Positions 1 to 64,000 of a stretch of 64,000 bases of DNA are shown in pieces. Numbering within the stretch: the first letter of the stretch is position 1; every line of letters starts with the position of its first letter. The translations under genes and the position numbers were made by a program. The stretch is taken from the NCBI GenBank assembly GCA_015039365.1, contig WION01000008.1:124001-188000 (forward strand), given 5' to 3'. The notes under the pieces were generated by a model, which made no database searches, was not told the DNA's origin, and saw only the letters and a list, made by a program, of their open reading frames with translations. This DNA comes from Amanita rubescens (Eukaryota > Basidiomycota > Agaricomycetes > Agaricales > Amanitaceae).

Positions 1-1735
1 AGCGGAAGCCCGTGATGGTGTTGACATTGTCGACAGAGTCCAATTGTGCATAGATAGTTGCGGATAAGGAGTTGGAGCATTGGCGGTGTAGCTCGGAGGT
101 CGTCGGAGGTCTCAGTGGCGGTTGGCGTGATGCGGATGCTGTCGGGGCGTGGAGGAGGAGTGCGTCGAGGGGCGGATAGCAGATGGCGTGTCGGTGGTGG
201 TCATCATAGGCGGTAGAAAATGTCGGCGAGGAGGGGCGCAACTCCCCCGATCGCGGTCATCCCAGTAATCCGATCAATAGCACTGACCCCTGTAAGGCTG
301 CTATGATGTTTCCTGAGACGCCGTCGGCGCAATACGGTGTTAAAGAAAGGCAGAGGCGAAGTCGGTAAAATCGGCGGTGCTAGTCGAGTCATAAAGGGCC
401 TAATGTGAGTCCTGCGTTGTGCGTACTGATATCCGTTATCCGAGTCTGTCCCAACATCCCCCACACTCCAATTTCGCTGCAGGTTGACTTGGCGAGGGTT
501 TCTGTGCGGAGATATTGCTGATGGCGATGAGACGTGTGTTGAGGGTCTGACTGAGCATGAAACGTAGCCGTTTGAACGAATACGGCTGCGCCGTATCCCG
601 ATCCTGGGTAGAAAAGAAAAAAAGGCTGAAAAAAAAGAATTGCGACTCGCGGGTGTCGGCGGAACGGTGGTAGAGTGAGCCGAGGTGCTGGCAGTGTCCG
701 AAAGGCATAGGAGCGGCGGCGGACGGCTGCAGCAATTGCGAGAGGTGAAAGGAGGGAGCGGAGGCGTGGTCTACACATGTCGGTGAGGGAAGGAATGCGG
801 TCCGATGAGTGAAGGGTCGGGTTGGCGTGAAATGACTGGCGGCTGTGCTCTGAATGGTATCCGATGCGTGAGGTAGTGCATGAGGTGGGTGCGTGCTGCA
901 AGTCGGGAGCTGCGGATAGGCTGCAGTGGCGGCCGATGGGGTCGGATGAGGGTACTGCTGGCATGGGCTGGTTCCTGCTGCAAGTCGGCGGATGTGGACG
1001 GGGCGCTATGACAGTGGATGAGCTCCGATGGTCCCGATAGGTTGCGGTAAAGCTGCGGGCGTCGAGCAGCAGGGTGCAAGCGCTTTGAGACGGAATGTAG
1101 GCTGGCAGATCGGAGCTACTGAGGCGGTACGTGTCGGGATGCGGAAGCAGTGCGTCAGAGAGTTGCAGCAGGCTGTAGACGGTGTCTGATGGATCCAGCA
1201 GTGAGGTACAGTGTCAAAGTGGGCCATGGTGCATGAAGCGGACACGTGCTGTAAGGCGGTGCATGCAGATTGGCTGCGATGGCGACTGATAGTGCTTGAT
1301 GGGATCCGATAAGGGCATGGCAGGCTGTAGACGTCGTGCGTAGGGATGTGAGCACCTGGAACAAGGTATGACTAGCAGATGGACGTGGATGAGAGGTGGT
1401 AGCAGGCAGGTGCAGATGCAGCGCGTTTGGCGGTAACCAGGGGATGTATCCGAATGGAATTGAGCCAGTGGGGTCGCCAGAATGAATAAGACCTCCGGGG
1501 TCGTTTGTGAGTGAAATAACGTGTCGGAGTGCAACACGAAAGTGGACCGAGTGGTGGGCTCCAGTTGTAACAACGAAACGGAGACTGTGGTGTGCAGTCT
1601 CCGATGATCCGATGCGGCCGATGGAGTTCGGCAGCACCAAAGGGTGCTCGTCCACTTCGGTCGCACTCGTCGGGGCTCGGGAATAGTGAACTCAAGTGAG
1701 GGGTAGTAAAAGCTGTATAACAAACTATCTAAGAC
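1..1735. other. G-rich strand without a convincing gene
   Basis: This stretch is markedly richer in G than C on the plus strand and is full of short recurring words such as GCTGCAG, GGTCGGATG and TCCGATG. Open frames of up to 190 codons exist, mainly on the minus strand. They overlap one another in several frames, are rich in Pro, Ser, His and Arg, and show no domain or motif I know. I read them as a by-product of the skewed base composition. It may be an old repeat or a non-coding transposon part. Confidence 0.4.
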
Positions 1736-2277
1736 ATGACTATATACGACATGCCTCGTGTACTACGTGTGTCCGACCTGAAACGGAACTGTCGGAATGT
1801 GTCGGAACTGGTGGACGGTGGCGGAGACGTTCGGAATGCTGCGGAACGTGCTGCACAATGTAAACGGATTCCATCCGTTACACCGATCACTAATATATTG
1901 CGGTGGGGATGTCAGTCCATCCCTCCCATGTCGCCCATGACAAGACTTGGTACTATGCGCGCTCACCACGTTATCCTGGCTACTCGATAGACTAGTACAA
2001 CATTAAAGTTCAGTTGTTGAAGTTCAGTTGTTGACCATTTCCCTTGCACTATCTGCCGTCCCAGACTCTCGCCGACTTGTCCTCATATACTAATTTATAT
2101 GATATACAACTTTCCATCGATTGCGTAACATGTCATTCTTGCTTCATGTACTCTGTAGAACATCTCCGAGATTTCATCTATAGACTAGTATGAACCATTT
2201 TCCGTGAGTCTCCTTGAGAACTTGAAGCACTTGGTGATCTCGCTCGTTCATATCCTCATACTTGATAGTATCTATTA
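1736..2277. other. No recognisable feature
   Basis: There is only a short 84-codon frame with no recognisable content, and the sequence turns AT-rich from about 1990. The right part may be the 3' flank of the KDZ transposase gene that ends at 2278. I saw no terminal inverted repeat or target duplication here. Confidence 0.4.
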
Positions 2278-5200
2278 CTAGTCGGTAATACCTTCAATAA
2301 ACTCCGTCATTGTGTCAAATTCCCTTTCCCCGTCAGATTCTGACTCCACGTCGCTCGCATCTGCATCTACACCTTCTGCTCCTTTCTCATTGAAAGACGT
2401 GTCCCATCGCATTCCTGTAAAATATACTTGGTTTCTCAGCTCCGCCAATTTGCGCAAGTGTACGTTGTTGAGTAACAATCGCGGTCTCCATCTCTGTTTC
2501 ATTTCTATGCCCAGGAGGGGGTTTTGTGCTGATAGCTCCTCCAAAACCTTCACCGTATGAGTAATTTCTGCATCGATCAATACTTGAAGTTGCTGCACTT
2601 CAAGATTCAGCCATTTCACCTCTTCGTGGGCCCAGCACAGTTTGTAATACTTCACTGATGCCTCGCGACATGCTGGTCTTATCCATGCTTTATCCTGAAC
2701 CTCTGGCTGCGAAAATCTCGAAACCTCGAATTCGGTAAGGAAGCTACTCGTGGGTTTGGTAACCGGCTCCAATGAGAGCAGTAGTCGAGGTGGATCAAAT
2801 CTCTCCACCTGCACATTGTACCTTCTGATGGCATTGCAGACTGCTTCTGAGCGCCGTTGGAGCGCACCCCAAATATGGTCGCGGAGTTTATAACCTTACA
2901 TCAAGTACATAGAGTCCATCATTTGAAACTTTTAAGTGTTATAATGAACGTACCCAGCCCTGATTCATTCATTTTGTTGAATTCGAAAAGCCGCATCACC
3001 ACAAGACGTTCAAGGTCATCTAGTGCCTTCTGATACTCCATCTTCACATTTTCCTCGTAGTATTTCTTATAGTCTGGCGAGGATGCGGTCCAGCGCTCTG
3101 TGATCTGAAGCTTGGCTTCGAGTGTTAGCACATGATCCTGAGCAGCCTCCATTTTCAATGCCGTTAGATCCACACGATTCCTTGCCTGGGAAATGGCCCA
3201 ATGGAGATTGGGAAGAGCGACGGTGTTGTAAACATTGCGTGCCGCCCCAACGGCATCCCTCCAATCATTCCTATGCTGCTCACACATCAGTTAATTGGGG
3301 AGCAATGGTTTAGACAAAGTAAACTTACATTGCAGCCGTCCAATCCTTGAGAGCACGTACATACTCTGCCTTAAGCTGAACGTCGATTGGTGGTTGGCGC
3401 AAATTTTCAAAATAGTGTTTTTCCTCGTTGAGAATCCCTGCAAGATCCTCATCCGTCAGTTGAAGCTGCGCCTTAAGAAGATCGAGATCTTGCTCCAGAC
3501 TCCATATGGTCTTGATTGCTTCTTTGTAATGATTGACAATAAATGTACCTGAAACAATGTTAGCAACGTCAACATGAGAATGACGAGCTCCACTTACTTA
3601 ATAATGCATATTTATCTTCATCCCAGAAGTTAAAATGCTCGTCGATCGCTTGTAAGCGGTGAAATCGGGTCGCATGTCGTGTACCGCAGGCCAAATCATT
3701 TGAAGACGAGAAGATGTGTTCACAGCCCTCGCCTTCCGTGTGTCTGGTACCCTTGATGTACAAGGGATGCCATGACAGCTGACATGATCGCTTGTGTGCG
3801 TGGCCGTGGAATGCACCAACCATAAATTGGAGATTTTGATCTACTGCACGCTTACCAAGTGTGCTCCTGGCAACCGTTTTGCTGAATTCACATCCAATAT
3901 CATACGCGCAGCCGACATTATTCCCTATCTCCTGCAATATGCGGTTGACGATAGCTAAAGGATATTTTGCCCTAGGTTGAGATTTAGCTTGAATCCATCA
4001 CAGAGAAAAAGACCACATAGTACAGCTCGCCACTCTTTCTCATATTGCACCCGTAAATCATCATGCGATGCCGGCAACATGCAATAAAGATTCCTGTTTC
4101 ATCAAAGAGTGAAAACATCCGCTTCCGAGATGCAGGTCCAGCGTTTTTCCACCGATCAATACAATCGAAATCTCTGCCAGAATTGGCAGATTGCTGTGCT
4201 GGTGGTGCAATCTCGTCAGCAAAATTATCAGCGTCATCTTCTTTCTATTCGGAGAACAGGCCCGGAGTTAGATGAACGTGTCTGATGTGAATGCATGGCA
4301 ATTTACCGTATTGAGGACTTCGTCCTTGAACTGGTCAACCTCATCGAATGTTAACCATCGATTTGATTGTATTGATCTTGAATCAGATAATTCTTCCTTT
4401 TTCCAGATCTTGGAACTGATACGTTTGAGTGAGTTGTTACCATCAATAGATAGAAGAACAGAAAACTCCTGTTCTTGTTCTCCTGGAACACACTTGAAGC
4501 AGGCAGGGCAAACACGCAATAGCCGGTTGCTCGAATCATAGCCAAGCGCTTCATCGAGCTTTTGATTTACTCGTCGGCATATATCTAGATAAGCATCGAA
4601 TGATGCCATAAATTGATTGCGGAGATATTTGCGGTATGGCACCTGAGACAGGGATGAAACAATTGACGAAATCAAAAGACAAATGTAGTACGCACGTTGT
4701 GTAGATGACAAAGAGTCTTGGTCATTGCTTCTAAACTAAATCGGGGGCATGTCCTGTGGATCTGATGGTAAAGGGACAGTGTGCGTAATGAAACAGCAAC
4801 AGTCGGTGTCAATGGTGAGCAGCCGAGGTATCTGTTGCGCAGGAGAGTCTGGTTAGGGTACTCATCACTTTCTAAAGTCTTGAATCCACTGGTTTTGCAG
4901 CCTACGCAAGCAAACTAAATAAGTAGGGGAAAAAATGTGAGATTAACTTACAGAAAAGATCAACAACTTCAATCGTTAGTGTGCCGGTTGCATCGGTCTC
5001 CTCCATCTTGTTTCTGTGAGCCTGCTTGCCATCCTCATCTTGGTGTGATCGAAAATCCAAATAGGCTTCAACGAGCCTATCGATTTGTTCCAGCCAGCTT
5101 TGTGTTGTGAGCTCGGTTCGGTCTCGACGCATTCGGTGGTCTACTCGTTTGCTTAAGCAGATTATTAGTAAAATATTGAATGATATAATTAAAGCTACTT

Positions 5201-5462
5201 ACTAGTATCCCGTTGCATATGCGATCTCGTGAGTAACATCCTCGAAGACCTCAAATTCTCCACCTTCATGGCTGATATCAAATGCCTGTTCGTCTGGTGG
5301 CGCAATCCGGTCGGCCGCTGCCACATCATCTGCTGAACCGAACATATCCATGTCCATTTCTGCGACTGCTTGCCTATCTTCCTCTGTCAAACCTGTAAAA
5401 AAGAAAATGTTAGTTATTTTCTCACAAAATTGAAGAGAGACCTGCCCTCGATTATCGCCCAT
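2278..5462 (-). CDS. KDZ-family transposase gene, multi-exon
   Basis: This is a transposase of the fungal KDZ (Kyakuja-Dileera-Zisupton) superfamily of cut-and-paste DNA transposons. Exons in N to C order are as follows. 5462-5202 is acidic. 5132-4902 carries LVEAYLDFRSHQ. About 4890-4735 carries PLTPTVAVSLRTLSLYH. 4711-4268 carries the Cys pair CPACF and SIDGNNSLKRI. About 4250-3970 carries CIDRWKNAGPASRKRM and SLFDETGIF. 3960-3603 carries AYDIGCEFSKT and TEGEGCEHIFSSS. 3560-3325, 3287-2919 and 2814-2278 form the helical C-terminus. The DETGIF, YDIGCEF and GEGCEH blocks are the family's RNase-H-like catalytic segments, and their Asp/Glu residues are present. Frames are joined by plausible short introns and I saw no clear inactivating stop, so it may be nearly intact. 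The first exon is uncertain and could begin near 5640. Confidence 0.85.
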
Positions 5463-5722
5463 CGTTTTGCTTTGTATTCATGCTTGCGATTGTCCTGCTT
5501 TGAGGCTGATAAGACCATCTTGTGCAGGCGGGATCCTCGACGCCCCGAATGGATGATCGACTTCTTTGATACGCCATGATGGCATATTGTAGTGCCTCGT
5601 CTGGAAGATGACATGTGGTGAGGATGGGATATGAATACAACAGAGCAAAGTGTGTGTGGCGAGGGCCTCAGACTTACTTTGATGCCGCATCACAAACCCG
5701 ATATATATGTCATCTTGCTTTG

Positions 5723-6310
5723 TGTTGGCAGGTTGGGTTACTTAATCTGATTGATGGGATCATTTCTAAAAAAAGGAGCATCGAAAATAGTGTTCTCGCA
5801 AAGTCCTGTTATGGCTTCTGTGTGCCTAATGTGAAATTAGGTGTTTCGATGTGCTTGTATTTCCAGTAGGTAGACACTCGGAAAGGCACCAGAAAAAGCT
5901 GTTGAACGACACCCATATTGTGTTGGCAGGTTGGGTTACTTAATCTGATTGATGGGATCATCGCTAAAAAAGGACTGTCCAAAATAGCGTTCTTGCAAAG
6001 CCCATATTGCTCATATTGTCGCTCCTGTGTGCCTAATGACGTATACCATGTGAAATTAGGTGTGTGGATGTGTTGGATGTGAACGGCGCATAAAAATCCT
6101 TTCAAACAATGCCCATATCGTGTGGGTGGGAAAGGTTTCATAAGTTTGATGGCATCACCCGTAAAAGGAAAGACCTCTTGAAATGGCTTTCTCGCAAAGT
6201 CCATATGGCTCCATGAGTCTTACAATATGTATTAAGATGCTACAAGTAGTCTAGGGTGAATGGCGTTAAAAATAGCTTTCAGACGATGCCCATATTGCCT
6301 TATTTGGGTC
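5723..6310. repeat. Three diverged tandem units of about 198 bp
   Basis: Units begin with TGTTGGCAGGTTGGG at 5723 and 5921, and with the related TGTGGGTGGGAAAGG at about 6119. Each unit then has a TTGATGG-ATCA block, a run of A, a TCTCGCAAAG-type block, TGTGCCTAATG and a closing GCCCATAT. The copies have drifted strongly. They lie directly upstream of the KDZ gene and may be its subterminal repeats or a separate minisatellite. Confidence 0.75.
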
Positions 6311-6587
6311 TCAGTCGGCCTTGAAGTAGGTGTGGGAATAATATGATGGTGGTGTGCTAGATTTGGTAGCTTATTAAGCACGCATCAGCGCCCCTCCAAA
6401 TCACCAAGTCAGGGCTTTGGGGCAGGTTATATTGCCAGTGCTGGAGATTTGGAGGATTTCAGCCTTTTGAAAGTGAGTCACATTGCTGTTAACCCACTAA
6501 TATTAGGCTAAAACTGAGGGAGATACAGGTGCTCCACCTCAACAATCGAGAAACAGTTCGCCGACAACGTCAACCAGGTCGCCAAGC
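6311..6587. other. Boundary region, no LTR visible
   Basis: This lies between the 198-bp repeats and the first Met of Gypsy copy A. From about 6540 the frame reads straight into the Ser/Thr/Pro-rich gag sequence, so copy A already extends here. I could not find a 5' LTR or a primer site, so copy A seems truncated at its 5' end. Confidence 0.4.
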
Positions 6588-7385
6588 ATGAACATTCCTG
6601 GTTCATTCATACCCCCGAGAGACACTACAAGAGTCACTCAAAGGACGGCCAGTACAGCTGCTCCAAGGCCAGCTTCTGAACAACCAAGCCAGCCTACGAT
6701 AGACTTGAACAGAAGCCCGACTAGGAGGTCGCATACCCCTACAGGCTACAAGCCCAGATCTGGGCCATGGCAACCTAGACCGTCGTATTCCAAGACGGTC
6801 TCCTCTACAAGGAACTCCAGTTCCTCGACACCCACTGTGGTGCCAACCACTTCAGAGAAAACGACTGAACACTTAGTCGCACATCAGACATCTAAGAGAG
6901 AGCAGCTGAAGGGCTTAGGTCTAGGACCAATACCCCCATCAGCTAGGCCAACGCTGACGTCTTCGCCGGTCGAAACAGCTCAACTGCAAGCCATAGCCAT
7001 GGGCTCGAACCCGCAGACTGGCGGCTTTGCTAAGGAACTCGAAAGACGCCTATCACCCATTGCTGGGAAGAGTTCCGCGCCTAAGTATCAGCCCCTTTCC
7101 ATAGACGAAGAAGAAGAAGAAGAGGTTGCTACCTCCATCTCCATCTTTAGGTCAGGAACAGGTCAAGAATGTGCTGCTTCTACACGCGAATTGTCTCGCA
7201 ACCACCCGACCTTGTCACCTCGTAAGGGTTCTCCAGCACGTAGCGTGAATGATACATCCAATCTCATTGATAGGATAATTGCCAGTCATGAGAAATTAAG
7301 AGCGGATATGTCTAGTCAAACCGCTCTATTCAACAAGACTTTGGTACAACAGCTCGGTTCCACCCTGGCTGAGAACATGGAGTGA
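6588..7385 (+). pseudogene. Gypsy A gag, N-terminal low-complexity part
   Basis: This is a 265-codon frame, rich in Ser, Thr, Pro and Arg, with a poly-Glu run (about residue 180) and a helical end. It precedes the recognisable capsid/nucleocapsid frames of the same element and is ended by TGA at 7383-7385. Beyond the stop the same frame goes on (a QTMQLNATLGHHLSH stretch), so the stop looks like a nonsense mutation in a longer gag rather than a true end. The open frame upstream of the first Met to about 6540 shows that the real start lies further left or is lost. Confidence 0.6.
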
Positions 7386-7607
7386 CAAACAATGCAGCTC
7401 AACGCTACGTTAGGTCATCACTTGTCGCACATAGACAAAGTCTTGACGAATCAGGGCAACAGCTTCATCGCCCTTATGAAGCACCTTAAGGACTTTTGAA
7501 AGGAGTCCTCCAGATCTCGAAGCTCCTCCGTGATGTCAGAACATGCTTGAGGATGCTCTCCTGCCCGAGAAACAGTCGAACAAGACAACGTTTGAAGCGA
7601 ACGAACT

Positions 7608-8532
7608 TTGGGCAAACAAAAGCTCCTCTTCCCAAAGGAGCCTGCTCAACTAGAAACGACGCAAGTTGAGCAAGCTACGGAGGAAATGCCCTGTTATTTG
7701 AGAGATGATCGTCAGATTGAATGGGACCTCCTCAGGCTCATAGGTCCCGCTGACCTTGAAGCACTTCTAGTGCTACGCCGTAACGAAACAATAACTTATA
7801 AGGTGCGCAATGAATGGCGAAGCGAAGTTCCAGACACAAAGACAAGGTCTCGGAGAAGACCCATCTGTTTATCGAACCAGGATAGATCGATACTCGAAAC
7901 TATCCTTATTAATTGACTTAAATTCTGGCACCCCTGCCTCAACGTTATACGAAGGCATGAACCCGTACAAGAAAGAGACCCGTTTCGAGGCTACATCAGA
8001 TCAGGATGTTGATGAAACTATATCTCAACGACAACCTGATCTTTTGATCGTTACAGAAACACCGAAAGGTTATTCTAGGCGGGGAGGGAGTCATACTAGT
8101 GACGACAGTCCCACACCCACTAAGCCCAACTGGATGAGTGCGGCTAAAAGAATGCCTCGTCCAAGTCTCTCTGCCAGCAACTTTGGTGGAGAAACACAAA
8201 GTTTAAGCCCTGAAGATACAGCAAATCGGGCTACCGAAAAGACGGACAACTTAGTCCGTCAGATAATTAAGGACGCAGTTGAGAATAGCATCCTATTAGG
8301 GGATTTAGCATCTATGAAGGTTCCCTTTAAATTGTCACCTCCAGTATTCAAAGGAACAGATAGTATTGAGGAGTTCTTATCATTCACGAAAGGACTAATC
8401 AACTACTTGGCAATTCACGGCTACATGAAGCCCGAGACGGACTCTATCCAAGTTCGTCTATTAGGCCATATCCTTATGGACAAGGCCTTAAGATGGTTCC
8501 AGCAGACCATCAATTATGGCATTGACGATTGA
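7608..8532 (+). pseudogene. Gypsy A gag, middle part, frameshifted
   Basis: Two overlapping frames, 7608-7916 and 7810-8532, together cover the central gag. The second contains a retrotransposon-gag-like helical segment near its end (FKGTDSIEEFLSFTKGL and LLGHILMDKALRWFQQT), which is the capsid core of Gypsy elements. A TGA at 8530-8532 interrupts it. The capsid continues from 8551 in the same sense with MVGLKRHFVKDASSRD, so one or two small lesions split a single ancestral frame. Confidence 0.7.
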
Positions 8533-8550
8533 TGGTCTTTCGAAGACGCC

Positions 8551-9345
8551 ATGGTTGGTTTAAAAAGACACTTCGTCAAAGACGCATCTTCCCGCGATGC
8601 AGCCAGAAAGTTCAAACAGCTCAAACAAAAGAGTAGATCAGTTCCAGAGCTGAGAAGAGATCTGGAACAGCTGGGGATGCAAATGGTTGAGGCACCCATG
8701 GACTATGCCATGTCTCGATGCTTCATGGATGCGTTGAAACCAGAGATAGCTAGTGGCATAGTCATGCATGGTTTAACACCGGAAAAGAGCGTTTTCAATG
8801 AGATAGTCCAGAAAGCCATCGACGTAGAAGAGGCTCTCTTTTACCGCAACAAGGATGATCGATATAAGACCAAGACTGCGTCTTCGTTAAGCAAGCAGGC
8901 TACTGCTAAGCCGTATAAAGCTAAGGCTGGGATAAGCAATGTTAAGGCCCCACTCAAGACGTCAAGATCCTTAAAGAGCTCCTCATCCTCAACTCAGAAG
9001 GAAGTTGAATGTTTCCTCTGCAAGCAGAAAGGACACATCAGCCCAGACTGCCCGAAAAAGACTCGGAGAACTGCAAACATCGAAGAAGTCGCGCCCAAGT
9101 CTGATGATAGAGCGGAAGGAATTCCTTCGGAAGAGGAATACGTCTCTGCTATGGAAAACGGAGAAGACTCAGGTCACAAGGATGCCAAGTCTATTGACGA
9201 TGATGAAGACAATCACCAGTCTATAGAAGACTGGTGTGCTGCAGCCAGGCCCAAGGAGACATACGTTAACATGGGCAGATTCTTGGATAGAATCGAAGAG
9301 AATCCGCCAGTAGACGAGACCAGTCTAGAAGATTGGTCTACATAA
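8551..9345 (+). pseudogene. Gypsy A gag C-terminus with CCHC zinc knuckle
   Basis: This frame carries the end of the capsid followed by one nucleocapsid zinc knuckle, CFLCKQKGHISPDC (about residues 152-165), then an acidic tail with the DWCAAARP segment shared with copy B. The frame stops at 9343-9345 after EDWST. In copy B the homologous frame continues through DWSETTYGYDV without a stop, so gag and pol were probably one frame in the ancestor and this stop is a lesion. Confidence 0.8.
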
Positions 9346-9382
9346 CTCGAGAAAGTTTAGTGGCTCTTCCTTCAGTCTCGGA

Positions 9383-10051
9383 ATGGCTTTACATGCCATT
9401 CCCTATGAAGATGAATCGCCTCATGCACTCACTGCATCAGGAACATCGAACAGTGATCAAGTCGCGTATAGACACCGCGTGACTAAGCAGACAGGGCCTC
9501 TTTGTGTTGAAACGAGCCCTAAGCAAGATTTTAAACACCTTGGTGTCATTGAAGGCTACATGCGCATCAACAGACACAAGGTGCATGTCCTGCTCAATGG
9601 AGGCAGTACATTGGATCTGATATCAGCAAACTTTGCGAAAGTCCACCAGCTCAAAATGTTCGAGCTAAAGAACCCGATTCATCTACAGATGGCGACGTTC
9701 GGTTCTAGATCTACCATTCAGTATGGAGCTCATGCAGAGCTCAAGGTCAGAGATCTTAAACAACATCAATACTTTGACGTTGTTAACCTCGACCGATACC
9801 AAGTTATTCTTGGGACGCCGTTCTTGAAAGAACATAAGATCATGCTGAACTATGCAGGATCTGGCTCGTTTAAGCTCGGTGACCGATGGTTCCCAGTCAA
9901 AGAAGGAGACTTTGGTAACCCCCTTTCCATCTCTAAAGGAGGGGAGGGTGCCGCGAGGACAAAGCCTGTGTCGTCATCGAACAAAGAACATAAGAACGAA
10001 AAGTCCAAAGGCTCGTTCTTGAGGTCCGCTGGAAAGCGGCCTCAACATTGA
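9383..10051 (+). pseudogene. Gypsy A aspartic protease region
   Basis: This is the retropepsin-like segment of the Gypsy polyprotein. It reads VHVLLNGGSTLDLIS where copy B reads AHVLLDGGSMLDLIS, so the catalytic Asp is replaced by Asn in copy A. The conserved YQVILGTPFLKEH block follows. The frame stops at 10049-10051 before RT. Lost catalysis and a broken frame make this copy non-functional. Confidence 0.8.
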
Positions 10052-10120
10052 CTACAAGGTCAATCAAGTACCGTCTCGAGAGCAGTTGGTGTCAAACGAG
10101 ATGGTACTACCTCCATAACA

Positions 10121-10703
10121 ATGGAGGAACGAACAAAAATAAGCCAACGCATATTAAATGAGATCAAAGATCTCGCAGCCCTAGAGGAGTTGATCCTACC
10201 TCCCCTAAGAGCAGTCAACCACAAGATTCCGCTCGTAAACCCGAATCTCATAATTAGACATCGACCAGCCAAATGCCCTGAGCCACTCAGAGAAGAGCTC
10301 AGAGCTAAGATCGATCGATATCTTAAGGCAGGAGGGTGGTGGGAGTGCACCAATTTGCCTTCGAGTGCACCGCTTCTGGTAGTCTTCAAGAATTGAAGAT
10401 GGTGCCATCCGAACGGTCATTGACGCTTGACAGCAAAATGACAACACCTTGGCAGACTTCACGCCCATGCCAGACCAGGAGACCATCAGGAGCAATCTAG
10501 CGAGAGCACGCTTTCGCTCAAAGATTGATCTGTCAGACGCATACGAAAACATGTGCGTCTCGCCGGAACATGAGTTGCGAACGGTATTTGCAACTATATT
10601 TGGCAATTTAAAAAGCCGTGTCATGCAGATGGGTGACAAGAATGGCCCTGCAACCTTTCAAAGGTTGATGAACATGGCTTTTGCGAAGGAAATGGGAGCA
10701 TTT
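10121..10703 (+). pseudogene. Gypsy A reverse transcriptase, N-terminal fragment
   Basis: Frames 10121-10396 and 10449-10703 contain the fingers and palm start of RT: RAVNHKIPLVNPN, RHRPAKCPEPLREEL, APLLVVFKN, then FTPMPDQETIR, KIDLSDAYENM and MQMGDKNGPATFQRLMN. They are separated by a frame change near 10394. The sequence stops just before the YxDD catalytic motif, where the TIR element starts at 10707. Confidence 0.85.
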
Positions 10704-10706
10704 GTG

Positions 10707-10980
10707 AGCACTTTACACTCGCCCCCCCATTCCACATGGAATCCGCACGAATTCCGCGGAATTTGTGTGGAATCCACACATATTCCACACCTTCTTAATG
10801 TATTCTTTGTAGTCTTTTTTGTAGTCATTCCACACTCATTCCACACTCATTCCACATGGAATGCGGAATGAGTGCGGAGCCACCATGTGGAATATTCCAC
10901 ACATATTCCGCAGAATGAGTGTGGAATCTGCGGAATCCGCACCATTCCACACTCATTCCACACATTTTACACAGATTCTA
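10707..10980. repeat. Left inverted repeat and CATTCCACA subterminal array
   Basis: After the terminal repeat, the words CATTCCACA, TGTGGAATC and GCGGAAT recur in both orientations down to about 10970, giving many overlapping small palindromes. The right end repeats this at 13219-13300. Such subterminal iteration is where many transposases bind their ends. Confidence 0.75.
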
Positions 10981-11544
10981 TGTAATAAAATCTCAAGAAA
11001 TCCTTGAAATAAGCAATCTTAGTATGTTTCTTGTTAGTCTTGTTCATCAATAGTGCTGGTATGTAAGTATGTAGTGCACTTGCCATGAACATGATGAATT
11101 TCAGGCTACTTTGGCATGCATAATTACTTAATCTGACTTGATTTTGCACCTTCTGCAATAGATGTCTATTCCAACATATTCTATCACAATGATGAAACTC
11201 AGTCCTATATGTGCTAATGACCAAAACCCTGCAATAGCAATCAAGCCATGCTGTGAAGTGAAGGAAATATGATATGTTGTGACCCTAGTACAGTCCTGGT
11301 CACTGTTCTTTAAGAACAGTAGTATAAGCAGTAAGGAGGTGGCTGCAAATTATGATGGTGATGCCAAGCCTGAGAGGCAGTAGTTGGTAATTACTGTGTC
11401 ACTGAGGTCCATTCAATGTGCTGCCAGTATGGTAGAACTTATTGACTTGCCATTTATGGTAACTGATGGGGACTTATGACATCTTATGGACTTATAAACT
11501 TATAGACTTGGCATCTTATGAACTTATGAACTTATTGACAAACC

Positions 11545-11730
11545 TACAAAAGAACTGATAGAGACTTATGATCCCATTGACCAACCTACAAAGGAACTGA
11601 TGTAGACCTATGATCCCATTGACCAACCTACTAAGGAACTGATGTAGACTAATAGAGACTTATGATCCCATTGACAGGCCTACAAACAAACTGATGGAGA
11701 CTGATGGAGACTGATGATCTTACTGACAGG
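11545..11730. repeat. Minisatellite of about 45-60 bp units
   Basis: Several units of the form ACTTATGATCCCATTGAC followed by CAACCTACAAAGGAACTGAT and GTAGAC occur in tandem inside the TIR element. Units vary in length because an inner GACTGATGGA block is itself repeated. Confidence 0.7.
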
Positions 11731-12992
11731 GCAAAAACCTGGAAGAGTATCTTATGAACTCATGGACAAACTTTCCAAAGAGACTTTGGGTAACTGACAG
11801 TTACTGACCCCAACTTGTTGACTATTAACTGGGGTGTCAGATAACTAGGGGTAGCTAATGATCTTAATGCAATAAGTTTGTAAGTTTTTTTGCAGGGTTG
11901 CTGATGTGACCATCTGGCAGGCTGTCACACTAATTGTTTGACTGTCTGACTGTCTGATAGCCACTGCTACAAAAATTGGCTGATGGTCTGACCATCAGAT
12001 GAAATTAGATGTGATCAGACTTTTGCTCTTGAATTCTACATCATTATGCATACCTATTGGTTGGACAAGTCTGTTTACTCCTCTTATGTATATTGATTGA
12101 CTCATACCTAAGATTCAACTTACACATACCTAATTAGTGGGACTTGAAGTTTGCTCTCAACTTATATTGGCAGTTGACTCATCCAGAAATTTCCCACTCC
12201 TTTCCATGATTAACCAACATTGCTCAGACTCTGCTCAACAACTTAATAGCTGTCTCAAACCTAAGATTCTATCCCATTGTATTAGTGCTAATTTACTACA
12301 TCATACATACATATTGTATATCATTGTTCTCTTGTTTGATAAGTTAGGATCACTGAGTTAAGTTTACAAAGTTTAATAGGCAATGCCAACCAAGGCTCAA
12401 GTCAGGCCCTGTCACCAATATCCTCTAACAACTACTACTCACCATCTGAACCAAGAACAAGTCTGAGTCATTTCTGCTTCCCATCCTCCCCTTGACATTG
12501 ATATATACATACATAATCACAATCCCCTTACTACTACAACTTCCAACCCTCTTACATTTATAAGTTGTTACAGCTGATCATTATCAAACCTTGCACTGCA
12601 ACTGCCAACAGCCCACTGTGTGGCCCCTACATCCACCACTGACCCCAGCAACTACTCACTGTTGCACAAATTACTGCTGACTTTTGTTACTGATTGTAAT
12701 CAGCAGCAGCTCCAACATCCTAAAACAAACCATTGAACTACACTGACCATCACCAGATATGGGACATAGGCCCTTAGTCAATGAGACCAAAGACATGGCA
12801 CCTTTTGGCAATGAACTTCAGTTTGGCTTAGTTTGGCATCATAATTCTTACATGTCCTTAATCACAAGATTTTTCTGCATTTTTCAAGATTTTTTATAAA
12901 CTTTTCAATTTTTGTCAAACTCATGTTTCAAAAGTATTTTGCAAATATCTCAAGTTTGGCATTGTTTGGCTTTACAATTCCTATATGGCAAT

Positions 12993-13165
12993 GATCATGT
13001 GATTTTTCTGCATTTTTTAAAGATTTTTTCAGATTTTATTATCAGTGTAAATATTGCCAAACAACACCAAACAAGTATGGCCAGGATCATGTGATTTTTC
13101 TGCATTTTTTAAAGATTTTTTCGGATTTTATTATCAGTGTAAACAATGCCAAGCAATGCCAAACA
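12993..13165. repeat. Direct duplication, period 92 bp
   Basis: The block starting GATCATGTGATTTTTCTGC occurs at 12993 and again at 13085. It is followed both times by a T-rich stretch and by a TTATTATCAGTGTAAA block, with very few differences. A more diverged third copy seems to precede it from about 12860. Confidence 0.75.
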
Positions 13166-13320
13166 GACAAACATAATGTAGAAAGACTAGTAAAATATGT
13201 TAACATTTTTTGTAACACATGTGGAATGTATGTGGAATGTATGTGGAATCCTCAGATTCTGTGGAATGAGTGTGGATTCCATGTGGAATGGGGGGGGAGT
13301 GGAAAGTACTGTGAAGAAGC

Positions 13321-14311
13321 CATGATCGGCCTTAAATGCCATTTCATTAAGGATGCATCCTCCAGGGATGCAGCCTTAAAGTTTGACTCTCTACAGCAGA
13401 AGAGTCGCACAGTCGCTGAGCTACGACGAGACCTAGAGTACCTGGGCATTCAAATGGTAGAGGCTCCAACTGATTACGCTATGAAGAGGCGCTTCATGGA
13501 TGCCTTGAAGCCAGAGATCTCTAACGAGGTTATCACATGCGGTAATAACCCCGAGAACAGCAAGTTGGATATGCTAGTGGCTTCAGCCATGTACATGGAA
13601 GACGCGGTACTGTACAAAGCCAGAGACGAATGCTTCAGAGCGAAAATGTCATCCACGGCGGCCAAATTGTCTAGTAGTAAGCCCACGGGGCTTAAGTCAA
13701 CGACTATCTCGTCTAGAGGTCCTATTGGAACCTCTACGAAGGGCATCTCTAAGGGCATGCCTCGTACTGGATCCAAACAGCCTGAGTGCTTTAATTGTAA
13801 GCAGAGAGGACATTATAGCCCTGACTGCCCAATGAAAGGCAGCAGATCGGGACGAGCTGCCAATGCGGAGGCCAGCGAGGGTGAAGGAGATGGGCACGGG
13901 GACACCGATGTGTCAGAGAGCCATGTAGATGACGATGTCTCAGAGCATGAACAAGACGCCGAGCAAATGAACCCCATCAGTAATGACGTGGGTTTAGAAA
14001 ACAAGAGCAATGGCCTCGCCCTCTCCGACTGGTGTGCCTCAGTCAGGCCACTATCTGCCTATGCAAACATGGGCAGATATCTAGAGAGCTTGGAATATGG
14101 GCCTTCAGCCAACGCGTCCAGTCTAGTAGACTGGTCGGAGACTACATATGGGTACGATGTCGCAGCCGACGAGTACAGCGCTGCAATGTATGCCATGCCA
14201 GATGAAGAGGAAGGAGCACAGGCTTTCACTGTCTCTCAACCCTTGTCCCAAGAGGCTGTCACGTATTGTCATCGCACAACTAAGACCCGGACTTTAAGCG
14301 GTTCGGCATAA
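13321..14311 (+). pseudogene. Gypsy B gag with CCHC zinc knuckle
   Basis: The homologous part starts at MIGLKCHFIKDASSRD (13321); the open frame further left belongs to the TIR element. It holds the capsid end, the zinc knuckle CFNCKQRGHYSPDC and an acidic tail with DWCASVRP and DWSETTYGYDV. Compared with copy A, about 34 nt net are missing near 14287 between two CTAAG words. This shifts the frame and causes the stop at 14309. In the other frame DFKRFGIIEGYMRID continues directly into the protease. Confidence 0.8.
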
Positions 14312-14322
14312 TAGAAGGATAC

Positions 14323-14811
14323 ATGCGCATAGATGACAACAAGGCACATGTCCTTCTAGATGGCGGAAGCATGCTGGATCTCATCTCAGCTAACTTCGCC
14401 AGAGTACATAAGCTCCAAGTATTCGAGCTTAAGAATCCTGTTCACCTGCAGATGGCAACATTTGGCTCCCAATCTTCCATCACACACGGGGCTAGAGCTG
14501 TATTGCGGATAGGAGATCATAAGGAGACTTGTTATTTTGACGTAGTCAACCTGGACTGGTACCAAGTGATACTTGGAACACCATTTTTAAGGGAACATGG
14601 AGTTCTGCTAAATTATGCAGGATCCGGATCCTTTAAGCTGGGAAACAGATGGTTCCCGGTGAAGGAGGGTGACTTCAGCAGCCCTCTCTCTGGTCCTAAA
14701 AACGGGGGAAGTGCTGGCGCGTCGGTCAACACATCCTCCGACACAAATGTTAAGAAAGAGACACACAAGGTTTCTTTCTTAAAGCCACTTGACAAGCGGC
14801 AAAAGCATTGA
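14323..14811 (+). CDS. Gypsy B aspartic protease region
   Basis: This is the retropepsin-like domain of the polyprotein. AHVLLDGGSMLDLIS carries the catalytic Asp in a D-G-G-S context, not the common D-S/T-G. YQVILGTPFLREH is the conserved second block. It is part of a larger gag-pol frame broken just upstream, so the Met at 14323 is not a biological start. The frame ends with TGA at 14809-14811, 30 nt before the next Met of the RT frame. Copy A has the same arrangement at its end. Confidence 0.75.
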   Translation: MRIDDNKAHVLLDGGSMLDLISANFARVHKLQVFELKNPVHLQMATFGSQSSITHGARAVLRIGDHKETCYFDVVNLDWYQVILGTPFLREHGVLLNYAGSGSFKLGNRWFPVKEGDFSSPLSGPKNGGSAGASVNTSSDTNVKKETHKVSFLKPLDKRQKH

Positions 14812-14841
14812 CTCGGGGACCCCGAGTCATCATGTGCCGTT

Positions 14842-16300
14842 TTGCTCAATGCTGGTGCCGAGCGAAATGGCACTACCTCCATCTCCACGGAGGAAAGAAG
14901 CAAAATTCGCCAGCAAATAATGGAGGAGATCAAAGATCTTTTTCCACCAGAGGAGCTGACCTTGCCTCCTCTACGTGTGGTTAATCACAAGGTACCACTA
15001 GTTAATCCAAATCTCAGGATTAGACATCGTCCGGCTAAATGTCCAGAGCCACTCAGGGAAGAGCTCAGGACTACGATTGACAAATATATAAAGGCAGGCT
15101 GGTGGGAACGCACCACAGAGCCCTCCAGTGCCCCGTTGCTTGTTGTCTTCAAAAAAGACGGCATTATACGTACTGTTGTCGATGCCAGACAACGTAATGA
15201 AAATACTTTGCCAGATTTCACACCAATGCCTGATCAAGAAACGATCAGGAATGATGTAGCTAGAGCGCGTTTTCGCTCTAAGATTGATCTATCGGACGCA
15301 TATGAACAAATACGCGTCAAGCCCGAACATCGGCTACAAACTGTGTTTGAAACAATTTACGGAAACATGATAAGTAATGTCATGCAGATGGGTGACAAAA
15401 ACAGCCCAGCAACATTCCAGAGACTGATGAACACCACCTTTGCCGATATAATGGGCAAATTTGTTCACTGCTATCAAGACGACATATTTGTCTTCTCTGA
15501 TACCGTAGAAGAGCATAGAAAGCACCTGAAGATGGTGTTTGATCGCCTCAGGAAATTACGGCTTTATATAAGCCGTAATCCAAAGAAAATAGACATCCTG
15601 TCAAGCTGGCTAGAGAGTCTGGGGTACTTTGTCGATGACAAAGGTGTTCATATAGATCCATCTAAAGCGGATCTAATAAAGAATTGGAGAACACCGAGAA
15701 ACTATCACGATGTACAGAAGTTCAACGGTGTAATCCAATACTTAGCCCAGTTCCTGCCAAACGTCACAGTCTATTCTGCACCTCTTACAAGTATGTGCAG
15801 TAATAGTCGGGAGTTTGTATGGACGGACTATCATGAGACATGTTTCCTAGGTCTCAAACAGCTGGTAGCGAAAAGGCTGGCATGTAAGCCTATAGATGGG
15901 AGATTGGACATCCCTATCTGGGTCATCACAGACACATCCACTGTGGGTGTCGGTGCCTGGTATGGTCAGGGCAAAAGCTGGGATACGTGCAACCCGGCTG
16001 GTTTCATATCCCACAAATTTACACCAGCGCAATTCAATTATTGCACTTGGGAGTGAGAGCTCCTAGTGATTCTTGAGGCTCTTCTTCACTGGGAGGATAA
16101 ACTGCTAGGACTGCAGTTTACAGTCATTACTGATCATCAGGTGCTCACCTTCTTCAAAGAAGCGCCCATAGGATCACAAAGATGAACGAGATGGTGGGAA
16201 TACCTCTCCCATTTCAGCTTTGACATTCTGTACCTCAAGGGAGACAATATGTCATGGCCGATGCACTGTCGCGCTACTATTGTAGTGACAAGTCTGATGA
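14842..16300 (+). pseudogene. Gypsy B reverse transcriptase and RNase H
   Basis: RT spans 14842 to about 15840: APLLVVFKKDGIIRTVVDAR, KIDLSDAYEQIRV, MQMGDKNSPATFQRLMN and the catalytic CYQDDIFVFSD. RNase H follows with VITDTSTVGVGAW and FTPAQFNYCTWE. At 16054 a TGA stands where the family reads W-E-R/K-E-A/L. The frame then continues with ELLVILEALLHWEDKLLGL and VITDHQVLTFF to about 16250. A second stop lies near 16182, and a small frameshift at about 16246 follows; the restored frame shows MADALSRYY. The RT core is intact while RNase H is broken. Confidence 0.85.
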
Positions 16301-18016
16301 ATGCACGGGGTCGAAACATACGTCAATGCCGATTCCAGATTAGATCCCGAGGGTGATGATCTAAGTGAAGTGCGATTCAAGGAAATCGAAGGGCTCAGAG
16401 TGAATCTTGCCTACGTCAACAGTCTCGACAACACTGCAAGGGACAAAGTCGACCCCAAGAGAGTTGAGGCTGCAAACCTCGACTCCAGGACCGGAACAGC
16501 GCAAGCCTCTGGTCTAGAGTCAAGTAGTCCAGAGATGCAGAACGCTCTACAAGGCATTCCCAGTTTTTATCCTGATGACGCATTTTTCTTGCTCATATAC
16601 TGCCACCCCGAACAGTATAATAAATTTGAGCTCCATAAAAACTATCTATGGACGAAGAACCGCTCAGACAAACAAGTCATCTGCGTTCCCCATGGACTAT
16701 TCAAGGGAAAGAGCATACGTGGCTGCATAATCAATGCATGCCACATCACCGTAGGCCATCTCGGAACCAGCAAGACACTTGAATACATCAGGCGCTGGTT
16801 CTGGTGGCCTAAGATTGGTATTGATGTAGAGGACTTCTGCAAATCCCGCGGCCAATGCCAGGTCGTCAAGTCCTCTAAACAGAAGCCGCCAGGTTGGGTA
16901 CACACAATGCCTATTCCCAGTCGACCTTGGGAAAGCGTAGGAATGGACTTTTCAGGCCCATATCCTAAAGTTAAGGGATATGACTACATTCTTTTAGTTG
17001 TATGCCACATGACAGGCATGGTGCATATTCTTCCTATGCGAACTGATGTTACAGCCAAGCAAGTTGCCGAGCTATATGTTAAAGAAATCATTAGACTCCA
17101 CAGCATACCTGAGTCTATAGTGTCAGACCACGATGCAAAGTTCACGTCACAGTTCTGGACCGAACTTAGTCGCCTCCTTGGACAACAGCTACTAATGTCC
17201 TCATCTTATCATCCTCAAACTGATGGCTCTTCGGAACGTGCGATTCAAACCATGTCTCAAGTATTGCGTGCTCTGATATTGGACTACAGTGCTAACTGGG
17301 TGGATCAAGTGCCGCTCATTGAGTTCGCTATGAACTCTGCAGTCCACGGATCGACTGGACACGCTCCATTTGAGCTAAACTATGGCTGGATGCTGCAAAT
17401 GATTAGAGGAATGGATTTTGGCTCCTCTAGAGATGGAGTTAAATGCTTCGTCGAGAACATCAACATTGTCCTCAATAAAATGTTTGATAAACTATTGACT
17501 CAACGCACTAGACACGCAATTGAGTCTAATAAGCATAGACGAGAGGGACAGGCCTTCAAGGAAGGTGACTGGGTCCTCCTCTCGTCTAAAAACATTAACC
17601 TACGTAAGGGACAGTCGCGTAAACTGTTCCCTAAAAGTTTAGGCCCGTATAAGGTTATACAGGCCCACCTGGAAACTTCAACATACAAAATCAAGCTGCC
17701 GCCTGACTTGAAGGTGAGGCGAATTCATGACGTATTTCATGAAGGCATCCTACACCCTTACGTAGAGAATGATACAGACAAGTTCCCTAAACGCGAAATG
17801 CACGTCCACCTAGACATTGGCAATGATCCAGACAAGGAATACGTTGTAGACGTAATAGAAGACCACCGCTGGTCCCCTAACTTAATGTTTCTGGTCCGCT
17901 GGGAACTGGGTGATTCGACTTGGGAACCGCTGGAGGTGGTCGCAGAACTGGAAGCACTAGACCATTATCTTGAGTTAGAGGGAGTTGAAGGACCCCTCAA
18001 GCTGTGTTGTAATTGA
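16301..18016 (+). CDS. Gypsy B integrase with C-terminal chromodomain
   Basis: The 571-codon frame starts at an internal Met after the RNase H lesion. The zinc-binding part shows ACHITVGHLG and FCKSRGQCQ; the Cys pair is spaced by four residues here, where two is usual, which may harm zinc binding. The catalytic core has Asp in GMDFSGPYPK, Asp in SIVSDHDAKF and Glu in TDGSSERAIQT, the D,D35E triad. The C-terminus ends with a chromodomain, YVVDVIEDHRWSPN followed by FLVRWELGDSTWEP. This places the element among chromoviruses, which target modified histones. Confidence 0.92.
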   Translation: MHGVETYVNADSRLDPEGDDLSEVRFKEIEGLRVNLAYVNSLDNTARDKVDPKRVEAANLDSRTGTAQASGLESSSPEMQNALQGIPSFYPDDAFFLLIYCHPEQYNKFELHKNYLWTKNRSDKQVICVPHGLFKGKSIRGCIINACHITVGHLGTSKTLEYIRRWFWWPKIGIDVEDFCKSRGQCQVVKSSKQKPPGWVHTMPIPSRPWESVGMDFSGPYPKVKGYDYILLVVCHMTGMVHILPMRTDVTAKQVAELYVKEIIRLHSIPESIVSDHDAKFTSQFWTELSRLLGQQLLMSSSYHPQTDGSSERAIQTMSQVLRALILDYSANWVDQVPLIEFAMNSAVHGSTGHAPFELNYGWMLQMIRGMDFGSSRDGVKCFVENINIVLNKMFDKLLTQRTRHAIESNKHRREGQAFKEGDWVLLSSKNINLRKGQSRKLFPKSLGPYKVIQAHLETSTYKIKLPPDLKVRRIHDVFHEGILHPYVENDTDKFPKREMHVHLDIGNDPDKEYVVDVIEDHRWSPNLMFLVRWELGDSTWEPLEVVAELEALDHYLELEGVEGPLKLCCN

Positions 18017-18025
18017 TGCGGAAAA

Positions 18026-18045
18026 TGACAATGTATATATTGTCA
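18026..18045. promoter_or_regulatory. TATA-centred palindrome after pol
   Basis: TGACAAT, six bases GTATAT, then ATTGTCA: a 7-bp inverted repeat around a TATA-like core, nine bases after the integrase stop. It lies about 150 nt upstream of the best Met of the next ORF. It could be a promoter for that ORF or a transcript-end signal. I have no direct evidence of function. Confidence 0.4.
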
Positions 18046-18134
18046 TCTTATCTGCAATATCCCCGCCGGGACAACACGGATAACAGAGTGTACTGCCACC
18101 TGATCGAAATCGTGAAGTCGGAACTTCAAATCCT

Positions 18135-19130
18135 TTGGCTCAACTTCTAAATTTGGCGTGTGTGTTCTCACATCAAATTAGTTCGTCAACAACCACCATG
18201 TCCAAACTACCACACGCAACCTGCGACAACCAGCCTAGAGATGGAGGATCGGGCGTTTCTCGCAGACGCTCACCCTCTATCTCTAATTTAGAGCCTCACA
18301 GCTCTAACGCATCTTCGGATGTAAACCGGGTGGCCTCACTGAACGTGGCCTCCCTATTTTCTCAAATAACGCCAGACTGGGAGATCGAGGAGAAAACTCA
18401 CCTTCCGCTGCATCACACCAACTGCAACCACTGTTTCCAGTTCGCTGGTCATGTCGCAGACTATACACGAGGTGGCGCCATCTCAATGTTCGTCAACTTA
18501 CAAAGAGAGCACTGGCATAAAACCCTTGAGTTAGACTCACGTAACAAGGAAGATGACGCGTATTCAGCTGGGCTGGATAAGAATCAACAGAGGGTTAATT
18601 GGCTGGAAGATGAGTTAGACAAGTGCCATAATCGTCTAAAGGCGCTCGAGCGTGAAAATGACCAGCTACGCCGCAAGCTCGACGAGTTTAAGGATAGCAA
18701 CGCTCGCGTTAGTGGGGGAGAGGCCTCCAGAGGCAAAGATTCATATTGTTCCCGTCTTGCTCAACGCAGACAATCCCCTCCTCCTCCTCTTCCTCGTCAA
18801 TCTTCTGCCCCAACTGGCAATGGAAGGGGCAAACAAAAGGCTACACCAGCTTCCCCGAGTCCACCTCCTTGCAAGAGGAGCAAACCCATGTACGATATGG
18901 ACTCGGACAACTCATCAGTCATATGGGAGGAACTTAGAGGCAACACGCCTCTAAACTCGGAGGAAGAGGCGGTTATGGCAGCCACTGTTAAGGAGTCTAT
19001 TAGGCAACAGATTAGAGACTCCCACCGTATAGAAGGGGAAGCTGCCGCTACCTCTTCTATAAGCCACCACTCTGCTCCTGTTGCGGAACCGAACCCTCAT
19101 CACAGCAGGACGCGAACCGGTGGTCTATGA
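18135..19130 (+). CDS. Unrecognised coiled-coil ORF downstream of Gypsy integrase
   Basis: This 331-codon frame has no known retroelement domain. The better start is probably the ATG at 18198, preceded by CAACAACCACC, a good eukaryotic context. Residues about 130-190 predict a coiled coil (LEDELDKCHNRLKALEREN). A HTNCNHCFQFAGH segment has a Cys/His pair. The second half is Pro/Ser/Arg-rich and then acidic. It has the same codon use as the Gypsy frames. Extra ORFs between integrase and 3' LTR are known in some chromoviruses and errantiviruses, but I cannot match this one. It ends with TGA at 19128, and the next ORF follows in the same frame, so this may be half of one longer protein. Confidence 0.65.
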   Translation: MAQLLNLACVFSHQISSSTTTMSKLPHATCDNQPRDGGSGVSRRRSPSISNLEPHSSNASSDVNRVASLNVASLFSQITPDWEIEEKTHLPLHHTNCNHCFQFAGHVADYTRGGAISMFVNLQREHWHKTLELDSRNKEDDAYSAGLDKNQQRVNWLEDELDKCHNRLKALERENDQLRRKLDEFKDSNARVSGGEASRGKDSYCSRLAQRRQSPPPPLPRQSSAPTGNGRGKQKATPASPSPPPCKRSKPMYDMDSDNSSVIWEELRGNTPLNSEEEAVMAATVKESIRQQIRDSHRIEGEAAATSSISHHSAPVAEPNPHHSRTRTGGL

Positions 19131-19133
19131 CCC

Positions 19134-20357
19134 ATGATTCACGGTCAGACACCTCCAGGAAACTGGGGAAGATGGATCGAGGATCCCACACCATTCAGGC
19201 TGCACCATACCCACAAAGGTGCATTTCTTGACAGCAGATGTGGTCACACATGTCTTAACAAAGAGACACACTGGGCCATTGACGCCAAGATCTTGTGGGT
19301 AAAAAAGAACGGCTCAGAAAGTTGGTTCTGGCTTCGCGGGATGAACACCCAGGTGGCTAAGGAAGCCTCTTGGACTCCATTCGATCAACGCTCACTCGTG
19401 CAGAGATGGGCCGTCCGAGAAGCCACCCGAGATGGTTTCCTTCCCCTGGACGATGCCACGGCCGAACCCGATGTAGAACAACTAGCATCGAAAGGCTCGC
19501 TTCCTGGATACATACACCACAACCTTGAAGGATGTTACAACATCCACGATATCACGGTGTGGTTATTCATTACCATGACGCAGCCAGACCCTGTTGAGGG
19601 AACAGTCGCATGGTACTGGGAGCTGGCATGTTCCCTACTTTCAATGCGAGGAAGATTTGGAGAAATCATCTCCCCGAGGTATCGGCTCGATGACTACCCG
19701 CCAAATTACTTGCCCAGACGTTTTGTCCGTGAAGGCGAATATAGGACGCAAGACGTGGCTTATCATCTTCATGCCTGTGGGCTTACAAGTAGAGATGCCA
19801 ACACGTTATTCCATGACTTCACCAATAACTACCGTGACCGTCAGCCCACTGTGGCAGAACCCAATTGGGCCACAGTACCAGCACCCCGGCCACGCGTATC
19901 GAGACCCTCGCTGTCGCAACGTAGGAAAAAGAAAGGAGGCAAAACAGCCTCTAATTATAAGACCCTCGCTGAGAGACTGGGAGGATCTGCCCCTCACACG
20001 GGTGGCACATCGAATGTGCTAATATATGATGAAGCCCCACCTGCCGAAGACCCACTCGTGGATACCGAGATGTCTAACACTCAGAACGAGCAAGAGCAAG
20101 GTGAAATGGAATCGACCGTCCACCATCGTCACCTATGGGTCCTGGTTAAGTCGAAGCGGCCTTCATCATCCGGAAGAGCAATGCTCTCTTCTATACTGAG
20201 ATCGTTCCCTTGGTTCGATCTAGTGGGGGAGGGTGTAACGGGTGCCCTTTCCTCATGTCTGGTTTTATTCTTATCTGTAGATACCATACGTACTTGTATA
20301 TACAATCCCATCTCAGCCATTACCATTACCGTTACTGTCACCGTGACGCACACATAA
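19134..20357 (+). CDS. Second unrecognised ORF before the Gypsy 3' LTR
   Basis: This is a 407-codon frame in the same phase as the preceding ORF, separated only by TGA-CCC. It starts MIHGQTPPGNWGRWIEDP, is rich in Trp and aromatic residues (residues 1-230) and has a basic RRKKKGG patch near residue 265. It runs across the polypurine tract into the LTR and ends at 20355-20357. The last 40 residues are therefore LTR-encoded and probably not original. Options are a genuine second ORF, or the C-terminal half of one roughly 740-residue protein with a nonsense mutation or stop readthrough at 19128. No known domain was recognised. Confidence 0.6.
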   Translation: MIHGQTPPGNWGRWIEDPTPFRLHHTHKGAFLDSRCGHTCLNKETHWAIDAKILWVKKNGSESWFWLRGMNTQVAKEASWTPFDQRSLVQRWAVREATRDGFLPLDDATAEPDVEQLASKGSLPGYIHHNLEGCYNIHDITVWLFITMTQPDPVEGTVAWYWELACSLLSMRGRFGEIISPRYRLDDYPPNYLPRRFVREGEYRTQDVAYHLHACGLTSRDANTLFHDFTNNYRDRQPTVAEPNWATVPAPRPRVSRPSLSQRRKKKGGKTASNYKTLAERLGGSAPHTGGTSNVLIYDEAPPAEDPLVDTEMSNTQNEQEQGEMESTVHHRHLWVLVKSKRPSSSGRAMLSSILRSFPWFDLVGEGVTGALSSCLVLFLSVDTIRTCIYNPISAITITVTVTVTHT

Positions 20358-20393
20358 TGCGCGTCAACATATTAGATAAGCACTTTTACTCTC
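20234..20393 (+). repeat. 5' portion of Gypsy B 3' LTR
   Basis: A purine run GTGGGGGAGGG ends at 20233 and is followed by TGTAACGGGTGCCC, the expected polypurine-tract/LTR junction. The segment has a TGTATATACAA TATA-like element at about 20294. It stops at ACTCTC (20393), where the inverted repeat of the 23.5-kb element starts. Confidence 0.75.
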
Positions 20394-20487
20394 TACATCA
20401 GCTAACATGTCAAAAGTCTGATGCCATCTGATGCTTCATCAGATGGAATCATTGTACCAGTTCACAAGCCTAATAGACCAGCAGCAG
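20394..20487 (+). repeat. Left 94-bp terminal inverted repeat
   Basis: Starts TACATCAGCTAACATG and ends about AATAGACCAGCAGCAG. It aligns without gaps to the reverse complement of 43808-43901 with 84 of 94 positions equal by manual count. Confidence 0.8.
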
Positions 20488-20829
20488 AATTCATGTTAAA
20501 AGGGTAGCCTATAATCATTAACCCAGACAAACATAGGCTCAGTTGACACATGATAGTTGAATAGGTTGCAAATGGGAATGAGAGAAATTTTAACCAATAG
20601 TAATATAGATAGCCCATCACATCCAGTCAACAAGTGTTGCTGGAAATATAGATGATCAGGTTGATATATGTTGTACCCAATAGCATTGCAGACTTATTAA
20701 TATAATCATATGGTTAGGAAACCAGAGACAAAGTCCATAGTATAAAGTTAGACAACCAAACTATTTGGACAACTTGATACTAGATAGTCAGGTAAAAGAA
20801 GCACCTGACAGTCAAGCCACTTGGAGAAC
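20488..20829. other. No gene; unique-looking AT-rich sequence
   Basis: This lies between the left terminal repeat and the CAGACAGTC array. No open frame, inverted repeat or tandem unit stood out. Confidence 0.4.
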
Positions 20830-21760
20830 AGACAATCAGACTGTCAGATGTGAATGAGCAAATACCAGTGAGACGACTATGCTATTGGATATACAGACAG
20901 TCAATTATCAATACAGTCAGATCATTAGAGAGTCAGACCATCAGACAGGTAGCAAAACAGGACATCAACTAGTCAGTCAGATCAGACATTTAGACTATCA
21001 GATACTAGTAGCTGGACAATGTATCAGATATAGACTAGTCAGACAGCCAGACAGCCAGATAGATAACTGGACAGAGCATCAGACAGTCAGACAGCCAGAT
21101 AGTCAGACAGATAACTAGACAGAGCATCAGACTGTCAGACAGCTAGACAGTCAGACAGGGTAGCTGGACAGATTATCAGACAGTCAGCAAGCCAGAGCAT
21201 CAGACAGGTAACTAGACAGAGCATCAGATGGTCAGACAGCTAAACAGTCAGCAAGTCAGACAAGGTAGTTAGACAGAATATCAGTCAGTAAGACAGCTAG
21301 ACAGATAGCTAGACAATGCCTCAGACAATCAGGTGGCCAGAGAGTCAGACACATAGGTAGAGAGAGCATCAGACAACTAGAAGTCACAAAAGGTAGCTAG
21401 ACAGAGTATCAAGCATCAGACTGTCAGACTGTCAGACAGTTATACAGCCAACTAGACAGATTATCAGACAAGGTAACTAGGCAGATTGTCAGACTGTCAG
21501 ACAGTTAAATGGCCAACTAGACATATTGGCAGACAGTCAGAAGGTATCAGACAGCTAGATAGTCAGGCAAGGTAGCTAGGCAGACTGTCAGATTGTCAGA
21601 CAGTCACAAGGCATCAGACAACTAGATAGTCAGACAAGGTAGCTAGTCAGACAAGGTAGCTAGACAGTGTATCAGTCAGTCAGATGGTCAGATAGATAGA
21701 CAACCAACTAGACAGAGTATCAGATAGGCAGAGAGTCAAACAAGGTACTTAGACAGATAA
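20830..21760. repeat. Left subterminal CAGACAGTC array
   Basis: About 900 bp built from variants of TCAGACAGTCAGACAG, with longer mixed units containing ACTAGACAGAGCATCAGAC. The units are irregular, unlike a CRISPR array. The same word in reverse complement forms the right subterminal array. Confidence 0.85.
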
Positions 21761-21949
21761 TCAAACTCTTAGACCACCAGGCATGAAGCCAGCCAGCTTA
21801 CCTGACATTAGGACTATCAATCCTTCAGACATTAAAATAGTTAAATCATGCATAGTCATTAGTTTATCACAAAAACTACAGATACAAGGTGTAGAAGACA
21901 ATAACAATGAATGTGAACAATGGCAACAATGAGAACAAAGATGGGCGAG

Positions 21950-22097
21950 AACGACGACACCGATGACAACAACAACCACCAATGACGAGGACCAATGACG
22001 ACAACGAGGAGGACCAATGACAATGACGACAACAACAATGATGACGACAACGACAACGACAACGACGAAGACGACGATGACAACAACGATGACGACG

Positions 22098-22131
<34 letters not shown>

Positions 22132-22245
22132 CGACAACGACGATGATGACAACGACAACGACAACGACGATGATGACAACGACGACGACAACAACGACGA
22201 TGATAACGACGACGACGATGACAACAACGGTGAGAACGAAGAAGG
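21950..22245. repeat. GAC/AAC/GAT trinucleotide tract
   Basis: An imperfect trinucleotide microsatellite with the pattern GAY/AAC. It produces open frames of poly-Asp/Asn, poly-Thr and poly-Val in several phases on both strands. None looks like a gene. Confidence 0.9.
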
Positions 22246-22319
22246 GCAACGATGAGAATGAAGGGCGTAAACAATGACAAGGGGAGGAGAATAAAGTATA
22301 ACGCACTTGTCAGGTCCTT

Positions 22320-22930
22320 TTATACTTGTTGACGCTCCAACGATGGGAAAGTTACGAAATGGATTACGAACTCCAATCGCCGCAGACCCTTAGCGTGTGA
22401 CCAAGCTAAATGCGATAGCCCAACTGCGAACAGAACCACTTCATTTGTTCGCACTGAGTCTGGCGCATCATTAGCGGCTGTAACAGGCCATACTATACAC
22501 ATCCTCAACATGACAGGAGGACGCAGGAAGTAAACGCTGAAGCCTGAGGTTCACATTAGTACGGAATTGCCACGACAATTCAACTGCGACCCTGCTTGCC
22601 CTGAGCTAAATTTGGTAGCACCATCCCGGCTCTTGACTCGTCGGCGTACCTCATTTGTTTCTGCGCGCTTCCTAACTGTGACCGGTGACCGGCCCATATA
22701 CACATCCCCAACACGACTGAAGGACGAAAGGGAGTGAATCCTGAGGCCTAAGAGGCATTATGGAATCACTCACCAAGACGACCCTTTGGCTCGCCCTGAG
22801 CTAAATTGATTGCTCCGAATAGCTCCGAGCTGGCACTAGAAATCTATACTTAGCGTACGCCGATCACAGCGCGCGTTCCGACGGGTCAATACACACAGGG
22901 AATACGACGGGAGGGAGTAGTAACGTGGGA
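22320..22930. repeat. Diverged direct repeats of about 200 bp
   Basis: Blocks recur in the order: a cytosine-rich CGCACTG/GCGCGC part, ATACACATCCxCAACA, a GGACGAAAGGGAGT-like block, CCTGAGG, then GCCCTGAGCTAAAT. Full units start near 22440 and 22650, and a partial one near 22870. Identity is low to moderate. No gene is seen here. Confidence 0.6.
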
Positions 22931-23193
22931 TCTAGGAAGTAGATGTTAGAGTACTATAAACGAAAGAGCGTGGTACACGACGAATAAGTACAGGGGCAGG
23001 AAGAGGTGGTTAAATAACATAACATACGCGATCGGCGATTGCATACGACGCGTCACTCTTGTTGGCAAGAAAAATAGTCATGAACACGTCGCTAACGATA
23101 CAATATGTACGTAAGTAAGTCTGGAACACGGTATCAAGAAAAAAGGATGTAGTAGGGATTTGCCGTCCGTCGGCGGCGTCGAGAATTTCATTT

Positions 23194-23606
23194 AGTAGAA
23201 GTCTTCAACGTCTCTCATCTCGACGTCCTCATCAGCCGCTCCAATTTCGACGTCTTCATCAGTCGCTCTCATTTCATTATCTTCTTCTCCCAGTTCAACC
23301 TCTGCAGCGTCACCGCCTCCCATCTCGACGTCCTCGTCGGCCGCTCCCATTTCGACGTCTCCTTCAGCCGCTCTCGCTTCGTTGTTTTCGTCTGCTTCTC
23401 CCATTTCAACCTCTGCAACGTCACCCATTTCGTCACCTTCAACGTCACCCATTTCAATGTCTTCCTCTCTGACCGCCGCAACTATGGCTTCACCGATATC
23501 GACGATTGCTGCGAAGTTGCCGAGCGTTACTAAATCCGCTCCTCCAACGGGTTTAACAAAAGCTACGACATTGATCTGGACGACGGTATCGCGGATAACG
23601 ACACTT
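23194..23606 (-). CDS. Acidic-tailed hypothetical protein
   Basis: An open minus-strand frame without a clear start reads through hydrophobic VVQINVVAFVKPVGG and LGNFAAIVDIGEAIVAAV into a long tail of repeated EDVEMG-type hexamers, ending ...VEDFY at 23194. The first Met in the frame is at 23452. The alternation of a folded-looking segment with an acidic repeat tail suggests a real protein, but the upstream exon is not found and I recognise no family. Confidence 0.4.
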
Positions 23607-23689
23607 TAAATCATCGATTATTCAACAGTAGTCATGATATTCTAAACGACTTATGGAACGCGTATTTCAGCCATTGGAAGAGATGATAA

Positions 23690-24235
23690 TAGCGTGCGTG
23701 GATTAGCGAAATTGATGAGATGGGTCCGCACTGAATCGATGGGTGCCAGATATGGATAACGGGTCGCGAGAGAAAGGACGAGGACGAATTTATAGAGGTG
23801 CGGTTTTGCTTGTAGTAAAATCCTGCTATTAAATGAGATAGACGGCGGGGAGAAGGTGGGGGTAAATGTGAAGGGGTGGGTGGTTGGGGTTAAAGAAGAG
23901 AGGCCGTACAAACAAGAGCGCGCAAGGTGACAATTTAAAGGGTACTTGCAGACGCGACCGCGCAAGACCAAATAGCGTGGGTTAGCGAGATGACGAGATC
24001 AACCGTATTGTGAAGGAAAGGATGAGTGCGAATTTAGAGGTGCGGTCTGGCTTGTAGAAGTAAAATGCTGCTATCTAAATGAGATAGGCGGCGCGAGAGA
24101 ACAATTAGATAACTTACTGGAGTCCCGAGAGAAGGTGGCTGTGTGGGAAGAGGAGAGTGGTAGGTGTTGAAGGAAAGAGAGTCGTACAAACAAGCGCGTG
24201 CAAGATGACAGTTTAAACGCATATAGCTGTAGTTA
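23690..24235. repeat. Tandem duplication of about 275 bp, diverged
   Basis: The first copy is about 23690-23950 and the second about 23970-24230. Shared blocks in order are TAGCGTG-GGTTAGCGA, ATTTA-AGAGGTGCGGT, GGCTTGTAG-AAGTAAAAT, AAATGAGATAGGCGGCG, AGAAGGTGG and CGTACAAACAAG. The second copy has a roughly 20-bp insertion after the GAGATAG block. Confidence 0.7.
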
Positions 24236-24949
24236 CATTGTAAGCCTGTTCATTGACTCGGTTATCGCGTTATTGGCTTGCTGAGAAGTAAAAAACATAC
24301 TGACGTCAAAGTGTTTAAGTGAACTAGAGCGTCAACGAGGTTTTTGCGTAGTCTATAATGATTTTACATTTTCTGCAATAGATATCTCGCATCTTGCTAA
24401 TTTGCTGACCTCCGTGGTACTTATAAGATAATGTACCTCTACATAAAAAACAGTTGCGGAACTGAGTTAGTAGCGATGTAGCCGTATAGAACAAACGCGT
24501 TCGGCATCTGTAAAACCAATATTTAAAACAAAGAACGCACACGATGTTTCGACGTCACAGAAGTTAAAAATAGATGCGCACCAAAATAGCTCCCCCGCCA
24601 TTAAGTGCATCAAGATCGATCACCCGTTAATTCAGCCAAGGCAAGTTCCGTCCAATGGTCTGAAGAGAGTAGCAGGTCATGTAGAGAATTCACATGTCTT
24701 GGGCTTACCTTCCTCATAAAATAATACGCATCATTTCCCGCACCCGGTCCCTCGCGATGCGTGCAAACCCGCTCGCCTCCCACTCGACTGCTTTAGTGGT
24801 ACGCTGCCCACCTTCCCTGATTTGTTTCAGTCCAAGCCTGTGATCAGTTACAAACAAGATTGTGGTATTGTATTAGTAGTTTCAATTTTCTACTACAATG
24901 TATGCGTGTAAGTAATAATAAAGATAATTAATATAGTGGGTCCAGCCCT
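24236..24949. other. No recognisable feature
   Basis: The sequence is AT-rich with short frames only. The right part (from about 24880) would be the 3' flank of the KOW/Spt5-like gene read on the minus strand. Confidence 0.4.
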
Positions 24950-27900
24950 CTATCTTGGATCACACCTAGCCAATCTGTTCGGCTCCATGATGCATGATGG
25001 TGGCCCCGAAAAACCTGGACGGCCCAGTGGAAAAGAGCCATCCGGTTTGGGCTTCCGCGTCATGTAGACCTCCCCGATCCTGTCGCCACTAAGAACAACC
25101 ACCTCTTGCCCCCTTGCTGTCGGCCTCTGGGGGAACAGGAACTTCGCGGGTATATTTACTGATCGGTCCTTCACGTGGACCTCTATCTTATCCTCTCGTT
25201 CTCCTGACAGAATAAGAACCCTTTGGCCTTCGTATTGACCTTTCCCAAAACCTCCCCCTTCCATGGGATTTGGCTTGCTATTGCGGACGTGGGCATAGAT
25301 GCGCTTCCTCACTAGTCCATGTCTTAATATCCAGTTGGCGGGAAGTACTATCGGTAGGGCATCAGAGCGGGGTAACCTGACCACAGAAGACATACCTTCA
25401 TCCCCGTAAGTGATCATTGGCGTCTCTGTTGCTGGCGTAGACGCCTCTGGAGCGTCTGGCAGTCCTTCGGCGGCTGCGGATGGCGATGATATCGGTCGGT
25501 CTTCGGGGTTGTTTTCGGCTACATCTACTTCTTCAGGAAGGGGTGTAGCGGCTCGCTTGGGTTGACTCGGTTGCCGCTGAAAGCAGGGTATTGGGTATGC
25601 CCCAGCCGGAGGTATCTTGTGCAGACCTATGTGATAATCCCGTAGGTCTGGACCATTCTCTCCCCTGTAACAAATAAGTATATTTTGAATGAACGCGCCT
25701 GGATGACTCACGTATTTATCAGGTGGTCAACATGTATGTCCACCCATCGACTTCCGGAGCTCGCTTCGACACGAAACTGGCAGTTTCCGTGGTATTCTTT
25801 TATCCTTCCATATAAACCTTTATGTACGTGTGGTCCAGTTACGACGACCCACGTCCCGACGAGTTTCTTGTAGTTATCGTCATCCCATCGACCTAATAAA
25901 TTGGCTATCGCGGAGGGGGGTTGTACCGTAGGGCCAGGGACCGTATCTGCTTTCAGAAACCACGGTGGCACCATGAACTACCACAATATACATCGTCAGT
26001 GCTTTGGCCGGCTAAAGTAATTAACATACCAGTGTATTTGTCCTACTATCGATCACCTCGATGACAGAGTCCGATACACTGTAGATGCTACCGTTTTTCC
26101 TATACTCCGCTGACAAGGGATCAACCACATGCACCGCCTCGCCGACTTTAAACCGGGGATCCTGTTCCATTTCAAAATCGTCATAAGGGATGAGTTGCCA
26201 TGATTTCACGTCAAACTGTTATAGATTTAATATTTGCTCGGCACGGATGTGGAGTTCATACCTGTTGCTTTTGATCCCGGTCGAATACTGTAATTTGATC
26301 ATCCTGGATCCCGATCACCCAGCCTCGCCGATTGATCATCGACGACCTAACGACCTTGACTGAATCGCAGAGCTGATAAAACCTTCTGACGGATCGGATA
26401 TCGACTTCCAACTCCTCTCTTGTCTTGATCGTGCGCACGAACGCTTTATCAAAGCGCATGTCCTCTATAACACCTTGGGCAATCCCCATATCTAATTTGA
26501 CCTCAACCTTGTTGCCAATTTCGACAGGAGCGGCCACATCATTCTCGTACGTCCACCTGAAGAACTCGGTATGTGGAAAATTCAAACCCATTTCCTTCGC
26601 TCCGACGGCCATTCCTTCCGCGAACAAGTTCAATTCTTTGAGTCTGGGCACCACGTCTGACTGTAATGCACTGACAGGTACATAGAATATCGCGAAAGGC
26701 GGGACTAAATCGTCCCCGTCTCTTGTTCTCTTCCGGGTTTTTGGATTTGTCAACTGATACACGCCAGTCTTGATAGACACAAGGTCATAGAAGCGTTTGG
26801 GATTCCACCACACGCTCGAATGCAAAGGATGCATTGTTTCTGAGCCCAGAGTCGGTTCAGAGATCGTATTGGGATGTAAAAGTCGCGGTAATCGTTGCCT
26901 TCTCCTCTTCTTCTGTTTATCCCGATAGTCGGCGGAACCCTGCTGCCCTACCTCAACTAATAGCCGCGGGACTAGACAGATCAGGACCTTTGACTCGTTG
27001 AAAACCTCATGCACGAAAGCGAGGTCCTTGGCGTATTTTAGAAGTCTCTCGTCGAGATCGTGGTCCTTGTCTAGCAAATCCCTGAGCTCTGAGCTCTTCT
27101 TTATCCGGACCCAAGACGGGGACTTGATGCGTGGCGTAGTTGGACACCAAGTGATCCATTGTACACGTTCGTTCACAGGTACGAACAATACGTTGGGAGG
27201 TTGATGGATAGTGGACAAGTCTATGCATAATAAAACCGCGTTTTGGTGTGAAGATGATTCAATGCATATCCAATTATCACTTCGCGGTGGCATAAAGACA
27301 GACGACGCTAACTCTGGGCTTTTGTCCAAACGGTTGTGCATCGCCCAGAAAGTCTCTTCTACCGTCCCCTCCTTTATATCCCGTGTCCCATTGTCAAATG
27401 TTTGACGGCAAGAAAGGGAAGACCAGACTCACATATACGCAAACTTTCCAAAAATTGGGATCCTGTGCTGTGGGCATTATTCGCATGGCACGTTCAGCCA
27501 ACGAAGCGAGCTCGTCTTGCCTGTCGTGGCCTTCACCCTCTGATGCCTGAGCTTCGTATCGACGAACAACGCTCGCCAGACGATAATCCAATCCCACCGG
27601 TTCCGAATCATTGGGACCTCGTCTCGTGCTGGTATCAAACCTCTGACCGGCTGTCATACAGTTAGTTAATTCAAGTAGCAAAGCTTGAAATGGCAACCTA
27701 CATTCATCGTCAAAGTCTAGGTCATCCTCGCTGAACTCTTCATCCTCAACTTCGATGTCCTGACCGCCACCCAAGTTCACTTCATCATCATCAATAAAGT
27801 TCAGACCTTTCATCTTAAGTCAGTTTTGCTTTCGTCAGTTTTGTCCCTTTCGGCTTACATTCATTCGTATGTCCTTCCATTTCTTCGTCGCTCGAATCAC

Positions 27901-27960
27901 TGACTGAGGCTTCAACGTCCAAGAATTCATTCGGTGCGACCTACAGATAGTGAATCTAAT
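24950..27960 (-). CDS. Spt5-like KOW-domain protein, multi-exon
   Basis: Exons in order: about 27960-27860 (NEFLDVEASVSDSSDEEMEG), 27813-27420, about 27360-26262, 26209-26030, 25974-25712 and 25670-24950. The acidic start with FLDVEA-S and the following DPNFWKV segment resemble the N-terminus and NGN entry of Spt5, the universal transcription elongation factor. The later exons hold several short beta-rich blocks with G-x-V-x-D patterns, such as GNKVEVKLDMGIAQGVIED, GTWVVVTGPHVHKGLYGRI and GQEVVVLSGDRIGEV, which are KOW-like. It is too divergent to be the housekeeping Spt5. A paralogue carried by the transposon is my inference. Confidence 0.55.
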
Positions 27961-28603
27961 CAAAGTGGTCATGACGCCTTAAGATCGACACTATACCTTT
28001 TTTCTTTTCTTTCTTTTCTTTCTGCCTTCATTTTCCGATATACGAACACGTTTTCCTCGCTACCAACTATGCTTTGAGCTCATTCTAGCACAAAAGTCTA
28101 TCTTCTTACCGACGCGTCCATGCTTGGCGTGTTATCTTAGGTTATTATAATTATAATAATAATTAGAACTACTATGAGAAAGTCAATCAGCAAAAGTGCA
28201 GCTCGCATCGTCTTTCCGTTCTCTCTTCCGTTCAAAGAGATTTCATTCAAATGATCGAACTTACGAAGCACTAAAAAGCTACAACGTCTACTTTAACGAA
28301 GGATGCACGCGATGCTAGCAAGAGTCGTTTTGGACTCCGCGCCGCGGTTATGTACCCCGCGTCCTTCTGTTGTACCCGTGCGAGTGTTTGACCTCTAACT
28401 CGCGCAAAGACAAGGAGGGCTGGTATTTAGCACCGCACAAAGCCCTCGGAGCTTTCTTTCGCCCCCTTCATCCCGCAAGGGGGGGGGACTATGCGCGACT
28501 TAACGATAGAATGCAATCAATATCATCATATCTTTTTATTCAAAGCATAGTGTCTATGTTATAAGTCTATAAGTCTATGTATCCCTTCCTAGCAACGGTA
28601 CGA
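27961..28603. other. Intergenic, no gene seen
   Basis: Contains a CTTTTCTTTC run near 28000 that would be the promoter side of the Spt5-like gene, and a GC-rich inverted pair CCCCCTT/AAGGGGG near 28465. No supported gene. Confidence 0.4.
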
Positions 28604-29367
28604 TTAGGCACTGGGGCGCTTTTTTCCGTTCCCATCGACGGTGACGTTGATGGTGGACTTGTACCCAAAGACGTGAAGATGAAGCTGATAAGGTAGGTGT
28701 CAATTCACTGGTTTGGAGCAATTTGACTCATACATACCTCAGGCTCGCCCGCCGTGGCTGAAGGCCTTTTTTTCTTGGTCTTTGTGTTCGTCTTTTTGCG
28801 TTGATAATACCTCGAGAGACGTTGGTGCAGTCTGTTACCTTGGGGTAAGGCAGGTAAGTCAAATCACTCATGTATTTGCTTCATTGATAACTTACGGCGG
28901 TTATGCTGCAGCATGGCCGGATCATCCAATATCTCAACCTCCGGTGAAGGTGATTTGCGAGGGGCAGAACCATTCCCAGCCACATTCTCAGAGACGACTA
29001 GTGCATCTACATCCGATTCCGTGTCGGAACTCAGTGAAATAACACTCTGTACCTCCGCGTCTTGGGACGGAGCTGGAGCTGAAAAACGTAGTAGCGTTAA
29101 ACAGGGATCATTTGCCACTGAAAACGAAATGCTTACTATCCCATGGCCGTGGGTTTCTCGGGGGTGGGCTGGTCCAATGGAACGACTGGCTTTCGCTTTC
29201 GGGGCTCGAGTTCGAGCTGGCGTCAAGTCCAACAGACCCGGGGTTGGAATGAGTGGGGACACGGGATGATGCCCCCGGTCCTCTCGGACTTGTCTGTTCT
29301 TCCAAAAGAGAAAGCGTGTAAGGAGGCATAGCGATGGAGGACGAAGTGGTTTGGAGGACAAAGTCAC
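28604..29367 (-). CDS. Unrecognised small acidic/basic protein, three exons
   Basis: The main exon is 29367-28900. It ends in a Ser/Asp-rich stretch with VISLSSDTESDVD and PSPEVEILDDP, which look like SUMO-interaction-type hydrophobic-acidic motifs. A second exon (about 28830-28738) is basic, RKKTNTKTKKKRPS. A third (about 28692-28604) reads YQLHLHVFGYKSTINVTV and then stops. Splice sites fit GT-AG. The N-terminal part is ambiguous because two overlapping frames are open there. No known family was recognised. Confidence 0.4.
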
Positions 29368-29723
29368 TATCGGTATATATACTTCTCTATCACTGGCGCA
29401 GAATTAATATAATGTCGGATATACAGCTCCCGAGAATTGAAGATGGTCTGACAATTTGTGCCACGTCCTTGGAAACGGTATTCTAAGCGTACGTCATCTG
29501 CTGTGGTACCCACCATGAATTCTCGCACCATATCAAGTAACCGGCGCCAAGCGCTTGAGCCGTTTCTAATATCGCCCGTGTTTTTTTTTCACTAGCTTAT
29601 CTTGTACGGCAGGGATCGGTGCTAAAGATGTGTTTACGGTATTGATGACGGTTCCCTGGATAGCAAATATGGGTTCATGCGTTAGGGCTAGCTCAGTGGT
29701 AAGTTCGAGTTTCTTTTGACTGC

Positions 29724-32700
29724 TTGCATGTCACCTCATGTCCCCGCGGAAACCTGACAGGGTACAGGATACCAACTTCAAAACAGAAAAAGTCCAAGGC
29801 AACGCCTTCCGCTGAACAGTCAAGGTTCGCGTTCCGAATTCGCGCGACGGCATTGATCGCCAATCCCGCTCTTCTAGATCTCTCGCACGCGGGGATTAAG
29901 CCGATAGCTCCGTTGTGATTTTTCCCTCGTCTGTTTTGCCCTGTGGTGAAGTGATTGAACTACGAAATCGGAGATAGTACATGCACCGGTCAGACAGGGC
30001 CGTGCTTAGATGACGGGGCGACTGCGGACTTACTACAGGTGAGCTTAAATACTGTTGATCGCTTGCAAGCCTCTCATGCGTTCACGACAGAAAGCAAGGG
30101 AACCAACCCCGGGAATGCCTCTTGGCGAAGAGCAAGAGGTTCGCTTTAGGCTCTCTTTTATATATATATATTTCTGACTTTTTTTACGTCTAATTCAGAA
30201 CAGCAATACCACAGAGACCATGCCATATGGCCTTCGGCAGTCGACATTGACTGCCCGATCCGCTGAGCCAAATCTCACACGTCCCAAAAAAAAATGTCCT
30301 AATTCTCGCCCCCAAGGCACAACGGACAACGTAGTATCAAGGGACCTCGTCAAGGAGACCGCTCAACGACTACAAGAGGAAGATGGGGAAAGAGATTCAG
30401 TACCTATGCCGCCAGTTTCAAAGAGCAGAAATGCGCGTAGTGGCGACAACCCAGTGACTGCTGGCAGTAAGTGCCTCTTCCCTTTCACGAGACCCTTACT
30501 CACGGTACGAAAGCAATTGGGCTAGGAAATCCTTCCGCTAGAGCAGATTTAGAACCGGTACGGACGGCGAGTGGAGGAATCAAGCGGAACAGAGAGGTCG
30601 CGAGTGATCCTGACGACACCGTCCCGTAAGTACTATCTTAACATCCCTTTGACGTATCTGAGATCCGTATATCAGGTCCCGAAAAATTATGCGCTCTCAG
30701 TCTCCTTCTCCTGATGCTGGCGAAGAAACCAATTCCTTGCGACAGTCAGTCAGCGGTACCACCTTCGACTGGCACGCTAATAACGCCCCTAGCCCATCTC
30801 AATCTCAAGATGCTGCAGGGTCACAAGGCGAGTATTCTGGCGATGGTAAGACCCCGCACCCACTTTAATTACCATTAATTAATGAAGTTATATTTCATGA
30901 AGATAGTAATTCTCATGGAGATAATAATTCTGATACTGAATCGGATGCAGACTGCTACGCGAGCGACGGCGCCAATGTAGAAGAGGGACTGTTGGAATCA
31001 GCAGGTAATGGGCAAGCTAAGGACGATAGTGATAGGGTCTTATCAAACGGGTTGCGTGGTGGTGACAAACATGGCGCTGGTTCAAACAGCGACACCTTAA
31101 ACCACGGAGTCGTGATCAAACCCAAGGAAAGCCTCCCGGAAGCAGCGAAGGTACTAATTCTGTCGTTTCTTCTTACTACAAAGCAAGCTTACATTTTTGA
31201 ACGCAGACAAACGACGACACCTTAAATCACGGAGTCGTGATCAAACCCAAGGAAGGCCTCCCGGCAGCAGCGAAGGTACTAATTCTGTCGTTTCTTCTTA
31301 CTACAAAGCAAGTTTACATTTTTGAACGCAGACCAAGAAACGTCGGTCGAATCATAATTCGCGAGATGATGACTTGGGTGCCACAGAACACTCTCCCGCT
31401 GATTCCGAGGCCGCGCTCCATGACGGCCATCAACCTGCCCCCGCTGCCCCCAAGTCTTCACAAGGCGCATCAGCTGAAACGCGTACGATTTCCACTTCAC
31501 CGCTAGCAGCACTCCTACTTACACGATGTTCACAGGAGTCCGACGTGGTGACCCAGCACGACGACCGGTAGGCTATCACAGCCGAGGTGCGAAGGCTAAG
31601 CGACGGCAAGAACGAGCGGCTGGGGTGAGTTATGTGTTTCATACATTATCTTTACTCATTCGATCGCGAACGAACAGTCAAATCGTCCGTCCGGCGATGA
31701 TACAGGTGGAAAGAAGACACATTGGACAATTAATGACCTTCCACGGGGCATTAATCTCAATAAGTGGAATGTTTTCATTGTCGCCCATTTCATTAGACAT
31801 TTCGCGTGTTTCGGTGAACCCTGGGATGCAAATGCTTATCTCGAGATCGCTCAAACATTGTGGAAAGAGACTTTTCCAGATTCAACGCACATCCCCACGC
31901 AAAAGGACGATGCTGTGTATCCGCTCGTCCGTCATTTTCGCTTTTTTTTTTTCGCTTTTTTGGACTCATTTTCGCTATATTTTAGCTGCGCCAACACATA
32001 TATGACTTCCGTAGCGGCTTGGCTGATCGTGCAGAGCGCGCAGTGGAAGACTTTTTCGCTGGTGATCCCCTGTTTGATTCTGCAGAGGGAATTAGAAAGT
32101 ATGTTAACTGGGCGGCGCCTCCACCTAAAGTCATAACCAACAGCAACGGACGGAGACTCATGGTGGAGGATCACATATTCCCTTATATGTATAAGCACAA
32201 CATCGAGGATCCGATGACAAGGACCCGTGAGGTGGGTAACCTTCTCCCTATATGACCACTATCAGTAATTTACGCTTATTGCAGAAACTCAGAGGTGTTT
32301 TCCAGCATGAATGCATTCTCAACACGCTTGCGTACTATATAGAAGCTACCCTGCATTTGCCGGATATGCTCTACTCAGCCGAACCGCCACGCGCTGCGTT
32401 GGCTCTGGCCACAGTAGCTGTATGCATCGTTATTTCCTGCTCACACGATTCTTATTTATGTTCCTTGCTGAAAGGTTGAACGGGCACTTAAACAATGGTC
32501 AACGGGGCAATACGTGCTGGATCCAATCAATTTCTGTGCATCGGAATGGGGTGCAGAGACGCATGACTTACAGGTAGCTGTCGGCAAACTTACTGAGGCC
32601 AAGTGGGAGCAAATCCTCCAGAAGTCCATGGAGTACACTGGAAAATACAAGCCAATTACGGCATTTAAAGGACTCTTTGCGAGTAAAGTCCTCAATGGGC

Positions 32701-32789
32701 GGCGTTCAGGGCGCTCCAGGATTGTTATATCCGACGACGAGGAAGATTCAAATGGCTTCGAGTCGGATACCAGGGCCCCGGCTGCATAG
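29724..32789 (+). CDS. Multi-exon protein, possible DUF6532-like C-terminus
   Basis: A series of plus-strand exons separated by short GT-AG introns. The N-terminal ones (about 29740-31200) are disordered, Ser/Asp-rich and carry basic patches. The C-terminal part, from about 31700, is compact: WTINDLPRGINLNKWNVF, HFIRHFACFGEPWDA, then LADRAERAVEDFFAGD, MVEDHIFPYMYKHN, LRGVFQHECILNTLAYY and LDPINFCASEWG, ending at 32789 after an acidic tail. The FQHECILNT block and the overall layout recall DUF6532 proteins of Agaricomycetes; I am not sure of this. The start exon is unclear. An exon with its intron is duplicated at 31091-31340. Confidence 0.45.
31091..31340 (+). repeat. 125-bp exon-plus-intron tandem duplication
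   Basis: GACACCTTAAACCACGGAG at 31091 recurs as GACACCTTAAATCACGGAG at 31216. It is followed by the same coding block (VVIKPKE-LP-AAK), the same GT-starting intron and the same ending TTTTTGAACGCAG. Only a handful of differences are visible, so the event is recent. Both copies keep splice signals. Confidence 0.85.
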
Positions 32790-33160
32790 AATGGTATGAT
32801 AGCGAGTCAGTAGGTAATGAACTTAATACTATACTATTCGTTTTTGTCTGGTGCCCGATTAAAGTCATAAACAAACGGACTGTTCAAATTACTACCCAGC
32901 CCAAGCAGGCGCAAACTCTCACTACATACTATCATTCTCGTCATCACCTCTTTCACTGGTGCTCCGACTTTGCAAAACAACTTGAACTTTGGTCCCATCT
33001 CAGCTTCGTCTTAATCAAGATCTTTGCTACTTGTTCTGCTCAATCGCCTGGTTCGCCACTCTAAAAGTAACGGTCGCTTACTAACCTGCCTTGCAAAGAG
33101 CTTGACCCGCACTCAACGACGGACGCTGGTCACTCTCGCCAAATAGACCTTCGAGTGAAT
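32790..33160. other. No recognisable feature
   Basis: This is the 3' flank of the preceding gene and the approach to the kinase relic. No open frame of note. Confidence 0.35.
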
Positions 33161-33164
33161 GGGA

Positions 33165-33645
33165 AATATTTCTGGATCAGAAGATCGGTTCAAGGGGCGG
33201 TTTGGTGCGTTTTCTCTCCAGTTGATCTCCATGATACTTATGACATCCCATCTTAGGTGATATCTATTATCTACCCCGGCACCAACACGAGAGGAAGTCG
33301 CCGTCAGTCTCGAATCAGTCAAGTATGAATCAACGGTTTACAAGACCCTCGCCGGCAGGGCAGGCATACCTCTCCTTTCGTTCGATGGCATGGGACCACA
33401 GAAGGCGATTATAACGCCCTGGTTTTGGAACGCCTAGGCAGGCTCTCTTCAACTTTTGCAACTGTAAGTTCAGCCTGAAGATTGTTTTATTACTACTTGC
33501 AGATCAACTGGTATGTAAATCCTCGCTTAAATTTTTCATGTCGACTCATTCTACCATCGCTAGATTTCTCGTACTATTGAATATATCCACTCTCGAAAAT
33601 TTATTCACCGCGACTACGAATGACGTCATCGAGCATCGCTTTTCC
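33165..33645 (+). pseudogene. Casein kinase 1 relic
   Basis: Pieces of a fungal CK1-type Ser/Thr kinase lie in order but in different frames. GKYFWIRR is the start of the lobe and GDIYYLP the glycine-loop end. REEVAVSLESVKYESTVYKT has Ser in place of the ATP-binding Lys and lacks the usual AKHPQLE linker. LAGRAGIPLLSFDG follows, then EGDYNALVLERLGRL, then RTIEYIHSRKFIHRD, where the catalytic loop sequence is followed by YE, not IKPDN. Frame changes and the missing lysine show it is dead. The remainder of the kinase could not be followed beyond about 33645. Confidence 0.75.
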
Positions 33646-34765
33646 AACTCCTAGATTGGGTTAGGGTTCCGCTTGCTGTCTCAAAAAGCATCCGTCCTTC
33701 ATCTGTGAGCACATCGCTCGTAGTAACCAGCATGTCAAAATTGGCCGACAGACAAACGCAAAGACGAAACCTGCTCCTTTGACTCAAAAGTTCTAGTGCA
33801 CAGAAGCGTGGGAGGAAGGCGGGGAGGTGCGCCTATCTTCTCTTCTCGTAGTAGGAGGGACTGTTTCTGACTCTACGTGCAGATCCCATCGGGTACATCA
33901 AAGTCCCAAACAGGACCTTCATCAACAATGAATAGCTAAGTCCAGCGGGTGTCGAGCCAGATCCATTCGCACTCAAAAGCGACGACATCATCGTAAGTCA
34001 ACGCTACCCATGAAAAATTATATCACACGCATGCAACGCGGCCCTTTTTTCTTTACCAGGAGTGCTGCGAAGGCGAAGGAGCTGGAAGAGAAGGAGAAGA
34101 ACACGACATCTATGAAACCAACCGCGTATCACCCAGTACGATGATGTCGACTAGCTCGGCAGAAAATCCAACATCCTCGGGCTCGGGCTGCCCTCGGGGA
34201 GGGTCATCCCCTGTCTTGGCCGCACAACCGAACTCTAGCCGGTAGTCGAGAGTGGTATCGTTCCAGCGCCGTCCGTTATTCTTTCACTGGCCGAATCCCA
34301 AGTCTGAAGAAGAGTATGGACCCTGTTCATCTTCTCAAAGGATAAGACAGCTCCTTCCCAGCCCCATCCTCGTCTCAATTCGAATTTAAGTGCAAAATGA
34401 CGGAGCAGAAGTTCTGACAGGTCTATGTCGGTCATTCGAGACAATCTTTTGGGTTGGGCTTTGCCCATTTCAGCCCTTTTGAAGAAGTCCGACGCGGTTG
34501 GGAGTTTGGCGGGCCTAAACGTATTTTACTTCCCCTCCATCTTCCACAGACGTGAAGGTGAACAATCAACAGCGAGAGTCTATCCTCATCATCCTCTCTA
34601 TCTCGTCTTACTGCGGCAGAGTCATCAATCGGGGCTTAGTCGATCCTTTTGATTTTTCCTTGCGTAGTCTCCAATTCCGAGGATATCTCATCGGCAACGT
34701 CTTCATTTAGCGTTGACGATACTTTTTCCTTCATGCACCGCCAGTCAAGGCATCTCAACTTACTT
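33646..34765. other. No supported gene
   Basis: Short frames on both strands, including a 77-codon minus frame at 34235-34468, have no recognisable content. Stretches such as GIIVPNRTF-like fragments near 33900 suggest further decayed coding sequence, but I cannot name it. Confidence 0.35.
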
Positions 34766-34769
34766 TCAG

Positions 34770-35068
34770 TCACGAACTACAAAAAACCAAAGACGATGAC
34801 GCTTCGAGGAAGCCAAGAAGCAACTTTGACGATAATGATGCTCGGAGTGTGGTGGCTGTTACTGTTGAGGAACTCGAACGTATTGATGAGGAAGACAAAG
34901 GTCGTCTCGAGCGGAAGAACCAGGGCAGGGGGCAGTGGAGATCAAGGACCAGGATGCTAAAACTGAACAGAAGCTTCGACGACGAGAAGAGCTTGGCAGG
35001 CCGAGAACGCCCAAACCAACGATGGGCATGCACGCTGCCACGCTGAACGGTTCCCCGTCCCATCGATC
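34770..35068 (+). pseudogene. Partial copy I of the coiled-coil gene
   Basis: It joins the exon-1 words GAACTACAAAAAACCAAAG directly to the region encoding DDASRKPRSNFD, TVEELERIDEED and RPRTPKPTMGM. In the larger copy at 35679-37743 these are about 500 bp apart. It is therefore an internally deleted copy, with frame damage near 34915 where a GGGCAGGGGGCAG insertion interrupts the acidic stretch. Confidence 0.75.
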
Positions 35069-35084
35069 CTATTACCAGTACAGA

Positions 35085-35240
35085 TGATGATGACGCTCGG
35101 AGCGTGGCGACCGTTACCGTTGGGGAACTCGAACGTATTGATGAGGGAGACAAAGACCGTCTCGAGCAGGAGGACCAGCATCATCTCGAGGTGGAGATCC
35201 AGGACCAGGATATTGAAACTGAAGAAGAGAAGCATCGATG
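35085..35240 (+). pseudogene. Partial copy II of the coiled-coil gene
   Basis: Carries the DDDDARSVATVTVGELERID block and the ETEEEKHR block again, with a GAGGTG insertion relative to the other copies, immediately behind copy I. It ends at GACGAGAGAGC; what follows is unrelated. Confidence 0.75.
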
Positions 35241-35678
35241 ACGAGAGAGCTAGGTCTGACCGGTGTAACGAGCCGATTCCGGCTACATTGGAACCGATCT
35301 CCGAAACCTTCCGAAGCTCCCCGAAGCACTCCGAGCCTATGCTCGATCCCGGAGGATGATCGTTTGTGTTCGGACGCATGCACAGGCCTCGGACTCGGCA
35401 CAGGATTCATCACATGGTCACCTCGTGCCTCCGTAGTATATATACCATTGTGTACATAGTTGTAGTTAGCGAATTATTACCCCAGCTTCGTTCCGAGTTC
35501 GATTCCTTCCATTCCCTTCGTTCCTCGGTGCTTCGGACACCTTCCACTCGTTCACCTTCATCTTCGGCACCCTCTCTGCACCCGAGACTCCCTTCGGACT
35601 GACCTCCGTAGTCCCTTTGGCCGAACGCACTTCCGCATCGGCCTTCTTCTGATCGTTTCACCGGTATGGTATGGTGGC

Positions 35679-37743
35679 ATGGGCGGCAACATTCGCCCGC
35701 CCGGCAAGAGCGGCCTTTCGTTTGAACTCATTTTCAGCCGGCTTCAAGGCGAACTACAAAAAACCAAAGATACGGGCGCGGAATTACAAAATTTGACGAG
35801 TTCGCTGGGTGAAATCCAAGATACGCTAGGCGGTGCTCTGGTAAGCTTAGGTCTATTCAATCCGCGAATTCTACGTTGACGCGAGCGCGTTTAGCCGCAG
35901 AATATGCCTCCGCCTTACGCACTCCCTTCCGTCTGTCCAGCTCAGTCATCGCTTGCGGCAACGGAGTCATCTGCGTCCATTTCCTCAATCACTTCACCGG
36001 AGGTTCCTCCCCAGTCCCAACCTGCTGTCCCATCGGAAACCTTATTGGAGATCCAAACCCGGTTGCAGGACACTCAAACTTCGCTCGCTTCCCGCGTCGA
36101 TAAGATCCGTGCCTTGGAGACCATCCTAACCGAACAGGAGGCACTTAAGCGGGAGACGCGTGTCTTGCGTGATATGATGGAGTCTCGCGAATGTGATTTA
36201 CTTCTTTCTACTGCGCAGCATGCACAGGAGGCAGACAGGAAGGAGGATGATCACGCTTCGAGGAAGCCACGAAGTAATTTTGGTGACGATGATGAGGACG
36301 ATGACGATGACGCTAGGAGCATCGCGACCGTTACCGTTGGGGAACTCGAACGTATTGATGAGGAAGACGAAGACCGTCTCGAGCAGGAGGACCAGCACCT
36401 TCTCGAGGAGATCCAGGACTAAGATATTGAAACTGAAGAAGAGAAGCATCGACGACGAGAAGAGATTGGCAGGCCGAGAACGCCCGAACCAACGATGGCC
36501 ATGCACGCTGTTATGCTGAACGGCTCCTCCTCCCATCGATCCCTATCGCCAACGCCAAAGGAAAGGACAATTCCCGCGCCCGTCGACACCAGCGAGATCT
36601 CTGAGCAACTTTCGGTCTTATCAGAGCAAGTCCGCGCTGTGCTGGCAGTCAAGTCCGCACTAGAAGCGCAGCATATTACCGCTCAGGCCACGATCCAGGT
36701 TCTCGAGAAGAAAGTCGATACACTCGTGGCTATCGTCAAATCTACTCAAGAACAAGTTCCAGCCCTCCACCACCCATCCAACTCTCCCTCAACGAGCCCA
36801 AAGAGTCTCACCGAGATTCTATGGAAAAAGTCTGTTCAAGGATCTGTCCAGGAAGAATGGCCAGGAACGCGAGCGGCTCAACCGTGCTCGGGAAGAATTC
36901 GAGGCCGAAGCGCGCCAAGGGCTCGAGAAGATATCAGTCCTCGAGTCGACGGTCAACGCTGTGCAACAGACCCAGACGTCCCACGGGCATCAGCTGACGA
37001 CGCTACAGACGTGGATGACTCGGATTCATGAAGGTATTACCGGCTGGTTTCAGCCGAACGGGGAGCACATCAGGCACGATATAAGTAGCGGGTTGGTGAC
37101 ACTGCCGAGTCCGCCTAGGAGCCGGTCGTCGGATTCGGCGAGGTACAGGAGGAGGCGAAAGTCGGCTGGAACGAAGATTGTGAACGCAGGCGCGGATGAA
37201 TTTCCGTCAAGGGAGAGTTCACCCGCATCTTCCCCCGTCCGAGGAGGATCAAGAAGTCGTTCGCGAGAGAGGCGAGCGATGAAGAAAATGGACGCGACGC
37301 TTGCCAATGACGACAATTATCCACTTTCTCGTCATGTCCATGAACGTGCGGAGCAGAAGTTGGTAGCGTTGTTGAAGCGAGCAGAGGAAGACGAGGAAGA
37401 CGACCAGCAGATGCTGGCCCTCGCTGGGGAGATCAAGGAATATGTTCATATCATCAACCCTGAAAAGTCGTTGGCGACGCCAGATTCGCCTGTCGTCGAC
37501 CGGCTATCGTTATCGGGGTCCGTTACTTCGTCCGTCGAACAGGACGACGTCGAAAGCGAAGTACGGAAGAAAGGAGTCGAGCATGAACCAGTGCGTATAA
37601 AGCTCTATTGCGGAACATCCTCACTGACGAACGTTGTCTTAGGTTCCAATTATCACGGTCAAAGCAGTCGGTGTGCTCGTACTAAGCGTAGCAGCCGCTG
37701 CCGTGATATGGCGGGTAAAACCCGAATAAATCAACTTTCTTGA
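35679..37743 (+). pseudogene. Coiled-coil protein with C-terminal membrane anchor, apparently disrupted
   Basis: Exon 1 (35679-35840) begins MGGNIRPPGKSGLSFELI and continues LQGELQKTKDTGAELQNLTS. After an intron, NMPPPYALPSV opens a long frame with coiled coils (LQDTQTSLASRVDKIRALE) and an acidic block. An in-frame TAA at 36420 replaces the CAG seen in copies I and II. The frame then resumes (SEQVRAVLAVKSALEAQ) and shifts by one base near 36810 into NGQERERLNRAREEFEAEA. A last intron at about 37592-37641 leads to the tail VGVLVLSVAAAAVIWRV, one membrane span, and a stop near 37707. The exon-1 and coiled-coil pattern looks like a conserved basidiomycete protein whose name I do not know. With a stop and a frameshift this copy is probably a pseudogene. 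Confidence 0.6.
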
Positions 37744-38054
37744 CTTTTTTTCTCGTTTCACGGTCATATTTTATGCATAGAACTTAATTCCAGCATTCTC
37801 ACCTAACACCACCCTCGTTGTGTCCCCCTCTCGGTATTGGTCTTCAAGTGTCGACGTCTAATGTCTATGCCCCCCTCCCCCTCGTTTTTTTTTCTGTGTA
37901 TTTATCGCTGCCTTAGGCTGTGTTCGCGATTCGCGTTCTAGCTAACGAATTTTGTATTTATTCCTTTCCGCTAAATTAACGAAGTGACATGTCCATGAGA
38001 CTACTACTACCTAAGTAGTTGATCACACGAGGCGGATGCGAGGTGTGGGCTCCG
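37744..38054. other. Spacer, partly duplicated downstream
   Basis: This is the 3' flank of the coiled-coil gene. The segment 37796-37890 (TCTCGGTATTGGTCTTCAAG) is repeated at about 38403-38500. No gene is present. Confidence 0.5.
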
Positions 38055-38500
38055 TGAGGCCGAAGCGCGCCAAGGGCTCGAGAAGATATCAGTCCCCGAG
38101 TCGACGGTCAACGCTGTGCAACAGACCCAGAGTCCCAGACGTCCCACGGGCATCAGCTGACGACGCTACAGACGTGGATGACTCGGATTCATGAAGGTAC
38201 CACCGGCGGGTTTCAGCAGCACACGAATGGGGAGCACATCAGGCACGATATGAGTAGCGGGTTGGTAACACCGCCGAGTCCGCCTAAGAGCCGGTCGTCG
38301 GATTCGGCGAGGTACAGGAGGAGACGAAAGTCGGCTGGAACGAAGATTGTGAACGCGGGCGCGGATGAATTTTCGTTGAGGGAGAGTTCACCCGCATTTC
38401 CAGATTTTCACCTAACCCACTCTCGTTGCGTCCCCCTCTCGGTATTGGTCTTCAAGTGTCAACGTCTAGTAGTAATGTCTAGTATGCCTTCGTTTTTTTC
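38055..38500 (+). pseudogene. Partial copy IV of the coiled-coil gene 3' part
   Basis: 38055-38400 repeats 36893-37230 with few changes (GAGGCCGAAGCGCGCCAAGG through GGCGCGGATGAATTT). It adds a duplicated AGTCCCAGACG and a CAGCACACGAA insertion. It then jumps to a copy of the downstream spacer, so about 560 bp of the parent are deleted. Only a 124-codon frame remains. Confidence 0.8.
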
Positions 38501-38562
38501 TGCCATGCATTTGAACCAACTTTCTCCTGACTTTTTCTCGTTCATGTTGTAGAGACGAGGCT

Positions 38563-38645
38563 CATGGTGGTTCACGTGCGCCATGCTGGATCACGACGGG
38601 CCACAGTGGGTCACGGTGATTCACGACGGTTCACGGTGATCGGGC
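38563..38645. repeat. GGTTCACGGTGATTCACGACG word cluster
   Basis: About seven iterations of TTCACGGTGA/TTCACGACGG-type 10-11-bp words lie at the switch from GC-rich cargo to AT-rich Plavaka DNA. They may be the subterminal end of a transposon. I did not find the partner on the other side. Confidence 0.5.
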
Positions 38646-39121
38646 TATGTATCTGGGTTTTTTCCAATATGGACCATCATACTATATCAGTTTCAATGCA
38701 ACTAGTATACTGTATGCCAATGTCTAATGTCTACATGATGCCCCCCATGTTTTTTCTGTGAATCTGAGCTGGTACTATGAGCATTGACCAGCTTACTAAT
38801 AGTAAGCTGTGCTGAGGAATTGATCACTGGTGGGATCATAACACTGCACCGGGAACTTGGACATCATCAGGTGTATCACAGCACTGTGGGAACATTCCCT
38901 TTCCTTGTACTTAAATAGTGTCCGTTTTGATGATACTGTTTGTTCTCCCCCCAAATCTCTTTTCCACACACCAGTGCACTGGTGCTCATCCTCAGGTTGC
39001 CCCTTTGTTCTTAGTACTACCAGTAGTACTACTAACCACTTGCATCCAACTCTACATCATGTAAGCCCTTGGTGAATGGCTTTGAAATCAAAGATTTATT
39101 TAACTTTCTTTCTCAAGACAG
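38646..39121. promoter_or_regulatory. Probable 5' region of the Plavaka gene
   Basis: AT-rich and gene-free. From 39061 a GTAAGCCC...CTCAAGACAG segment ends directly before the ATG at 39122, fitting a 5'-UTR intron. A CTTAAATAG element near 38915 could serve as a TATA-like signal. Confidence 0.4.
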
Positions 39122-42100
39122 ATGGCAACTCCTAGTACTACTATGACAACCCAGAAAATTACCCACAAGTATTATTGCTCCAATGCAGCCACTGATGCAT
39201 GCAGGGTTGGCTTTGGCAGCCTATCTGCATATAGTAAGCACAAGAAGAGTGTGCACACTGCTCCAAAGCAACTGGGTAGGTCTAAGCAAGATGTTCAAGG
39301 TGCATACTTCCAAAAGCACCCTGTGATAGATGGTGTGGCATAGAGTACTACTACTACTGCATGATTCATTATTTCTAATTTATTGCTTGCAGGCTCCCCT
39401 TGTCCACCCCCACCTAGTACTAATACTACTACTAGTACCAGTGGACATCCAGCTTCAACATGGGCACCTTTTGAAAATAGGGCTCAATTTGAGCTAGCAG
39501 AGTTTCTTTATAAACATAATCAAATGCCTGGTGGCAACATTGATAAACTCATGCAGATATGGGCTGCTTTACATCCAAATGAAGGAAGCCCATTCAATTC
39601 ACATGATGGATTATATGAGATGATAGATTCCATTAAGGATGGTGATGTACGCTGGGAATCATTTGCTATGCATCATCCTGATGCTGGTGACTTGGATGTC
39701 ACTCCATCTGATAATCTACTCTCAAGTTGGAAGAGGCAGACCTATGAAGTTTGGTATAGAGACCCTAAAAAGGTCCTGCAAGCTCAACTGTCAAATCCAA
39801 ATTTTAAAGATGGAATTGACTATGCACCAAAACTGGTGTATAATGATAAAAATGAAAGGGTATGGAAGGATTTTATGTCAGGCAACTGGGCATGGAAGCA
39901 ATGTGTAAGCTGATGCATAGTATTAACTGGTTTCTTATGGTAGTGATCACATTTGTCTCAGAATATCCTGTCTGAAGACCCAGAGTGTCATGGGGCAATG
40001 TTTATCCCAATAATTCTGGGCAGTGATAAAACAACAGTCTCTGTTGCCACAGGACAACATGATTACTACCCAATCTACATCTCAAATGGAAATGTTCACA
40101 ATCACATACGTGGTCAACACAATGGTGCTGTCAGCTTGCTAGGCTTTCTCCCTGTGCCAAAAGGTGTGTAATGGAGATTCTCTTGCTCAGCATTGGTGTA
40201 AAACTACAATAAGGAACTCGTGAAGATCAGAAATCTCAGGCATTCCGCACATTCCGCCGGAAGCTTCTTCATTCAGCAATAGCAGAAATATTCAAAGGTC
40301 TTAAATCTGCTATGGAGAAGCCAGAGGTAATTAAATGTGCAGATGGAAAATACAGACGTGCTATCTATGGATTTGGTCCATATATTGCTGACTATCCAGA
40401 GCAGTGCATTGTAGCCTGCAATGTTCAAGGATGGTGTCCTATGTATGTAATATATTCAGTTTAATTTATGGGTTCACTTTGTTGGTTGACATGCATTACT
40501 ACAGTTGCTTGGCACATAGAGATAATTTAGATGGAGAAGGAAAGGAGCTTTTAAGGTCTCAGAAACTCAATGACTGGTGCAGACAAGGACTTTCCAATAG
40601 CAGTGCTTGGGAAGAATGGGGCATGGTTAATAATGTACTGGTATGGCAAAGTCCAACTTCCTGAACACCATCATCATTATGACATCACATTGTGCATCTA
40701 GCCTTTTACATCTGCATTCCCAAGAGCAGATATACATGAGCTTATAGCACCTGATTTGCTCCATCAGGTTATCAAAGGCACTTTCAAGGATCATCTGGTG
40801 ACTTGGGTTGAAAAGTATATTACAAAAGAACATGGTCCTTCATATGGGAAAGTGATGATGGATGAAATTGATCGAAGGTGATGATATACCAATTCTACTA
40901 CTATCAAGGGAAATTTTATTGTGCTAACTTTCATTTTAAATATTCATGGGAATAGGATTGCTGCAGTCCCACCCTTTGTTGGCCAGAGAAAATTTTCTAA
41001 AGGGAGAAACTTTAAGCAGTGGACAGGTAATGATACAAAGGCTTTGATGAAGGTCAATTTGTTCTTGAATTGATAAACTAGTATTAACCTACAACTTGGC
41101 TAATCTAATCTTAAAAAGGTATTCTTACCAGCTATTGTTGGCCTGGTCCCAGCAAAAATGGTCAAAGCCATTTCAGCATTCTTGGATTTTTGCTATATTG
41201 TTAGACAGCCCTCTTTGAATGAGGCTGATCTCAAAGCTCTTGATGATGCCTTGGAAAGGTTTTGCAGGCACCGTGATATATTTGTCACAACTGGCATCTG
41301 CCCTGATGGGATATCCTTGCCTCGTCAACATTCACTTCAGCATTATCATAGGCACATTGTGCAATTTGGTGCCCCTGAAGGACTATCTACATCAATTACT
41401 GAATCAAAACATATTGATGCTGTCAAGAAACCTTGGAGACGAACCAATCACTTTGAAGAACTTAAACAAATGCTTTTGATAAATCAGAGAATGGACAAGC
41501 TTGCTGCTTTTCATGCACGGCTCTTTGGAGAAGGTCTTTTGGATGTACCACTTGTGCCAGAGGGCACTGAAGCCATTGCAATGGATTCAGATTCAGGTGA
41601 CAGTGGGCCAGACAGTGATAACTTCTCAGAATTTGAGTTGGTGAATAGCACTGGCAGTACTAGTACTAGGAATGCTCAGGAACTAGATCATCATGCCAGG
41701 GAAGGTTTTGAGCTTCATAAATTGGCAGGCACAGATGAAAGTGTAGAAGCAGTTATAATTCTCCCAGAGAGGCCAGGTGAGCATGGAAGTTTGTTGGAAT
41801 CAATAACAAAGTTTTACCAACTCATCTTATGTCAATAGCAGCAAATATTGGGAGATATGCTAACAGGATTGCTAAGGACCTCTCCATCCCAATGTTTCCT
41901 CATTTATTAAAAGAGTTCATCAATAATCAAGAAGATGAGGATACACCAACTTCTGACACTCGTCCATTTTATGGAAAAGTTCATGTGTACTCTTCTGGAA
42001 CATGTGTATACAATGCACAGCATGACTCAAGTGGCAGAATTGTGAGATCAACACAGCAGGTTATACATTGTACAAGGTCATGGAAAAAAGGCCCAGCTCG

Positions 42101-42497
42101 TCATGACTGTGTTTTTGTCAATATTGATCCAGAAGCCCCTGGCTTTAGAGGCCTTTATGTTGGGCAAGTTTTGCTTCTATTTTCCCTGAAATCTCCACGT
42201 GGTTCTAGGGACCCAAATACACCTTGTGCTCTGGTTCAATGGTTTGAAACAGTTGGTAACCAACCTTGTGGCCTTACTGGAATGTGGATGGTAAAGCCAG
42301 AAGTTGATCAGAGGAATAAACAGCGTGCAATGTCTGTCATTCATGCAGACAGCATAATACGACCAGCACATCTCATTCCTATTTATGGTGAACACCATGT
42401 CCCTCATCATCTTCATGCTGCACATTCCTTGGATGCATTTAAAGGCTATTATGTAAACAAGTTTTCAGATTATCATGCATATCGCCTAGCCTTCTAG
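39122..42497 (+). CDS. Plavaka-family transposase, multi-exon
   Basis: This is the transposase of a fungal Plavaka element, related to CACTA (EnSpm/CMC). Exon 1 (39122 to about 39285) has a zinc-finger-like stretch, KYYCSN-CRVGFGSLSAY. After an intron, 39393-39905 gives APFENRAQFELAEFLYKH, YEVWYRDPKKVL and FMSGNWAWKQ. 39955-40165 gives PIILGSDKTTVSVATGQ. 40210-40440 gives FRTFRRKLLHSAIAEIF and GFGPYIADYPEQ followed by GWCP. 40505-40640 and 40700-40880 give DWCRQGL, FPRADIHELIAPDLLHQ and IKGTFKDHLVTWVE. 41110 onward gives MVKAISAFLDFCYIVRQP, SLQHYHRHIVQFGAPEG and ESKHIDAVKKPWRRT. The final frame 41829-42497 continues after a shift or intron near 41825. All known family blocks are present in order, and no certain inactivating stop was seen. 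Confidence 0.88.
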
Positions 42498-42769
42498 TAG
42501 TAGTAGCAAGACTTGGTGAAACAAGATTGCAATGATAGCACTAGTAGTACCTGGAGTAACTAGTAGTACTAGTAGTACTAGTAGTATTTATCCACTGTCA
42601 CTTTTCTGTCTTCTTGAACTTGATGTGCCAGCATCATTACTATGTACAACAATGCTACTTAGTAATTTCAATGAAAATTGCAAAATGATATTAATCTATC
42701 ACTGCCATAGTAAGAACTTGAAGCATGCCACCTAGTCTGTGATGTGATTTGGCTGAATGTTTGACCATC
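42498..42769. repeat. AGTAGTACT-rich 3' flank of Plavaka gene
   Basis: Contains CTAGTAGTACTAGTAGT runs (about 42540-42590). Similar TAGTACTAC words occur in the 5' flank and inside the gene (39010, 39345, 39410). No gene is present. Confidence 0.55.
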
Positions 42770-43640
42770 TGGTGGATACTAGTACACAAATTGTCTGACA
42801 GTCTGACAGTCTGAGAGCTGCTGCTAAATAAGCCACCTGATTAGCTGGTTGTCTGATTGCCCAAGAGGTACTGACACACTGATTGTCTAACAGTCTGATT
42901 GTCTGACAGATGGCTGACATACCAATTGTCTGACTGTCTGACTGTCTGAAGGACACTATCCCATAAGTTGTCTGACTGTCTGACTATCTGAGAGGCACTG
43001 TCACATAAGCTCTCTGACTGTCTGAAGGGCACTATCCCATAAGTTGTCTGACTGTCTGACTGTCTGACTGTCTGACTATCTGGGAGGCACTGTTGTATAA
43101 GTTGTCTGACTGTCTGACTATCTGAGAGGCACTGTCACATAAGCTCTCTGACTGTCTGAAGGGCACTATCCCATAAGTTGTCTGACTGTCTGACTGTCTG
43201 ACTGTCTGACTATCTGGGAGGCACTGTTGTATAAGTTGTCTGACTGTCTGACTATCTGAGGGGCACTGTCACATAAGCTGTCTGACTGTCTGAGAGATAC
43301 TGTTGCATAAATTGTCTGATAGTCTGACAGTCTGACAGTCTGAAAGCTGCTGCTGAACAAGTTACCTGATTAGCTGGTTGTCTGATTGCCCAAGAGATAC
43401 TGACACACTGATTGTCTGGACAGCCTGATTGTCTGAGACACACTATTCCACAAGTTGTCTGAATATCTAACTGTCTGATTGTCTGACAGATACTGACACA
43501 CTAATTGTCTGACAGTCTGACTATCTGAGAGGCACTGTTACATAATTTGTCTGACCATCTGACTGTCTGAGGACCACTGTTGCTTAAGTTGTCTTACTGT
43601 CTGACTGTCTGAGAGAGACTGTTGCATGAGTTGTCTGATA
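42770..43640. repeat. Right subterminal TGTCTGACTGTC array with 134-bp higher-order unit
   Basis: It is built from TGTCTGACTGTCTGAC words, the reverse complement of the left array. A longer unit of 134 bp, marked by GAGAGGCACTGTCACATAAG, occurs at about 42991, 43125 and 43259, with copies almost identical. Outside these units the words are irregular. Confidence 0.85.
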
Positions 43641-43694
43641 AACTATAATTATATTTCTAATACAATCTGGATGTCAAATACTATGAAAGTCTAC

Positions 43695-43795
43695 TGCATC
43701 TGATGAATCTGGACATCTGTGCTTATGAAAGTCTAAGTGACCACATACATCTGGACATCTGTGCTTATGAAAGTCTAAGTAACCGCATGCATCTG
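43695..43795. repeat. Two 42-bp tandem copies beside the right TIR
   Basis: ATCTGGACATCTGTGCTTAT followed by GAAAGTCTAAGT occurs twice in direct order, 42 bp apart. It lies between the array and the terminal inverted repeat. Confidence 0.7.
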
Positions 43796-43807
43796 ATGCC
43801 CTGCCAG

Positions 43808-43901
43808 CTACTGCTGGCCTATTAGGCTTGTGAACAGGTATAATGATCAGATCTGATGAGGTGTCAGATGGCATCAGACTTTTGACGTGTTAGCTGATGT
43901 A
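43808..43901 (-). repeat. Right 94-bp terminal inverted repeat
   Basis: The reverse complement starts TACATCAGCTAACACG and matches 20394-20487. CTC follows at 43902-43904, the same three bases that precede the left repeat. Confidence 0.8.
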
Positions 43902-43904
43902 CTC

Positions 43905-43975
43905 GATACACGAACAATACACATTGATTCAGTGTACTTCAAGTGGCGAGAACATATCACGATACAGTCGTGACA
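43905..43975 (+). repeat. Probable 3' portion of Gypsy B 3' LTR
   Basis: It begins GATACACGAACAATACAC and ends GATACAGTCGTGACA. The terminal CGTGACA pairs with TGTAACG at 20234, as expected for LTR ends. With 20234-20393 it makes an LTR of about 231 bp. This assignment is inferred from the ends, since no second LTR copy is present in the window for comparison. Confidence 0.55.
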
Positions 43976-44859
43976 CTAGTACTGGTCACAGACATCATAA
44001 TCAACAAGTCCAAATGAATCCAGGGGGGGTATAAGTATTGGCCCAAGGGCTGTCAAGCAGAGTGACTGTTGGTACTGGAAGTGTCTGGGACATGATGGGC
44101 TGGCTGATGCTGGTGTGATATTTTAGCAATTATGTGAACAAACGAAGTTGGTTGATGAAGAAGTGGCTTGCATCTGGCCATTTTCCTGAGTGCCACGGAG
44201 GATCAAACGTTATTGAAATGAACATGCCTTGAGATGCACAGTCAGTGTCTCGCATCGGTGATGGTTCAGGAATAGGATCATCTATTGATGGCTTTGGGGT
44301 CATCCCTATTTCAGCCCAAGTTGACAAAGAATCATTTGCACGATGATGCCAGTGACGTGAACCTCCCAAACATAATGTCCATCAGACCTTTCATCACCTC
44401 ATTGTCACTCAGTACACGTGATCAATTTGCAGGTGGTGATTTATTTAAAACATGCAGCATTGGCAAGGATAGTCAAGTGTTGCTCTTCAGTACTAGTGAC
44501 AAATCCCACTCAGGAGGCTTACCTCTCACCCCCTCTCTGCCTTAGGATGGATATGAAGCTGTTGTGTGACTTGTTGGAAATTCCAACAGCATCACGACGG
44601 CAAAGGAGGGTCAGTTTGGGCCCCAGTGGATATTGGGGCAAACGGATGGGGGGTTAGTACAGTGTAATTATGGGCTATATACATAGGTAGATTGTGCAAT
44701 GTGGATGCCATGTGTTGTACCAAATGGGGAAAGTGAGTGGCATGCTCGATTTGGCCCGAAATATTCCAACATGACTGGTGGAAATGCAGTGGGTGTCATA
44801 GCCTGATGAGGTCAGGGATTAGGTGAGTTTGATAATGTCATATTTCATCCATTTCTGCT
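43976..44859. other. No recognisable gene
   Basis: Only short frames are present, on both strands. No repeat unit or domain was seen. It is probably older transposon or intergenic DNA. Confidence 0.4.
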
Positions 44860-47010
44860 CCGATTATACTGGCCATGGTCTGGTTTGGTCCAGGTTCAGC
44901 CCCCATATGGCTGAACCTGAACCGCACATGGATGTTTGGTTTGGGGTAGTGATTCAAGGTCCAGTCCGGTCCAGTTTTTTTTCCTTTTTTGGAAAGACTG
45001 AAACCAGACTGGTCTCAGGGTGTCCCTGATATCGAAAAGACTGGAACCAGACCGCTTAAGACTGCAAGACTGGTTTTAATTTAAAAAAAAGACCAGTCCT
45101 TACATTAGTTTCTATGTCCCTATGTCTCCCATACAACAATTTAAAACTACAAAACTTCATAAATATCAATATGTTCCTAACCCTCACCCTCTCACACCCT
45201 CTCACACCCAGCTGGACTCAGATGAGCCACATAAAACCATTTTTGATGATGCCAGGAGACTGCCAAACATTGCCAAAGAGATTGCCAAAGAGATCACCAA
45301 AGAGAGAATGAAGCCCAGTGTTGCTGACCCTCACCCTCCCACTGTTCAACTATAGTCTATGTTCCATTGGATGTACTAGAGCATACCTAGATTAATTAAT
45401 TTCAGAATACCTTACCTGGAGTGTTGCAACAACAGATGTTTTCAAATTCACGTGTTATATATAACTTTAGACTTGTGTGGTGTGGGCCACCACTTTGCAT
45501 GGCATGCCATCAGCAAAAATCCTGGATTTACTTATGTGCTTAGGCACTTGAAATGCCTTTTTTGCCTTAGCGACCAACATGCATAAGACACCAGGCTATA
45601 TTATAAGTCCATTAAGACCATTGATAATGTTCACCTCCACCTCAAGGTGCTAAGTGCATAAGTCGTCAGCACATTTGGCACATCAAAAAGTGAAAATTGC
45701 GAATATCTCTTGAACTAAGCCATATTTGGCAATTCTAAAATTAGATTTGACATTTTTGGCATTGTGGGCACCTTTTTGCTGATTTTAAGTCACGTGATCT
45801 GCTTACACACATGACATGGTCCGTGCGCCAACCCCCAGGTATATAAGGAGGGCCTTTATTTCATATCCCCCCCATGTCTGCTTTTCCCTAAGTTCATATA
45901 AGTACTACTAATACTAGTAATAAGTAGAATAAGTAGAAAGTTAGAAATAAGCAAAAATAAGTATGACATAAATGGAATTATTTTTTTGCTATTTCTTTTG
46001 TTTTCTAAGGAGTGAACAAGGCAACTCAAAAAGTCCAAAAGTCAAAGCTGATGCAAGCAGTAGCCTGGTCCAGTTTGATTTTCAAAACATTGAAAATAAG
46101 TCATCGGATAAGACCAACATTTGACACCTTGAAAGTTACTTATTGTACTTATTTAAGACCAAAAAAGTGCAAAAGTACTGATAAGTAAAATCAGATTTTT
46201 CCTGATGCTGTCCGAGGCCATCTTTTCAGAATATATTTTTGGCAGTACAGTAGACACTAATTTTGCATTGACTTATATGGTAATTTAAGGGTTTATTGAA
46301 TGGAAAATTGCCTATAATGGATATACATTACTACTGCATAATCAGTTGGCATATCTGTGATAAGAGGCAGGGTCTGGTGAGTGTTGGATGGCACAGGAAC
46401 AAGGTGCAAGGCAGCAAGGATCCTGGGACCAGTGGGCGTGCGCAGGACAGATTAGTCAGCATTTCACATGGATGATATTAAGTAATTAAGTAATGAATGA
46501 AAGGAGCAACACTATTATTTGTCAGTGCTTGCCAAGTCACAGCTCGGCAATGGCCACAACTTACTTAACTGTGTCACATTGTACATGGATATTCATCATA
46601 AACCGATACCTTCATTTTCAACTTCAGCCTCAGAACAAACTTTACTACTGTGAACTCAAATCTCAACCGTTTTTTATGTTTCAATACTCAAAAAAAAGCT
46701 AAAATATAGGAGAACATGACTGTGTTGGTCACATGTGACAATTAGTGGTCTAGGACTGGTCTAGACTGGTCTTTTGCAGTTTTTTTGATTTTAAAAATTT
46801 AAAAAGACTGGAACCGGACTGCCCTTGGACCTCCTAAGACCTGAGACTGCAGTCTGGTCCAAATCGGTCCTGGTCCGGTCCAGTTCCGGTCTTTTTCGGT
46901 CCTGAGAGACTGGAAATAGAAACACTAGTTCGGGGTAGATGCGAACCTGGACCTGGACTCAGGTTCAGGTCCAGTTCAGGTTCGAACAAGGTTTGGACCA
47001 ACAAATGGTA
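44860..47010. mobile_element. Possible non-autonomous element with GGTCCAG-rich ends
   Basis: The left block (44875-45095) and right block (46745-47005) both consist of iterated GGTCCAGTCC, GACTGGAACC and GGTTCAGG words in mirror orientation. Each has a stretch related to GGTTCG-TACCCC at its outer side. Between them lies AT-rich DNA with no gene, but with a strong TATATAAGGAGG promoter-like element at 45840. Exact terminal repeats and target duplication were not found, so this is tentative. Confidence 0.35.
45840..45852 (+). promoter_or_regulatory. TATA-box-like element
   Basis: TATATAAGGAGGG stands 50 bp downstream of a CACGTGA word and a CCGTGCGCC stretch. It is followed by pyrimidine-rich sequence, the layout of a pol II start region. 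No coding frame follows. Confidence 0.35.
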
Positions 47011-47034
47011 TGTTTTTTCTTGTCTGTAAACAAA

Positions 47035-47313
47035 ATGTATTTCAGGGTACTAGAACCTTGTGCCTATCAAGTTGACGATGAATATGGAATTAATGCTGCC
47101 TTCCATCGGTACCTACTTCATTCTACCAGCAGGCGTTCAGCCTTAAAAGGGGGGGTAATGTCATGATGTCCAGTCACGTTCTCATTTCCTCATTTCCTCT
47201 TTCTCTTTCTGTCTCATAGGTACAGTAGTACATATATAAGTACACTGGCTCCATCCTATGTCTTAGCTAGTTCGTCCTCTTCATATAACTACCATTGTCC
47301 ACTCTCATCTCTA
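47035..47313 (+). other. Possible remnant of a retroelement 3' end
   Basis: A short frame reading YQVDDEYGINAAFHRYLLHS ends in an A/G run, AAAAGGGGGGG. It is followed by TAATGTCATGATG and a TATA-bearing segment (ACATATATAAGTACAC at 47230). This order (coding end, polypurine run, LTR-like start) suggests the end of an older LTR element into which the Copia element later inserted. No second LTR is available for proof. Confidence 0.35.
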
Positions 47314-47318
47314 CAATG
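47314..47318. repeat. Copia target-site duplication, left
   Basis: CAATG, equal to 55452-55456 on the other side of the element. Confidence 0.85.
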
Positions 47319-47725
47319 TGACGAAGAAGACAGGTCTACGCGAGAGCGTGTCCACAGCATGAGCAGGTGCAATAGCTTACCTATTGCGATATAGTCTTAG
47401 CACTACCCTTCGGCGTAGTAGTGATAGTAAGAGGAAGAGAATGGATTGTCCTATTCTACGATACAGGACAGGTTTATATACTAAGGGAGAACAAATATGT
47501 GTCTACATATGTGTAAGCATATAGTATAGATGAGAAGATATGGCGTGCTAAGCACACCATAAGATGTGATCATGAGTCTATCATGATGTCACCATGATAT
47601 CATAATGAAGTCATTATGATGTCATCTCTATGTCATACATAAAGGATGACGTGAGCGATATGAGTAACATTGATTGTAGTCAATCAGTAGTTAATCATTC
47701 TATAAATATAATTATATATTTAACA
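47319..47725 (-). repeat. Copia 3' LTR
   Basis: A 407-bp copy, identical by reading to 55045-55451. It lies downstream of the polyprotein on the minus strand. Confidence 0.93.
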
Positions 47726-47727
47726 CA

Positions 47728-47738
47728 CCCCTTCGCTT
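47728..47738 (-). promoter_or_regulatory. Copia polypurine tract
   Basis: On the coding strand AAGCGAAGGGG stands two bases before the 3' LTR start. This is the expected plus-strand DNA primer. Confidence 0.8.
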
Positions 47739-47747
47739 AGATATCCT

Positions 47748-50700
47748 TTATTTAAAGTCTATGATGTTCTCATCATAGAAGGGATCTATATCTGATTCCT
47801 GTTGATCAATAAGACCATCAAGAAGTTCCATCAACTTCTTGTGTGATAGACGATCAATACCATCTAATTCAAGATTTTGCCAATCAAGAATTAATTTCGT
47901 CAAATCACGGATTTCCTCGGTTTCTAATCGATCTGGTCTTTTGATTAATGCATTTGTAGAAGTCGGATATTCTTCTAAGGAAAGTCCCAATCGTTCCCTA
48001 AAGAATTTGACCTTTTCAAAGGATAAATTCTTAGTCATGAGATCCGCATTTTGTTCGTTGGTTGGTATGTATTCGAGGACTACCTTTTTAGTCTCGATCA
48101 ACTCGCGAACGAAATGATAGCGAATATCGATATGTTTAGAACGATGTTCTTGTGCAGGATTTTGTGCCCAAAATATAGCGCCTTGGTTATCTACGCTAAG
48201 TAAGATGCTTTTTATGGGTGCACCTATTTCGTAAAATAGATTTTCAACCCATGCAATTTGTCTTGCAGCATCTGACAAAGATATGTATTCTGCTTCAGTC
48301 GAAGACAGAGCTACAGTCTTTTGTTTTCTACTCGTCCAAGCTACCGCACCACCAGCTAACATTAAGACATAACCGTTTATAGATCGTCGTGTATTACGAT
48401 CAGCGGCCCAGTCAGCATCAGCGTAGGCTCTAAATTTATTATTGCCTTTGGCGCTATAAACGATTTTGACGTTTAAGGTATGAGCAATGTATTTGACTAT
48501 ATACAGAGCTTTTTGAATGTGTTCTTGGGACGGGTTTGATGAAAATTGGGACATCAAAATTACTGCATAAATTATATCAGGCCTAGTTCCTAAGGCGAGA
48601 TATAGAAGGGATCCTATTATCTGTTGATAATAAGAACGTTCCTGTGGTGTGCATTCTCCTTCATTCTTTATAGGAGCATACCCAGCAGGTAACGGTGTGC
48701 GTACAGACTTGCAATCTTCAAGTCCAAATCGCTTGACAACCTTCAAGGCATAAGGACCTTGATCTATGACTAAGAATCCTAAATCACGGTTGTAATTGAC
48801 TTGGATTCGTAAATACTCTTTGATTTTTCCAAGATCACGACATTCCCACATCTCCATAAATTTCTTTTTAATGGATGCGATGGTGGAATCGTCATTTCCC
48901 ATAAAGAGTATATCATCAACATACAATATGCATATCGTGATAGTATTCTTGCCTTTACGAACGTAAACGCCAGAATCAGACAAGCATCGCTCGAAATGTA
49001 ACGATTTCAACGATTTATCAGCTTGTTTATTCCAGGCATATGATGCCTGTTTCAATCCATATATGGCTTTCCTCAGCCTATATACTTTAGATTCTTGTCC
49101 TTTTACAACGAAACCTTCTGGCTGGGCCATGTAAATATCTTCATCAAGATCGCCATATAAGAAGGCAGTTTTTACATCTAGGGCTTGTATATCCCAGTTT
49201 TCAAGCACTGATGTGGCCAGAAGTATTCGGATTGTTTCATATCTCGCTACAGGCGAGAATGTTTCGTCGTAATCTAATCCGGGACGTTGACTAAAACCTT
49301 TAGCTACGACGCGAGCTTTTTTGCGTCCATCGGTTTTTAAGTCGAAAACCCAACGACATCTGATTAGGTTTCGTCCTTTTGGAAGATCAACTAACTCCCA
49401 AATGTCTCTTGATTGAAGAGATTTAAATTCGTCATCCATTGCAATCTTCCATTGTTTATACAATTGAGGATTACTAGAGCGCATTTTAGATATATCTCTA
49501 TAGTCATATGGAATATTATCCACAAGGGGGACAGCCGCTTTAAGAAGGAAATGAAGGAATTCATTTCCAGATTCATTAATCATTCGGGTTAAATGATCAT
49601 GTTCTGCAGATTTTAATTCAGACTTTAAAGCGAAGATTTCTTTAAGTAGAGAAGCAGATTCATTCATTCTATCAGGGTTCCTGTCAGCTGACGGTGGATC
49701 CTGAGTCGAAGAACTCGGAGTTTTATCTTTTAACTGCTCTCGTAAAGCATCTCGTTTTTGCTGAATTTCCGCTTCTATCTGTGTAGGAGTTTTATCTCCA
49801 TACGCGTTGTCTCTTTGTACCCTTGGAACTGGAAAACGACCAGAACGGCGAGGACCTATTTGTACAGAGGGTGGACCAGGATCAGATATGATCGGTGGAG
49901 GAGGTCTAGGTCTCTGAGCAAATTCTCTAAAACGATCTCTTTGACGTTGTTCAAATTGATCAAATTCTCGATCCGTCATAAATGGGTTTTCTATTTCATC
50001 TCGATCTCTTTGATTCAAAGAGAAGGGATTATCTTCATCCATAGGACTACGAGGCGAAGGTGGCCTAGATACATATGGTATCGGTGTTATAGGCCTAGAA
50101 GGAACAGGAGTCTCCTCTTTAATTTGTGGAGAGGGAGTACGTCTAAAGGGTTCAGGAGTTTTACGTTTCTTAAACATATCACTCATTTGACGTTTGAATT
50201 GATCTCGTAAACGAGACTGTTTATCAATTCCTTGACCCTTTTTCCAATCATCGCGTTGTCTACGATAATTGTCACGTCTTTCTTGTTCTCTTTCTTCCCT
50301 TTGCCTTCGGATATTATCATCCAAAAAATCTCTTCGACGATCGGCAAATTCATCACCGTCATCATCATCGTTTGAATCATCTGAAGGGTCTGACTGCTGT
50401 CGATCAGGAGATGCACCCCTTCGATCCAAACTTGGTGAGCGTCTACGGCTCGGAGAACGTCTACGGTTCTCTGGGAGTAAGTTATCTAAATCCAAATTTT
50501 GTGGAGGGCGGTTAGGTTCCTCTTGAGGAAGCGCCTCCCAGATCGGACCAAGATCTTCAGTAATTATATCTGCAGTCTTTCCTTTACGCGGAAACCTGTT
50601 TTCAAAGAATGTGGCCTGGGAGGATATGACCAGTGTGTTTGTCGACGTCATGAACCTATAGCCTTTGGTTCCTGATTCATATCCTACAAAAGTGCATAAA

Positions 50701-53594
50701 ACGGATTTCTCGGACAGCTTATCCGGTCTCCGTTGATCAGGGATAAATACCCAGGCTTCGCATCCAAATACTCGAAAGTATGATACGTCTGGTTTTTTAT
50801 TAAGAAGATTTTCCAGAGGGGTCTTCCATTTAGTCCGTTTTAGGGGAGTGCGGTTGTACACATGCACAGCCGTTCTGAATGAGAACTCCCACCAAGATTT
50901 CGGACATCCTGCGTCTAATCGCATAGCCTCAGCTTTATCTGACAAAGTCTGATTCATGCGTTCAACGCGACCATTTTGTTGTGGGGTGTAAGGAGCTGTC
51001 TGTTGATGTTTAATTCCTTTGGATTTAAGGAATTCTTCAAAGGCTTTATTTACAAATTCCCCCCCTCGATCAGAACGGAGGTGAGAAATAGGTTGTTTAG
51101 GATCTACAAACTCATTATACCATCCGGTAAAATATTCTAGAGTTTGATCTTTGGTTTTTAATAAACCAATCCACGTATACGAGGTGAAATCGTCAACGAT
51201 AACACCAATATATTTGTATTTGTGGTAAGATATGGCCGGTACGGTCATAAGATCCATATGGAGTAACTCAAAGGGACGAGTAGCTCTCTTTGAAGACAGT
51301 TTATAAGGTTTTGCCTTCATTTTGCCTTTTAGACAACCTTCACAACGTAGTTTTCCTTCTGGAAGTGTAACTTCTTTCCATCCATTGACATTTAACGGTA
51401 TCTTCGAAAAGACTTCGTTAGATGGATGACCAAAACGTTTATGCCAGGTCTCGTAGTCTAATAATTTTTCTATAGACTCTGCGTTTGGTTTCTTTGTCGG
51501 TCTTCCAAGAATCAATTTAGAATTCCTGTTGGCTAAGCCAGGACCGGAAACCAATGTAGGGTTCATTATAATGATCCTACCTCGAGCGTAAACTAATGTA
51601 TCATCGGGCATAAGGTAATGTCCTTCGATACACGTTCTACCCGAGTCTGTAAAGGAAAAGACTACCATCTTTTCATCTTGTTTACAAGTTAATCCTTGTC
51701 GGATCAATCTGCCGTTTGAAATCAAGCGTGCAGTTGCCCGTGGCATATATAATACAGGGAAGAGCTTTACGAGTGTTACTTCTCCTGTGGATAACTTGTG
51801 TTCAAGAATAACTGTGCCAAGTCCCTCAAGACGATCTAAACCATTAGCAGTTTTAACACTGTGGTTTTCATTTGCAGGAAATTCTCTGTATTCAGAGAAG
51901 TCTTTCCTACTAAAGGTAAAGTGATCGGATGCACCGGAGTCACACATCCATAGTGTGTCTCCAGTACGTTTCTCAACACATTCCGGACAGGGACATGTCG
52001 GATGTACTTTATCTTTAAATTTTCTTTTATTGACCGCTAAACATGTAAAAGGTTTCTTAAACATGTTACCAATATTATATGATCGTTCGATCATATTTGC
52101 ATTATAAATGGTAGTGTCACACGACTTATCTCTTACGAGGCAGTTTTCGTCTAAATTTTCTTTATAATTTATACTATCATATAGTACAGATTGTTCAAAG
52201 AAGGAATTTATAGTACGACGATGATGTCCCAATTTAGGGAACACCATTTTCATTGCTGCCTCTATAAAGAGAAAGTTAGCCATTTCCAGCTTCTTAATGG
52301 TTTCATACCATTGTTCGCCGTTATCTTCATAGTAATAATCGTCATAATATAGTTCAGCTTCCTGATCTATATCCATATTTTTGTAATCAATATCGTCCGA
52401 CGATATCCCCATTCCTCGGTTCGATTTATAGGACTCAAAGTCCAGTTCATCCTTTTCTCTTTGTTTGCCTTTGCTAGAGCCGGCAACTGGCTCAGTGATG
52501 TCATAAGGCCCAATACGGGCGACGGTATGTGCAGAACTCATAGTATGTTCTGCGGCTTTGGCAGCCTTCTTCTCGGCTGCATCTGCCTTTCGGCGTTCTC
52601 GGTTCCTCTCCCAGTTAGGACCACGTGTTTGGCCCTCAACTTTACCCGGCCAATTTTGATTTGCCGGAGGAGGATTAGGAGCCGGTGTCTGAGCACCTTG
52701 TGGAGGCCTAGAGTAAGGCCTCCCCCCACGTCCACGACCTGCTCCGCGGCCACGTCCGCGAGCACGTCCTCGTCCTCGACCACGTACTTGTTGCCATGGT
52801 TGCTGCTGTTGTTGCGACGTGTTTGCCGTCGCGGCAGATTCAGGGTGCCTTCGGCGCCACTCATTCTGTATTAAGGGAAGTATCCCTTGGATCGTAAGAT
52901 CCGATGGTTCTGTTGTGGCTAGAACCACAGCGGCAAAATTGTCCCAATGACGGGGGACAGCTGAAAGTACAATCATTGCCTGTACATTTTCAGGCAATAC
53001 AATTCCGCTAGATGATAAGCGGTTTATTATGGCGAGGAGGTCGTTTAAGGATTGTGTGGGATCCTTTTTATCTTGAAACTTCCAAGTAACAGCTAATTGG
53101 AAGTCATTATAGATACCGGCAGACGTTGTCACGCCGTATTGATTTGCTAAATTCCGCCATAAGACTCTGGCGGCATTTACTTCTGAATTGATCTGCTGTA
53201 TAGTAGCAGAACATTTCATATTTATGGATCCGAGGATGCGATCATCCTCGACAACCCAATCTTCAAAAGCCTTTTTTACGGCCTTTGCATCATCAACCAT
53301 TTGTTGGGTGATAGCCGGTTCACCCTCAACGGCTGGGATTGCAGGTGTTGCTGGATGTGCACCATGTGCGGCAACTGCTGCTACCGCAGGTTGTGCAGTT
53401 ATAGCTGCACGAACACCTGTGTCAATGAAAAATTGTTGAAGCGGAGTAATCCGCGGAGGATGAACATAATCATCCTTAAGGTACTGAAATAGTCCCTTTG
53501 TTTGTAATAGGAAACGCATCATGCGTTCCCATTCTTTGTAATTAGTTCCATTCAAAACGGGAATGGAACTAGGAATCGTCAAGTCGTTAGACAT
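47748..53594 (-). CDS. Copia gag-pol polyprotein, intact
   Basis: This is a single 1948-residue frame. Gag spans about 1-300, starting with IPVLNGTNYKEWERMM and ending in an RG-rich stretch (RGRGRGRARGRGRG, about 268-290) in place of a CCHC knuckle. The protease motif DSGASDHF lies near residue 551. Pre-integrase WHKRFGHPSNE with CEGCLKGK (about 716-757) provides zinc ligands. Integrase Asp in HMDLMTV (about 781), Asp in SDRGGEF (about 843) and Glu in GRVERMNQT (about 879) form the triad. RT has YVDDILF near 1558. RNase H (about 1720-1830) has DADWAADRNTRR, SSTEAEYISLS, VDNQGAIFWAQ and HIDIRYHFV. All catalytic residues are present and there is no stop. The start ATG is one base after the upstream frame's stop. 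Confidence 0.96.
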   Translation of the reverse strand: MSNDLTIPSSIPVLNGTNYKEWERMMRFLLQTKGLFQYLKDDYVHPPRITPLQQFFIDTGVRAAITAQPAVAAVAAHGAHPATPAIPAVEGEPAITQQMVDDAKAVKKAFEDWVVEDDRILGSINMKCSATIQQINSEVNAARVLWRNLANQYGVTTSAGIYNDFQLAVTWKFQDKKDPTQSLNDLLAIINRLSSSGIVLPENVQAMIVLSAVPRHWDNFAAVVLATTEPSDLTIQGILPLIQNEWRRRHPESAATANTSQQQQQPWQQVRGRGRGRARGRGRGAGRGRGGRPYSRPPQGAQTPAPNPPPANQNWPGKVEGQTRGPNWERNRERRKADAAEKKAAKAAEHTMSSAHTVARIGPYDITEPVAGSSKGKQREKDELDFESYKSNRGMGISSDDIDYKNMDIDQEAELYYDDYYYEDNGEQWYETIKKLEMANFLFIEAAMKMVFPKLGHHRRTINSFFEQSVLYDSINYKENLDENCLVRDKSCDTTIYNANMIERSYNIGNMFKKPFTCLAVNKRKFKDKVHPTCPCPECVEKRTGDTLWMCDSGASDHFTFSRKDFSEYREFPANENHSVKTANGLDRLEGLGTVILEHKLSTGEVTLVKLFPVLYMPRATARLISNGRLIRQGLTCKQDEKMVVFSFTDSGRTCIEGHYLMPDDTLVYARGRIIIMNPTLVSGPGLANRNSKLILGRPTKKPNAESIEKLLDYETWHKRFGHPSNEVFSKIPLNVNGWKEVTLPEGKLRCEGCLKGKMKAKPYKLSSKRATRPFELLHMDLMTVPAISYHKYKYIGVIVDDFTSYTWIGLLKTKDQTLEYFTGWYNEFVDPKQPISHLRSDRGGEFVNKAFEEFLKSKGIKHQQTAPYTPQQNGRVERMNQTLSDKAEAMRLDAGCPKSWWEFSFRTAVHVYNRTPLKRTKWKTPLENLLNKKPDVSYFRVFGCEAWVFIPDQRRPDKLSEKSVLCTFVGYESGTKGYRFMTSTNTLVISSQATFFENRFPRKGKTADIITEDLGPIWEALPQEEPNRPPQNLDLDNLLPENRRRSPSRRRSPSLDRRGASPDRQQSDPSDDSNDDDDGDEFADRRRDFLDDNIRRQREEREQERRDNYRRQRDDWKKGQGIDKQSRLRDQFKRQMSDMFKKRKTPEPFRRTPSPQIKEETPVPSRPITPIPYVSRPPSPRSPMDEDNPFSLNQRDRDEIENPFMTDREFDQFEQRQRDRFREFAQRPRPPPPIISDPGPPSVQIGPRRSGRFPVPRVQRDNAYGDKTPTQIEAEIQQKRDALREQLKDKTPSSSTQDPPSADRNPDRMNESASLLKEIFALKSELKSAEHDHLTRMINESGNEFLHFLLKAAVPLVDNIPYDYRDISKMRSSNPQLYKQWKIAMDDEFKSLQSRDIWELVDLPKGRNLIRCRWVFDLKTDGRKKARVVAKGFSQRPGLDYDETFSPVARYETIRILLATSVLENWDIQALDVKTAFLYGDLDEDIYMAQPEGFVVKGQESKVYRLRKAIYGLKQASYAWNKQADKSLKSLHFERCLSDSGVYVRKGKNTITICILYVDDILFMGNDDSTIASIKKKFMEMWECRDLGKIKEYLRIQVNYNRDLGFLVIDQGPYALKVVKRFGLEDCKSVRTPLPAGYAPIKNEGECTPQERSYYQQIIGSLLYLALGTRPDIIYAVILMSQFSSNPSQEHIQKALYIVKYIAHTLNVKIVYSAKGNNKFRAYADADWAADRNTRRSINGYVLMLAGGAVAWTSRKQKTVALSSTEAEYISLSDAARQIAWVENLFYEIGAPIKSILLSVDNQGAIFWAQNPAQEHRSKHIDIRYHFVRELIETKKVVLEYIPTNEQNADLMTKNLSFEKVKFFRERLGLSLEEYPTSTNALIKRPDRLETEEIRDLTKLILDWQNLELDGIDRLSHKKLMELLDGLIDQQESDIDPFYDENIIDFK

Positions 53595-53595
53595 G

Positions 53596-54147
53596 TTAAA
53601 CGAGGAAGGCGGAGGTGAAGATTATGATATAGGCGGTTAGAAGACGCCAAAAGAAACGGAAGTTTCTTTGATTTTCGAGGTTTTCGACCTCTTGGTTATC
53701 TCTTTCGAGATTACGGCGTGTACGCCTATTTGCTATGTGTTGGGCTACTGAAGTACCCCTGGGTGGAATCCAAAGATCTAAGGTGGGTGGAACACCTTCT
53801 TCGATAGCTGCTTGTCGACGACGATGTATTATTTCGTCTTGCAAGGTACGACCGTTTCTAAGTCGCGCGGCTAAGAAGTGATCTCTTCGATCGTGAACTG
53901 TGACAGGTCCACGAGTTGTGACACCGAATCTGGTGTCAGGGTTGACAACACGAACAATCGTCCTAGAATGGGACGAAGATGATATTGGTGCCGGTGTATC
54001 AATAAAAGTCCGGTTCCCTAAGGTTAAGGGAAACGGTGGGATTGGAGCGTCGTATGAAGGAGGTAATCTCCGGGCAGGAGGAAACGATTCTCCTTCGGCT
54101 TCGTAAACTGGTAACGGAGTACTAGTTTCGGAATCCAGTTTTCTTTC
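53596..54147 (-). CDS. Extra open frame before gag with C-terminal membrane segment
   Basis: An open frame of 183 codons lies in the Copia leader. It is bounded upstream by an in-frame TAG that itself forms the end of a TCTCTTTTAG splice-acceptor-like sequence, so the frame opens exactly at a possible 3' splice site. The first in-frame Met is at 53844 (82 residues). The protein is Pro/Ser-rich, then basic (HRRRQ, NRRTRRNLERDN), and ends in a hydrophobic segment, LLTAYIIIFTSAFLV. The stop is followed by one base and then the gag ATG. One candidate first exon starts at an ATG inside the primer site (55040) and ends before GTATAG at 54965. It would join in frame; this is speculative. No homologue is known to me. 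Confidence 0.5.
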   Translation of the reverse strand, partial: ERKLDSETSTPLPVYEAEGESFPPARRLPPSYDAPIPPFPLTLGNRTFIDTPAPISSSSHSRTIVRVVNPDTRFGVTTRGPVTVHDRRDHFLAARLRNGRTLQDEIIHRRRQAAIEEGVPPTLDLWIPPRGTSVAQHIANRRTRRNLERDNQEVENLENQRNFRFFWRLLTAYIIIFTSAFLV

Positions 54148-55027
54148 CTAAAAGAGAATTTAATGAGCTTAAAGCTTAATTAAAGCTAAAAGTCTAATTC
54201 GTCTTTATTAAGTTACCAGGGTGCCATAGACTAGAATGTCAGACTATATAGAGTTCCTCGGTTACGAGTACAGTCCATATTCGGTTAAACCAACCGACCC
54301 TGAGTAACTTAGTTACAAGCCAAGCTTAGATAAAGCTCAGGTCCACAGGTCCACTCGGTCTTGAAAGCTCGGATTATCCCTGAATGCTGTAAATGACATG
54401 CAAAATCAATCGCTGGCTCTAGCACTCTTGGGCGAACCACGGTTTTATCCGTTGCGATTGTAAATAGAAATAATGTCTGGTCCATAAACCCCCCAGACCA
54501 TTATATAAGCACGACCAGTAACCAATATGAAACTTCTAAATGGGATTATGGGATCACCATAGAGCCCAAACTTAGAATGATCCTAACGATCATTCCGACT
54601 AAAGGAGTCCCTAAGGGCGCATCCTTAATAGACTGCGTGTACCACCCACAATGAGGTGTCAGCACGTCCTTTATAATAGAAGTTTCTATATACGAGCCAT
54701 ATTGTATTATAAAGCCTCTAGGGGCTTATGATGTTATATCGTGCATGAATACCCCAGTCACATCACAGAGGGCAAGTATAACTCTGTGGGGGCCGACGTT
54801 GCCATGCCAGCGTCGAGAAACATAGGAAATACCCTTATCCCTGGGTGTCAAGGAGATCCCCCTAAAGCCCTAGGGTCCGGGCGCATGTCATTAGCACATA
54901 TGCCATATCAAGGATTAGTGATATCAAGATGATAAGACCATATCAGGCTCGCTGCGATACTATACCAGTGGGACATCATGTCGGATGACGAGCAAGCGAG
55001 CGGCGATGTGGGTCCTGGCAATATCGA
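54148..55027. other. Copia 5' leader, non-coding or intron
   Basis: Between the primer site and the accessory frame no long open frame exists on the coding strand. It may be a packaging/leader region or an intron. A small plus-strand frame at 54741-54932 is antisense to the element and not supported. Confidence 0.5.
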
Positions 55028-55044
55028 CGGCGGGGCCCATAACC
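55028..55044 (-). promoter_or_regulatory. Primer binding site for an initiator tRNA half
   Basis: Directly after the 5' LTR the coding strand reads GGTTATGGGCCCCGCCG. Its complement contains GGCCCATAACC, the anticodon-loop sequence (CAT) of initiator tRNA-Met. Drosophila copia and yeast Ty5 are known to prime from an internally cleaved initiator tRNA in this way, unlike most elements that use the tRNA 3' end. Confidence 0.75.
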
Positions 55045-55451
55045 TGACGAAGAAGACAGGTCTACGCGAGAGCGTGTCCACAGCATGAGCAGGTGCAATA
55101 GCTTACCTATTGCGATATAGTCTTAGCACTACCCTTCGGCGTAGTAGTGATAGTAAGAGGAAGAGAATGGATTGTCCTATTCTACGATACAGGACAGGTT
55201 TATATACTAAGGGAGAACAAATATGTGTCTACATATGTGTAAGCATATAGTATAGATGAGAAGATATGGCGTGCTAAGCACACCATAAGATGTGATCATG
55301 AGTCTATCATGATGTCACCATGATATCATAATGAAGTCATTATGATGTCATCTCTATGTCATACATAAAGGATGACGTGAGCGATATGAGTAACATTGAT
55401 TGTAGTCAATCAGTAGTTAATCATTCTATAAATATAATTATATATTTAACA
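55045..55451 (-). repeat. Copia 5' LTR
   Basis: The 407-bp partner of 47319-47725. It carries an AT-rich start (TTAAATATATAATTATATTT on the coding strand). The TSD CAATG follows at 55452-55456. Confidence 0.93.
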
Positions 55452-55860
55452 CAATGAAGGGATCCTAACATGGTGAGAGAGAGAGGCAGGACTGAGAGCC
55501 TAGAGGTCATCACACCATTGGGATGGATGTATAGGCCTAAAGTGAGGCTGTAGATTACTAGATGCAAGGTAAGACCATAGTAAGAGTTTGAAATACTCCT
55601 AGTGATAGACAAAGGGTGGGCTCAGGGGCCATTTGTGTCATGTATGATGTTGTATAAAGGTCATAGGCCCCATCAGGTGGCTTAAATAAGGACTTTCCAG
55701 GCGAATTCTAGACTCGCAAAGATAGTGGGAAGGAAACAGCAAGTTCTTCATAACAACCTCGTAGCACATTCACAAATTTATCACGGCATGATATGTACTA
55801 ACAATCTACATGTAGCCAATGAAGTTTTTTTTAAAAAAACATGAGTTGGGAATACGTGAT
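55452..55860. other. Right target duplication and intergenic DNA
   Basis: CAATG at 55452-55456 is the Copia target duplication. The rest has only short frames. It continues whatever the Copia element interrupted and ends as the 3' flank of the ribosomal protein gene. Confidence 0.5.
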
Positions 55861-56735
55861 TTAGTACGATTTCTTGCTCGCGGTTAACTGTAGATGGGCA
55901 CTATGCTCATCGTAAGGGAATTTCGATAGCGGTATCTCACGCCACAAGTCGGGAGTCAAGAATGCGTAGGTTTTCGTGATCTGATCGCAATGAGTAGAGC
56001 CTATGAAAGAGCATATATTCAAACCTACCGCAGCAAAGGTCGCTTTCAGGAAGTTCCCCATCGTAGCAGTTGACCCCTTTGACTGAGTGTATACATCTTC
56101 GACACCAGCGAGTTGCAGTAATCGCTTGGAAGCGGGAGCCGCGACTATGCCCGTTCCTCGGGGAGCGGGAATTAAACGGCACATCACGGAACCAACCTTG
56201 CCACTGACTTTCGATGGTACAGTGTGAGGTTCACCGAGCGCAGCACCCCAATATCCTCTGCGCACTGGGATTACGGACAGCTTGGCTAAAATAATTGCTC
56301 CACGTATCGCTGTAGCAACTTCTTTGGCGCATTTGACACCCAAACCTACATGACCTTCAAAATCCCCAATAGCGACAAATGCCTTGAATCGGGTGCGCTG
56401 TCCTGCACGTGTCTGCTTCTGGACAGGCATGATTTTCATGACTTCATCTTTTAGCTTGGGAAGGAAGAAGTCGATGATTTGATACTCCTTCACGGGAAGC
56501 GAGAAGAGATAAATCTCTTCCATAGACTTGATTTTACCATCCTTGACGAGACGGCCAAGTTTGGTGACAGGTACCCTACGAATATATGTTCAATAATAAT
56601 ATTTGATGTCTTGTGCTTGACGTACCACTCTTTTTCATCATCTTTACGCCCGCCGCGTCTTGGGCCTCTACGTCCTCTTCCCCTCTCTCCACGTCCACGT
56701 CCAAATCCACCACGGCCTCTTGCAGCGTCAGCCAT
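55861..56735 (-). CDS. rps2: 40S ribosomal protein S2 (uS5)
   Basis: Component of the small ribosomal subunit near the decoding centre. Exon 1 (56735 to about 56624) encodes [20 protein letters not shown] and the basic RGG-type tail typical of eukaryotic S2, ending DDEKEW. After a roughly 50-nt intron the body follows: [96 protein letters not shown] and the stop at 55861. A 48-nt GT-AG intron (55981-56028) lies inside what looks like one open frame; removing it gives [19 protein letters not shown], the family sequence. All core blocks are intact. It is divergently placed to the antizyme gene, 351 bp from ATG to ATG. Confidence 0.96.
55981..56028 (-). other. In-frame 48-nt intron without stop codon in rps2
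   Basis: Starts GTAGGTTTGAATATATGC and ends GCGATCAG on the coding strand. Its length is divisible by three and it has no stop, so simple ORF calling adds 16 false residues ([16 protein letters not shown]) to the protein. Confidence 0.88.
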
Positions 56736-57086
56736 TCAATGATTCTGTCCTGTCAAGGGTGTCAGTGGAACGTCATCGCGTAATCACTACTTCAATCCAC
56801 CTAGTTTTACACTACCTCAGGCGGAAAAAGTATGCTGGTTCAATCAAACTGGGATTCGACATCGTTTGCTATGAAATTGAACTTACATTGTCCAGCGGTC
56901 CGAGGCCTTTTTGAGCTTGACCAACGACGGGGTAGGTAGCCTTGCAAGATGACTCCTTTCAATCACGTGACTAGTGTGAATAACGTTAGCCAGCACAAAG
57001 GGTAACACTTGTAAAACTTGTGTTCTACACCTCTTCCTTCTTGAAGCCCAAGCACCTACAATTTCCTTTTTTAAAGTTGGAACGCC
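56736..57086. promoter_or_regulatory. Divergent promoter region rps2 / antizyme
   Basis: 351 bp between the two start codons. GT...AG pairs close to the rps2 ATG could be a 5'-UTR intron on the minus strand. A TTAAAGTTGG run precedes the antizyme ATG. No other gene. Confidence 0.5.
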
Positions 57087-58129
57087 ATGTCGCTGACCTC
57101 CATGTCCAATTTATCAAGCCAAAAATCTAGTCTTTGCCCCACGTATGCTTTGACTTGGTATCTGATCAATCAACAAATCTTACCTGCCTTTTAGCAACGG
57201 TCGTCAGGCCGTTGGAGATGGGGCTGCTATTTTCGACAACGATTCCAATGTACTTGCTATCTGCCAACTTCAGGGGGCAGGCAATTTATATTACTATTCT
57301 ACCACGTTTTCGGGAGGACCTGGGGTACGCTATGGTGAATTTACTGCCCGTTTCACGTTGTGCTAAACAATTTCAGTGGCGCTTTTGACGTTCCAAAGGA
57401 AAAATGCCCCCCGGATGGAGGGTCATCGGGTTGTGTGACAGGCAACCCGATGTCTATTTTTCCCTCATCTAAAAAACCTATTCCAACCTCACTTCCTCAT
57501 TCGTCATGTGATCCATTATTCAAGTCTACGACCCAGCGGTCCCAGTCAGACTATTTTATTTTTCAGCGTCGACATTCGCGATCCATCTCTAGCCCGAATG
57601 CTAGCAGTGATTCTGACATTTCCACTCCCTCTCTCACGCCAGATAGTAACAACTGCAGACAAAGCCCAGTTCCGACCAGTTCTGTCGTTAAACCTTCAAG
57701 TGATGCTCTAGATTTCTTGATGACCCTGTTTCCCCGACACGGCTTAATTGCACTGCCTTACGCCAAGCGCATGTCAATCTCAGCGCCAAACTTGGGAGTT
57801 GTGTTTGACGGCGTAGTGCTAGATCTCCCTGAAGAACCAAGGACACTGTATGTAGATGGGAAAAGTGCGGAGTCCGTGAACCTTAGGGAAAGGTGGGTTC
57901 GCTCCTCTCCTTTTCTCAGGGGCTGAAAATTGGCACCAATAGTATCATTGCCCTCCTTGACCTAGCTGATGAACGCCTTGGATGTTCAGGGCTTGCCATT
58001 GCTTTGGAGCGATCATCTCCAAATTTAGGCGCCCTCTTACATTCCCTCATGTACGTCGGAGGAAGTGTTGTTACGAGGCCACCTTTCGACGTAGATTCTG
58101 CATTTATTTTGGTGGGACTTGACATTTGA
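57087..58129 (+). CDS. Ornithine decarboxylase antizyme, +1 frameshift gene
   Basis: Antizyme binds ornithine decarboxylase, sends it to the proteasome and limits polyamine uptake. High polyamines raise its own frameshifting. Exons are 57087-57142, 57195-57324, 57377-57892 and 57943-58129, with three GT-AG introns of 50-52 nt. ORF1 is 65 codons (MSLTSMSNLSS to PGWRF) and stops at TGA 57386-57388. Reading one base forward at TTT-TGA-C gives DVPKEKCPPDGG and an open frame of about 230 codons through the antizyme fold: LYVDGKSAESVNLRES, IIALLDLADERLG, ALERSSPNLGALLHSLMYVG and a final AFILVGLDI. The total is about 295 residues. Every intron keeps frame. The C-terminal core is the recognisable family part; ORF1 is not conserved in sequence. 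Confidence 0.88.
57377..57392 (+). promoter_or_regulatory. Programmed +1 ribosomal frameshift site
   Basis: The spliced message reads TGG CGC TTT TGA C. The stop TGA of ORF1 is bypassed by a +1 shift of the TTT codon, continuing GAC GTT CCA. TTT-TGA is one of the known variants of antizyme shift sites, of which TCC-TGA is the commonest. Confidence 0.82.
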
Positions 58130-58306
58130 AACATCGTTCACCAAAAATGGCTGAGATTCTCCCATTTCTCCTATTGATGTACCTGTACTATATAGTAATA
58201 GTATTAGAACGAGTTGTCTGAGCGTGAGACAATCTGTCGCAATCTCCGCAGTAGCTGCCAACTACTTTGTTCTCTTTCAACAAGCATCAACGCTGAGCGC
58301 TGAGCA

Positions 58307-59667
58307 ATGCTTCTTGCCCTGTTCGTCTTGTTTCTTCCTCTTGCATATGCTGGAAGCTTGAACAAAGGTGCCTCGTGCTCGCAAGCAAATAATCGTTTAT
58401 CGGATGGCACATACCAGTTTTGGGACCAGTGTGACTCCGAGACTTACTGTTCTGCGGGTGGGATATGCGAGTTGAAAAGATGTAGGAAAGATCAATATCC
58501 TTTTGGCTATCCTCCAGACTCGAATTCTATTCCTCCCATGTGCCCAAGTGGCCAATTTTGCCCTGACGAGGAAGATCAATGCCTTCAGCTGCTTGTTGTC
58601 GGCAGCCCTTGCCAACTTAATCGCGATGGTAAGTTTTCTCTTGTTTAATTAAATCTCTCTGATAACTTCTCAAGATCAATGCGAGGGTCCTCCAAACTTC
58701 CAGCAGCTGAGTGACCATACAGGTCGCGGACAAAATGTCAACGGTTCCGTTTGTCTAAACAACATTTGCATGTACGCGTCCCGCCTCCATCCGACACTAT
58801 TACTTACTTGCATGCCGTGCTTTAGGTGGGCAAATGCGACGCTTGGCTCGGAATGCGCTGTCGAGAACACACCATATATTGCGTACGGATTCAGTGGTGA
58901 ATTCGTCAACATCGTCTCACGGTAAACACCCAGCAACTAGTCTTATACTCCTCTAATAACTTTCCTCTAGTGATAACTGTCTCATTGGACTTTATTGCGA
59001 CGGTACCCAGAGAGTTTGTATGAACACAAAATCGCTAGGGGTTGCCTGCACCGCGGATAAAGAGTAAGGTCTCTCCGCTGAAGTTCTATTTCTTCCTCTG
59101 ATCGAGTCAAGATGTCAGTCTTGGAATTGTCTTGCTTCAGGGACTTGTGGAGAATCTGCAGCAGCTCCTCGCCATTTTGCTACCTACGTCTACGTATTGG
59201 TAGCAATTGGAATATTCGGCGGTCAGTTAGAGCTCCTTCCTTTATGAACATGGGTTGAAGACTTTTATTAGGTTTGTTCGGTACTTTAATTGGACTTTTC
59301 CTCCTGCACCGAAAGCAGCGGGACGAAGAGCGCGAAAAACGTATCCAATACTGGCGTGAACAAGTTAGTATACCACAAATTATAGACTTGTCCTGACCAA
59401 ATCACTTTGCTTCAGAATGCATTCCATCAAAATTTGTTGCAAATGCGCGAGACGGCACGAGCATCGATACGATCTTTGCCAGGCAATACAGGTAGTGCTC
59501 GTAGCACCCTGTATAGTCGAGATGGTGCGATGTCTGAAGCAGCACCTATCTTAGCAAATGCAGCACCGAAAGGCTCCGGGTTGCGACATTACCTGGCAGA
59601 TGATGGTAGTTCCGAATTTGAAGATGGCATTTCGATGCAGCCGCCCAGAGTTAACAGTCATTTTTAG
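58307..59667 (+). CDS. Secreted-type Cys-rich single-pass membrane protein
   Basis: Starts with a signal peptide, MLLALFVLFLPLAYAGS. A Cys-rich extracellular part follows over several exons (GASCSQ, DSETYCSAGGICELKRC, MCPSGQFCP, DQCEGPP, VCLNNICM, GSECAVE, NCLIGLYCDG, ACTADKECQSWNC, GTCGES), with regularly spaced Cys pairs recalling Dickkopf-like or EGF-like small disulphide modules. A membrane span lies across an exon junction (YVYVLVAIGIFGG then LFGTLIGLFLL). A charged stretch HRKQRDEEREKRIQYW and a disordered cytosolic tail end at 59667. Five or so short introns separate the exons. Topology suggests a type I surface or vacuolar protein. No named family was recognised. Confidence 0.8.
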
Positions 59668-59972
59668 TAGTTAATTTTTAATAGGCTATTGGACGCTCAG
59701 TGTGTTAGTTATTTCGATACCTGCAATTTTTTTCTGAATCGCATCATGAAACCTGGATTTTGGGGTAGTCTACTATGAAAAAAGTACAAAGTATCGCTTT
59801 TCTGCGGCAAGATGTCATGTCGTTCTGACTGGGCATTATCGCATTGGTATTCTCATCCACAAAGTACTCATTCATTTGGGCACGTGTTGTGAAGAAAATC
59901 TACGGTCGAGTATATGCATACAATCGCGCTATTAAGACCCACGAATTCAGAGGGTTTAAAGAATGTTTTGAT
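59668..59972. other. Convergent intergenic region
   Basis: AT-rich 3' flanks of two genes that face each other. Nothing further was seen. Confidence 0.6.
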
Positions 59973-61336
59973 TTAATCGTCAAAGCCCCTTTCAAACAAA
60001 TAATTTGCCGCAAGCTCTTCATTCTTGTCACATGCGAAATATGCCTCAACAACAATATGACGAGGGAAACCTAGCGCTTCAAGCTACACTTAGTCAGTTT
60101 ACTAACGTTAAAACTTTTAGGGAGAGGACCCATACTCGCTCAATTGCTGCTCTTTCCTCTTCGGTTACGCTGAGAACTGTCCCCTGGGGAACAGATTCTA
60201 CATCCTCCTGTTCGGAGTCACCTAAGAGTTGGAATAATGCCCCCGGATCCTGCGCAAACAACTGCGCCAAAGCAGGATTTGAACTTGCAATCTGTTGAAT
60301 CAGCGGCTGCAGCAACGCAGGGTTTTGGTGAACAAGATCACGTAATTGCTGAATCTGCGGGTTGTCCCGGAGGATGGAAAGATCAAGAGGTACACTATTG
60401 CTAGCACCTGACGGGTGTTGTTGTGGTTGTTGCTGTTGTTGTTGTGCAAGCTGTATCAAGATAAGCACTAAACAAATGGATGTACACAGGGAAGCAAACC
60501 TGGAACAAATTCTGTGGCCCAGAGCGAGGGTGTGCTGTGCTTGGCGCGTTGGAGGAGGGAGATCGAGAAGCACCTGCGGCTTGGTTTGAATCTAATCGTT
60601 CGTTTTCCAAGGAAGACGGAATGCCCTGGAGTGGTGTTGTGAACAAGCAATACAGAAACAAATTTAATCTAAGACCAACATTCATCAGATACTCGACGGC
60701 CCGATCAGGATTGTTAAAGCTTGCGCGAAGAGCTCTGAGAACCTGATCACGAGGAAAACCCATATCAACCATATTCTGTATCGTTGTTTGCAGAGCCTCT
60801 CCTGAAAGGAAAGACGAATCGCCAAACGGGGGTGCAGAACTAACGGGAACAGCTGCTGGGATGGGTGGTGACGCAACGGCGGATGTCGACTGACTTCCAG
60901 GCGCAGGAGTTTGCTCAACAGGCTTGGACAGAGGTTCTGCCGCAGATGTTTGCATGGGCTTCGGCTGAGAAAAATCTGATGAAGTCATTGAAATATATCT
61001 TACTTCTCGACTAACCTTGGTCACCATGAGCACGAGAAAATCTTTTTCTTTGATACCGCATGATTCGATCGTCTCTCCGTCAGGTAATATTTTCCCTGAT
61101 AAAATGATGGGGGACTATAAAGAAGGGAATAGGAAGGATGATACCTGAATAGATTATCTTCTGGAGCTCGGCAGGGTGACCTTGTGACTTTTGAATTTCG
61201 GACTTGAGATATGCTATGGTCTTCGAGACATCAATATCAACCTACGTGCATAAATGTCAAATAAATCGGTGCGACAGAGAAAGGACTAGCTTACGTGAAA
61301 AACCTTCTGCTGGGTTGTCTTGATTGTGATCTTCAT
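59973..61336 (-). CDS. rad23: UV excision repair protein Rad23
   Basis: A ubiquitin-receptor shuttle that binds the proteasome by its UBL domain and ubiquitin chains by two UBA domains, and supports the XPC/Rad4 repair factor. Exons from 61336 give the [65 protein letters not shown] Pro/Ala linker follows, then UBA1 ([19 protein letters not shown]). The Sti1-like XPC-binding domain comes after another intron ([36 protein letters not shown]). UBA2 follows after a last intron (AIERL then [20 protein letters not shown], ending LFERGFDD and TAA at 59973). Order and length match the family. Its ATG is only 72 bp from that of the LRR gene. Confidence 0.95.
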
Positions 61337-61408
61337 CGTACAGAGTAGAACGCGTAAGGTGGCTGTGCAATTACTTAACTTGTGACATGGGATGCGTGAC
61401 ATCTTGCC
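61337..61408. promoter_or_regulatory. 72-bp bidirectional promoter
   Basis: This is the only DNA between the start codons of rad23 (minus) and the LRR gene (plus). Both transcripts must start within it or inside neighbouring coding sequence. It contains no clear TATA box. Confidence 0.6.
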
Positions 61409-63169
61409 ATGTCCTCGATGCCCGACGGCGACGACTATATACGCCGCCTTGCTGCCTTTATCCGAGCCAACGAAGCAAGATTTGCCCTATCTCCCGTCCT
61501 TCGTCCCAAAGAGACACAAAAATGGCTTCCATTTCAATACCATAGCCCTGCTGTTCTTTCTTTCGACTTTTACCGCCTAAACTACCTTCTCATCCGTCTC
61601 GAAGCTCACGGTTTCAATGTTGGCCCTCTCGATGTCCATGTCGATATTCCTTCTCATCCAATCACTCATATTTGCCTTCAGCCAAGTCATGATGGCTCAG
61701 ATGCTTTGTCACTCGCTTCATTCAAGCCATCTATCTCGACCATTACATCCCTTTCCCTACCTAACTATTGGTGGAACAGAACTGGTCCTGATAGCATCGA
61801 CCTTGACCTCAAATACATATATAGTTGTTTCACCAAACTTCCTGCCGTCTCAATCAAAGCTCCGCGTCTTAACCCTATACAAGGGTTGACCATTGATCCT
61901 ACGAGTTCAAATGCATTGCCTCTTCATGTTTTCAAGAACATACAAAGCCTGGAATGCACAGATATTGATCCACGCACTTTCTTAGGTTGGAATCGACTAG
62001 CAGAAAGTTTGAGGTCCCTCAAAATTTGTAGAAGCGGGATTGACGATTTCACCGAAATATTCGTCGGGGTAGCCCTTGAAGGCAAATCACGCCGAGGGAG
62101 CGTCCATAGCGGCGAGCAGATAAGCCAAGAACTAAGTTCCAATGGACGCCCTCCTGAAGGGAGTTGCACACCAACCCCAGTGGGGAACCCCTTGAAATGG
62201 GTGTTTCTAAGATACCTTTCACTAAAGGACAACGCCATCACATGTCTACCCACGGACATTGTATCTTGCCTTTGGTCCCTCGTTCATTTAGACCTCTCGT
62301 CTAATCTTCTGGTCTCTATTCCATCGGGGTTGGACACCCTTAATAATCTTACCTCTTTGGATCTCTCGGATAACATGATTGATTCGGTTATCGGGATTTA
62401 TACGCAGCTCGGCCAGGTCCAAACACTTAACCTGTCCAAAAATCGCCTTGAAACTATTTGCGGCCTCGAGCGTCTCTGTGCTTTGCAGCGCATAGATTTG
62501 CGACATAATCATATTCAAGAAAGCGCAGAAGTGGGTCGGCTTTCAATGGTGTCCAATATTGCCGAGGTATGGGTAGACGGAAACCCGTTTGTGGGAAACG
62601 AAACGGAGCACCGGTTGAACTGTTTAGTTTTTTTTTGGAGAGAAGGAAAGACAATCCACTTGGATGGTGCTTCGCCGAACTTCTTTGAGAAAAAAGCGCT
62701 AGCTTTGCGAATATCAGAGCAGATTCGTCCAACTTCTTCGGGTTCTGTTGCAACGCAAAGCAGCAGCTTGCCCGAGGCGTCTCCATCGGATAATCAAAAA
62801 GGATCACCCTTCACAAGAGATGGCGGAAGTAAAAAGAAGATCAGACGAGTGGTCCATCTACATGCCCAGTCGACAAACCACGAGGCAGAAGGTTCGTCAT
62901 TGGACGCATCAGAGGCTGACAGGATATGTCATCTGTCGCATCCGTCACTGCGACACCACCGTCGGTTCCGCACGGAAATTTTGTCGGCTCGACCTCCTGA
63001 CGTGAGAGGACTTGGCTATAGGGATGACACGCTGGCACAGATTCAGTGCCGTCGTGGCATACAGCACCCAGACAATGCCACAGACGGAGACGAGTTCAGG
63101 AGGAGAATAGAAGCACTGAGAAAGGACATGGGCGAAGGGTGGTTGAACGTATTCAGTAGTCAGTTCTAA
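61409..63169 (+). CDS. Leucine-rich-repeat protein
   Basis: A single-exon gene of 586 residues. The N-terminal 240 residues have no clear motif. Residues about 270-420 hold SDS22-type leucine-rich repeats: LRYLSLKDNAITCLPTDI, LVHLDLSSNLLVSIPSGL, LTSLDLSDNMIDSVIGI, VQTLNLSKNRLETICGL and LQRIDLRHNHIQ, capped by VWVDGNPFVGN. A disordered part with a basic KKKIRRVVHLHA stretch follows, then a charged C-terminus (RRRIEALRKDMGEGWLNVF). The layout resembles fungal relatives of the LKB1-interacting LRR proteins. I am not certain, and function is unknown. The second Met at 61418 is also possible. Confidence 0.88.
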   Translation: MSSMPDGDDYIRRLAAFIRANEARFALSPVLRPKETQKWLPFQYHSPAVLSFDFYRLNYLLIRLEAHGFNVGPLDVHVDIPSHPITHICLQPSHDGSDALSLASFKPSISTITSLSLPNYWWNRTGPDSIDLDLKYIYSCFTKLPAVSIKAPRLNPIQGLTIDPTSSNALPLHVFKNIQSLECTDIDPRTFLGWNRLAESLRSLKICRSGIDDFTEIFVGVALEGKSRRGSVHSGEQISQELSSNGRPPEGSCTPTPVGNPLKWVFLRYLSLKDNAITCLPTDIVSCLWSLVHLDLSSNLLVSIPSGLDTLNNLTSLDLSDNMIDSVIGIYTQLGQVQTLNLSKNRLETICGLERLCALQRIDLRHNHIQESAEVGRLSMVSNIAEVWVDGNPFVGNETEHRLNCLVFFWREGKTIHLDGASPNFFEKKALALRISEQIRPTSSGSVATQSSSLPEASPSDNQKGSPFTRDGGSKKKIRRVVHLHAQSTNHEAEGSSLDASEADRICHLSHPSLRHHRRFRTEILSARPPDVRGLGYRDDTLAQIQCRRGIQHPDNATDGDEFRRRIEALRKDMGEGWLNVFSSQF

Positions 63170-63486
63170 AATCCCCATACGGCTCTTGAGTTTTGCGCCC
63201 TACTTATGCCTAACCATCTGAGCTGTATAATATGGGGATTCCATTCGTCAGTCGGAATACTTACTTACCTAACCTTCTGGCCGGTACCTAATAGTCCTGG
63301 GGTTCAACGTTGATCCATTGCCCAAAATTATGGCGGGCATTGATAACGTTAAATTCAATATCCACTAGGAGGGCAAGATTGAACCTCCTCAAGGGGTTCG
63401 ACTTCTATGTTGTACTACGGACTATACTTGAAGCTGAAGAAAAAGTAAAACAGGTGTGAGAGAACAGTGAAAACAGGTACGGTAGG
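63170..63486. other. Convergent intergenic region
   Basis: 317 bp between two facing genes, with no frame or repeat of note. Confidence 0.6.
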
Positions 63487-64000
63487 TCAGGAAGATTTCG
63501 GCTTTGCCAGTGGTTCACCTTTTGGACTATTTACTACCCCACCAGGACCTGTGACCGCCCCTGCCTTTACGGCTGGCGCATCGTCGTCGACATCATGCAT
63601 CCTGAGCAGTTCGTTGCAGACCCAAACTATAATACGTTTAATTGCTTCCGTCACGTCCTCCGTACTAAGCGGTTGCCCCACCGGTGGGCAATGCATGAAC
63701 AGGACCTGTGTACTGCGCTTTTTCTCGTACGGCTTGACGTTCCGCCTAGACTCTGCAAGGGAACAGTAGTACATATAGTCTGCAAGGTAGTGTCCTGCAT
63801 CCATAGATGTATATATTTGCTAACGCAATATCAGTCCGCATGTAGTAGCCACGTTGCATGTTGACTTACCTCTGTTCCTGATCTCTTGAGATCTTGCACC
63901 AGTCGCAGGACATCAATGTCAGTCATTAATTCATCAGCTATACTGTCGTAACCAGCTCCGAAACCGCGCGTGGGCCTAGCAGTAGTTTCACCACCGGGGG
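63487..64000 (-). CDS. Pyroglutamyl-peptidase I, C-terminal part (runs off the window)
   Basis: A cysteine peptidase of family C15 that removes N-terminal pyroglutamate. Two exons are visible: 64000-63870, ending LRLVQDLKRSGTE, and 63819-63487, with a 50-nt intron between (63820-63869). The second exon starts QIYTSMDAGHYLADYMYYCS, the substrate-pocket block conserved in the family. It then gives VLFMHCPPVGQPLS, whose His is the catalytic one. The C-terminus after NELLRMHDV is a Gly/Ala/Lys-rich tail. The catalytic Glu and Cys lie upstream, outside the window. Confidence 0.85.

Follow-up and report, generated by a model that had tools for sequence, protein, structure and literature searches.

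How a 23-kb interval containing several genes came to lie within a Gypsy-type LTR of Amanita rubescens, and whether it is one mobile unit, was asked for a window of 64,000 nucleotides from one strain (GCA_015039365.1, contig WION01000008.1, positions 124,001-188,000, forward strand). An earlier note, made from the letters of this window alone, had proposed a single element bounded by terminal inverted repeats (TIRs). The present analysis assigns the interval at window positions 20396-43899 (23,504 bp), with a probability of about 0.9 that covers the element as such, its unity and class together, to one large multigene PlavakaB transposon (CACTA/EnSpm-like, with a DDE transposase). Mobility as a whole unit, the ends, 2-bp duplications, a common gene set and dN/dS ratios well below 1 are demonstrated for this element; the part played by its most unusual gene, encoding an Spt5-like protein, is treated more tentatively.

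Ends and target site of the insertion

The boundaries are defined by the following features (window coordinates):

20234..20395, plus strand: left part of the interrupted Gypsy-type LTR, the rest of which lies at 43902-43975; aligned in L033, L034 and L035
20394..20395, no strand: left copy of the target site duplication TA; three aligned element-free LTR copies have a single TA
20396..20487, plus strand: left TIR, starting CATCAGCTAACATG
20836..21807, plus strand: left subterminal array of CAGACAGTC/CAGACTGTC-type units, a probable transposase-binding region
42731..43654, minus strand: right subterminal array, mirroring that at the left end
43808..43899, minus strand: right TIR, ending GCTGATG
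43900..43901, no strand: right copy of the target site duplication TA
50710..55451, plus strand: empty relative of the target of another copy (C504), continuous, with a single TA at 52709-52710

The 94-nt inverted repeat that had been noticed at 20394-20487 and 43808-43901 was recovered with 88% complementarity; each arm includes, at its outer edge, the TA of the target duplication, which sets the limits of the element at 20396-43899 and its termini as CATCAGC...GCTGATG. When the LTR flanks are joined, 33 of 51 matches cross the junction uninterrupted, and three aligned empty sites (L033, L034, L035) read ACTCTCTACTCGATACACG, with a single TA. The alignment of other Gypsy LTR copies suggested in the earlier note thus gave continuous, element-free copies, and the break that it had seen is real, with the LTR resuming at 43902 rather than at 43905; its predicted empty site, ACTCTC running directly into GATACACG, was wrong in detail. 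The CTC on both outer sides, which it had taken for the target duplication, belongs to the target sequence CTC-TA-CTC and was rejected as a duplication because the empty LTR copies retain that sequence. The interrupted element is considered Gypsy-like from a neighbouring integrase ORF, in which Integrase_H2C2 (1.4e-13) and Tf2-1 SH3 (1.4e-12) were found above their cut-offs and rve (3.2e-5) below its own.

The mirror-image arrays described inside both ends were also confirmed. Allowing at most one mismatch, TCAGACWGTCAGAC occurs 40 times in the window where 0.02 occurrences are expected, a number reached in 0 of 100 shuffles, and 38 of these matches fall within the element: eight at the left end (20836-21601), all on the plus strand, and 30 at the right end (42793-43612), all on the minus strand.

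Transposase, copies and gene set

The interior of the element contains the following features:

23195..23605, minus strand: small acidic ORF with tandem repeats, a 137-aa frame without a Pfam match
24950..28121, minus strand: Spt5-like gene, 7 exons, 912-aa model; the GenBank model of the near-identical C247 copy has 902 aa (P0001)
30178..32786, plus strand: DUF6532 gene (PF20149), core about 31650-32786, 5' part uncertain
35264..35660, no strand: solo LTR with ACCGGT at each edge, from an abundant retroelement; present in 2 of the 5 copies covering the position
35895..38552, plus strand: coiled-coil-type coding region (by eye), repeat-rich, partly duplicated and possibly decayed
39122..42497, plus strand: Plavaka transposase gene with 9 exons; one splice model is open over 961 aa, and a 957-aa variant is open too

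The transposase matches PF18759 twice, at positions 1-165 (2.6e-51, 175.2 bits) and 167-325 (4.2e-44, 151.5 bits), both against a cut-off of 26.3. The 961-aa model contains the motifs GSDKT, ADYPEQ, CPIC, HSLQH and ITESKH; among 12 Plavaka proteins, D237, D342, C357, H566, H570 and E590 (P0029 numbering) are invariant and C360 is at least 90% conserved, and the pattern of the Plavaka/CMCT clade, that is, D, D and E with C(2)C and H(3-4)H between the second D and E, is present. On our reading of the accessible text describing PlavakaB, the D, D, C(2)C, H, H and E columns would be the catalytic residues. That text (Kojima 2025, PMC12730594) gives a PF18759 transposase, CATCA..TGATG termini, 2- or 3-bp duplications and the residues D, D, C(2)C, H(3)H, E, and the element resembles it in the Pfam family, the termini (with the exception of CATGA at one end of the C704 copy), the 2-bp duplications and the residue pattern. 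As the earlier note had held, Plavaka is the sole mobility domain in Pfam frame scans of window positions 22500-30002 (minus), 28000-34500 (plus), 30000-39300 (minus) and 34000-42600 (plus). Neither TET/JBP nor a tyrosine recombinase captain was matched in these four scans, which also missed the DUF6532 domain seen in the spliced protein, and no metabolic or resistance domain was found in the element by the same insensitive scans.

Three further complete copies, C504 (34.5 kb), C222 (23.0 kb) and C704 (49.2 kb), were found on other contigs with different flanks, together with truncated copies of the window subfamily (C247 and the start of C504). After subtraction of nested insertions, the four complete copies measure 23,108, 23,092, 23,046 and 23,036 bp; identity among copies is 98.8-99.8% in blocks of at least 1 kb and 96.8% in the block with the right array, and the nine transposase exons are at least 99.1% identical in C504, C222 and C704, with no frame-breaking gap and a single 3-bp gap (C704). 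The 396-bp solo LTR is common to the window and C247, on different contigs, indicating that it was carried along with the element. Of seven copies with both ends known, four (the window, C504, C704 and C321) are flanked directly by exact 2-bp duplications (TA, TA, TG and AA), and three are mismatched (C222, TA/TG; C451, TA/AA; C557, AA/CT); the mismatches could be due to recombination between copies or to errors of assembly.

These copies decide between the single unit and two readings without it. That two shorter Plavaka-type elements merely lie near each other with ordinary genome between them is scarcely credible: relatives of 330-380 bp with a similar 49-bp end are present in the same genome, but other contigs contain the complete interval from end to end, at an unchanged core length and between different flanks, and the element-free LTR copies are continuous. 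It is also very improbable that segmental duplication, and not transposition, spread a block that happened to end in inverted repeats. The three copies with mismatched duplications would fit such a process, as would C222 and the start of C504, which have a flank in common over 677 of 677 bp, so that some copies were duplicated together with their flank or one place was assembled twice; however, exact 2-bp duplications flank the other four copies, homology ends at the TIR and three aligned target relatives have a single TA. The C222 flank was also considered as a transposon abutting the element, and this was rejected; the left flank of C222 resembles the inside of a nested insertion of C704, and the right flank matched none of C704, the window, C247, C557 and the second C504 stretch. 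The single TIR-bounded unit proposed earlier is therefore borne out by end-to-end copies, empty sites and 2-bp duplications. In this transposon, the encoded transposase would recognise the CATCA..TGATG ends and probably the mirror-image arrays, excise the 23-kb unit and insert it at a 2-bp target (TA, TG or AA seen), presumably by cut-and-paste.

A diverged sister subfamily, represented by C557, agrees with the window copy in its ends and in the identity, order and orientation of its genes: TIR - Spt5-like - DUF6532 - coiled coil - Plavaka - TIR. In C451 and C321 the order is TIR - Spt5-like - DUF6532 - Plavaka - TIR. The conserved order and orientation indicate a stable gene set of the element and not random host DNA; of the earlier proposal of about 17 kb of cargo, the extra genes stand and the reading as mixed host cargo does not. 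By the Nei-Gojobori method on the single pair of the window and C557, dN/dS is 0.40 (0.31-0.50) for the Spt5-like gene, 0.44 (0.30-0.62) for DUF6532 and 0.30 (0.24-0.39) for Plavaka, with 0 of 300 bootstraps reaching 1 in each case, and the three genes look conserved by selection between the subfamilies. The DUF6532 gene, which contains a 125-bp tandem duplication at 31083-31332, is found beside Plavaka elsewhere too; C77, C640 and C535 contain both and gave no Spt5-like match. Two ORFs of the coiled-coil-type region gave no match when searched against Pfam. Sequence related to the small acidic ORF follows an Spt5-like fragment, as judged by eye, in the Amanita brunnescens protein P0005.

The extra genes and the size recall Starships, large fungal elements that likewise contain additional genes and are known from Pezizomycotina (PMC12134995) and also from the basidiomycete Tremella fuciformis (PMC13066641). 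Starships have a tyrosine-recombinase captain and many accessory genes, whereas the A. rubescens element has a transposase of the DDE type and genes that stay constant. That it is a Starship-like giant element moving variable, host-beneficial genes is therefore highly unlikely, the lack of metabolic or resistance domains in the frame scans pointing the same way, and the parallel to giant cargo elements drawn in the earlier note was abandoned.

The Spt5-like gene

Searches with a profile built from six members of the family reached SPT5 chains of the PDB (6.6e-17) and fungal SPT5 (1.6e-26, at 20-24% identity). The acidic N-terminus and the NGN and KOW domains, recognised by profile, place the protein in the SPT5 family and liken it to canonical fungal SPT5, from which it differs in the low identity and in having no C-terminal repeat domain among its Pfam hits. 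The element's own protein is below the Pfam cut-offs; one of seven family proteins (P0006) exceeds that for KOW. Plant SPT5-like proteins have an Argonaute-hook array; the 902-aa protein has one GW and no WG, and thus no array of that type.

Outside the element contigs, 44 Spt5-like loci were found, of which one has a Plavaka match at a distance of up to 25 kb, where chance gives 0.042 per locus (binomial p 0.85); with 123 of 191 candidates scored, the list of Plavaka matches is a minimum. The gene as a passenger of Plavaka elements in general is therefore unsupported, and the pattern looks like a lineage-specific gain; most likely, the gene was gained once, before the subfamilies split, from a wider Amanita family. 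Comparison by eye of a scan for KDZ as the carrier of the other loci gave no consistent neighbour. Contigs C277 and C282, which have an Spt5-like copy, agree at 99.97% across all 11.5 kb compared, so that no element ends can be read there. No Pfam domain was found on either strand of C277:32001-42000, in a weak scan that missed the Spt5-like gene as well, and a 1.2-kb probe 4-5 kb from that gene had a full-length match in C282 and gave no hit in C49, C42, C135, C35 and C318 (40 of 57 candidates scored). These five contigs hold the same Spt5-like subfamily as C277 and C282.

Gene capture occurs in plant CACTA and Pack-type elements, and it is quite possible, if short of probable, that the Spt5-like gene is likewise a captured host gene, passive cargo without a role for the element. 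Its main exon is open in five of nine element copies and in two of the six of the window subfamily; of the four broken ones, C704 is out of frame, and C222 and both C504 copies have a common TGA at residue 368, which, occurring at more than one site, indicates that copies with a truncated gene have moved. These broken exons count against an essential role, and the single locus near Plavaka among the 44 also favours passive cargo. Against it stand the dN/dS of 0.40 between subfamilies, near the 0.30 of the transposase, and the conservation in C557 of position, strand and most splice sites. Members of the SPT5 family bind RNA polymerase II and Spt4. A functional role is put forward more tentatively, as less likely than not: the protein may join RNA polymerase II and aid the element's own transcription. 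That it is an element-encoded Pol II elongation factor, an SPT5 paralogue that would aid Pol II through long or silenced units and act in trans for broken copies, is a more speculative and rather unlikely extension. RfaH is a specialised NusG paralogue, and a transposon-borne SPT5 paralogue, if this were true, would be a eukaryotic counterpart of RfaH-type NusG paralogues and an alternative to the TET/JBP genes that occur in other Plavaka families.

Relation to known elements and significance

The element is a new, large, multigene variant of Plavaka. As far as the accessible PlavakaB descriptions go (PMC12730594), which were compared without family lengths, it differs in its size of about 23 kb and its four or five genes, including Spt5-like and DUF6532; there, some families are described with a TET/JBP dioxygenase as their accessory gene. 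In the red alga Chondrus crispus, enlarged En/Spm (CACTA) families reach 16-20 kb and have 4-5 ORFs (cited in PMC6431247); these are likewise large and CACTA-type with several ORFs, in another host group, the comparison covering type, size and ORF number. A transposable element library of Marasmius oreades includes elements of up to about 42 kb, of unstated class in the portion consulted (PMC9674265), indicating that large basidiomycete elements were catalogued earlier. The literature consulted, which lay mostly outside subscription journals and did not include Repbase, contained no Plavaka element described as Spt5-bearing or as belonging to the 20-kb class.

A DDE transposon of mushroom-forming fungi thus moves a multigene unit of 23 kb, and has done so repeatedly without breaking it up. 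Spt5 is a universal transcription factor, and a distant relative of it is an unusual passenger for a cut-and-paste transposon; a core transcription factor paralogue joins the genes known to be carried by transposons. Annotators should bear in mind that Spt5-like and DUF6532 genes present in multiple copies in Amanita may belong to transposons. The question of how transposons of fungi withstand silencing has been approached mainly through DNA demethylation; if the Spt5-like protein acts on the element's transcription, it would offer a second, testable answer.

Element ends and target sites

The inverted repeat at the ends of the element was found as the earlier note described it, and the ends were set at CATCA..TGATG because the sequence common to the other subfamily-1 copies (the group that includes the window copy) starts at CATCAGC, outside which the bases vary (8 ends inspected); one end of the C704 copy reads CATGAGC instead. 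Among the copies with both ends known, four of seven have matching 2-bp flanks.

Outer bases of the copies with both ends known
Window (C759:124001-188000, in a 75.7-Mb assembly of 786 contigs): TA/TA, matching
C504: TA/TA, matching
C704: TG/TG, matching
C321: AA/AA, matching
C222: TA/TG, differing
C451: TA/AA, differing
C557: AA/CT, differing

When the two flanks of the window insertion were joined and searched against the genome, 33 of the 51 matches ran across the junction (two of the remaining 18 were the LTR halves of the window itself), so that the proposal of an LTR broken by the element and resumed beyond it was borne out by alignment; the three empty sites aligned, in contigs C173, C664 and C501, all read CTCTACTCG, with a single TA. 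Several LTR matches form same-strand pairs 6-8 kb apart (e.g., C664:7004 and 14460), the arrangement expected of a single retrotransposon's paired LTRs, and Gypsy-type integrase domains were identified (Pfam) in the adjoining window ORF 16301-18013. Independently of these sites, a continuous relative of the C504 copy's target lies in the window: the two C504 flanks align there to 50710-52710 (97%) and 52709-55451 (93%), with a single TA at 52709-52710.

Copies and related ends in the genome

Further copies were found when fetched contigs were compared with the window by BLAST.

C504:158904-193374, colinear, three nested insertions
C222:39711-62756, colinear
C704:74366-123557, colinear, two large nested insertions
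C247 and the start of C504, truncated copies

Net lengths are 23,108 (window minus a solo LTR), 23,092, 23,046 and 23,036 bp, and identity is 98.8-99.8% in blocks of at least 1 kb and 96.8% in an 840-bp block with the right subterminal repeat array. The solo LTR (35264-35660) belongs to an abundant retroelement with at least 40 genome matches (the best 40 of 321 candidates scored); among the five copies covering its position, it is present in the window and C247 and missing from C504, C222 and C704. Because the window and C247 both carry it and the single assembled flank of C247 does not match the window flank, the most economical explanation is transposition, as a whole, of a copy in which the solo LTR was already present. 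Large nested insertions lie at C504:159942-167146, C704:79508-97163 and C704:104237-112736, and a KDZ transposase match (C704:95092-95457) falls within the 17.7-kb insertion. C222:39711-62756 and C504:1-11777 are identical over 677/677 bp of sequence flanking the left end, the C504 start copy has a nested insertion that is missing from C222, and the outer bases of C222 are mismatched, a pattern attributable either to recombination between copies or to a chimeric contig.

A genome search with the TIR gave 27 matches, including a sister group at 75-76% identity (C451, C321, C557, C19 and C51) and a further group with about 49 bp of the end in common. The inspected members of the latter, in C629, C359, C2 (two), C173 and C216, are 332-379 bp long, and one end was found in C115.

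Short elements of 330-350 bp with the terminal 49 bp in common and 2-bp flanking duplications (AT, CA)
C629:160763-161094
C359:29450-29781
C2:362480-362811
C173:37751-38097

These are MITE-like relatives; C629, C359 and C2:362480 have common flanks and are thus not three independent insertions. Away from the element, window 11907-11999 contains two TCAGACAGTC-type units, resembles the C557 subterminal array and is possibly left over from a related element. The repeat at window 23-948 recurs inside the C557 element (C557:26439-27353, 84%).

The gene set and its conservation

The element shows every testable defining feature of PlavakaB, and contains the following genes.

23195..23605 (-), small acidic ORF
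24950..28121 (-), Spt5-like gene
30178..32786 (+), DUF6532 gene (gene 3; domain match at 3.7e-10)
35895..38552 (+), coiled-coil-type region
39122..42497 (+), Plavaka transposase gene

In the Plavaka gene, two frames with an intron between them together match PF18759 positions 1 to 325, and one splice model yields an open 961-aa protein whose nine exons all show at least 99.1% identity, and no gap that breaks the frame, in C504, C222 and C704; the two closest database transposases are A. rubescens entries. No Pfam match was obtained for the acidic ORF or for the two coiled-coil-type ORFs searched. The Spt5-like model has seven exons and 912 aa without internal stops, and is 96% identical to its nearest database entry, A. 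rubescens P0001 (the C247 copy). The protein scored below the cut-offs of the Pfam SPT5 domains, and the single sequence found no SPT5 chain in PDB at E ≤1. A six-member family profile matched PDB SPT5 chains at 6.6e-17, across both the NGN region at the N-terminus and the KOW region; against fungal SPT5 proteins, the profile reached 1.6e-26 at best (20-24% identity). Members of the close family, a lower bound since each search scored about 8,000 candidates, come from A. rubescens, from A. brunnescens (61% identical across 55% of the query) and from two JGI fragments.

The gene set is conserved between subfamilies. C557:21557-49113, from the sister subfamily, can be aligned to the window element with the gene order unchanged (its right end occurs twice, at 49113 and 49648). 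The main coding blocks are 77-83% identical at the DNA level, and the terminal repeat regions 67-74%. At the amino-acid level, the Spt5-like exons are 69-82% identical; in the DUF6532 gene, the core exons show 63-75% identity and the doubtful 5′ part 36-52%; the Plavaka exons are 80-95% identical, apart from one 52-residue piece at 62%. Window-C557 dN/dS values are 0.40 (Spt5-like), 0.44 (DUF6532) and 0.30 (Plavaka), with 0/300 bootstraps reaching 1 for each gene; the DUF6532 gene with its doubtful 5′ exons (0.58) and the coiled-coil region (0.55) have uncertain reading frames, and those exons and that region were therefore left out of the bootstrap.

Role and origin of the accessory genes

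Family membership suggests that the element would move by cut-and-paste transposition from its TIRs and subterminal arrays; in CACTA-type elements, subterminal repeats bind the transposase. The favoured role of the Spt5-like protein is that it would help transcription of the element. The analogy is with the TET/JBP genes that other fungal transposons carry and that are proposed to counter silencing (PMC12730594). The Spt5-like main exon is open in five of the nine element copies (window, C247, C557, C451 and C321) and broken in four: the 390-residue ORF has a common TGA at residue 368 in C222 and both C504 copies, and its frame is lost in C704. The broken exons argue against an essential role. 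Since the same TGA occurs at more than one site, copies with the truncated gene have moved, either without Spt5-like or aided in trans by open copies. This movement weakens the reading that the element encodes its own Pol II elongation factor, an SPT5 paralogue acting in trans for broken copies, to which we assign a probability of about 0.2, and strengthens the reading of the gene as passive cargo with no role for the element, which we consider possible but less likely than not.

Size alone is not categorically new, because red-alga CACTA elements, likewise large and multi-ORF, are reported to reach 16-20 kb with 4-5 ORFs (cited in PMC6431247). What appears new to us is that large size, a conserved set of accessory genes and a paralogue of Spt5 occur together, a combination of which no description was found in the accessible text of the literature searched.

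Matches were merged into 53 Spt5-like, at least 64 Plavaka and 20 DUF6532 loci, and neighbours at up to 25 kb were counted outside the eight contigs with these elements (chance 0.042 per locus). The 44 further A. rubescens Spt5-like loci there fall into several subfamilies (e.g., C277:38000-40720, C79, C153, C49 and C42). Plavaka lies nearby for 6/12 DUF6532 loci (binomial p 4e-6, which is too small, three of the six, C13, C203 and C335, probably being one family) but for only 1/44 Spt5-like loci.

DUF6532/Plavaka pairs about 3.9 kb apart, equally spaced
C13:90474/94384
C203:984/4893
C335:35403/39312

These pairs probably represent another multigene Plavaka family. In the Spt5-like main exon, the subfamilies are 81% identical to each other, and no other listed locus exceeds 50% identity, which fits a single gain of this gene. 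From the difference in Plavaka neighbours, the association of DUF6532 with Plavaka looks old, and the Spt5-like gene looks like a later gain in this lineage.
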